Assembly (NCBI GenBank): GCA_016207685.1
Contig: JACQPE010000025.1
Location: 1 to 36,518, forward strand
Direction of reading: 5' to 3'
Source of the DNA: Elusimicrobiota bacterium
GTDB taxonomy: Bacteria; Elusimicrobiota; Elusimicrobia; JACQPE01
Length of the DNA: 36,518 bases
Shown here piece after piece: positions 1 to 36,518 of the stretch. Each line of letters starts with the position of its first letter. The first letter of the stretch is position 1. Below the pieces are notes generated by a model that worked only from the letters and a program-made list of their open reading frames with translations, was not told the DNA's origin and did not search any database. The translations under genes were made by a program, and so were the position numbers.

Positions 1-14
1 GCATCGCCGGGTCC

Positions 15-1121
15 TTGACGGCGGGATTTTCGGGCGTGATTTTGTTGGGCACCAGGAACAGTTTTTTCGCGGCCGTTTTGTTGAATTTTTCCATCGGAGC
101 AGTTTTGTTGGCGGCCGCGGAGGGCAGGCGCATCGTTCGCACGTTGGCTTTGGCGGCTGTTTTTATGGGAATTTTGGCGATTTCGATCCCCGATCCTCTG
201 GTGACGATCATCGAAACTCGTTTGAAAACCGTAGGACTTCGCGCCCTGTTTCACGAGGAAGATCGTGCCGCCATGGTAACGGGGGCTCAAAAAAATCAAA
301 AGAGCGGCCTGTTGCTGCTCAATGGTATTTGGATTTCAGGGACCGGCCAGGCCGGCCGAATCATGGCCAAATTGCCCATTTTGTTTCATGAGAATCCGCA
401 ACAAGCGCTGATCGTGGGTTTTGGCGTGGGGCACACTTTTGCGACGCTGCTGGATCATGGAATTCGAGTTGATGCGGCGGAATTGATCCGCTGCGTGCCC
501 CGTCATTTCGGATTTTTTTATCCAGAGAAGGCCCGTTACCTTAATGACCCCAGGGCGCGAATCATATTTCAAGACGCACGGGCGCATTTGCTGCGGTCAA
601 AATCGATTTATGACGTGATCATCGTGGACGGCTCGCCGCCGATTTTTTCCGCCGGCACCGTAAATCTTTATACCCGTGAATTTGTGCAATTGGCAAAATC
701 CCGGTTGCGCGAGGGGGGAATTTTGCTTTTATGGGTGCCTCTGCCTTGTTTCCCCGGAGACTTCTGGATGGTGGGACGCAATATGGCGGAGGCGTTTAGC
801 CGGGTGAGCGTGTTTGCCCATGAAAGTTTGGCGGGTATTTTGATCCTTGGTTCCGAAGGTTCTCAAGATTTTCCTTTCGGGTTCTTAAGCCGGCGCCATC
901 GGGAGCGCGGATGGGACCGCTTATATAATGAATTTAATGAAGAGGCCTTGTGGCGCGCCCGAGTGTTGACTCAAGATGATTTCCGTCAACAAGCCCATTG
1001 GCCGCCGTTACTGACCGACAATCACCCTTACACGGAGTTTCCTCTGGCCCGATTTTGGCATGGGGAAACCATGGACGCAACCCCGGGATTTTTGAAAAGT
1101 CCGTTGTGCTCGTGGAGATGA
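15..1121 (+). CDS. Membrane-anchored spermidine synthase-like protein (5' end likely outside window)
   Basis: Hydrophobic N-terminus followed by a methyltransferase/spermidine synthase-like core (LIVGFGVGHTFATLLDHG, ARAHLLRSKSIYDVIIVDGS). The frame is open to the window edge. Confidence 0.7.
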   Translation: MTAGFSGVILLGTRNSFFAAVLLNFSIGAVLLAAAEGRRIVRTLALAAVFMGILAISIPDPLVTIIETRLKTVGLRALFHEEDRAAMVTGAQKNQKSGLLLLNGIWISGTGQAGRIMAKLPILFHENPQQALIVGFGVGHTFATLLDHGIRVDAAELIRCVPRHFGFFYPEKARYLNDPRARIIFQDARAHLLRSKSIYDVIIVDGSPPIFSAGTVNLYTREFVQLAKSRLREGGILLLWVPLPCFPGDFWMVGRNMAEAFSRVSVFAHESLAGILILGSEGSQDFPFGFLSRRHRERGWDRLYNEFNEEALWRARVLTQDDFRQQAHWPPLLTDNHPYTEFPLARFWHGETMDATPGFLKSPLCSWR

Positions 1122-1188
1122 TTTGGCATAATAAAACAATATGACGGCAAGGAGTTTCTGCGTTAAAAATTTTTTCGTCCCTTTGCGC

Positions 1189-1218
1189 ACCTCTCGCCCC
1201 ACACCCCTTACCCCTTGG
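1189..1218. repeat. Degenerate heptamer tract (ACCTCTC GCCCCAC ACCCCTT ACCCCTT GG) just upstream of yebC
   Basis: Period-7 repetition read directly; two exact ACCCCTT copies at 1203-1216, ending about 5 nt before the yebC ATG. Confidence 0.6.
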
Positions 1219-1222
1219 TAAT

Positions 1223-1972
1223 ATGGGCGGACATAGTCACTGGGCCGGCATTAAACACAAAAAGGGCTTGGCTGATGCCAAGAAGGGCAAGGTTTACACG
1301 AAAATCATCCGTGAAATCGTCATTGCCACCAAAGAAAGCGGGCCCAAACCAGAGAGCAATCCCCGATTGCGTAAAGCCATTGAAGACGCTCGCGCGGCCA
1401 ATATGCCTTCGGATAATATTGAGAAGGCGATTTTGCGCGGCTCCGGCAAATTGCCCGGCATTACCATTGAAGAGGTAAAGTTCGAGGGCTACGGACCGGT
1501 CGGCGTGGCCGTGATGATTGAGGGCACCACGGACAATCGTAACCGCACGACTTCCGAAATGCGCAAGATATTCAGTTCCAACGGCGGCAATTTGGCCGAG
1601 GCGGGCGCTGTTTCCTGGGTTTTTCAACAGAAAGGCTATATCGAGGTTCTGAAGGTGAAAACATCGGAAGATAAGCTCTTCGAAGCTGCTATTGAAGCCG
1701 GGGCCGAAGATGTCAAGGGCGATGAGCAGGATATTTACAAGGTGATCACCGCATCCGTTGATTTTGAGAAAGTCCGCAGAGCCATCGAGGGGGCGGGCAT
1801 TGAAACGCAGTCCGCCGAAGTGACTTACCTGCCGACCACCGAAGTCAAGGTCGAGGGTGACGACGCCGCCAAAGTCATGAAGCTCATGGAAACCCTTGAA
1901 GAGCATGACGACGTGAAAAACGTTTACGCCAACTATAACATCCCCGACGAAGTTCTCTCCAAGATTCAATAA
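1223..1972 (+). CDS. yebC: YebC/PmpR family transcriptional/translational regulator
   Basis: MGGHSHWAGIKHKKGLADAKKGKVYTKIIREI N-terminus and full-length YebC pattern. Confidence 0.97.
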   Translation: MGGHSHWAGIKHKKGLADAKKGKVYTKIIREIVIATKESGPKPESNPRLRKAIEDARAANMPSDNIEKAILRGSGKLPGITIEEVKFEGYGPVGVAVMIEGTTDNRNRTTSEMRKIFSSNGGNLAEAGAVSWVFQQKGYIEVLKVKTSEDKLFEAAIEAGAEDVKGDEQDIYKVITASVDFEKVRRAIEGAGIETQSAEVTYLPTTEVKVEGDDAAKVMKLMETLEEHDDVKNVYANYNIPDEVLSKIQ

Positions 1973-2023
1973 AAATTATCAGCATTCAGCCGCCGGCAAT
2001 CACCTGAAAAATAATTCCAAATT

Positions 2024-3574
2024 TTATTCTTCAAACGCTTCGGCGTCGAAGAGAAAAATTTCGGTTTTAGGGTCCTTCCAGCAATCGCGCGGCAAGCCGG
2101 CTTTTTGCGAACAAAGTTCCCCCAAAAATTGATTTTTATCCGGCAATGTTTCCCAAACAGAGGGCAAAAAAAGCCCTGATCGCCCCTTCTGCGTCAACAA
2201 AACACCATGACCCGAGCGGACGGCCTTGGCCGAGGCCGCCTGGCGAAAAGGGGTTAAGCGGGAAATTTCAATGGCAAGACCTGACAATTCGGAAGCCGTT
2301 ACCGGAGCAAAACGATGGTCTTCAAGAGCGCTTTTAATGGCATAAACCTGCACGGCTTCGCCCAGGGGAAGATCAGGGACCAGGCTTCCGATGCATCCCC
2401 GAAGACTGGTTTCTTTAGGCTGATTTTGACGGCGCAGAGTCACAAAAACCGCGGCGGGTTGGTTGAATTGCGGATCATCAAAAAGTTGGGGTTGAGGATC
2501 CTGGTTTTTCACGAGCTTGGAGTTAAGGGCATCGCGCGCCATTTGAACGAGACGGCGCCGCCGAATCAGATCGAGCGGTTTTTCTTTGGAAGGTTTCCTG
2601 TCGCGAATCCACAGCAAAGCCGCGTAGCCAACCACGCGCGAAGGGTCGCCGATTTTGGCCAGGCGGCCCGAGTTGGTATAGGCAAGGAGCCGTGCTTTGG
2701 GAGCGAAAGATTTGAGGGCGTAAAGCGCCGTGTTTAAGGCGGCTTCACCGCAGTAAGTGCAGACGAGGCCTTGGGGCGCGCGTTCCATGACGAGTCTATT
2801 GGCGGTGTAGAAGTAGCCAGGATCGGGATTATTCGCGAGCAGCGCCTCTATCGTTGTGCGGTCGGCAATTTCAGAGGTTTGGCGGTCGGGATAATGGGAG
2901 AGATCGGTTGAAACCAGGAGCAGAGTTTTTCGGGGTTTGCAGATGCTCGCGATCGCGGAACCGATCGCGCGGCTGACGCGCGGGTCATTCGTGTTCATGA
3001 CCAGCGGGATAATTTTGAAGTCCTTGAGCACGGTTTGGAGAAAGGGCAGCTGGACCTCGATCGAGTGCTCTTTTTCAAAAGCCGAGGGAAAATCAGCGAT
3101 GAGCGGTGACTGCGTCAGAAGTTTTTGAGCGGCCGCTTCATCAATGGGCACGGCGCCCAAAGGGGTTGTGAAGGCGCCGCTTGAAATCACGGCGGCCCCA
3201 GGAATGCCGTAGTAATGCCCTGTTCCCAAAATGATGACAGTGTCGAAATGTTTGCCTTGCAGGCGGCGGTAGACTTCGGCCGCGGTTGGGCCGGAATAAA
3301 CATATCCCGCGTGCGGGACGATGGCGCCCAGGATTTCCGCATGGGCGCCTTGAGTGGAGGCGCGGGCCAGAAAATCAGCAATCATTCGCGTCAGCGCTTC
3401 GGGATCGGACGGATAAAATGCATCCGCCACTTGCGGGGTGATGATTGCCGAATGCGAGAGGATAGGGCCCAAGAGATAGAGGACCGAACAAAGGACGGAA
3501 AATTTTTGAACCACAAGCCGCCTCATGCTTTGGACTTTATATATTTTTGCGGGGGTCATGATGAGCAAAGCCAA
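2024..3574 (-). CDS. MEMO1-AMMECR1 fusion (AmmeMemoRadiSam system proteins B and A in one polypeptide)
   Basis: N-terminal MEMO signature (GAIVPHAGYVYSGPTAAEVYRRL, STDLSHYPDRQ) and C-terminal AMMECR1 signature (LRGCIGSLVP, AVQVYAIKSALEDHRFAPV). Confidence 0.9.
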   Translation of the reverse strand: MALLIMTPAKIYKVQSMRRLVVQKFSVLCSVLYLLGPILSHSAIITPQVADAFYPSDPEALTRMIADFLARASTQGAHAEILGAIVPHAGYVYSGPTAAEVYRRLQGKHFDTVIILGTGHYYGIPGAAVISSGAFTTPLGAVPIDEAAAQKLLTQSPLIADFPSAFEKEHSIEVQLPFLQTVLKDFKIIPLVMNTNDPRVSRAIGSAIASICKPRKTLLLVSTDLSHYPDRQTSEIADRTTIEALLANNPDPGYFYTANRLVMERAPQGLVCTYCGEAALNTALYALKSFAPKARLLAYTNSGRLAKIGDPSRVVGYAALLWIRDRKPSKEKPLDLIRRRRLVQMARDALNSKLVKNQDPQPQLFDDPQFNQPAAVFVTLRRQNQPKETSLRGCIGSLVPDLPLGEAVQVYAIKSALEDHRFAPVTASELSGLAIEISRLTPFRQAASAKAVRSGHGVLLTQKGRSGLFLPSVWETLPDKNQFLGELCSQKAGLPRDCWKDPKTEIFLFDAEAFEE

Positions 3575-4010
3575 GAAGTTTTTTATCAGCCTCTTCGTTA
3601 TCGCGTGGGCCGGGCTTTTTCATTATGAGTCCTTGCGGCAGAATTATCTTAACCCTTGGCTGGGGCGCGCGCTGCCGAAGATAAAATTTCTTTACCCGCC
3701 CGCGGGTTGGATCATGTTTTTTCGGGTTGATGACAGCTTTGGCACGGCCGAGGTCTATGGCATCAAAGGCAATGAGACGCATTGGATTGACCCGCACCGG
3801 ATTTTTAAGACGCGCTGGCTGGGCTATGACAATATCCACCGCAATATTATGTCGACCTTGCTTAATCCAAGTTATGCGCCGCAACTTTGCCCTTTTTTTA
3901 AAAGAAAGTTTCCGGATTATGAGAGCTTTGCCATGGTGGAGTCAGGCTACCCTTCCATTTCAAAGGAGCCGAATCGCAAGCTCCAGAGGCTTATTTTAAG
4001 GTGTCCATGA
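3558..4010 (+). CDS. Hypothetical membrane-anchored protein upstream of the HTTM-DCC gene
   Basis: ORF with N-terminal hydrophobic segment, directly abutting the next gene. Confidence 0.6.
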   Translation: MMSKAKKFFISLFVIAWAGLFHYESLRQNYLNPWLGRALPKIKFLYPPAGWIMFFRVDDSFGTAEVYGIKGNETHWIDPHRIFKTRWLGYDNIHRNIMSTLLNPSYAPQLCPFFKRKFPDYESFAMVESGYPSISKEPNRKLQRLILRCP

Positions 4011-5362
4011 AAAGCGTTTTGAATTCGATCGCGCTTTATTGGGGAAAGCTTTTTTTGGCGGAGCGGCCTTCGGTCAGCCTGGGGCTTTTCCGCGTCGCCG
4101 TGGCCATCACGGTCGGGCTGCATGTTTTTCCGACTTTGCTGGAGATGCCGGACAATTATTTTTCCGGGTCGTTTCGAGAATGGAATTTAAATTTTTTCAC
4201 TCTATCCGCAGTTCAATGGGTGGCGGGACATTCGGATCGCGCGGTTTGGGCGATGGCCGCCATTTTCACGATTTCATGGTTTGGTTTTTTAGCGGGTTTT
4301 TTAACGCAGTTAAGCGGACTCCTGATGCTATCAGGCTGCTATTACTTTTATGCCCGAAACTCCATGCACATCGGCACCCTGTCCTTTGACATAATGCTCG
4401 TCACTTTGTCTTTGGTTGTGGCGACGAATTATTTTGGCGATTGCGTTTCCTTGGACAGCTTAATTCGCGGCGACCCCAAGCCTTGGGAGCGCCGCCGTCC
4501 TTATTTTATCCAGCGTTTGCCTCAACTGCAGGTCGCGAGCACCTTTTTTTATACAGGTCTTTGCAAATGGACAAGCGAGGGCAATTGGCTCACGGGCAAT
4601 GCCTATTATTTTCTCTTGAATACGCCGCCCGAAGGCGTTGTCAAGCAGTTTCCCGGTCGCGGATTCTTAATGGAGAGCCCCCAGCTTTGTTGGGCGATCG
4701 GAGTCGGAGTGATCGTTTTTGAAATGACGCTATGGTTTTGGCTCCTTTGGCGACGCACCCGGTTATGGGCCATTTTGGCGGCTTGTTTTTTTCATGTTCT
4801 CCTTCTCGTGACGCTGCATGTGCCCACGATCTTCTTTTTCCTGTTTCCTCCGCAGCTTTTGCTTTTTATTGAACCGGAAGTGATTTTGTCTTGGCTTAAC
4901 CGCCGCCGTCAGATCAATGAATTTTTTGGCCGGGCGAAAGTTATCTTTGACGGCCATTGCGGTTTTTGCCGGTCGAGCATCGCGCGCCTTTCGGCCTTGG
5001 ACCCGACCGGGCGTTTGGAAATGGCGGATTTTCATTCGCTAGCAGGGGCGCTCGCCACTAGCGGGCCTGCTGTCCCCCTGAGCTCTGCGAGCGGGGGGCT
5101 AGACGCGGTATCGCTGCACCCTGCGTTGACAGCCCAGGCGTGTCATGCCCAGTGGCACTTGCTTGAAGACGGCACGCGGCTTTCGGGCGGCTTTGCCGCT
5201 TTTCAAAGAATGACCCTCAAGCTTCCTATGCTTTGGCCCCTGGCGCCGATTGCTAATTTTCCGGGCATGGTCCTTGCAGGGGAGCCGGTTTACCGGTGGG
5301 TCGCCCGAAACAGATTTCTGTTTCATCGCGGCAATTTCTGCCGCGACAATGCGTGCGGTTAA
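4001..5362 (+). CDS. HTTM-domain membrane protein fused to a C-terminal DCC (DUF393) thiol-disulfide oxidoreductase-like domain
   Basis: Multi-TM N-terminus (FRVAVAITVGLHVF, LQVASTFFYTGLCKWTSEGNWLTGNAYYFLL) and C-terminal VIFDGHCGFCRSSIARLSALD. Confidence 0.85.
   Translation: MSMKSVLNSIALYWGKLFLAERPSVSLGLFRVAVAITVGLHVFPTLLEMPDNYFSGSFREWNLNFFTLSAVQWVAGHSDRAVWAMAAIFTISWFGFLAGFLTQLSGLLMLSGCYYFYARNSMHIGTLSFDIMLVTLSLVVATNYFGDCVSLDSLIRGDPKPWERRRPYFIQRLPQLQVASTFFYTGLCKWTSEGNWLTGNAYYFLLNTPPEGVVKQFPGRGFLMESPQLCWAIGVGVIVFEMTLWFWLLWRRTRLWAILAACFFHVLLLVTLHVPTIFFFLFPPQLLLFIEPEVILSWLNRRRQINEFFGRAKVIFDGHCGFCRSSIARLSALDPTGRLEMADFHSLAGALATSGPAVPLSSASGGLDAVSLHPALTAQACHAQWHLLEDGTRLSGGFAAFQRMTLKLPMLWPLAPIANFPGMVLAGEPVYRWVARNRFLFHRGNFCRDNACG
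5039..5102. repeat. Palindromic segment inserted in frame in the DCC domain
   Basis: CTAGCAGGGGCGCTCGC (5039-5055) and GCGAGCGGGGGGCTAG (5087-5102) are imperfect inverted arms. Internal alternatives: AGCAGG/CCTGCT and CAGGGG/CCCCTG. Confidence 0.6.
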
Positions 5363-5600
5363 AACTAAAGTCCATCGCCGCTAAAATAATTTTAAGTCTA
5401 CCCCGCCGGTTGGGACTTGGCTCCCAGGGGGCACCGTCGGGACTGGTGCCGAGTTTGGGGAGGGGCAAGCCCTGGGATTGTCCCCACAATAGGGAAAACC
5501 GGAAGTTGGCCCAAGACTAAAGTCCCAGGGACAGGTAAGACTTTTAGACCCCTAAATTCGACCCGGAGGACCCATTCCATCGGGAGGCCAGCGTGTTATA
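5363..5600. other. Structured intergenic region, possible palindromic repeat or ncRNA
   Basis: TGGGACTT (5411-5418) pairs with AAGTCCCA (5520-5527); GGCACC...GGTGCC; GGGCAAGCCC; direct repeat CTAAAGTCC near 5365 and 5517. Confidence 0.45.
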
Positions 5601-5637
5601 GTGAGCAAGTCAGACAATGTCATTTTATACGAGGTGC

Positions 5638-6858
5638 ATGATGGATCAAATTCGTAAACTCGCGGGTGTTTTGAGTATTTTGTTGGTGTCCCTAGGATTT
5701 TTGGCGGCGGAGCCGCCATCGGACGTGGATGATATCAACCGGGGCGAAGCACCGGAACGAAAAATTGTCGTTTTTCAGCCGGGGACCGGCGAAGCTTCCC
5801 AAAGATCGGTGATCGAGGGAGCGGGCGGCCGTTTCGGCAAGCCCTTGCGATTAATCAATGCGGCAACGGCGCGATTTCCTAATGAAACCGCGGCTCAAGC
5901 AGCCGCTTCAGCGGCCGGTGTTCTTCGAGTGGAGAGCGATTTTATCGCCAATGCGGCCCTGGCGCCCGGTTCCGTGGCCCAGCAGGGCGGCCAGGGAAAT
6001 AAAGGCGGCGGAGTATCCCAGCCGGTTCAGGAAACGTCCTGGGGCGTCTCCCGCGTCAAAGCGCCGGAGGCTTGGTCCGTGACGCAGGGCGCCGGTGTCA
6101 ATGTTTGCGTCTTGGATACCGGCGTTGACCTGACGCATGCGGATTTGGCTGAAAATGTCAAATCGGGATACAACGCGATCAACCCTTCCCGAACGGCCAA
6201 AGATGACAACGGCCATGGCACGCATGTGGCTGGGATTATTGCGGCAGTGAACAATACGATCGGCGTGGTGGGCGTTGGGCCGAAAATTTCCGTCATACCA
6301 GTTAAGGTGCTGGGCGCGAGCGGCTCTGGTTGGATTTCGGATATTATTGAGGGTCTTGAGTGGTGCGGGGTCAATGGAGGCAAGGTGGCCAATATGAGCT
6401 TGGGATCATCTTCGGACAGCCAGTCCCTGCATGACGCAATCACCGCGCTTTACAATGCAGGATTGGTCCTTGTCGCGGCTGCGGGCAATTCGGGCCCATG
6501 CGCCAATTGCGTGAGTTACCCGGCCCGGTATTCGGAGGTTATTGCGGTTTCGGCGAGTGATTCCTCGGACCAATTCGCGAGTTATTCAAGCCAGGGACCT
6601 GAAGTTGATTTGATCGCTCCCGGAAGCAATGTGCTGTCCACCTGGAAAGGCGGCGGTTATGCCACGGCATCAGGAACTTCTATGGCCACGCCGCATGTAA
6701 GCGCCGTGGCGGCATTAAAACGGGCGCAGAATCCCTCGCTGGGCCCGGCCGACGTGGCCTCCGCGCTTAAATCAGGCGCTGATGCGTTGCCCGGACTTAT
6801 CTCGGATCAACAGGGAAGCGGCCTGGTCAATGCCCAAAAGACCACAGCCTTGCCATAG
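5638..6858 (+). CDS. Secreted subtilisin-like serine protease (peptidase S8)
   Basis: Catalytic motifs VLDTGVDLTHADL, NGHGTHVAGIIA, GTSMATPHVSAVAAL; N-terminal signal peptide and inhibitor I9-like propeptide region. Confidence 0.95.
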   Translation: MMDQIRKLAGVLSILLVSLGFLAAEPPSDVDDINRGEAPERKIVVFQPGTGEASQRSVIEGAGGRFGKPLRLINAATARFPNETAAQAAASAAGVLRVESDFIANAALAPGSVAQQGGQGNKGGGVSQPVQETSWGVSRVKAPEAWSVTQGAGVNVCVLDTGVDLTHADLAENVKSGYNAINPSRTAKDDNGHGTHVAGIIAAVNNTIGVVGVGPKISVIPVKVLGASGSGWISDIIEGLEWCGVNGGKVANMSLGSSSDSQSLHDAITALYNAGLVLVAAAGNSGPCANCVSYPARYSEVIAVSASDSSDQFASYSSQGPEVDLIAPGSNVLSTWKGGGYATASGTSMATPHVSAVAALKRAQNPSLGPADVASALKSGADALPGLISDQQGSGLVNAQKTTALP

Positions 6859-6906
6859 TTTTTTCGCCGGGTAAAACCGCGGCAGTGACTTTTGGGCAGG
6901 AAAATT

Positions 6907-6922
6907 TGGGTCTTTAGACCCA
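6907..6922. promoter_or_regulatory. Perfect inverted repeat TGGGTCT-TT-AGACCCA upstream of the metalloprotease gene
   Basis: 7-bp perfect arms, 29 nt before the ATG at 6951. Confidence 0.35.
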
Positions 6923-6950
6923 GGAGAATAATTTCGTTCATCTGTATCAT

Positions 6951-9926
6951 ATGGGCATGAAGAAAAAAATTCTATTCCGCAATTTAGTCTTTGTTTTATC
7001 GTTGTTTTTGGGAACCAGTCCCATTTTTGCGCAAGCCCCCGCGCTTGAAAGTTTATTGGGGGACATGTTTGACAGGCCGGCGGCGCTTTCAGCCAAGGAT
7101 AAGAAAATCGGTTTCCAAGAAAACGTTTCGGTTTTTGAGTCCGTAAAGAATTCTTCCGTGGGATTTGGCGGCGCGAAGGGCCCACGCGTTGCCGCAGATC
7201 AGCCGTGGGACGGCGATTTCGATTTGGATTTTTCCTGGTTGAAGGAATGGCGCGCCCTGCGCGAGAAGCGGCGCCAGAAAAAAGCGGCCCGGAATGATAC
7301 CAAAGCGGAGAAACCCTACAATCAGCTTATCAAGGGAGCCACGGCGTATGCCGGTCTATTTACTATTTATGAACATGAAAAAAATGACGGCCAAAAGAAG
7401 AAAAAATATTATTTTTTTGAAATCAAGCCTGATGAGTTAAACAAAGACTATCTCTATTCCGGGACTTTGGAGCGGGGAACGGGCTTGGGGGATGTTTTGG
7501 CAGCGCCCACCTTGTTGTCAAATTACATCATTAATTTTGTCCGTCATGATAATGAGATATGGATGATCCGGCCTTACACTAATTACCGCGCCCAGCCCGG
7601 CAGCTTGGCGGAAAAGGCCTTGGAAGAAACTTTTCAGGATTTTTCAATTGAAGCCGCGGCTCAAGTGGTTCAAGAGAATCCTCAAGACGGGCGCGTCTTG
7701 GTTGATTTGAGCGATTTATTTTTGGCTGATCTGGAAAGCCTTGCCGATGCATTAAAACGGACTCATTCGGAAGGTATTTTTGGCGCCAATTTTATCCTGG
7801 ATGGCCAGCGAAGTTCTTTTGAAAAAACTGAAGCGTTCCCTATGAATGATGAAATTTTGGTTAATTTAGTTTTTATGGTCAATGGCGATGTTGATTCGCC
7901 CCAGATGCCCCAGTCTCAATCCGTTCAATTGATGGCCCGCTACAGTCTTTCCGCCATGCCGGAGGAGGGCTTTGAGCCGCGCGCGGCTGATTCCAGGGTT
8001 GGGTATTTTTCAGAAATCTATAAAGATTTGACTGATCCCGCGAATCCGAAACCCGATATTTCCCTTATTGATCATTGGCGGCTGGAGAAATCCGATCCAT
8101 CTTTAGAGCGAGCGCCCGTTAAAAACCCCATCGTGTATTATTTGGATGATAACATTCCGCCCAAATACAAAGAGTACATTCGAGCCGGAATTTTAGGATG
8201 GAACAAAGCCTTTGAGCAGGCCGGCCTTTGGGGCGCGATCGAGGTGCGCGACCGGCCTCAAGACGCTGATTGGCAGCCCGGGGACATTCGCTATAACATG
8301 GTTTATTGGATTTTGGGCCATGCGCCTCGCGCCGGTTATGGCCCGAGCAGGGTCAATCCTTTAACCGGAGAGATTTATAACGCCTCCATTTCAATCAGCG
8401 CGGATGTGGTGCGATATCTGGGCAGTAATCAAATTGATTATTTCGAGTCAGCCGGCGCCCTGCGCGGCACCGTCCCGGAGGTTCGGGAGCCGTGGAGCGC
8501 CGCAGGTGCGAGTGGAGATGCGGGCGCCGGATCGGGTTTCAAGGGACCCGTGGACGCCGGCATTGGTTCCCAGAGAAGTCTAAGGCCGCAAGGAAGCTCC
8601 GGTGCAGGGGCGTTGGATAAACTCAATTCTCATGCCCTAGCCTTAAGCCTGGCTGCGCTTGAGGCGTCCGGATCGTTCACTCCGGAGGACCGCGAGCGCT
8701 TTATTGGGGAGTATATGGCGTGGCTGTCAGCTCATGAGTTTGGCCATGAATTGGGGCTGCACCACAATTTTTACGGCAGCGCTATGCTCACTCCGGAGGA
8801 GTTGGCAAGCGGCAGCCACGATATTTTATATTCCTCCGTAATGGATTATCCGGGCGCTAATATCGGGCCCAATGGCGAGCCGCGCGGACCTTTCTTTCAG
8901 AGCGCGGTTGGCCCTTATGATTATTGGGCAATTGAATACGGGTATAAACCCTTGCAGGGTGACGCCGAGGCGCAATCCGCGGCGCTGGCTCAAATCGCGG
9001 CCAAGGCCGATGCCAACGACAATTTGAGGTGGTCTTACAATCCCTTTGACATTGATCCTCGGGCGACGTGGTTTGATTTGGGAACGGATCCGTTTGCTTT
9101 CAGGCGCGAGCGTCAGGAGTTGGCTTCCCAGGTGATTGCCAAAATGGCCCGGAGCGTTCCTGCGACAGGGGAGGATTTTTCCGAGTATCGAAAAAATTTT
9201 CTCATGGCTGCGAATGAATATGATCAGACCATTTTTACCGCCGGCCGCTACCTGGTGGGTGTGCATCGCAAAACCGGCAACTCGACCGGAGACGCCAGCC
9301 GCCTCCCCTATGTCCCCGCTTCGGTCCCAGAACAGCGGGAGGCCTTGGCATTGATCAATGAGTATGTTTTTAAGGAGGGGGCCTTGAATTTTCCGCCGGA
9401 GGTTTTGGCTAATTTGGGACCAGTGGGTTCAACATTGGAGAATCCATATCCTGACAGTGAGCCGATCTTTGCGCGCTTAGGCGTTCAGACGCTCCAGAAT
9501 TATGCGCTTGAAATGATTTTCGGCCCGATGACCTTGCTGTTCATTGAAAACAATCAAACCCTGGCCAAGCCAGGTGAAACCATGACCATGGCCGGCGTTT
9601 TTGAGACCACGCATGGCTATGTTTGGGGGGAGCTTGGCGTGCGCCAAGTGGCCATCAGTCCCAATCGTGAGTCGCTGCAACAGATGCATATTGAGCGCAT
9701 GATCGGGCTCTTGGGCAATAATCCCAATTTGCCTTCTTTTGTTCAGTCCGAGCAGCAGTCATTGGCGCGCCATGAGCTTTTGCAGCTCAATGACCAAATC
9801 GGCAAAGCGCTTTCGATTCCCGGCCGCGTCGCCGACGTTTCCACGAAAGCCCATTTGGAGCAGGCCCAGGCAAAAATAAATCAAGCATTGAACGCTTCAA
9901 TTATTAATTTAAGCCGCAGTTATTGA
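6951..9926 (+). CDS. Secreted zinc-dependent metalloprotease (DUF5117/DUF4953-like)
   Basis: AHEFGHELGLHHNF (HExxHxxGxxH) motif, signal peptide, long extracellular architecture. Confidence 0.88.
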   Translation: MGMKKKILFRNLVFVLSLFLGTSPIFAQAPALESLLGDMFDRPAALSAKDKKIGFQENVSVFESVKNSSVGFGGAKGPRVAADQPWDGDFDLDFSWLKEWRALREKRRQKKAARNDTKAEKPYNQLIKGATAYAGLFTIYEHEKNDGQKKKKYYFFEIKPDELNKDYLYSGTLERGTGLGDVLAAPTLLSNYIINFVRHDNEIWMIRPYTNYRAQPGSLAEKALEETFQDFSIEAAAQVVQENPQDGRVLVDLSDLFLADLESLADALKRTHSEGIFGANFILDGQRSSFEKTEAFPMNDEILVNLVFMVNGDVDSPQMPQSQSVQLMARYSLSAMPEEGFEPRAADSRVGYFSEIYKDLTDPANPKPDISLIDHWRLEKSDPSLERAPVKNPIVYYLDDNIPPKYKEYIRAGILGWNKAFEQAGLWGAIEVRDRPQDADWQPGDIRYNMVYWILGHAPRAGYGPSRVNPLTGEIYNASISISADVVRYLGSNQIDYFESAGALRGTVPEVREPWSAAGASGDAGAGSGFKGPVDAGIGSQRSLRPQGSSGAGALDKLNSHALALSLAALEASGSFTPEDRERFIGEYMAWLSAHEFGHELGLHHNFYGSAMLTPEELASGSHDILYSSVMDYPGANIGPNGEPRGPFFQSAVGPYDYWAIEYGYKPLQGDAEAQSAALAQIAAKADANDNLRWSYNPFDIDPRATWFDLGTDPFAFRRERQELASQVIAKMARSVPATGEDFSEYRKNFLMAANEYDQTIFTAGRYLVGVHRKTGNSTGDASRLPYVPASVPEQREALALINEYVFKEGALNFPPEVLANLGPVGSTLENPYPDSEPIFARLGVQTLQNYALEMIFGPMTLLFIENNQTLAKPGETMTMAGVFETTHGYVWGELGVRQVAISPNRESLQQMHIERMIGLLGNNPNLPSFVQSEQQSLARHELLQLNDQIGKALSIPGRVADVSTKAHLEQAQAKINQALNASIINLSRSY

Positions 9927-12043
9927 GAATTGATTTTTAGGCCGCCCTCATTGGTGATTTGAAGGGCATTTTTGGCAATATCTTCCTTGCTTAATTTTTG
10001 AATCAGCAAAGCGGCTTTATGCTCCGGGTCAAATTTTGGAAGGCCTGGTTCTTCCTGAACGAAAGAGACAATCTGTCCTTCTTCAAAAGCGCCATTCTTG
10101 GCGTTAATCGTGGCCTTTAACAATGCAGAGTAGGCATTGAAGCCGCGCAGGCTCATTTTGCCGTAGGTTTGGAAATTTCCGAGGCTATAGGCGATCAACC
10201 GGCCCTGGTATAGCTCCATGGCGCGCGGCACGTGGGGGCCGTGGCCGATCACCATGTCGGCGCCGGCATCCACCACGGCATGGGCAAAGCGCCGCAGATG
10301 GCCGCGTTTTTCATTTTCGAAAATTTCCATGGCATCCGGCAGACGCAAAGCCTGGGCGCCTTCGGCGCCGCCGTGAAAAGAAACGATGACGATATCGGCT
10401 TTGGCCGAAAGTTTTTTTATTAGTCCTTGCGCCGCCGGAATGTTTAAAACGCTGGGAAACGTTTTATCCGAATTAAAACCAAAAGCTGCCAGGGCGATCG
10501 TGGCTCCTGAAATAGAAAACCAAGCGATTTCATTTGTTTTTCCGGCATGCTTTAGACCGGCCGCATCCAGCGCCTTGATGGTTGAGGCGTAGCCTTGGGC
10601 GCCGGCATCGAGGCTGTGATTGTTGTTGGCGCTGACCACGTTAAACCCAGCGTTCACGAGGGCTGGCAGGAGCCGCGTGGGCATGACAAATTCAAAACAG
10701 CCCTTTTTGATTTTCTTTTTGGGACATTTGGCCGGAATGATGCCATCGGCCACCGGCCCTTCCAGATTGGCAAAAATAATGTCGCCTTTAAGATAGGGCT
10801 TCACTTCATCATAGAGTCCCCGGCCGTTGTTAGGCGGGATTTCCGCAGGCGCTGGAGTCAGACTGCCCAAGAGAACATCGCCAACGGCATTGATCGTCAC
10901 GGCGGCGGCATCATTTTGAGGCGATGATTTGACATGAGTTGATCGCGTTGTTTGGGCTTGCTCTACTTTTACGGTGGAGGCGACGGTTTGTTCTTGGAGC
11001 GGGATAGATTTTGGGGATTGTTCGACGTATTTCTGGGAAGCGCAGCCTGTGAGAAACAGGAAAGCGCCACAGGAGAGAGCCTTCCACCATAGTGAAGAAA
11101 AAAGATATTTATTGAGTTTTTCCGGGGCGATATAAATTGATTTTTTAGCGGATATTTTTTTTGGGGTAAATATTTTTTGCACATGAGCGTGAATTCTCCA
11201 ATGGGTGATGCTGTGGCGGAATGTTTTGCCCGGCTTTTTGGCGGGACAAGAAGGCAGGGTTTCGCAGGGAAGGCCCCAGGTATTTTTTAGAAACGGCTCT
11301 TGCGGGCCGCGTTTGGCGAGCAGCGTGCGCCCCGTGTTGTCTTGAATGATGCGGATGAAGAGCTCGAGGTGTTGAGCGGCTTTGGGTTCAGGCTCAAGCG
11401 GATGGATTCCTTGGGTGATGCAAAATTGTCTGATGGGGCACAAGGAGCATTTGGGCTCGCGCGCTTGGCAGATCAAGGCGCCTAACTCCATTAAGGTTTG
11501 ATTAAAAATTGAGGGGCGGACATTGGGATTAGACAGAAAAGCCTCAAGAATGCCTGTGTCTTGTGAGTTGAATATTCTTAGCAAAAGACGTTTGACATTA
11601 ACGTCCGCAAGAGGCGCGGGCGCGTCAAAAGCGATGCTGGCCACGGCCGCTGAAATATAAGGACCAAAACCCGGCAAATTGATGAGTTCTTGCGGCGTTT
11701 GGGGAAAATAGCCTTGAGCATGGATTTGGCGCGCGGCGTTCCAGAGATTAACGGCACGGTTGTTGTAGCCGAGGCCGGTCCAGGCGTTTTTGACTGTCCA
11801 CAAGGGCGCGTTGACCAGGGATTTGAGCGTAGGAAATTTTTTTAGGAAGTCCTCATAACGACGCGCGACGGTCGCCGCCGTTGTCTGCACCAGCATGAAT
11901 TCCGATACCATCACGCGGTAAGGGTCTTGGGATTTTCTCCAAGGGAGATTACGTTTGCTTTTTTGATACCAGTTGAGCAAATGCCTCAAAAATAGAGTCG
12001 GCGTCTTTTGATGATTTGCCTCTGGAATCTTCATGAATGACAT
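9920..12043 (-). CDS. mutY: MutY A/G-specific adenine glycosylase continuous with a CapA-like lipoprotein (PGA_cap metallophosphatase family)
   Basis: MutY core (VSEFMLVQTTAATVARRYEDFLKKFP, LPGFGPYISAAVASIAF, CSLCPIRQFC), NUDIX-like C-terminus, then lipobox LFLTGC and CapA motifs (NAVGDVLLGSL, GADMVIGHGPHVPRAMELYQGRLIAYSLGNF). Confidence 0.85.
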   Translation of the reverse strand: MSFMKIPEANHQKTPTLFLRHLLNWYQKSKRNLPWRKSQDPYRVMVSEFMLVQTTAATVARRYEDFLKKFPTLKSLVNAPLWTVKNAWTGLGYNNRAVNLWNAARQIHAQGYFPQTPQELINLPGFGPYISAAVASIAFDAPAPLADVNVKRLLLRIFNSQDTGILEAFLSNPNVRPSIFNQTLMELGALICQAREPKCSLCPIRQFCITQGIHPLEPEPKAAQHLELFIRIIQDNTGRTLLAKRGPQEPFLKNTWGLPCETLPSCPAKKPGKTFRHSITHWRIHAHVQKIFTPKKISAKKSIYIAPEKLNKYLFSSLWWKALSCGAFLFLTGCASQKYVEQSPKSIPLQEQTVASTVKVEQAQTTRSTHVKSSPQNDAAAVTINAVGDVLLGSLTPAPAEIPPNNGRGLYDEVKPYLKGDIIFANLEGPVADGIIPAKCPKKKIKKGCFEFVMPTRLLPALVNAGFNVVSANNNHSLDAGAQGYASTIKALDAAGLKHAGKTNEIAWFSISGATIALAAFGFNSDKTFPSVLNIPAAQGLIKKLSAKADIVIVSFHGGAEGAQALRLPDAMEIFENEKRGHLRRFAHAVVDAGADMVIGHGPHVPRAMELYQGRLIAYSLGNFQTYGKMSLRGFNAYSALLKATINAKNGAFEEGQIVSFVQEEPGLPKFDPEHKAALLIQKLSKEDIAKNALQITNEGGLKINSQ

Positions 12044-12099
12044 TTATACTTAAACTGGTGTAAGATAGCTATTTGGATTTCAATTAAACGATCGGAGGA

Positions 12100-12984
12100 T
12101 TGTTGAAAGGTTCTTTGTTGGTCGGCCTTCACGAGTCCGTGTTGGATAGCTTGCCCAGCGGGCTTATTGTTATTGATACGGAAGGCTCGATTTTGATTTT
12201 TAACCGGGCGGCCCGGCGTATCCTGGGATTTGAAGGAAGGCTGCTTGAAGAGAATTTCTGCCGCAAGGTATTTTCCGGGCAGCCTGAAATCGCGGATGTC
12301 CTGATGGCAACGACCCTGACCCTTCATGAGGCCAACAGGCAAGAAATGCGCGTTATCAACGGGCTCGGCCACAGAATGATTTTGGGCTATGGCACGCTTG
12401 TGTTTCATAGCAATGAGGGCGCGCCGGTCGGCGTGGGCATGGTCTGTCAAGATATTACCCGTTTCGTTCCGATTCCGGTTAACGTGCGGTTTATTGCGCT
12501 AACCAATTTTTTCTTCATGCCGTTTATGGCGGCGATGGTGTTTTCGGCTCTCGTGTGGGGCTTATCGGAAAATTGGGAAAAGGGCCTTTCCGTCAGCGTC
12601 ATGGCGGGCCTGATTGCTTTTAATATTGTGGTGGCGCGCCGGACCAAAATGGCCGGTGAGCGCGCGCCGAGGATCGCGTCATTTCATGCGCCGGTTAATT
12701 TCCTCGTTTCCGGATTATTATTTTATCTTTTAGGGACTCTTTGGGGGCCGATGTGGCTTTTATTCGCCTTGACGCCTCTGGCGACCGGTATTTATGCGAG
12801 TTGGCGCACCACGTTTGTGGTGGCCGTTATTTCGGCCGTGTTTCTTTTAGGCATTTACGAGCAGCGGGGATTATCCGGCGGCGTTGGATGGGCCCAAGCG
12901 TTTGTGCATGCGCTTTTTATCGTGATGATCAGTATGTTCGTCAATGCGCTTGCGGCGTTGGTTGGGAAAGTGAGAAACCGCTGA
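12100..12984 (+). CDS. PAS-domain protein with C-terminal membrane region, no recognisable output domain
   Basis: PAS-like N-terminus (ESVLDSLPSGLIVIDTEGSILIFNRAARRILGF) followed by six or so hydrophobic segments. TTG start. Confidence 0.65.
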   Translation: MLKGSLLVGLHESVLDSLPSGLIVIDTEGSILIFNRAARRILGFEGRLLEENFCRKVFSGQPEIADVLMATTLTLHEANRQEMRVINGLGHRMILGYGTLVFHSNEGAPVGVGMVCQDITRFVPIPVNVRFIALTNFFFMPFMAAMVFSALVWGLSENWEKGLSVSVMAGLIAFNIVVARRTKMAGERAPRIASFHAPVNFLVSGLLFYLLGTLWGPMWLLFALTPLATGIYASWRTTFVVAVISAVFLLGIYEQRGLSGGVGWAQAFVHALFIVMISMFVNALAALVGKVRNR

Positions 12985-13094
12985 TGCGTGGAAGCCCGGC
13001 GATTTTGGTGAAATGGGTCGCGCTCGTTTTTGTTTTTGCCATTTGCGTAATCGTTGTCGCCTTGGTTTATACGGACCCTAACTCTGTACAATAA
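12984..13094 (+). CDS. 36-aa single-TM small protein (MRGSPAILVKWVALVFVFAICVIVVALVYTDPNSVQ)
   Basis: ATGA-type overlap with the upstream stop; short hydrophobic ORF. Confidence 0.4.
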   Translation: MRGSPAILVKWVALVFVFAICVIVVALVYTDPNSVQ

Positions 13095-13100
13095 GACTCA

Positions 13101-13490
13101 ATGAGATCGAAAGCGGCTATCGTTACTTTGGGATCCCCCAAGGCCATCGGCCCTTATTCGCAGGCGGTCAAATTGGGAGATTTTATTTTTATTTCCGGTC
13201 AGATTCCTATTGATCCGCGGACTGGGCAATTGGTTGCAGGAGATATTCGCTTGCAGACGGAGCAGATTTTTCGCAATCTCCAAGCGATTTTAGAGGCCGC
13301 TCAAATGAAGCTTGACGATATTGTGAAGACGACGGTATTTTTGCGAAACTTGGCAGATTTTCAGGCCATGAATGAGGTTTATGGAGAATTTTTCAGGGAG
13401 CCCTATCCGGCGCGTTCCACAATTGAGGTTTCCCGGTTGCCGCGTGAAGCGGCCGTTGAGATCGAGGCGATCGCCTGCTGCGGCCAGTGA
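13101..13490 (+). CDS. ridA: RidA family enamine/imine deaminase
   Basis: AIGPYSQAVKLGDFIFISGQIPIDP, full-length RidA pattern. Confidence 0.96.
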   Translation: MRSKAAIVTLGSPKAIGPYSQAVKLGDFIFISGQIPIDPRTGQLVAGDIRLQTEQIFRNLQAILEAAQMKLDDIVKTTVFLRNLADFQAMNEVYGEFFREPYPARSTIEVSRLPREAAVEIEAIACCGQ

Positions 13491-14233
13491 ACATTGATAC
13501 CGTGCTTTGGCATGCGCGCGGCCAAAAACGCGTGGGGGTTCGTTACGGCCCTGCCCGTGCGCGCCGCAAAGCGCCTGCATTGCTCATGTTTCACGGCCTC
13601 CCCGGGGCCGAAAAAAACGTTGACATTGCGCGCGCAATGGCCGCTCTCGGCTGGGTTTGTTTTTTGCCCCATTTTAGGGGCAGTTGGGGCAGTCATGGGA
13701 AGTTTTCATTTTCAGGAATTTTAGAGGACGCCCGCTTTGCCTATCAATGGCTTCGGCACGACGCGCAAGTTGACCCGCGGCGCATTGCTGTCTTGGGTTT
13801 TAGCATGGGAGGGTGGACGGCGATTAATTTGGCGGCCGGCGACAAATCCCTGGCCGCTGTTGTCGCTCTCGCTCCCATGGCCGGTTCGCAGCAGTGGTTT
13901 GGCGCCGAGTCCAAGAAGCATTTATTCGAGCTGGCCAAGCCTCTTGACGCCGTGGCGCCCGCGAAATTATGGAAGGAATTCAAAGAATTTTCTTTTAAAT
14001 ATGATCCTATTGAAACGGCGGCGCGCATTAGTCCTGCGCCCTTTTTAATGGTTCATGGCACAGGGGATGAGAGCATCCCTTACACATTGGGCCTTAAAGT
14101 TTATGCGGGCGCCTTGGGCCCAAAAAAATTCGTTTCCATCAAAGGCGCCGATCATCAATTTTCAGAACATCGCAAAGCGCTGCTTGAGGCCGTCGTTCCT
14201 TGGTTGAGCCGGACGGTCACGAATCGGCTCTGA
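13487..14233 (+). CDS. Alpha/beta hydrolase (S9/dienelactone hydrolase-like)
   Basis: Oxyanion region MFHGLPG, nucleophile elbow GFSMGG, C-terminal Asp (GTGDESIP) and His (GADHQFSEHR). Confidence 0.85.
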   Translation: MNIDTVLWHARGQKRVGVRYGPARARRKAPALLMFHGLPGAEKNVDIARAMAALGWVCFLPHFRGSWGSHGKFSFSGILEDARFAYQWLRHDAQVDPRRIAVLGFSMGGWTAINLAAGDKSLAAVVALAPMAGSQQWFGAESKKHLFELAKPLDAVAPAKLWKEFKEFSFKYDPIETAARISPAPFLMVHGTGDESIPYTLGLKVYAGALGPKKFVSIKGADHQFSEHRKALLEAVVPWLSRTVTNRL

Positions 14234-15579
14234 TGCCGGTTGATTTTCCTTTGGGATTTTTCTGGGGCGTGTCCACTTCAGCCTACCAGATCGAGGGTCT
14301 TAATACGCGTTCCGATTTATGGCGCTGGGAAAAGAAAAAGAGCTGGGAGCGCTCCGGGCGGGCGTGCAACTCATGGGAGCTTTTTGAAGAGGATTTGAAA
14401 TGTTTGAGGGATTTGGGAGTGACCGCGTATCGTTTTTCTATCGAATGGGGGCGTATTTTTAAGGCGCATGATCAGTTGGACCGCCAAGCGCTCATGCGTT
14501 ATAGCCGTCAAATGGAATTGCTTGAAAAAAACGGCATCATCCCATTTGTCTGCCTGCACCATTTCACTAATCCGGCGTGGCTGACCCAGAGGTGCCCTGG
14601 AGGCTGGCTGAATCCAGCGGTAGTGGAACAGTTCCGGCGTTATGCGGAAGTGGTGGGCCAGTGGTTCTCGGGAAGGGTCAAGTGGTGGATTCCTTTTAAT
14701 GAGCCTAATGTCTACGCGCTGCAGGCTTATGGGACGGGATATTTTCCTCCCGGACGACGCGCCATTTGGCGTCCTTTAACAAGAGAGGTGACGGTGGCGA
14801 TCCGCCATCTTGTGGAGGCGCATGCCGCGGCCTATGAGGTGCTCAAGAGGCGCAACCCGGATTGCCGCATAGGCGTGGCGCAAAATTTGGCCGCGGTTTT
14901 TCCTTTTGAGCACAACAAAGCCTGTTTTGCGGCAGCCAAGAGATGGGATGAGTTTTTCCATTGGACAATTTTAGACGCCATGACCAAGGGCCGGTTGGAC
15001 GAAGATGCTGATGGAAGAGCCGAAGTGGCCTTGGGCAAAATGGGCGATACGTTAGATTTTGTGGGCGTTAATTATTACACGCGGGTTTATGTGCGGTCTT
15101 TTCCGGGACTCTTTCGGCCGCTTCATGCGCTGCCGTTATACTCGGAATTTGGCGTTTACGGAGGCAGGCTTTTGGCCAGGGCCCTTGGCGTTTACCGGGG
15201 AGGCTTGGAACGTGACGATTTGGGGCACGAGCAATTTCCCGAGGGGTTGTCACAGGTGCTGCGCGCGGCTTGGTCGCGGTATAATAAACCGCTTTTTGTC
15301 ATGGAAAACGGCGTGGCCGCGGAGGATGATCAATTGCGTTCCAGGAGCCTCAAGTCTCATTTGTCTGTATTGAGCAATGACATTGGCCGGGGACTTCCTG
15401 TGTTGGGATATTTTCATTGGTCTTTGATGGATAATTATGAATGGGGAAGTTTCAGGTCCCGCTTTGGCCTTTACGCCGTTGACCGAGGGGGACATTTTGC
15501 CCGCACAATGAAGCCATCGGCCCAAGCATATCAGTCCGTTATCAAAAGCGGCGCTTTATCCTCGGCAGGGCCTTCATGA
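14233..15579 (+). CDS. Glycoside hydrolase family 1 (beta-glucosidase/beta-glycosidase)
   Basis: FFWGVSTSAYQIEG, catalytic WIPFNEPN and FVMENGVA. Confidence 0.95.
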   Translation: MPVDFPLGFFWGVSTSAYQIEGLNTRSDLWRWEKKKSWERSGRACNSWELFEEDLKCLRDLGVTAYRFSIEWGRIFKAHDQLDRQALMRYSRQMELLEKNGIIPFVCLHHFTNPAWLTQRCPGGWLNPAVVEQFRRYAEVVGQWFSGRVKWWIPFNEPNVYALQAYGTGYFPPGRRAIWRPLTREVTVAIRHLVEAHAAAYEVLKRRNPDCRIGVAQNLAAVFPFEHNKACFAAAKRWDEFFHWTILDAMTKGRLDEDADGRAEVALGKMGDTLDFVGVNYYTRVYVRSFPGLFRPLHALPLYSEFGVYGGRLLARALGVYRGGLERDDLGHEQFPEGLSQVLRAAWSRYNKPLFVMENGVAAEDDQLRSRSLKSHLSVLSNDIGRGLPVLGYFHWSLMDNYEWGSFRSRFGLYAVDRGGHFARTMKPSAQAYQSVIKSGALSSAGPS

Positions 15580-16481
15580 TTTTCGTCTTGGCCGGCGGGA
15601 CCGGTTTTATTGGACGCCATCTTGTTGATGATTTGTTGAACGATCATCATGAAGTGATCGTTTTAACAAGACGGCACATGGAAAATGTCTCACGCCAAAA
15701 AGTTCGTTATGTTTTGTGGGACCCCAAAGAGGGCGGGGCGTGGGTTAATTTTGTTGACGGCGCCGATGCGGTTGTTAATCTTTGCGGCGAGTCCATAGCT
15801 CGAGGCCGTTGGAGCATCGAGCGCAAAAAGGCCATCTTGGAGAGCCGTCTTTTGGCGGTGCGAGCCTTGGCCGATGGACTAATTAGAATTAAGAAAAAAC
15901 CGCAGGTTTTTTTGAGCGTTTCCGCCGTTGGTTATTACGGCGACCGCGGCGACCGGGAGGTCTTTGAAACGGATGCTGCGGGGCGTGATTTTTTGGCCAA
16001 TGTGTGCATTCTATGTGAGAAGGAAGCGGCGCTTTTTCAAATGCGCGGCATTCGAACGGTCCTATTGAGATTGGGGATTGTGCTGGGCCGGGATGGCGGG
16101 GCCTTGGAGCAAATGCTGCCGCTTTTTAAGATGGGCTTGGGCGGCCCTTTGGCGTCGGGAAAACAATGGATGCCTTGGATTCACGTCGGCGACGCGTGCG
16201 GTTTGATTAGATGGCTGATCGCCTCTGCATCGGCACGCGGCCCCTTCAACGCTGTGGCGCCCCAATTGGTCACGAACGCGGAGTTCTCTAAAATATTGGG
16301 CAGGGTCCTTCATCGTCCGGCGATTTTTCCCGTCCCCTCGTTTGTTTTGCGTCTGGCTTTCGGTGAAATGGCCAACATACTCATCGGTGGACAAAAAGCC
16401 TTGCCTCAAAAAGCACTTGAGACTGGGTATCAATTTCAATATCCGGCATTGGAACCGGCGCTCAAATCGCTTGCCGGCTAA
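15576..16481 (+). CDS. TIGR01777 family NAD-dependent epimerase
   Basis: AGGTGFIGRHLVDDL, VVNLCGESIARGRWS, SAVGYYGDRGD. Confidence 0.93.
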   Translation: MIFVLAGGTGFIGRHLVDDLLNDHHEVIVLTRRHMENVSRQKVRYVLWDPKEGGAWVNFVDGADAVVNLCGESIARGRWSIERKKAILESRLLAVRALADGLIRIKKKPQVFLSVSAVGYYGDRGDREVFETDAAGRDFLANVCILCEKEAALFQMRGIRTVLLRLGIVLGRDGGALEQMLPLFKMGLGGPLASGKQWMPWIHVGDACGLIRWLIASASARGPFNAVAPQLVTNAEFSKILGRVLHRPAIFPVPSFVLRLAFGEMANILIGGQKALPQKALETGYQFQYPALEPALKSLAG

Positions 16482-16604
16482 CATCGGGAGCGCGACCGCC
16501 CGCAGAACACCGGCGAAGTTTTTGTTAAACATCCCGCGCGCCGGGATATCTTTATCCCAAATTTTTTTGCTGAAAATCCGGGATAATTGCGCTAAACTGA
16601 AGGT

Positions 16605-17152
16605 ATGGTCGTTCTGGGAATTGATCCTGGTTTTGATCGCTGCGGATGGGCGAAGATTAGGCGTCAGGGGTCAGGGGTCAGGAAAGAAGATTTTCGAATT
16701 CATTAGGCAACGGTTTTGATCTTGTTGGGTGCGGATTGATTCAAACTGAACGGGTATTGCCTCGCCCAAGGCGGCTGGAGCAGCTTTTTGACGGCATTGA
16801 AGAGACGCTAAAAATGCCGCCGGTGCCGCAAATAGTGGCTTTGGAAGAGGCGCATTTGCCGCCCAAAGGGATTCGAATTTCAAATTTAATGGGCCTGGGT
16901 GAGGCGCGCGGCGTGTTGATGTTGGCGGCTTCGCGCATTGGGGTCAATGTTGTGCCGGTGCATGCGTTGCAGGTGAAAACAACGATCACGGGCCGCTCCC
17001 AATCAACCAAACAAGACGTCGCCCGTTTCCTCCGGCATCTCATCGGAGGCGTCGGTGAATCCCTGATTGATGATACGACCGATGCCGTGGCTATCGCACT
17101 GTCCGTAGCTTTGACCCACACTAAATCTTATCTCCTAAATCCTATATCCTGA
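16605..17152 (+). CDS. ruvC: RuvC Holliday junction endonuclease, reading frame broken by a heptamer tract
   Basis: Frame A: MVVLGIDPGFDRCGWAKI; frame B: GNGFDLVGCGLIQTERVLPRPRRLEQ...ALEEAHLPPKG...DDTTDAVAIALSVA. The two are out of phase around 16659-16693. Confidence 0.88.
16663..16683. repeat. Heptamer tract GTCAGGG GTCAGGG GTCAGGA inside ruvC
   Basis: Read directly from the sequence; flanked by GAAGATT at 16652-16658 and 16686-16692. Confidence 0.85.
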
Positions 17153-17155
17153 TTT
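17121..17155. repeat. Degenerate heptamer tract (CTAAATC TTATCTC CTAAATC CTATATC CTGATTT) spanning the ruvC end and ruvA start
   Basis: Period-7 repetition; ends 1 nt before the ruvA ATG (17157). Confidence 0.6.
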
Positions 17156-17156
17156 T

Positions 17157-17837
17157 ATGTTTGCCTATTTTCGCGGCATCGTTTCAAAAGTAACCTGGCC
17201 CCAGAAAAAGGGGGAAATCGCTGAAATTTGGCTTGAGGTTTCAGGAGTCGGATACCGGGTTCAAAGCGCCTTGGCAACGGCCAAAAGACTTGTCCAGGAC
17301 GACGAGGCCACGCTTTATTTGTCCCAATCCGCGGCTCTTTACGGAGGGGAAACGACCCTTTATGGTTTCTTGAGCGATGATGAAAGGCGGCTTTTTGAGT
17401 TATTGCGCGTGATGCCCGGAATCGGCGCTAAGAAAGCCGTTGATTACTTTGACAAGATCATGGAGGTGTCCCCGCAGAATTTCCTTCAGGGGCTCTCGCG
17501 AGGCGATGAAAAAATGTTGTGCGCTTATTTTGGATTTGCCCCTAAAACAGCGGCCAAGATGATATCGAGCCTCAAAGAAAAGGCCCAACCCTTGCTGCTG
17601 TCCTACGCGGCTAAGCATTCTTCGATGTTAACGGGAGGGGCGGAGGTTTCAATCAACAGCGCCAATGCCGGCTTGTGGCAACAGGCGCGAGAGGCGCTGA
17701 TTGCCCTTGGTTTTGACGGCCGCCGCGTTGAAAACGCCTTATCCGTGGTGGTAACCCAAGAGTCATCCGATCTGAAGCTTGAGCAGATTGTTCGCCGAGT
17801 TTTGCGCGAATTGAGCGCCGGCGCTTCAGTGAGTTAA
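17157..17837 (+). CDS. ruvA: RuvA Holliday junction branch migration subunit
   Basis: [47 protein letters not shown]; between ruvC and ruvB. Confidence 0.92.
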
Positions 17838-17842
17838 TCCAG

Positions 17843-18900
17843 GTGCCAACGAAATTAAAATCCCAAGAAAATAAGTCATTGTCACCCTCGGCAGAGTTGA
17901 CAGAAAATTTAGAAAGCATGCTGCGCCCCAGAACCCTTGAAGAATTTATCGGCCAGGCGCAATTGAAAGAAAACATGAAGATTTATATTGAGGCCGCCAG
18001 GAAGCGCCAAGAACCGTTGGATCATTGTCTTTTCTACGCGCCGCCCGGCCTTGGCAAAACCACATTGGCTCATATCCTCTCGCGCGAGATGGGAGTCAAT
18101 ATCCGCGTGACTTCCGGGCCTATTTTAACCAAGCTTGGCGAGTTGGCCGGGATATTGACCGCTCTCGAGCCCGGCGACATTCTTTTTATTGATGAGATTC
18201 ATCGGCTCAACCGCGCGATTGAAGAGGCGATCTATCCGGTGATGGAGGATTTCACTTTTTACATTCACACTGGAGGCAAGACGCCGGGAATTGCGAGCGC
18301 GCAGCTTAAACTCGCTATCCCTAAATTTACCTTAATCGGGGCTACCACGCGCGCGGGTCTGTTGACGGGCCCATTGCGGGACCGTTTTGGCATTATCGGC
18401 ATTTGAATTTTTACGCCACTGATGACATGCGTCAGATTTTGATGCGTTCGGCAAAGATTTTAGAGATGAGTTTAGGAAGCGACGCGGCACGGGTTTTGGC
18501 CGAGCGCAGCCGCCGCACGCCGCGTGTCGCGAACCGGATTTTGCGCCGGGTTCGGGATTTTGCCGATGTGCTTAATGGCCGCCAGGTGACGCCCGGCCTG
18601 GTTGATGACGCGTTGCGCCGCATGGAAATTGACAACGCCGGCCTAGATCCCATGGACCGGAAATTTCTAACCATTATTATCAGTCATTTTGACGGCGGCC
18701 CCGTAGGGATCGAAACCTTGGCCGCGAGTCTTCAGGAGGAAACGGACACGATCACGGATATTTATGAGCCCTATCTCATTCAGGAGGGTTTTCTCTCTCG
18801 AACGTCAAAAGGGCGCCTGGCGACGGATAAGGCCTACGCTCATTTGGGTGTTAAGCGGCGCAAGTCCAATGAGGCGTCTTCGATTAATGCTCTTTTTTGA
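17843..18900 (+). CDS. ruvB: RuvB Holliday junction DNA helicase, split by a single-nucleotide frameshift near 18397-18400
   Basis: First ORF has Walker A ([15 protein letters not shown]) and B ([10 protein letters not shown]) and stops at RDRFGIIGI*. The next frame continues as [15 protein letters not shown] to the end of RuvB. Confidence 0.92.
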
Positions 18901-18903
18901 ATT

Positions 18904-19125
18904 GTGCTATCGAGCGTTGGCCGATCTTTAATTTTATTAGGCGCTGCGTTGGTCGCCCTTGGCTTCATTTTATCGGCTGCCTCAAAGATTTCATGGGTGG
19001 GCCGTCTTCCGGGGGACATGTACGTGAGGCGCGGCAACTGGACGTTTTATGCGCCGCTGGCAACCGGCCTGATTATTTCCTTGATTCTCACTTTGGCCCT
19101 GAACATCCGTAAATTCTTCAAGTAA
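18904..19125 (+). CDS. DUF2905 membrane protein
   Basis: Two TM segments with WVGRLPGDMYVRRGNWTFYAPL; position after ruvB. Confidence 0.85.
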   Translation: MLSSVGRSLILLGAALVALGFILSAASKISWVGRLPGDMYVRRGNWTFYAPLATGLIISLILTLALNIRKFFK

Positions 19126-19133
19126 ATTTTAAG

Positions 19134-20273
19134 ATGTTCAGTTCCCGGTTCCCCGTTCCCCGTTCCCAGTTGACGAGATATTTTGTTTTTTTCTTTTTTT
19201 TTACTTGGAACTTGGAACTTGGAACTTGGAATTCTTTTGGCGCGCAAGAGATTCGCGTTCTCATTGACCATATTGATTCCAAAGAATTTCCCTTGGATGT
19301 TCCCGAAACAGGTTTTTTAGTGACCAAGGAAAACGGCGACGTTCTCCTCAATGAATCCGGGGCATTGGCCGTATCCGAAGGCTTGATTTTTAACGCCAAC
19401 GGCGATCAAAAGCTTCACTGGCGCGGCACGCCATATCGTGGACTATTGGAGGTCGTTAAAGCGCCGGACGGCCGCCTGGCGCTCGTGAATGCCCTGGAAC
19501 TGGAGGATTATCTCCTTGGTGTTTTGCCATCGGAGATGGATACCAAAACTTGGCCGATGGAGGCCCTAAAGGCGCAGGCTGTTATTTCCCGGTCCTATGC
19601 TATTTCGATGATTGAGGCTAATCCCAAGGCGGTCTACCATGTTGGGTCTAGAGCCAACCATCAAATGTATTTTGGAGCGACTTACGAGGATGATCGCGCC
19701 AGGCAGGCCGTGGAGGAGACCAGGGGTGAAGTCATTCGAGATGATCGCGGCGCCGTGCTCGCCGGATATTTCCATTCGTGCTGCGGCGGCCGGACCGAAG
19801 ATGCGCGGCAGATTTGGTCGCAGTCGGCTTCTGAAAAACTTGTCGGCGTGAGCGATTTTGGTTCTTGTAAAATCAGCCCTCATTATGCCTGGGTGACGAG
19901 CCTGCCGGTTGAAGAGTTGGAGAGAGCGCTTGTTGAGCTAGGATTTGCGTTCGATAAGCCCATTAGGGGATTTTTGGTTGGCCGACTGACGCAAAGTTCC
20001 CGGGTTGTCAGTCTAAAGGTGATCACCAACAGCGGCCGCCTTGAAGTGCCCACGGATAAGCTGCGGCAGGTTTTAGGACCCAACTGGATTAGGTCTACAA
20101 GGATTACCGACATTAAGTTTAAAAATGGCCGGTATTTAATTTACGGCCGGGGCTGGGGCCATGGCGTGGGCCTGTGTCAATGGGGCGCTTACTCTTTGGC
20201 TTTAAAAAAGGGCTGGGATTATCAGCGCATTGTCCGGCATTATTTCCCGAAATCATCATTGAATAGGATGTAG
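19134..20273 (+). CDS. SpoIID/LytB domain protein
   Basis: LPSEMDTKTWPMEALKAQAVISRSYAI, CCGGRTED, RGWGHGVGLCQWGAYSLA. Confidence 0.93.
   Translation: MFSSRFPVPRSQLTRYFVFFFFFTWNLELGTWNSFGAQEIRVLIDHIDSKEFPLDVPETGFLVTKENGDVLLNESGALAVSEGLIFNANGDQKLHWRGTPYRGLLEVVKAPDGRLALVNALELEDYLLGVLPSEMDTKTWPMEALKAQAVISRSYAISMIEANPKAVYHVGSRANHQMYFGATYEDDRARQAVEETRGEVIRDDRGAVLAGYFHSCCGGRTEDARQIWSQSASEKLVGVSDFGSCKISPHYAWVTSLPVEELERALVELGFAFDKPIRGFLVGRLTQSSRVVSLKVITNSGRLEVPTDKLRQVLGPNWIRSTRITDIKFKNGRYLIYGRGWGHGVGLCQWGAYSLALKKGWDYQRIVRHYFPKSSLNRM
19141..19233. repeat. Paired heptamer tracts in the spoIID signal-peptide region
   Basis: GTTCCCG GTTCCCC GTTCCCC GTTCCCA (19141-19168) and ACTTGGA x4 (19203-19230, reverse strand GTTCCAA units), separated by a T-rich spacer. 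Confidence 0.85.
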
Positions 20274-20293
20274 GTTAGGGCAACCCCTGATTT

Positions 20294-21331
20294 ATGTCGC
20301 AATCTATTTCAACCTTTAATTTTCCTATTGCCGTCAAACCGGCGGATCCGAGGGATTCTTGCCGGCTGCTTGTTCTTCATCGGAATTCCGGCAAGATTGA
20401 ACATTTGAGATTTTGGGATATTGGCCGTTATTTTCAAGAAGGCGATGTGTTGGTTGTCAATGCTTCGGCCGTGTTTCCGGCCAGGCTTCCTTTTTGGGTT
20501 GGGGGTATTCGCGGGGACGCGTTGCTTTTGGATCGTCCCAATGGAGCGGGCAGCGTGCGCGCCAAAATGGAGCGGCGCTCGGCGCGCCGGTTAAATGCCG
20601 CCCAAGGCCAAGTCCGGTTTATCGATGGTTCCCAGGGCAAAGCGCTGATCAAGAGTTTTGACCGCCAGGAGGGAATCTTTTGGCTCGATTTGGAGATGCC
20701 CGCGCCAATCGAAAAAATAGGCGAGGTTCCTTTGCCGCCTTATATAGTCAAGGCGCGTCAAGCGGCGGGATTGGCGGCATTGTCAAAGGAGGATATCAAG
20801 ACATATCAATGCGTTTATGCCGATGTTGCCGGGAGCGCTGCCTGTCCAACGGCGGGGCTTCATTGGACCAGGGATCGTATAGAGCAAATTTTGAATAAGG
20901 GGGTTCGTTGGCGCCGTGTTATCCATCACGTTGGGCTCGCTTCCATCGCGCATGCGAGGGGGCGGCAGGAATTGCCGTCTGAAGTCCGGGAAATTGAAGG
21001 GGAAACGGCGCGCGTCATCAATGAGGCCAAAAAAAACGGCCGCTGCGTTGTCGCTTGCGGAACGAGCACGGTGAGGGCTTTGGAGAGCTCTCTCGATGGC
21101 GAGGGCCGCGTGGCCGGCAGTCGCGGCGCGACGGACCTATTCGTCAAACCGGGGTTCGCGTTCCGGGCGGTTGACGCGATGATCACCAATTTTCATCTGC
21201 CGGATTCGACAAATTTTCTGATGACGCAGGCGTTTGCCGGCAATAACTGTCCCTTGAATGAGATTTATCAGGAAGCGGCGAATCGGGGGTATCAGTTTTA
21301 TAGTTACGGCGATGCTATGCTGATCGTTTGA
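20294..21331 (+). CDS. queA: S-adenosylmethionine:tRNA ribosyltransferase-isomerase
   Basis: ACPTAGLHWT, VIHHVGLASIAHARG, CGTSTVRALESS, MITNFHLPDSTNFLMTQAFAG. Confidence 0.95.
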   Translation: MSQSISTFNFPIAVKPADPRDSCRLLVLHRNSGKIEHLRFWDIGRYFQEGDVLVVNASAVFPARLPFWVGGIRGDALLLDRPNGAGSVRAKMERRSARRLNAAQGQVRFIDGSQGKALIKSFDRQEGIFWLDLEMPAPIEKIGEVPLPPYIVKARQAAGLAALSKEDIKTYQCVYADVAGSAACPTAGLHWTRDRIEQILNKGVRWRRVIHHVGLASIAHARGRQELPSEVREIEGETARVINEAKKNGRCVVACGTSTVRALESSLDGEGRVAGSRGATDLFVKPGFAFRAVDAMITNFHLPDSTNFLMTQAFAGNNCPLNEIYQEAANRGYQFYSYGDAMLIV

Positions 21332-21669
21332 ATGGACCAGCGTATTTTTTTCGCGCCGAGGCGATCTTGCAGCAGCAACGAGAGATTTTTTGGTTGAGGG
21401 ATCGGATGGCAGCAAAATAATTCCAGAACCGCGGCATGGTGTTCGGGCCAAGTATGGCATACAAGATGAGATTCTTTGAGGATATAAGTTGCGGTTAGGC
21501 CATCAGGGCTAAATCGGTGCCGCTGGCATTTCACGACCGTCATTTTAGTTCGCCGCAAAATAATTTTGATTGTTTTTTCCAGCTTGAGCCGATGCAGGGC
21601 GCCGGGATTGCAACCGGCGGCGATGATCAGCAATAGCCGGCCAAGATTGACATGAGATGTTTTGTCCAT
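21304..21669 (-). CDS. speD: S-adenosylmethionine decarboxylase proenzyme-like protein
   Basis: Short protein with KESHLVCHTWPEHHAAVLELFCC, matching the SpeD pyruvoyl-serine motif; abuts a spermidine synthase gene. Confidence 0.8.
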   Translation of the reverse strand: MDKTSHVNLGRLLLIIAAGCNPGALHRLKLEKTIKIILRRTKMTVVKCQRHRFSPDGLTATYILKESHLVCHTWPEHHAAVLELFCCHPIPQPKNLSLLLQDRLGAKKIRWSIQTISIASP

Positions 21670-23360
21670 CAGTAGTATTCGCGCGCTATGTAGTTGACGG
21701 CTTCGCTTTTGGTGAAGGCGTGGGGATAGAGAATGAGCGGTTTGTCATCCGTTGAAAGGGGCAACTTCTCAAAACCTTCGGGAAGGTAGGAATTTTCCAT
21801 CCATCGCCAGAAGCGGTCGCGGGTGAACCAGAGCGGTTTTGGATCAAGATGAGACAGGCGCTCGTCAAGATTTTTTTTGGTGACCTGGAGCGGCCCTTTG
21901 GACGCGAAAAGAAACGTCGTGTCCGCGGCGTCGCTTTCCTTTGTTTTTCGAGGCCACAATTTGGGGCTCATAAGATAGATATTGTTTCCAAAGACCTCGC
22001 TGGTCGTTCTGGCGGCTATGAGCAAAGAGGAGATTTGTAGTCTCCAGTTGGAGGCGACCTCCGGCGCGATGTAGTCATGCGTCGCGAAAATACCCCGGTC
22101 ATTTAAGCGCGCTCTAATGAGCCGCATGAATTCAATGGAATAAAAAATGCTCGAACCTTCTTGCATGGCGTCAAGAAGGTCGGAAAAAATGAGGTCATAA
22201 AGATCGTTTGTTGAGCGGATAAATTGCCGGCCATCCATGTTTAAAAGCGTAACTTTGGGATTGTTCCAAATGCTCTGACCTTTATGGTGGTTGATTTCAG
22301 GGATTTCTCTTTCGGCTATTGAGGTGACCACGGGGTCAATATCCACGTGATCAATATGTTCTACTCTTGGATCAGCGAGGGCCGAGGCGACGAGATCGCC
22401 GTCGCCGCAGCCGATAAAAAGAATTTTTTTAGGATTAGGGTGCGCCAGAAGGGGAAAGTAAATGATTTCGCGGTATGTTCTTGACGGTGAGTTGGACGAT
22501 TGCGCCAAAGCGTCAAGGAGCAATACTCGAATCTTCGAGTTGGTCTTGCCCGCGGGTTCAAAATTGACGTCGGCTATGTGGATTCTTTGGTACGCCGAAT
22601 CTTTGAAAAAATAAGAAACAAGATTTGGCTTTTTAAGATATTTATACCGGTATCGCAACGACCATGAAGCGCTCCGGGCGTCAAGAGCGTGACCCTGCAA
22701 TTTAAGGCCCACCGCGGCTGCCATAAAAATCAGGCCTGCGGCCAGAATGAAATCTTGACGGTGTTTCGTGATCCAAAAGGCGATGATCAGGCCGCTGGAA
22801 AAGTCACCCAGGGCGGCAATGAGGCTCGATTGATAGGCTCCGAGACGGGGCAAAAGGCCGAACGGCAGGACGATGGCGCCGATTAAGGCGCCCAGAGTGT
22901 CGGCGCCATAGATGAGTCCCGCATAGAAACCAACGCGGCCTTTTTCAATGTGGCGCTCGGCATATTGCATGGACACGGGAATCTCGCCGCCGACCAAGGC
23001 GGAAGGAATGAGAATGATCAAGAATGAAAGCGAGTAACGCCAGGGCCAGCTTTCGATTCGACCTAAAAATCTGATGCCGGGAATAAGTACGCAGGAGCAA
23101 AGCGCCAGGGAAAATTCCATGGCCGCCAGGAGGGCGGCGGTGTTTTTTATTTTTGTCGTCAAATAACCGAAAATTTGGCTGCCGAAAAAAAGGCCGCACA
23201 TGACGGAGGCGAGCATGGCGCTCGAGGCATAAACGGCGCCTCCCAGGGTAATGAGAAGCTCTCTCAGGAAGATGATTTCCAGAATCATAAAGGAAAAACC
23301 GCTGGTGAGCAGAGCAAATAGAAGGCCGATCAGCTTGAGTCGTTCTGAATTTCGATCCAT
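21669..23360 (-). CDS. Multi-TM spermidine synthase-like protein
   Basis: N-terminal TM segments; KILFIGCGDGDLVASALADPRVEHIDHVDIDPVV and YDLIFSDLLDA. Confidence 0.85.
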   Translation of the reverse strand: MDRNSERLKLIGLLFALLTSGFSFMILEIIFLRELLITLGGAVYASSAMLASVMCGLFFGSQIFGYLTTKIKNTAALLAAMEFSLALCSCVLIPGIRFLGRIESWPWRYSLSFLIILIPSALVGGEIPVSMQYAERHIEKGRVGFYAGLIYGADTLGALIGAIVLPFGLLPRLGAYQSSLIAALGDFSSGLIIAFWITKHRQDFILAAGLIFMAAAVGLKLQGHALDARSASWSLRYRYKYLKKPNLVSYFFKDSAYQRIHIADVNFEPAGKTNSKIRVLLLDALAQSSNSPSRTYREIIYFPLLAHPNPKKILFIGCGDGDLVASALADPRVEHIDHVDIDPVVTSIAEREIPEINHHKGQSIWNNPKVTLLNMDGRQFIRSTNDLYDLIFSDLLDAMQEGSSIFYSIEFMRLIRARLNDRGIFATHDYIAPEVASNWRLQISSLLIAARTTSEVFGNNIYLMSPKLWPRKTKESDAADTTFLFASKGPLQVTKKNLDERLSHLDPKPLWFTRDRFWRWMENSYLPEGFEKLPLSTDDKPLILYPHAFTKSEAVNYIAREYY

Positions 23361-23417
23361 AATTTTTTAATGGAACTTGCGGTTCCCGTCATCCCCTAAC
23401 CCCTATGGATAGATCAT

Positions 23418-24794
23418 TTATGAAGGATTAACCCAGGCCTGGGGATCGGGCAGCTCTTCTTCCCATGAAATGATCGCCAGCGAAATGTTGGAAACAGGGA
23501 TATTTTTGAGATTGTTATCATAATAGACGTAAATTTTTCCTGTTCCTTGCGTCCGGTCAACGGTTCCAACAACCCAGGCTGCGCCGTTGATATCGACATG
23601 ACTGGAAAAATTAAGATTTCCTCCGACATAGACGAACCCTTTAAATCCAATGTCGGTATCTGAAGCGCCGGGAACGTCGCTGACGCCATAAATAGCGCCG
23701 GCGTTCCAGGATTCGCTGCCAAAGTTAAAAGTGGAATTAACCGCGCCGAGCCCGTTGTCGGCCGGGTACTCACTGGCCAAGGCCGTATCTTGCTTTTGAT
23801 ACTCTTTCCAGGCATTGGGGGGGACACTGCCCGTGTAATTAAGAACGCTGGTGCCTGAAACGGTCATGTTGCCCCGGATGATGACGTTGCCTTTGATGCC
23901 GATCGTATCCGTGAATTCGACGTTGCCATCCCAATACCAGATTAAGTCGTTTTGCGAATTGGTGTAAGAATCGGAGTCCTCGAAATAGGGCGATGCGGCC
24001 GCTCCCGTGACCCAGGATCCCACCTTGGAATCCCAGTAGCGGTATACATTTAACGTTCCATTGGCCTCGGCCGATGAGCGCATGGTGTTAAATTGCAATA
24101 AGGGCAGATCCGGCACGTCATAATCAGACCACCACTCCACATTGTCCGTATTTGGGGGATCAAGGCCGTTTTCATCTCGCGGGTATCCGCCGTGGCCATC
24201 AACCACTTGTTTGGAAAATTTTCGGGGGAAATATCTTGATGCGGATTGACTATCTGTCATATCGAGATTTTCATGGGCGATGATCGGTCCCCAATTGATA
24301 ATGCCGAGGTGATTTTTAAGATAAAGAGTTCCTTCGGATAGGAGCGAGCTGTTGATGATGGTATTTTCGACCACGCATTCAATGGAGCGGATTTCCTTGG
24401 AGTCCAGGTCCTTGCCTTCACCGTAAATAGTGACTTGATTGGTGCTGGGACCGGAAGCAAATTTAACTCTGTAATAGCCGCCCGCCAAATCATCAAAGGT
24501 TTTGTCAAAATTGTAATTGGAGATGACGACGTTGTTAATGGCGTCGGCCCAAGACGACGTTGAAGACTTAAGCTTCCACATGCCCCGGTCAATGGCGCCT
24601 TCGGCAAGATTGTAAGCCAAAGTCGACTTTTGGATTTTGACCGATTGCCGGGTGTCTTCAAATATCCAGTTGACGATGGCGGGAACGGAAATGAGTAAAA
24701 TCATCAGACAAATGAGTATTGAAACGAGGGCAATGCCCGGAGAGTTTTGAGTTTTGAGTTTTGAGTTTTGAGTTAAGGGCAGTTTATTGATCAT
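23418..24794 (-). CDS. PilX-like prepilin/pseudopilin-associated protein
   Basis: SPGIALVSILICLMILLISVPAIVNWIFEDTRQS N-terminal helix; adjacent to two prepilin genes in the same orientation. Confidence 0.7.
   Translation of the reverse strand: MINKLPLTQNSKLKTQNSPGIALVSILICLMILLISVPAIVNWIFEDTRQSVKIQKSTLAYNLAEGAIDRGMWKLKSSTSSWADAINNVVISNYNFDKTFDDLAGGYYRVKFASGPSTNQVTIYGEGKDLDSKEIRSIECVVENTIINSSLLSEGTLYLKNHLGIINWGPIIAHENLDMTDSQSASRYFPRKFSKQVVDGHGGYPRDENGLDPPNTDNVEWWSDYDVPDLPLLQFNTMRSSAEANGTLNVYRYWDSKVGSWVTGAAASPYFEDSDSYTNSQNDLIWYWDGNVEFTDTIGIKGNVIIRGNMTVSGTSVLNYTGSVPPNAWKEYQKQDTALASEYPADNGLGAVNSTFNFGSESWNAGAIYGVSDVPGASDTDIGFKGFVYVGGNLNFSSHVDINGAAWVVGTVDRTQGTGKIYVYYDNNLKNIPVSNISLAIISWEEELPDPQAWVNPS
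24744..24774. repeat. Heptamer tract GTTTTGA x4 + GTT inside the N-terminal leader codons of the PilX-like gene
   Basis: Four exact copies; encodes LTQNSKLKTQNS on the minus strand. Confidence 0.95.
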
Positions 24795-24795
24795 T

Positions 24796-25389
24796 TTAGG
24801 GATTCATCACGCGGATTTTTTCCGACGCCATGTGAATAGCCAGCTGGCGTTTGCGGATATAAATCATTTTTTCCAATGTCAGCGATACCGATATCAAAGT
24901 TAAGTCATCGGAGCGGGGGAACGCGAATACCAAATACCGGACATTTTCGCTTAATTTTTTAACATTGGTGCCGTCTTGCATGTACACAATTTTTCCTTCC
25001 TGATAAAAACGGACCGTTTGATTGTCGGCATCGGTGAAGGTCAGCCGGGAGTAATAGGGCTGGCCGCTCACTTGGTCCACAACCATGCTGGAGGCCTTGG
25101 CTTCCCTGATGTGGTGGTTGAGCATGTTCATTGTTCCCCGCGCTTCCTGCTGCATTTCAATTCGGGTGCGGTTCAAAATGAAAAATTGGTTGGCTTGCAG
25201 CAGGAGCTCATTGATGACGAGCACGATCATTCCCATGATTGCGACAACGATTGCCAGTTCTACGAGAGTGAAGCCGGAAGAGTTGCGCGTTGCGCGTTGC
25301 GCGTTGCGCAACCCTGAACTCGCAACCCGGAGTGACGTCCCTGGCGCCATGAGCTTTGCGAACGGCCGCAACCCGCGTTTTTTGTTCAT
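24796..25389 (-). CDS. Type IV prepilin/pseudopilin (PilW-like)
   Basis: Class III leader SSGFTLVELAIVVAIMGMIVLVINELLLQ. The start at 25389 follows the upstream stop. Confidence 0.8.
   Translation of the reverse strand: MNKKRGLRPFAKLMAPGTSLRVASSGLRNAQRATRNSSGFTLVELAIVVAIMGMIVLVINELLLQANQFFILNRTRIEMQQEARGTMNMLNHHIREAKASSMVVDQVSGQPYYSRLTFTDADNQTVRFYQEGKIVYMQDGTNVKKLSENVRYLVFAFPRSDDLTLISVSLTLEKMIYIRKRQLAIHMASEKIRVMNP
25282..25309. repeat. Heptamer tract GTTGCGC x4 inside the prepilin leader codons
   Basis: Four exact copies; partial complementary units CGCAACCC follow within about 65 nt. Confidence 0.95.
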
Positions 25390-25393
25390 CGGC

Positions 25394-27940
25394 CTACCAT
25401 GAAAAATTAACCCCTGATGTTGTTGCCCCGGCCGTGACGCTGATCCCGGATGTTGATTGCGCGTTAATGACCGGCGTGTTATCCGACATAGTGTAGTAGT
25501 AGGCGTAAACCCGGTAGGTCGTTGTCGTGCTGCCGCGAACGTCAATCGCATAGGAGCCGTCTTCTTTGCTGTTGGCAAGGTAGTAAGGGGCGCCCGTCAA
25601 TGTGGCGCTGCTTAGACTCGGCGGCGCGGGCGGCGAGCCCGAAAGAGTGACGGTCGTTACCAGCACCAACACCCCGGTTTTAATGGTTTCACCATCATCG
25701 GACATATTGCCGGTTATCTTGCCGAAGGCGCTGGTTATGGTGAAAGTGCCGATGTGTAGATTGGAACCGATGGTGACGGTGCTCACGATCGATCCCGGTG
25801 TGGATTGCTCGCTTGAACCCAGAACGGGCTCAACGGTGTAGGTTCCGGTGGCCAAGTCATTAAGAAAAAATTTTCCATCGGATTCTGTGATATCCTGATC
25901 CAATGCGATGTCGTTCGCGTTGAGGGCCACAATGGCGATTCCCGGAAGCGCGTTCAGGCCGTCGCGCGTGACAAATCCCTGCAGTTGGCCTCCCTGGGAC
26001 AGGGTAAAGTTGACATTGGAGGTCACTTTGCCTAGATTGACAACCACCGACTGGGAGGATTGGGAAACATAGTTGGCGTTGGCGTTGTTGGGGTTGGCCG
26101 TGACCGTGTAGGACCCGGTTGCCGTAGTGATTGAATAAACGCCATCGTTTGTGTTGGCCGATACGCTGTTGAAACCGTTGCTGACCGTAATAGCCGGAGA
26201 AATGGCGGCGCCGTTGATGTCGCGCGCCCAGCCGCTCACGAATCCGTCGGTCGGGGTTTGCGTCAGAATGGATGAGTTCACGCCGGAGGCCGGCCAAGTT
26301 GATATCGTCGTGGAGTTGGGAATGGTAGTGTTGGCATTGGAGAGAACCGTCACGGTGGCGATTTGGAGGGAGTATTGGCCGCTTGTGATGTAGACCACCC
26401 AAGTTCCGGTCGCTACGGAAGTCAATGTGAACGATGAGGACGCGTAGCTTGAGGCGCTGATGGTGACGGCAACGGTGGAGAGAGAAAGGCCGTCCGTCGC
26501 GCTGACAATGGCGTTGGTGGCCAGGGAGCCGGCGCGGGGACGGTGCGAGATGGTTGATGTATAGACTTCATACCATGACTGCGGGGTGAACACAAAAAAG
26601 TTATAGGTATTGTTATCTGTGTCATAAGCATGAGCCGTGCCTGCGCTGTAGGACCCCGGGGCGCTCATGCGAAACATGCTTGCGCCCAGTTGGAGCCCGT
26701 TCGCGATGGGGTAGGCCGTTCCTTCGGTCAAATCCGATGGGGGGTCGGAGCCGGTTGTATTGGACCAAGCGACCTTGTCCAAGTACGCGGATGAACCGGG
26801 AATCCGGATGCCGACGCCCCCATCGCTGGCGTTGACGATCGTGTTCGCGGCCTGGGCCGGAGCGTAGACGGCATCGGGGGTCATTGTTTTGTTGAGGAAG
26901 GTGATGGGCGAGGTGCTCGCAATGAGGTAGTAGCACCAGGACCGGATCGTGTCCGTGGTGTAGGTCAAGGAAAGAGCGGCCGCTGCGGCGCCGGAGTTTT
27001 TATTTCGGTAGATGACTTCCAAATTGGAACTGCCCACGCTCCATGAAAATGTGGTCGGATTATAGAGCTCGATCATTTCAAAGGCCTGGTCATAGCCGGC
27101 CGGCTGCGTGGAAGCCACGACGTGTGAGATGATTAGGTGATCCGTTATCCAAACATTTCCCGAGACGCTGCCGGTGCCCATCGGCGTTAAACTGATGTCT
27201 TTGGTCAGCGTCTCGCCATCAATAACGGTGATGGGAATTGTTTGGGTGAAATAGCCGCGCGCCGTCACCGTCAGGTTATAGCTTCCCGGGCGCAGGGTGA
27301 TGGAATAGTCGCCATTGGCATCCGAGGAGTCCCTCCATCCGGTATTTTCCGCCACCACCAAGACGGCGCCTTCGATATCAGCGAAGGTGCTCGCGTTTTC
27401 CACTTCACCTTGGACGGCGGCGGTGGCATTGACCGTATTAGGATTGGAGACCACGCTGCGGACTTGGCGGACTTTTTTTTCGTTGCCCTGCGTCCAAATC
27501 AGCGAAATGGTCATCGCTTTCATGCCCGTGTCGGGAGTGGCTCCGAGCAAATCAAGTTCCCCGTTGACCTCTTGGGCCATTTGAACGTAGGTCAGCCGCT
27601 CAAAAAGAACGCCTCCCTCAAGCAAATTTTCGGGGGGGTAATACCCGTCGTCGTAATTGACATTGGGCGTCACATCGGTCCTGGTTTTGGTGTTGGTGGT
27701 GACCATGATTTGGTGGTAGGACATTTGTTTAAGCACCTGCATCCGCTCTTGTCCCAGATTGGAGGCCAAGGTGCGCCCTCGGGAATTCTGAATCGCTTTG
27801 GACATGTACATCATGGCCCCTGAAAAAGAAACGAAAATAATGGTGATAATGCTCATGGCAATGACGATTTCAACCAACGTGAAGCCTGGGGAGGAAGCCC
27901 TTGTATCTAGAGATAGGAGTTTTTTTGGGGACAATGCCAT
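25394..27940 (-). CDS. Giant prepilin-like protein (PilV-like N-terminus) with lamin-tail-like and repeated carboxypeptidase-regulatory/Ig-like domains
   Basis: SSPGFTLVEIVIAMSIITIIFVSFSGAMMYM; repeated beta-sandwich segments (DANGDYSITLRPGSYNLTVTARGYFTQTIPI, NDGVYSITTATGSYTVTANPN); HVVASTQPAGYDQAFEMIELYNPT. Confidence 0.8.
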   Translation of the reverse strand: MALSPKKLLSLDTRASSPGFTLVEIVIAMSIITIIFVSFSGAMMYMSKAIQNSRGRTLASNLGQERMQVLKQMSYHQIMVTTNTKTRTDVTPNVNYDDGYYPPENLLEGGVLFERLTYVQMAQEVNGELDLLGATPDTGMKAMTISLIWTQGNEKKVRQVRSVVSNPNTVNATAAVQGEVENASTFADIEGAVLVVAENTGWRDSSDANGDYSITLRPGSYNLTVTARGYFTQTIPITVIDGETLTKDISLTPMGTGSVSGNVWITDHLIISHVVASTQPAGYDQAFEMIELYNPTTFSWSVGSSNLEVIYRNKNSGAAAAALSLTYTTDTIRSWCYYLIASTSPITFLNKTMTPDAVYAPAQAANTIVNASDGGVGIRIPGSSAYLDKVAWSNTTGSDPPSDLTEGTAYPIANGLQLGASMFRMSAPGSYSAGTAHAYDTDNNTYNFFVFTPQSWYEVYTSTISHRPRAGSLATNAIVSATDGLSLSTVAVTISASSYASSSFTLTSVATGTWVVYITSGQYSLQIATVTVLSNANTTIPNSTTISTWPASGVNSSILTQTPTDGFVSGWARDINGAAISPAITVSNGFNSVSANTNDGVYSITTATGSYTVTANPNNANANYVSQSSQSVVVNLGKVTSNVNFTLSQGGQLQGFVTRDGLNALPGIAIVALNANDIALDQDITESDGKFFLNDLATGTYTVEPVLGSSEQSTPGSIVSTVTIGSNLHIGTFTITSAFGKITGNMSDDGETIKTGVLVLVTTVTLSGSPPAPPSLSSATLTGAPYYLANSKEDGSYAIDVRGSTTTTYRVYAYYYTMSDNTPVINAQSTSGISVTAGATTSGVNFSW

Positions 27941-28062
27941 CTAAGCACCTTATACATTTATCTGATATTAGGGTGTTATTTCCTTGTGAACTTGGTCACT
28001 AGCATGGGCGGCGGCGCCGGAAATTATAGACCGATGAGAAATTTGAGCAGGATAGCGGTTGA

Positions 28063-28590
28063 ATGAATTTTCGCGTCGTTAGAGAATCACCCGGGCCGCC
28101 TCGACTTGGAGAAGTGACCATCGGAAACGCCGCGATGTTTCGAACGCCGATATTCATGCCGGTGGCGACGCAGGCTTCGGTCAAGGCGTTGGGTGGGGAT
28201 GACTTGAAATCCGCGGGCTCAAAAATGCTTTTGGCCAATACCTATCATTTGACGCTTCGTCCCGGTCTCCAGGTGATTCAATCGGCCGGCGGCTTGCACC
28301 GGTTTATGAATTGGGATGGAGGCCTGTTGACGGATTCCGGGGGATTTCAAGTGATGAGCCTGGCGCATTTAAGCCGCGTGCATGAAGAGGGGGTCATTTT
28401 CAAGTCGCATATTGACGGCCGGCCGCAGAAATTTACGCCGGAAAACGTCATTGACGCGCAATTGGCTTTCGGTGTGGACGCGATGACGTGCCTGGATGTT
28501 TGCTTGAGCTACCCATCGCCCAGTGATCAGATTCGGGAAGCCTTGGAACAAACTTTGCGGTGTTCCAAGAGAGCGATGGAACAATACTAA
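28063..28590 (+). CDS. tgt: Queuine/preQ1 tRNA-ribosyltransferase, N-terminal part (ends at in-frame TAA)
   Basis: FMPVATQASVKAL, LLANTYHLTLRPG, LLTDSGGFQVMSLA. Confidence 0.92.
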   Translation: MNFRVVRESPGPPRLGEVTIGNAAMFRTPIFMPVATQASVKALGGDDLKSAGSKMLLANTYHLTLRPGLQVIQSAGGLHRFMNWDGGLLTDSGGFQVMSLAHLSRVHEEGVIFKSHIDGRPQKFTPENVIDAQLAFGVDAMTCLDVCLSYPSPSDQIREALEQTLRCSKRAMEQY

Positions 28591-28594
28591 AATA

Positions 28595-28639
28595 GTTGCG
28601 GGTTGCGGGTTGCGAAACCCGCAACCCGCAACCCGCAAC
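28595..28639. repeat. Perfect 20-bp heptad hairpin (GTTGCGG units, 5-nt loop) inside tgt, followed by a T-rich stretch
   Basis: GTTGCGGGTTGCGGGTTGCG / AAACC / CGCAACCCGCAACCCGCAAC, then TTTTATTT. Confidence 0.97.
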
Positions 28640-29205
28640 TTTTATTTGGCATTTTGCAAGGTGGCTTTGATGAGAATATGCGCCGCGAGGCTGTCGGACG
28701 TATGAAAGAGATGGGATTTAACGCTTTCGCCCTGGGAGGGCTTTCCGTGGGTGAGCCCAAGGAGTTGACTTGGGCCATGACTAAGGCGACTTGTCAAGAG
28801 TTGGCCGGCGTGGATGCGCCGCGCTATCTAATGGGCGTAGGCGACCCTCTTGATTTTTGGGAAGCGTGCTCTTGCGGGATTGATTTGATGGATTGTGTTT
28901 TGCCCACTAGAAACGCGCGCAACGGACAGGCCTTGACGAGCCGTGGGAAGATTTATGTGAAAAACAGCGCTTTCCGTCAGGACCAAGGGCCGCTTGATCC
29001 GGATTGTAATTGCCTGACATGCCGGCGCTATTCGCGCAGTTATCTTTGCCATCTATATCATGCAGGAGAGCTCCTTTTGCACCGGCTTCTTTCTTTGCAT
29101 AATGTAGCTTTCATGATGCGGTTGACCGGAATGATCCAACAGGCGATTGCAGAGGATCGTTTCGATGCGGCGTATAGGGAATTTAGGAATAACTATGGCG
29201 ATTAA
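28603..29205 (+). CDS. tgt: Queuine/preQ1 tRNA-ribosyltransferase, C-terminal part (same frame, after the TAA)
   Basis: LLFGILQGGFDENMRREAV, ALGGLSVGEPKE, LMDCVLPTRNARNG, zinc-site-like CNCLTCRRYSRSYLCHLYHAGELLLHRLLSLHN. Confidence 0.9.
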   Translation: MRVAKPATRNPQLLFGILQGGFDENMRREAVGRMKEMGFNAFALGGLSVGEPKELTWAMTKATCQELAGVDAPRYLMGVGDPLDFWEACSCGIDLMDCVLPTRNARNGQALTSRGKIYVKNSAFRQDQGPLDPDCNCLTCRRYSRSYLCHLYHAGELLLHRLLSLHNVAFMMRLTGMIQQAIAEDRFDAAYREFRNNYGD

Positions 29206-29596
29206 TTTTTTGGCGGCAATTATGGCGACGATGCCGCCCGTTGTTTGGGCGGCTGATGGAGCGGCCGGACCCGTGGCCCGACCCGGGGGCGCAGCCGGAC
29301 CCTTGACCACCTTTTTTCCTCTGATTGCGTTTGGGTTGATTTTTTATTTTTTGCTTTTTAGGCCCCAACAGAAAACCCAAAAAGAGCGCGTTAAGATGCT
29401 TTCTTCGGTGAAGCGGTCGGATAAAGTTTTAACAGCAGGGGGCATCTACGGAACGGTTGTTAATGTAAAGGGCGATATTTTGGACGTTAAGCTCGCCGAG
29501 AATGTGAAAGTCGAAATTCATCGCAGCTATATCGCCAAGGTGCTGCCATCATTGACGAACGGGAGCGCTGCATCAGCGGGTTCTGGCGCCTCATGA
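29195..29596 (+). CDS. yajC: Preprotein translocase subunit YajC
   Basis: FFPLIAFGLIFYFLLFRPQQKTQKERVKMLSSVKRSDKVLTAGGIYGTV; overlaps the tgt end. Confidence 0.95.
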   Translation: MAINFLAAIMATMPPVVWAADGAAGPVARPGGAAGPLTTFFPLIAFGLIFYFLLFRPQQKTQKERVKMLSSVKRSDKVLTAGGIYGTVVNVKGDILDVKLAENVKVEIHRSYIAKVLPSLTNGSAASAGSGAS

Positions 29597-31023
29597 AAAA
29601 TATCCAGACTCGTTTGACGATTAGCGCCGTGGTTGTGGGCCTGGGACTCGTGGCTTTGATGCCGTCCGTGCTGTGGTATGTCAAGTCTCCCGGGATTCGT
29701 CAGGAGTTGGAGCGCGCCAAGAGGCTGCCCAAGTGGCTGATCCGGCTGGGCCTGGATTTGCGCGGCGGGACGCATTTGTTGATGGAGCTTGATGTGGAGC
29801 AACTGGAGAAACAAACCAGCAATCAGCAAACATTGCAGGATGCGCTCGATAGGGCCGTGGAAATCATGCGCAATCGCGTGGATCAATTCGGCGTGGGCGA
29901 GCCTTTTATCGCCAAGCAAGGCGACCGATTTATTGTGGTGCAGCTGCCGGGCATTTCGGACCCGAGGCGGGCGAAAGATATCATCGGCAAGACGGCTTTG
30001 TTGGAATTTCGCATGGTCGAGGATTCGGCGTCATCGGCCGAGGCGCTGGTTAAAATTCGCGATTTGGGCGACCCTTGGGACGCCAGCGGTGTTCTTAAAG
30101 AAGATGCTCTCAAACTCGTGCCGCCCAATACCATATTGGCCAAGTCACGCGACGGCGAGGGGCTTTATTTATTGCGTTCGACCGCGTCCATGACGGGCTC
30201 GACTTTGATTAACGCCAAGGTGGAAATGGGCCAGTTCAGCTTGCCGCATGTCTCGATCGTTTTTAATAATGAAGGCGGCGCCTTGTTTGCCCGCCTGACA
30301 CAGGCCAATGTGGGAAAAAACATGGCCATTGTTCTTGATGGTTTGGTTCAATCGGCTCCCGTCATTCGAGAGCGGATTTCAGGAGGGCGGGCGATTATTG
30401 AGGGAAATTTCTCCATGCAGGAGGCGCGCGATCTGGCGCTGGTGCTTCGGGCGGGCGCTTTGCCGGTGCCGGTGCGCATCGTTGAGGAGCGCAGCGTGGG
30501 CCCCACGCTGGGCGAGGATTCGATTAGAAGCGGCGTTTGGGCCTCCATTGCCGGAACATTGTTCGTGTTTATATTTATGACGATCTATTACCGAGCGAGC
30601 GGGACGGTGGCCAATTTCTGCCTGCTTCTTAACGTGGTTTTAACAATGGCCTGTTTGGCGCTTTTTAACGCGACGCTCACCCTGCCCGGTTTGGCGGGTT
30701 TGGCGCTCACTATCGGCATGGCCGTGGATGCCAATGTGTTGATTTTTGAGCGCATCCGAGAGGAGCTGCGCCTGGGTAAAACCGTGCGCGTATGTCTGGA
30801 GCAGGGTTATGAGAGGGCGTTAACCGCGATTATTGACTCTAATGTAACGACCTTGATCGCGGCCTTTTTTCTGTTTCAATTCGGTTCGGGACCGATCAAG
30901 GGATTTGCCGTGACCTTGACGATCGGCCTCTTAAGTTCCATGTTTACGGCTGTTTTTGTCAGCCGCACGTTATTCATGATGTATTATGAAAACAATCGAG
31001 AAGCGCAAACCATCTCCATCTAA
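29593..31023 (+). CDS. secD: Protein translocase subunit SecD
   Basis: LGLDLRGGTHLLMELDV, VDQFGVGEPFI, ALTIGMAVDANVLIFERIREEL. Confidence 0.97.
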   Translation: MKNIQTRLTISAVVVGLGLVALMPSVLWYVKSPGIRQELERAKRLPKWLIRLGLDLRGGTHLLMELDVEQLEKQTSNQQTLQDALDRAVEIMRNRVDQFGVGEPFIAKQGDRFIVVQLPGISDPRRAKDIIGKTALLEFRMVEDSASSAEALVKIRDLGDPWDASGVLKEDALKLVPPNTILAKSRDGEGLYLLRSTASMTGSTLINAKVEMGQFSLPHVSIVFNNEGGALFARLTQANVGKNMAIVLDGLVQSAPVIRERISGGRAIIEGNFSMQEARDLALVLRAGALPVPVRIVEERSVGPTLGEDSIRSGVWASIAGTLFVFIFMTIYYRASGTVANFCLLLNVVLTMACLALFNATLTLPGLAGLALTIGMAVDANVLIFERIREELRLGKTVRVCLEQGYERALTAIIDSNVTTLIAAFFLFQFGSGPIKGFAVTLTIGLLSSMFTAVFVSRTLFMMYYENNREAQTISI

Positions 31024-31939
31024 CGCGCTGCCCAAATTCAAATTTTTTGAGCTTTGGCCGCCGAGCAATATTGATTTTGTCCGATTGCGGTTCGGATTTT
31101 ACGGCCTTTCCGCGGCATTGGTGGCGGCGACGATTTTTTTCCTCATCGCGCGGGGCGGACCGCCGTTGGGCATTGATTTTACGGGCGGCATTGTGACGCA
31201 GGTTAAGCTCGGCCGAGGCGTGACGCAGGAGCAGTTTCGCGATGCGCTCTCCCGTGAAGAGTTGGACAGCAATGTGCAAAGCCTGGGCGGCGGTGAGTAT
31301 CTGGCGCGATTTAAGAAAGAACAGGAAAACGGTTTGGATGAGAAATTGCGGAAGATTTTGACCGGAATCGATGCCACGGGATCGTCAGCGGTGCTCTCCA
31401 AAGAATTCGTGGGCGCGGTTGTCGGCGCCAAGCTCCGGGATCAGGCGGCGCTGGCGATCGGGCTCTCCTTTTTGGGAATTATCGCCTATGTCGGATTTCG
31501 TTTTCGCAATTTAATTTGGGGCTTGGCCGGCGTCATTGCCTTGGTCCATGACGTCTTGGTCACGGTCGGATTTTTAACGCTCGTGGGCTACGAAATTGAT
31601 CTTGTGTTGGTGGCCGCCTTGCTGACCTTGGCCGGCTACTCCATCAATGATACCGTTGTTATTTTTGACCGGCTTCGGGAGCGCATGAGAATTTTTCCCA
31701 GAGAATCCTTGCGCGAGGCCATCAATCGTTCGGTCAATGAAACCATGAGCCGCACGATTATCACGGCAGGAGCCACGTTTTTGTCTGTATTGGGCCTCGC
31801 TATTTTGGGCGGGCGCAGCCTGCATCCTTTCTCCATGGCTCTTCTATTCGGGATCGTTATCGGTTCGTATTCTACTTTTGGCGTCGCTTCCAACCTCGTG
31901 CTGACTTGGGCCCAGTGGACGGGCTTTAGGGTCCGGTGA
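30986..31939 (+). CDS. secF: Protein translocase subunit SecF
   Basis: GIDFTGGIVTQVKL, LLTLAGYSINDTVVIFDRLRE. Confidence 0.97.
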   Translation: MKTIEKRKPSPSNALPKFKFFELWPPSNIDFVRLRFGFYGLSAALVAATIFFLIARGGPPLGIDFTGGIVTQVKLGRGVTQEQFRDALSREELDSNVQSLGGGEYLARFKKEQENGLDEKLRKILTGIDATGSSAVLSKEFVGAVVGAKLRDQAALAIGLSFLGIIAYVGFRFRNLIWGLAGVIALVHDVLVTVGFLTLVGYEIDLVLVAALLTLAGYSINDTVVIFDRLRERMRIFPRESLREAINRSVNETMSRTIITAGATFLSVLGLAILGGRSLHPFSMALLFGIVIGSYSTFGVASNLVLTWAQWTGFRVR

Positions 31940-31941
31940 AT

Positions 31942-32012
31942 GATGCGCGATGAATTTCGAATGACAAATAAAAAGGATTCCATAATTCGACATTCGAAAT
32001 TCGACACGCGAC
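31942..32012. repeat. Inverted pair of four-unit heptamer tracts downstream of secF
   Basis: Left GATGCGC GATGAAT TTCGAAT GACAAAT (31942-31969); right ATTCGAC ATTCGAA ATTCGAC ACGCGAC (31985-32012), approximate reverse complement, 15-nt spacer. Confidence 0.85.
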
Positions 32013-32033
32013 GTTATTAATGCGGTTCCCGAT

Positions 32034-32687
32034 GTGTCCATAACCAAGCTGACTTCATCGAGTTTAACGGGAACCGGCCCTCTTAGAATAATTCGCCATC
32101 CCAAAGTTCAAGTTCGCGCGCGCGAGGTTTTTTATCAACTCAAAAGAACTGCGCAGCTAAATGGGCTCAATGAAGATTTGATCGAGGAAATTTTACTGGA
32201 GCGCGCCCCCGCCTCTCTGATTGATCCCGTATGCCTTTATCAAAATTGCAAGGCTCTGGAATTAGCATCAGGAGAGAGGCTTTCATGGTGTCCTGAATCC
32301 ACGGCAACGCTGACCTTGGCCATGGCGAATTTGGGCGATGCGGGACTTAACAAAATGATCGCTCAAGAAGACGCGGGCCGTTCGCGCGCGTTGCAAGCCT
32401 GGGCGGAGATTTGTTTGCAGAAATTTTTTGATCTGACCAATAATCTAGTCTCTCAAGAGGCCGCCAAAGAGTCTTGGGAAGTAGGGTATTTTAAGACTCT
32501 GAACCCTGTCGTTGATCAGGGTCTCTGGGAATTATTGAGCGAGAGACTTGATGACCGGCGTCCGGAAATAGAGACGCCGGAAAATGATTCTCCGGTTCGA
32601 ACGGAGGCGTCAACGGCGACGCGGCGTTTTTGGATTGTGCCTTGGTTGACCAAAAAAGAGAAGAAGCGGCTCGTCGTCAGCGCGTGA
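32034..32687 (+). CDS. Hypothetical protein
   Basis: 217-aa ORF in operon-like position, GTG start. Confidence 0.6.
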   Translation: MSITKLTSSSLTGTGPLRIIRHPKVQVRAREVFYQLKRTAQLNGLNEDLIEEILLERAPASLIDPVCLYQNCKALELASGERLSWCPESTATLTLAMANLGDAGLNKMIAQEDAGRSRALQAWAEICLQKFFDLTNNLVSQEAAKESWEVGYFKTLNPVVDQGLWELLSERLDDRRPEIETPENDSPVRTEASTATRRFWIVPWLTKKEKKRLVVSA

Positions 32688-32722
32688 GCAGTCTCCCCCT
32701 GCTTCGGGAGTCGCCGACTCCC

Positions 32723-33367
32723 ATGCCGGCATGGGATCGTTTTTTAATCAATTTGGCGGCGCGGCTTTTGTGGCTCTACACGATTTTTGTGGCAAAAACA
32801 TCAACCGTGCGCTGGCTGCGCCGTGAACCGGAAGAAAAATTGAGGGCCATGGGTCAGGGCGCCATTTATACGTTTTGGCATAACCGCCAGGCGATGCTTT
32901 TGTACCTCCACCAAAAAAAGCCTATTGCCGTTTTGATTTCAGCAAGCAAAGACGGCGAGATGGGAGCGCAAATCGCGGAGAATTTTGAGCTTTCGAGCGT
33001 GCGCGGCTCTTCGCGCAAGCGTTCCTCCGAAGGCTTGCGCGCCTTGATTCGTTGCGTTCGGCAGGGGTATTCGATCGCCGTCGCCCCGGACGGCCCTCTG
33101 GGGCCGCCGCGAGAGGTCAAACAAGGCGTTTTATATTTGTCGCAATCGTTGGGCGTGCCGATTTTACCGGTAACAGTGGCCTACTCCCAAAAAATCGTCT
33201 TTAAGACCTGGGATGCCTTCATGTTTCCTTTGCCGTTCGGAAAGATTGCGGCGGGTTATGGCGAGCCTATTTGGATTAAGAAAGAGGACAACTTGGAAGC
33301 CAAGGCGATTGAGGTCAAAGAGGCTTTGGATCAAATTTCAGCAGACGTTGACGCAGCGATTCAATGA
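32723..33367 (+). CDS. DUF374 family lysophospholipid acyltransferase-like protein
   Basis: IYTFWHNRQAMLLYLH, AVLISASKDGEMGAQIAENF, SIAVAPDGPLGPPREVKQGVLYLSQ. Confidence 0.88.
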   Translation: MPAWDRFLINLAARLLWLYTIFVAKTSTVRWLRREPEEKLRAMGQGAIYTFWHNRQAMLLYLHQKKPIAVLISASKDGEMGAQIAENFELSSVRGSSRKRSSEGLRALIRCVRQGYSIAVAPDGPLGPPREVKQGVLYLSQSLGVPILPVTVAYSQKIVFKTWDAFMFPLPFGKIAAGYGEPIWIKKEDNLEAKAIEVKEALDQISADVDAAIQ

Positions 33368-33380
33368 AGCGTGCGTGGAA

Positions 33381-33456
33381 GTCTGGAGTCCAATATCATG
33401 CCAAATAAAAGATCAGAAGCGCTTTTCTTCCTGACTTTGGACTTTGGACTTTGGAC
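33381..33456. repeat. Inverted heptamer tracts upstream of waaA
   Basis: Left GTCTGGA GTCCAAT (33381-33394); right GACTTTG x3 + GAC (33433-33456), reverse strand GTCCAAA units. Confidence 0.8.
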
Positions 33457-33464
33457 ATTTTATC

Positions 33465-34778
33465 ATGATCTGGTTTCTAATCTATAACGCGCTGGTTCCT
33501 GTTCTTTTATTGGCCGCCGCGATCGCGGCTTTTTTTGTTCCTCGCGTGCGCCAATGGTGGAGCGCCTTTGGCGATCTTCGCAAGCGCAGGGAGCGTTTGG
33601 GGTCGGCCTTGCCGGCCACGGGGGCCAACTGCTGGATTCATTGTGCAAGCCTGGGCGAAGCCCGTTTGCTGGTGGTATTTTTAGAGCTTTTAAAAAAGCA
33701 GCATTCTTCGGTCAAAGTTCATGCAACGTGCATGACTGAAACCGGGGTTGAGTTTGTGAGGAAAAATTATGTGGCGCGCGGCCTTGTCAACGGGGTTTCT
33801 TTGCTGCCCATTGATTCGTGGTGGATCATGAGACGCCAGGTTGGGCTTTGGCCTAATGGGTCGCTCCTGGTCCTTACAGAAACCGAGCTTTGGCCAAATT
33901 TGATGATGGCTGCCAAAAAGCGAGGGTTTAAGATTGCTCTGATCAACGGGCATTTTTCTCAAAAGACATGGCGTTGGTTGAGCATGGCCCGCTCTTTGGC
34001 TCGAATGTTGTGGGGGACTTTTGACGTTGTCTGCGTGAGCGAGGAATCTTATAAGAGAGATTTGGCTGATTTTAGAGTGGAGAACAAGCCTATTTTGGTG
34101 ACAGGGAACATGAAATGGGACACGGCCATGCCAGCGCACGCGGCGAGTTCTGGTGTTCATGTGGCGTTAAAGCGCCGCCTGGGGTTTGAGGATGGAGATT
34201 TTTGCTGGGTTGGCGCCTCAACGCGCGAGGGGGAAGAAAAGGTTCTCTTGGATATTTATCAAAGGCTTGTGACGCGCAATAAAGGACTTAGGCTCATTTT
34301 GGCGCCGCGCCATATCGAGCGGGCCGGTGAGGTTGTGGCCATGGCTCAAAGAGCCGGATTAAATACCAGCCGATGGTCGCGCCAGAGAGAGAAAACAGCC
34401 CAGGTAACGGTTATTGATGAATTCGGTCTTTTGGGGCCGCTTTATGGCGTGGCCGATGGCGTTTTCGTTGGCGGCACGCTGGTTCCTAAAGTGGGCGGCC
34501 ACAATTTTTTGGAGCCCGCCTATTTGGGCAAGGCCATCGCCATCGGCCCTTTTATTGAAAATTTTAAAGACATTGCCCAGGAGTTCGTTGAGCAAAAAGC
34601 TATCGAAATAGTCCCCGATGGCAAAGCGCTTGAAGAGGTTCTGGGCCATTGGATTAAGGATCCCGAAGACCGCCATCAAATAGGGGAAAACGCCCGCCGC
34701 CTTTTTTCATCCCACCAAGGCGGTTCCCAGCGCACCCTTGATGCGCTTAGTGATTTATTAAAAACCCTGCCAAGCTAG
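33465..34778 (+). CDS. waaA: 3-deoxy-D-manno-octulosonic acid transferase
   Basis: WIHCASLGEARLL, TETELWPNLMMAAKKRG, VGGTLVPKVGGHNFLEPAYLGKAIAIGP. Confidence 0.94.
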   Translation: MIWFLIYNALVPVLLLAAAIAAFFVPRVRQWWSAFGDLRKRRERLGSALPATGANCWIHCASLGEARLLVVFLELLKKQHSSVKVHATCMTETGVEFVRKNYVARGLVNGVSLLPIDSWWIMRRQVGLWPNGSLLVLTETELWPNLMMAAKKRGFKIALINGHFSQKTWRWLSMARSLARMLWGTFDVVCVSEESYKRDLADFRVENKPILVTGNMKWDTAMPAHAASSGVHVALKRRLGFEDGDFCWVGASTREGEEKVLLDIYQRLVTRNKGLRLILAPRHIERAGEVVAMAQRAGLNTSRWSRQREKTAQVTVIDEFGLLGPLYGVADGVFVGGTLVPKVGGHNFLEPAYLGKAIAIGPFIENFKDIAQEFVEQKAIEIVPDGKALEEVLGHWIKDPEDRHQIGENARRLFSSHQGGSQRTLDALSDLLKTLPS

Positions 34779-34810
34779 GGGTATTATTTAGCCGGGATTC
34801 GCCCAGTTAG

Positions 34811-34885
34811 ATCGTCACTCCGGCGCAAGCCGGAGCACGGGTCCCGGCGGGGACTTGATACCGTCTTTCGCCGATATGACGGGAC
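34811..34885. repeat. REP-like palindromic intergenic element
   Basis: CTCCGGC-GCAA-GCCGGAG (34818-34835), bounded by CGTCA (34813-34817) and TGACG (34877-34881). Confidence 0.5.
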
Positions 34886-34930
34886 AAAAAAATCCTGTGG
34901 TCCCGAAGGAAGTGCCTGTCAACTGCGGAA

Positions 34931-36496
34931 TTACGGTTTAGCAGACGAGAAGGCGGTTGTTAAGATTTTCAGGGCGGCTAGTTGGGAGTTGGGGGAGTCG
35001 GAAAAAGTGGCTAGTGCCGTTAAGGTGGATGGCAATTGATTGATTGTTTCCGGGTCGCCGAAGGCGATGGCCAGAGAGGGGACACGAGGATTGACCGCAA
35101 GGGCGGCGTTAATTTTTTCGATGTCCTGTGGTTCAAGGCCGAGAACACCGGAGAAGGCGCGGGGTTTGTGAAAAATACCGATTAATAGGGGAGCCTTGGG
35201 GTAGCGCGCGTTTTGGGGTGGTTTTAAGTCAAAGCCTGATGAGGCTAGAATTTTGGCAAAAGATGGAAGATGCGCTTTATCGTGCATGGAGGCGATAAGG
35301 TGGCGCAGAGCGGGTTTGGCCTGACGCACGGCCAAACCTACGGTTTTGGCGCTCCAAAATTCGCCGCTCGGGATAAAATCAGTTTTTTTGTTGCCCACCT
35401 CAAGATATCGCAAGGGACCCGCGGGCCAGGGCAAATGGCGCGCACGGCCATGCGGCCACGCGAGGCATTCATGGGCTAATTTCAGGGCTGATTTTTGATG
35501 GATCGACTCAAGGTTCAAGAAATCGTTTGCGGCGGGCATGGCGCCGGCGGCTGAATCTTCCAGGCGACCCAGGAGACGTTCGATTCTTGTTGACGCGGCG
35601 TTAAAAATCGTTTGATCCAAGAATTTTTTCTCATAGAGACTATTGAGAGTTTTGATGGCGGACCAGGGCTCCGGCGGATAAAGCAGAATGTCGTTTCCGG
35701 CAATGAGCCCCAAGCGCAGGTAGTCTTTTTCGCTAAAATTTTGGACAATAGCGCCCATCATTAATGCGTCGGTGATGACAACGCCGCCAAAGCCCAATTT
35801 TTGGCGCAAGATGTTTTTGATCCAGCGCTCCGATAGAGAAGCCGGAAGAGAATCGATTTCGGTTTGTATCAAATGACATGACATGACCGAGCTGGCCTTT
35901 GAAATGAGGGCTCGGTAGGGCTGCCAGTCATTTTTTTCAAGCTTGGCCAGCGGCCGCTCAATGCGCGCCAACTCCAAATGAGAATCCACCCGCGTATCAC
36001 CATGACCCGGAAAGTGTTTTAGGCAGGAGGCAACTCGATTTTTTTCTAGGTTTTCCAAGAAGGCGTCCGCCAGTTTGGCGACTATTTTGGGATCGCTTCC
36101 GAAAGAGCGAATGCTAACGATGGGGTTGTCCGGCCGCGCATGCAAATCAATCACCGGCGCAAAAATCCAGTTAATGCCCAGAAGTTTGGCTTGGGCGGCT
36201 GTGATGTTGCCTTTAAGCCTGGCATTGTCAAGATTATTATTGCGGCCGATGCCCATATTGGAAACCATCTCGGTCATGTCGCTTATTTGGCTGCCCGCAC
36301 CGTTTTCAAAATCAGAGGCGAATAAGAGCGGCTTTCCGGCATGAGCGCGCAATTTTCTAGTTAGCGCGGCGACTTCGTGAGCCTTGCCGCCGTAAAGGCA
36401 GAACCCGCAAACCCCAGCGTCAATAAGTTTGATGGCTTCCTTGAGGTCATGCACCCCAAAGCGAAACGCCGGCATGATGAATCGGGAAGTGTTCAT
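34931..36496 (-). CDS. Glycoside hydrolase family 3 protein (beta-N-acetylhexosaminidase/NagZ-like)
   Basis: CLKHFPGHGDTRVDSHLELARI, VVITDALMMGAIVQNFS. Confidence 0.88.
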   Translation of the reverse strand: MNTSRFIMPAFRFGVHDLKEAIKLIDAGVCGFCLYGGKAHEVAALTRKLRAHAGKPLLFASDFENGAGSQISDMTEMVSNMGIGRNNNLDNARLKGNITAAQAKLLGINWIFAPVIDLHARPDNPIVSIRSFGSDPKIVAKLADAFLENLEKNRVASCLKHFPGHGDTRVDSHLELARIERPLAKLEKNDWQPYRALISKASSVMSCHLIQTEIDSLPASLSERWIKNILRQKLGFGGVVITDALMMGAIVQNFSEKDYLRLGLIAGNDILLYPPEPWSAIKTLNSLYEKKFLDQTIFNAASTRIERLLGRLEDSAAGAMPAANDFLNLESIHQKSALKLAHECLAWPHGRARHLPWPAGPLRYLEVGNKKTDFIPSGEFWSAKTVGLAVRQAKPALRHLIASMHDKAHLPSFAKILASSGFDLKPPQNARYPKAPLLIGIFHKPRAFSGVLGLEPQDIEKINAALAVNPRVPSLAIAFGDPETINQLPSTLTALATFSDSPNSQLAALKILTTAFSSAKP

Positions 36497-36504
36497 GGAA
36501 AAAA

Positions 36505-36518
36505 GTTCCAAGTTCCAA
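36505..36518. repeat. Heptamer tract GTTCCAA x2 (cut by the window end) upstream of the GH3 gene
   Basis: Two exact copies; same heptamer as the right arm at spoIID. Confidence 0.75.

Follow-up and report, generated by a model that had tools for sequence, protein, structure and literature searches.

The heptameric repeats of the window

Heptameric tandem repeats recur in unrelated bacteria and have no accepted explanation. The question raised by the present stretch of Elusimicrobiota DNA (36,518 nucleotides, contig JACQPE010000025.1, the whole of which is called the window here) is what these repeats are, given that their unit length is constant and their unit sequence varies from locus to locus. 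The window has eight exact arrays of period 7 with 2.8 units or more, compared to 0.0 in shuffled sequence, and among periods 4 to 15 no other shows a comparable excess. When 80 stretches of the same assembly (G000, a metagenome-type draft of 202 contigs) were sampled, giving 73 usable sequences that include the window and amount to 761 kb, there were 57 arrays of period 7 with 2.5 units or more, compared to none after shuffling; 37 arrays had at least 3 units and 23 had at least 4. The numbers of arrays with periods 5, 6, 8, and 9 were 15, 17, 2, and 0, respectively. The period-7 pattern is thereby confirmed as real and genome-wide. An earlier note on this DNA had described dispersed tandem heptamers of constant length and variable sequence, and the density check that it set beforehand, against shuffles and against periods 5, 6, and 8, came out in favour of that description. 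By extrapolation, the genome would hold a few hundred elements.

The tendency of the units to fit GTYNNNN, also claimed earlier, was borne out, as GTY/RAC units made up 57 of 68 arrays compared to 36.4% of random genomic 7-mers (p about 1e-15) and 24 of 32 distinct units (p about 1e-5). The commonest units in the 761 kb were GTTCCAA, GCGAGTT, and GTCCAAA, which are without G-tracts. Units without stop codons were not enriched genome-wide (43/68 compared to 60.6%). That the arrays come from faulty assembly or binning is exceedingly improbable: the source is a single draft and contig ends are rich in arrays (6/137 compared to 1.3 expected), but arrays also lie inside contigs with unique flanks, orthologous sites of an independent assembly hold arrays with other units, and arrays occur in many genomes of the phylum too.

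Table 1. Heptameric arrays and inverted pairs found in the window
Feature	Position	Strand	Remarks
Weak array (CACCCCTTACCCCTT)	1189..1218	.	directly 5' of yebC start (ATG 1223)
GTCAGGG array, RuvC variable loop (ATG 16605)	16663..16682	.	strong
Imperfect CTAAATC array, ruvC-ruvA junction	17121..17150	.	
Complete element: GTTCCCS x4, T-rich centre, TTGGAAC arm	19139..19234	+	exact arrays 19148-19167, 19203-19231
Weak array	23394-23407		
AAAACTC x4, N-terminal leader of minus-strand gene (MINKLPLTQNSKLKTQNSPGIALVSILICLMILLIS)	24740..24777	-	exact 24742-24774
GCGCAAC x4, makes up prepilin leader (RNAQRATRNSSGFTLVELAIVVA)	25279..25311	-	exact 25282-25309
Inverted pair GTTGCGG x3 / AACCCGC x3, tgt variable loop	28593..28641	+	exact 28595-28614, 28616-28639
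Degenerate inverted pair (TTCGAAT type), junction of secF and next gene	31942..32012	.	weak, 31985-32006
Inverted pair, degenerate GTCTGGA GTCCAAT / GACTTTG x3.4, 5' of waaA-like gene	33374..33458	+	exact 33433-33456
AAGTTCC array, 5' of beta-N-acetylhexosaminidase-like gene	36503..36518	.	runs off contig end

Most of the loci listed in the earlier note are strong, whereas the one at the ruvC-ruvA junction is imperfect and those at yebC, beside secF, and at 23394-23407 are weak (Table 1). At yebC the exact stretch is only 14 nt (1203-1216, two units), and the relatives G001 and G002 have no array there. In a SpoIID-like protein (MFSSRFPVPRSQLTRYFVFFFFFTWNLELGTWNSFGAQEIRVL) the signal-peptide region is encoded by the complete element at 19139..19234; a 9-mer array occupies this site in G001, and in G002 the signal peptide is an ordinary one. 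An inverted pair of period 8 stands at the ruvC-ruvA junction of G001. The pair beside secF is missing from G001, G002, and G003, and the pair 5' of the waaA-like gene is an insertion, since this gene and its upstream neighbour abut or overlap in all three. The AAGTTCC array is continued as a full inward pair in contig C140, which shares a 65-nt overlap. A scan of the window for RNA families found none.

The pair in tgt forms a nearly perfect hairpin and has an in-frame TAA 5' of it (28588-28590), and in ruvC as assembled the gene halves flanking the array are in different frames. The latter is what would be seen at a phase-variable contingency locus, where gain or loss of units (7 = 1 mod 3) toggles a gene, and one unit more or two fewer would join the ruvC frames. 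Nevertheless, we regard such switching as very improbable because the majority of elements lie between genes or leave the frame intact, their sites include ribosomal and housekeeping operons and not surface genes, and tgt is broken by the stop 5' of its array and not by unit number. Phase variation as a general role, which had been suggested by analogy, is unsupported.

Architecture of the element

Most of the tracts belong to one stereotyped element, in which inverted heptad arms surround a purine-to-T-rich centre. The typical left arm has up to four GTYNNNN heptads and sometimes a partial fifth, the centre is 30-65 nt and passes from purine-rich to T-rich, and the right arm has 2-4 NNNNRAC heptads. 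The folded element is a long hairpin, about 85-115 nt, with GTY outermost. The stems are about 20-30 pairs and the mean z of folding is -3.9. The inverted layout reported for the window holds: among 21 close pairs found by a relaxed search, 20 point inward with GTY outermost, one is parallel, and none points outward. The arm units within a pair match at 5.9 of 7 positions compared to 4.96 (permutation p 0.0002); gap lengths of the close pairs had no preference modulo 7. The typical arm has four heptads, and no arm is longer than about 33 nt. Counted as anchored heptads per array, there were 188 arrays of two units (168 in the shuffle), 18 of three, 33 of four, 13 of five, and none of six or more. 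Judging by the 65-nt overlap between contigs, the assembly k was probably near 65, and therefore arrays of 5-8 units, if present, should have assembled. Unlike ordinary MITEs, the copies have no common consensus except the heptad frame, and the unit varies by locus.

Position of the elements and their absence from relatives

The elements were found at 47 of 446 same-direction junctions, at one of 49 divergent junctions, and at none of 59 convergent junctions; a general role as transcription terminators was rejected because of this last count. One genome sample is the basis of the element search, the junction counts, and the polarity test; the samples of other genomes, which are small and sparse, agree with it. 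The sites are stop-to-start gaps, often in ribosomal operons, the leaders of signal peptides and prepilins, and variable protein loops. The position at gene starts had been noted correctly from the window, whereas location within essential genes turned out to be rare: gene interiors hold 13 of 99 arrays compared to 73.5 expected, some of the 13 being signal-peptide arrays, and the true in-gene cases of the window are the Tgt and RuvC loops. An N-terminal hydrophobic stretch was found in 23 of 46 array genes compared to 29%. The upstream stop has ATGA at 17 of 46 array junctions, 24 of 194 other spaced junctions, and 42 of 107 overlapping ones (p 0.0002); such a distribution would be expected from the filling and duplication of stop-start overlaps. 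A general test for target-site duplication by the longest common substring of the flanks was not significant (p 0.053).

The comparison of orthologous loci showed elements to be missing or different in G001, G002, and G003. The gaps rpsQ-rplN, rplN-rplX, and rplX-rplE are 130, 109, and 145 nt in G000, 4, 37, and -4 nt in G002, and 0, 4, and 8 nt in G003. Hairpins lie at rpsG-fusA, tuf-rpsJ, and rpsJ-rplC in G000 (110, 133, and 96) and in G001 (107, 99, and 117), where G002 has gaps of 6, 3, and 7, and at rpsL-rpsG in G000 and G001 (96), with none in G002 (41). Thus, whole insertions of about 95-145 bp stand at junctions measuring 0-40 nt in relatives, and it is because of these empty junctions, which are expected of an insertion element, that we consider the elements insertions. 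G000 and G001 have hairpins at many shared junctions with quite different units, and at several orthologous sites the hairpins of a sister genus have other units, 8-mers and 9-mers among them. In the spc operon two copies have a common 110-bp stretch with one difference, and their left arms differ. In a search of 235 genomes of the class for GTTC-type pairs, 8 genomes together had about 99 overlapping matches to the inward form, and 3 other genomes had 3 matches to the outward form; inward pairs also occur beyond the class (for example, arms of GTTCAGA x4 in G338). Unit sequence, and in the sister genus also unit length, therefore varies by locus and genome, and the layout recurs. GTTCCAA x4 was found on only two virus contigs, which is no evidence for a viral source.

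Plain microsatellite slippage, in which period 7 is favoured (the polymerase-footprint idea that has been cited for heptamers) and is tolerated at weakly constrained sites, would account for the homogeneity of the arrays and their depletion in gene interiors, and an excess of heptamers is known from many bacteria (cited in PMC4692102). It does not predict that arrays peak at four units and stop at five, that polarity is fixed and the arms match, that whole insertions stand at empty junctions, or that only tandem junctions are favoured. Local slippage as proposed in the earlier note is therefore incomplete, and as the sole cause it is disfavoured and, in our judgement, improbable.

A functional role in RNA is possible although doubtful. 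The hairpins would separate adjacent cistrons of one mRNA or tune their expression, as processing sites for a double-strand RNase, through stabilisation, or because they control translational coupling and re-initiation, with the stem selected and the sequence free. This is consistent with the stem lengths, the near-exclusive use of same-direction junctions, the occupation of identical junctions in G000 and G001 by quite different units, and the enrichment on two ribosomal-protein contigs (8/22 compared to 31/331, p 0.001; the two contigs were chosen post hoc), and the TAACTGA repeats of Beggiatoaceae, just 5' of starts, have been proposed as post-transcriptional sites (PMC4679880). On the other hand, about 90% of same-direction junctions are empty, the close relatives G002 and G003 lack hairpins at the corresponding junctions, and copies lie in the Tgt and RuvC loops and in signal-peptide codons, where RNA cleavage would be harmful. 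The shared junctions of G000 and G001 and the ribosomal enrichment could mean selection for function, a counterpoint to selfish spread.

Comparison with known repeats

The STRR heptanucleotides of filamentous cyanobacteria, rightly named earlier as analogues, are tandem heptamers, intergenic and lineage-specific, with few fixed motifs, unlike the variable units here; to our knowledge, four-unit inverted arms have not been described for them. The earlier note gave no named family that matches, but there is a close analogue in the GGGAATC / GGGGA(C/T)T repeats of Xanthomonas and Nostoc (Rehm et al. 2015; PMC4692102). In Xanthomonas these are dispersed, mostly intergenic 7-bp tandems, mostly of four units per array, with 70-75 convergent inverted pairs per genome, all of which resembles the elements here, and their length and sequence too vary among species. 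Each Xanthomonas genome has one G-rich motif, and the four-unit preference was tied to G-quadruplex formation (PMC4692102), which cannot be the general reason because units such as GTTCCAA, GTTGCGA, or GTCCAAA have no G-tracts and yet peak at four. The elements here are, in addition, tied to same-direction junctions and signal peptides.

The TAACTGA direct repeats of marine Beggiatoaceae, cyanobacteria, and some Bacteroidetes (MacGregor 2015; PMC4679880) read GTTATCA on the opposite strand and so fit GTYNNNN, and as here they lie just 5' of start codons with AAC on the sense strand. They differ in having one fixed sequence, which was not among the units of our genome sample, and almost no inverted pairs (1 indirect beside 169 direct sets; PMC4679880). 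In the Omega (ribbon-helix-helix) parS site of plasmid pSM19035, unspaced 7-bp heptads are bound as direct or convergent pairs and at least 4 contiguous heptads are needed for full activity (PMC9499535), but this is a plasmid partition site with a single consensus; a search of 41 genomes for the Omega family gave no match, though as a weak test, since no control genome gave a match either. The Bacillus tandem repeats of constant length and variable sequence share this property with ours, with units of 52 or 20-21 nt, and inverted pairing is not reported in the parts of that paper considered here (Subirana and Messeguer 2021; PMC8161180).

In REPINs the replicative unit is an inverted doublet that forms a hairpin, singlets being remnants (Bertels and Rainey 2011; PMC3116915). 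Such a doublet is found here, but the conserved consensus and the linked RAYT transposase of REPs are not (one of three Y1 loci inspected). G000 has Y1 (RAYT-like) transposases, but Y1 numbers are not correlated with the arrays, and no array lies within 1.5 kb of the one Y1 locus that was inspected; no mobility gene was identified.

Probable origin and meaning

The most likely explanation is a mobile or copied hairpin family. In its fuller form, that the heptamers are arms of a dispersed palindromic element copied within the genome and mostly selfish or near-neutral, we hold it with about even confidence. The spreading unit would be the inverted doublet, copied via hairpin or single-stranded DNA or RNA at co-transcribed junctions. 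Its arms would then alter fast through slippage and hairpin-templated correction, which would keep them homogeneous and complementary, and copies would survive at sites able to absorb them, namely stop-start gaps, leader peptides, and loops. Since 7 is not divisible by 3, all three frames of a strand read an array as an identical cyclic 7-residue peptide, which would make co-option as a leader peptide easier. A tentative and rather unlikely proposal is that a previously undescribed process of DNA writing or transposition makes inverted arms, each with about four tandem copies of some 7- to 9-nt word of the locus and the GT side outward, and places them in the stop-start junctions of transcribed operons; it would also lie behind the Xanthomonas, cyanobacterial, and Beggiatoaceae heptamer tetrads, for which separate explanations have been given.

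The fixed layout (four units, inward pair, co-transcribed junction) together with free sequence argues against slippage alone and against G-quadruplexes as the general reason for such repeats. If hairpin doublets are the spreading unit, scattered 'microsatellites' become one class of small insertion elements, and the leader peptides would illustrate how such elements may be reused as protein export signals. For annotation it means that element sequence makes up many of the gene starts and stop-start gaps of these genomes.

Period-7 arrays and the anatomy of the element

The window is contig C180 of the G000 assembly, a 2.37 Mb draft in 202 contigs that is 90% complete, and in a comparison of one protein, SecD, this genome clustered with Endomicrobium and class relatives, separate from Omnitrophota and Desulfuromonadales, which makes it most likely a lineage of Elusimicrobiota. 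The window contained 8 exact arrays of period 7 with 2.8 units or more compared to 0.0 in shuffles, and in a 761-kb sample of G000 57 arrays reached 2.5 units and 23 of these reached 4, whereas its shuffle had none; periods other than 7 were at the shuffled level or near it. In this sample 57 of 68 arrays had GTY/RAC units (GTT or GTC, or the complement) compared to 36% expected. The dispersed heptamer arrays and their GTY tendency, both described in an earlier note, are thus confirmed.

When adjoining arrays are considered jointly they are a single kind of element. The left arm has up to 4 heptads starting GTT or GTC, frequently followed by a partial fifth, and the right arm has 2-4 heptads ending in AAC or GAC. 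In most cases the centre spans 30-65 nt. Purines prevail in its left half (mean 62%) and the right half is rich in T (55%), a pattern seen in 18 of 18 elements. Among 21 close pairs, 20 were inward (GTY outermost), one was parallel and none was outward. Units of paired arms agreed at 5.9 of 7 positions compared to 4.96 in unpaired arms (p 0.0002), and the elements fold into long hairpins (mean z -3.9). Two anchored heptads were found in 188 arrays (168 by chance), three in 18, four in 33, five in 13 and more in none. This upper limit is probably not caused by assembly. The right end of the window, where the assembly broke within a heptad element, shares a 65-nt overlap with contig C140, which implies an assembly k near 65; with such a k, arrays with 5-8 units would be expected to assemble. 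Contig ends are rich in arrays (6/137 compared to 1.3 expected), and therefore longer arrays may be absent from the assembly in places. Arrays in another genome, G089, reach 80-115 nt, which shows that the four-unit limit is not universal.

Positions of features referred to in the text (L-numbers are sequence stretches other than the window)
Feature	Sequence	Position
SpoIID-like protein with array in N-terminal stretch	window	19134
MTKGSRFKVPGSRMGRKRAALFIGFFWFLTWNLELGTLNAGAAERK, example of N-terminal-array gene	L170	4575
Array-encoded prepilin leader, ending RNAQRATRNSSG then FTLVELAIVVA	window	~25.3 kb
Signal peptide of G001 SpoIID-like protein, 9-mer tandem array MKVFSASLASLASLASLAFPLEAQ, >4 repeats	L114	5391-5436
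ruvC	window	16605-17152
tgt	window	28063-29205
In-frame TAA in tgt	window	28588-28590
Overlap of window end with C140	window; L076	36454-36518; 1-65
42-nt higher-order repeat, IMG/VR viral contig	L235	1180-1360

Position relative to genes

A home-made hexamer model called 630 genes, with 90.7% of the sequence coding; its starts are approximate, its stops sound. The position at gene starts proposed earlier was upheld, as 70 of 99 arrays were close to starts (16.6 expected); arrays inside genes, also proposed, do occur (13/99) but are far rarer than the 73.5 expected. Arrays were present at 47 of 446 same-direction junctions, 0 of 59 convergent and 1 of 49 divergent ones (Fisher p 0.0004; per intergenic base p 1e-7), and we therefore reject terminators and promoters, respectively, as a general role. 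Two ribosomal-operon contigs, both picked post hoc, were enriched (8/22 compared to 31/331, p 0.001).

An array lay in the N-terminal open stretch of 46 genes, 23 of which have a signal-like hydrophobic stretch compared to 29% of other genes (p 0.003). Sense-strand arms encode basic, KFQVPSS-like peptides upstream of the hydrophobic core and TWNLELG-like peptides downstream; as 7 is not divisible by 3, an array reads as one and the same cyclic peptide in every frame of a strand.

Junctions and loops in relatives

In the spc operon the rpsQ-rplN, rplN-rplX and rplX-rplE gaps were 130, 109 and 145 nt in G000, 4, 37 and -4 in G002, and 0, 4 and 8 in G003; in G001 they were 1, 110 and 78, with units differing from those of G000. 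The G028 spc operon has two hairpins. In the str/S10 region both G000 and G001 carry hairpins, with very unlike words, at rpsL-rpsG, rpsG-fusA, tuf-rpsJ and rpsJ-rplC, where the G002 gaps are 41, 6, 3 and 7, figures that are upper limits where alignment-derived starts fall within the gene; no array was seen in this region of G003. Upstream of the waaA-like gene the window has an inverted pair, and in relatives the two genes abut or overlap. In the loop of Tgt, G000 and G003 carry paired heptads, G002 has an ordinary loop and G001 has a period-8 pair. G001 thus keeps the same plan using 8-mers and, in the SpoIID leader, 9-mers in more than four copies. Judged from these empty sites, the elements are insertions and not merely expansions of repeats. 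Other palindromic insertions, of the GAGGTCTGACCCC type, occur in other families at rplN-rplX (G016, L242) and rplX-rplE (G008, L244).

In tgt the TAA lies just 5' of the hairpin, across which the frame is preserved, and the assembled gene seems to be split or inactive. In the assembled ruvC the parts on either side of a GTCAGGG array lie in different frames; the loop is intact in G001 and G002. Elsewhere in the window, at 9920-12043, a single 707-aa ORF combines a MutY-like HhH-GPD/NUDIX part with a PGA_cap domain.

The main rival explanation is that the hairpins are functional intercistronic RNA elements, for which the bias to same-direction junctions and the junctions with hairpins common to G000 and G001 speak. 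However, copies also occur in coding loops and some relatives are without hairpins, and we regard this explanation as possible but rather unlikely.

Distribution and known systems

Among 235 class genomes, inward GTTC-type pairs gave 23 matches in G000, 42 in G013, 16 in G170, 6 in G022 and smaller numbers in four others, where overlapping matches of one element are scored separately and the sole G209 match and one in G089 resemble coding sequence. Outward pairs gave 3 matches, every one in genomes other than these. Inward pairs also occur in other classes of the phylum, notably in G338 (GTTCAGA x4). A further heptad family, anchored differently (TTGNNNN x4), gives 427 matches in G028, 193 on one strand and 234 on the other, and each 42-nt unit of the viral repeat contains three to four GTTCCAA heptads.

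Of the known systems, the GGGAATC heptamers of Xanthomonas come closest. They are mostly of four units, with 70-75 convergent pairs per genome, and their preference for four was linked by the authors to quadruplex formation (PMC4692102); G000 has the four-unit peak too, but its commonest units are without G-tracts. TAACTGA repeats (PMC4679880) match GTYNNNN when read on the opposite strand; like the G000 elements, they precede start codons, in the same orientation. REPINs (PMC3116915) are likewise inverted doublets, but their copies have a conserved sequence, unlike those in G000. No transposase linked to the elements was found at the one of three Y1 loci inspected, which had no array within 1.5 kb.

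Proposed copying within the genome

ATGA was found at the upstream stop in 17 of 46 array junctions, 42 of 107 overlapping junctions and 24 of 194 other spaced junctions (p 0.0002), the excess expected if an overlapping stop-start site had been filled and the overlap duplicated. Over 110 bp, two elements of the spc operon are almost the same. Their left arms differ: an identical change is present in both adjacent heptads, and one copy has extra heptads. This points to copying inside the genome and a later concerted change of the arm. Local slippage, suggested earlier as the source of the arrays, does not by itself account for whole insertions at junctions that are narrow in G002 and G003.

The best supported explanation, to which we give about an even chance, is a hairpin doublet that spreads by copying or moving. 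The analysis establishes the anatomy, polarity and positions of the elements, the empty sites and one copied pair; how copies are made, the duplication of the target and the balance of selfish and useful copies are inferred. The doublet would be copied or moved within the genome, its arms would then turn over fast, and copies would be tolerated at co-transcribed junctions, in leaders and in loops.
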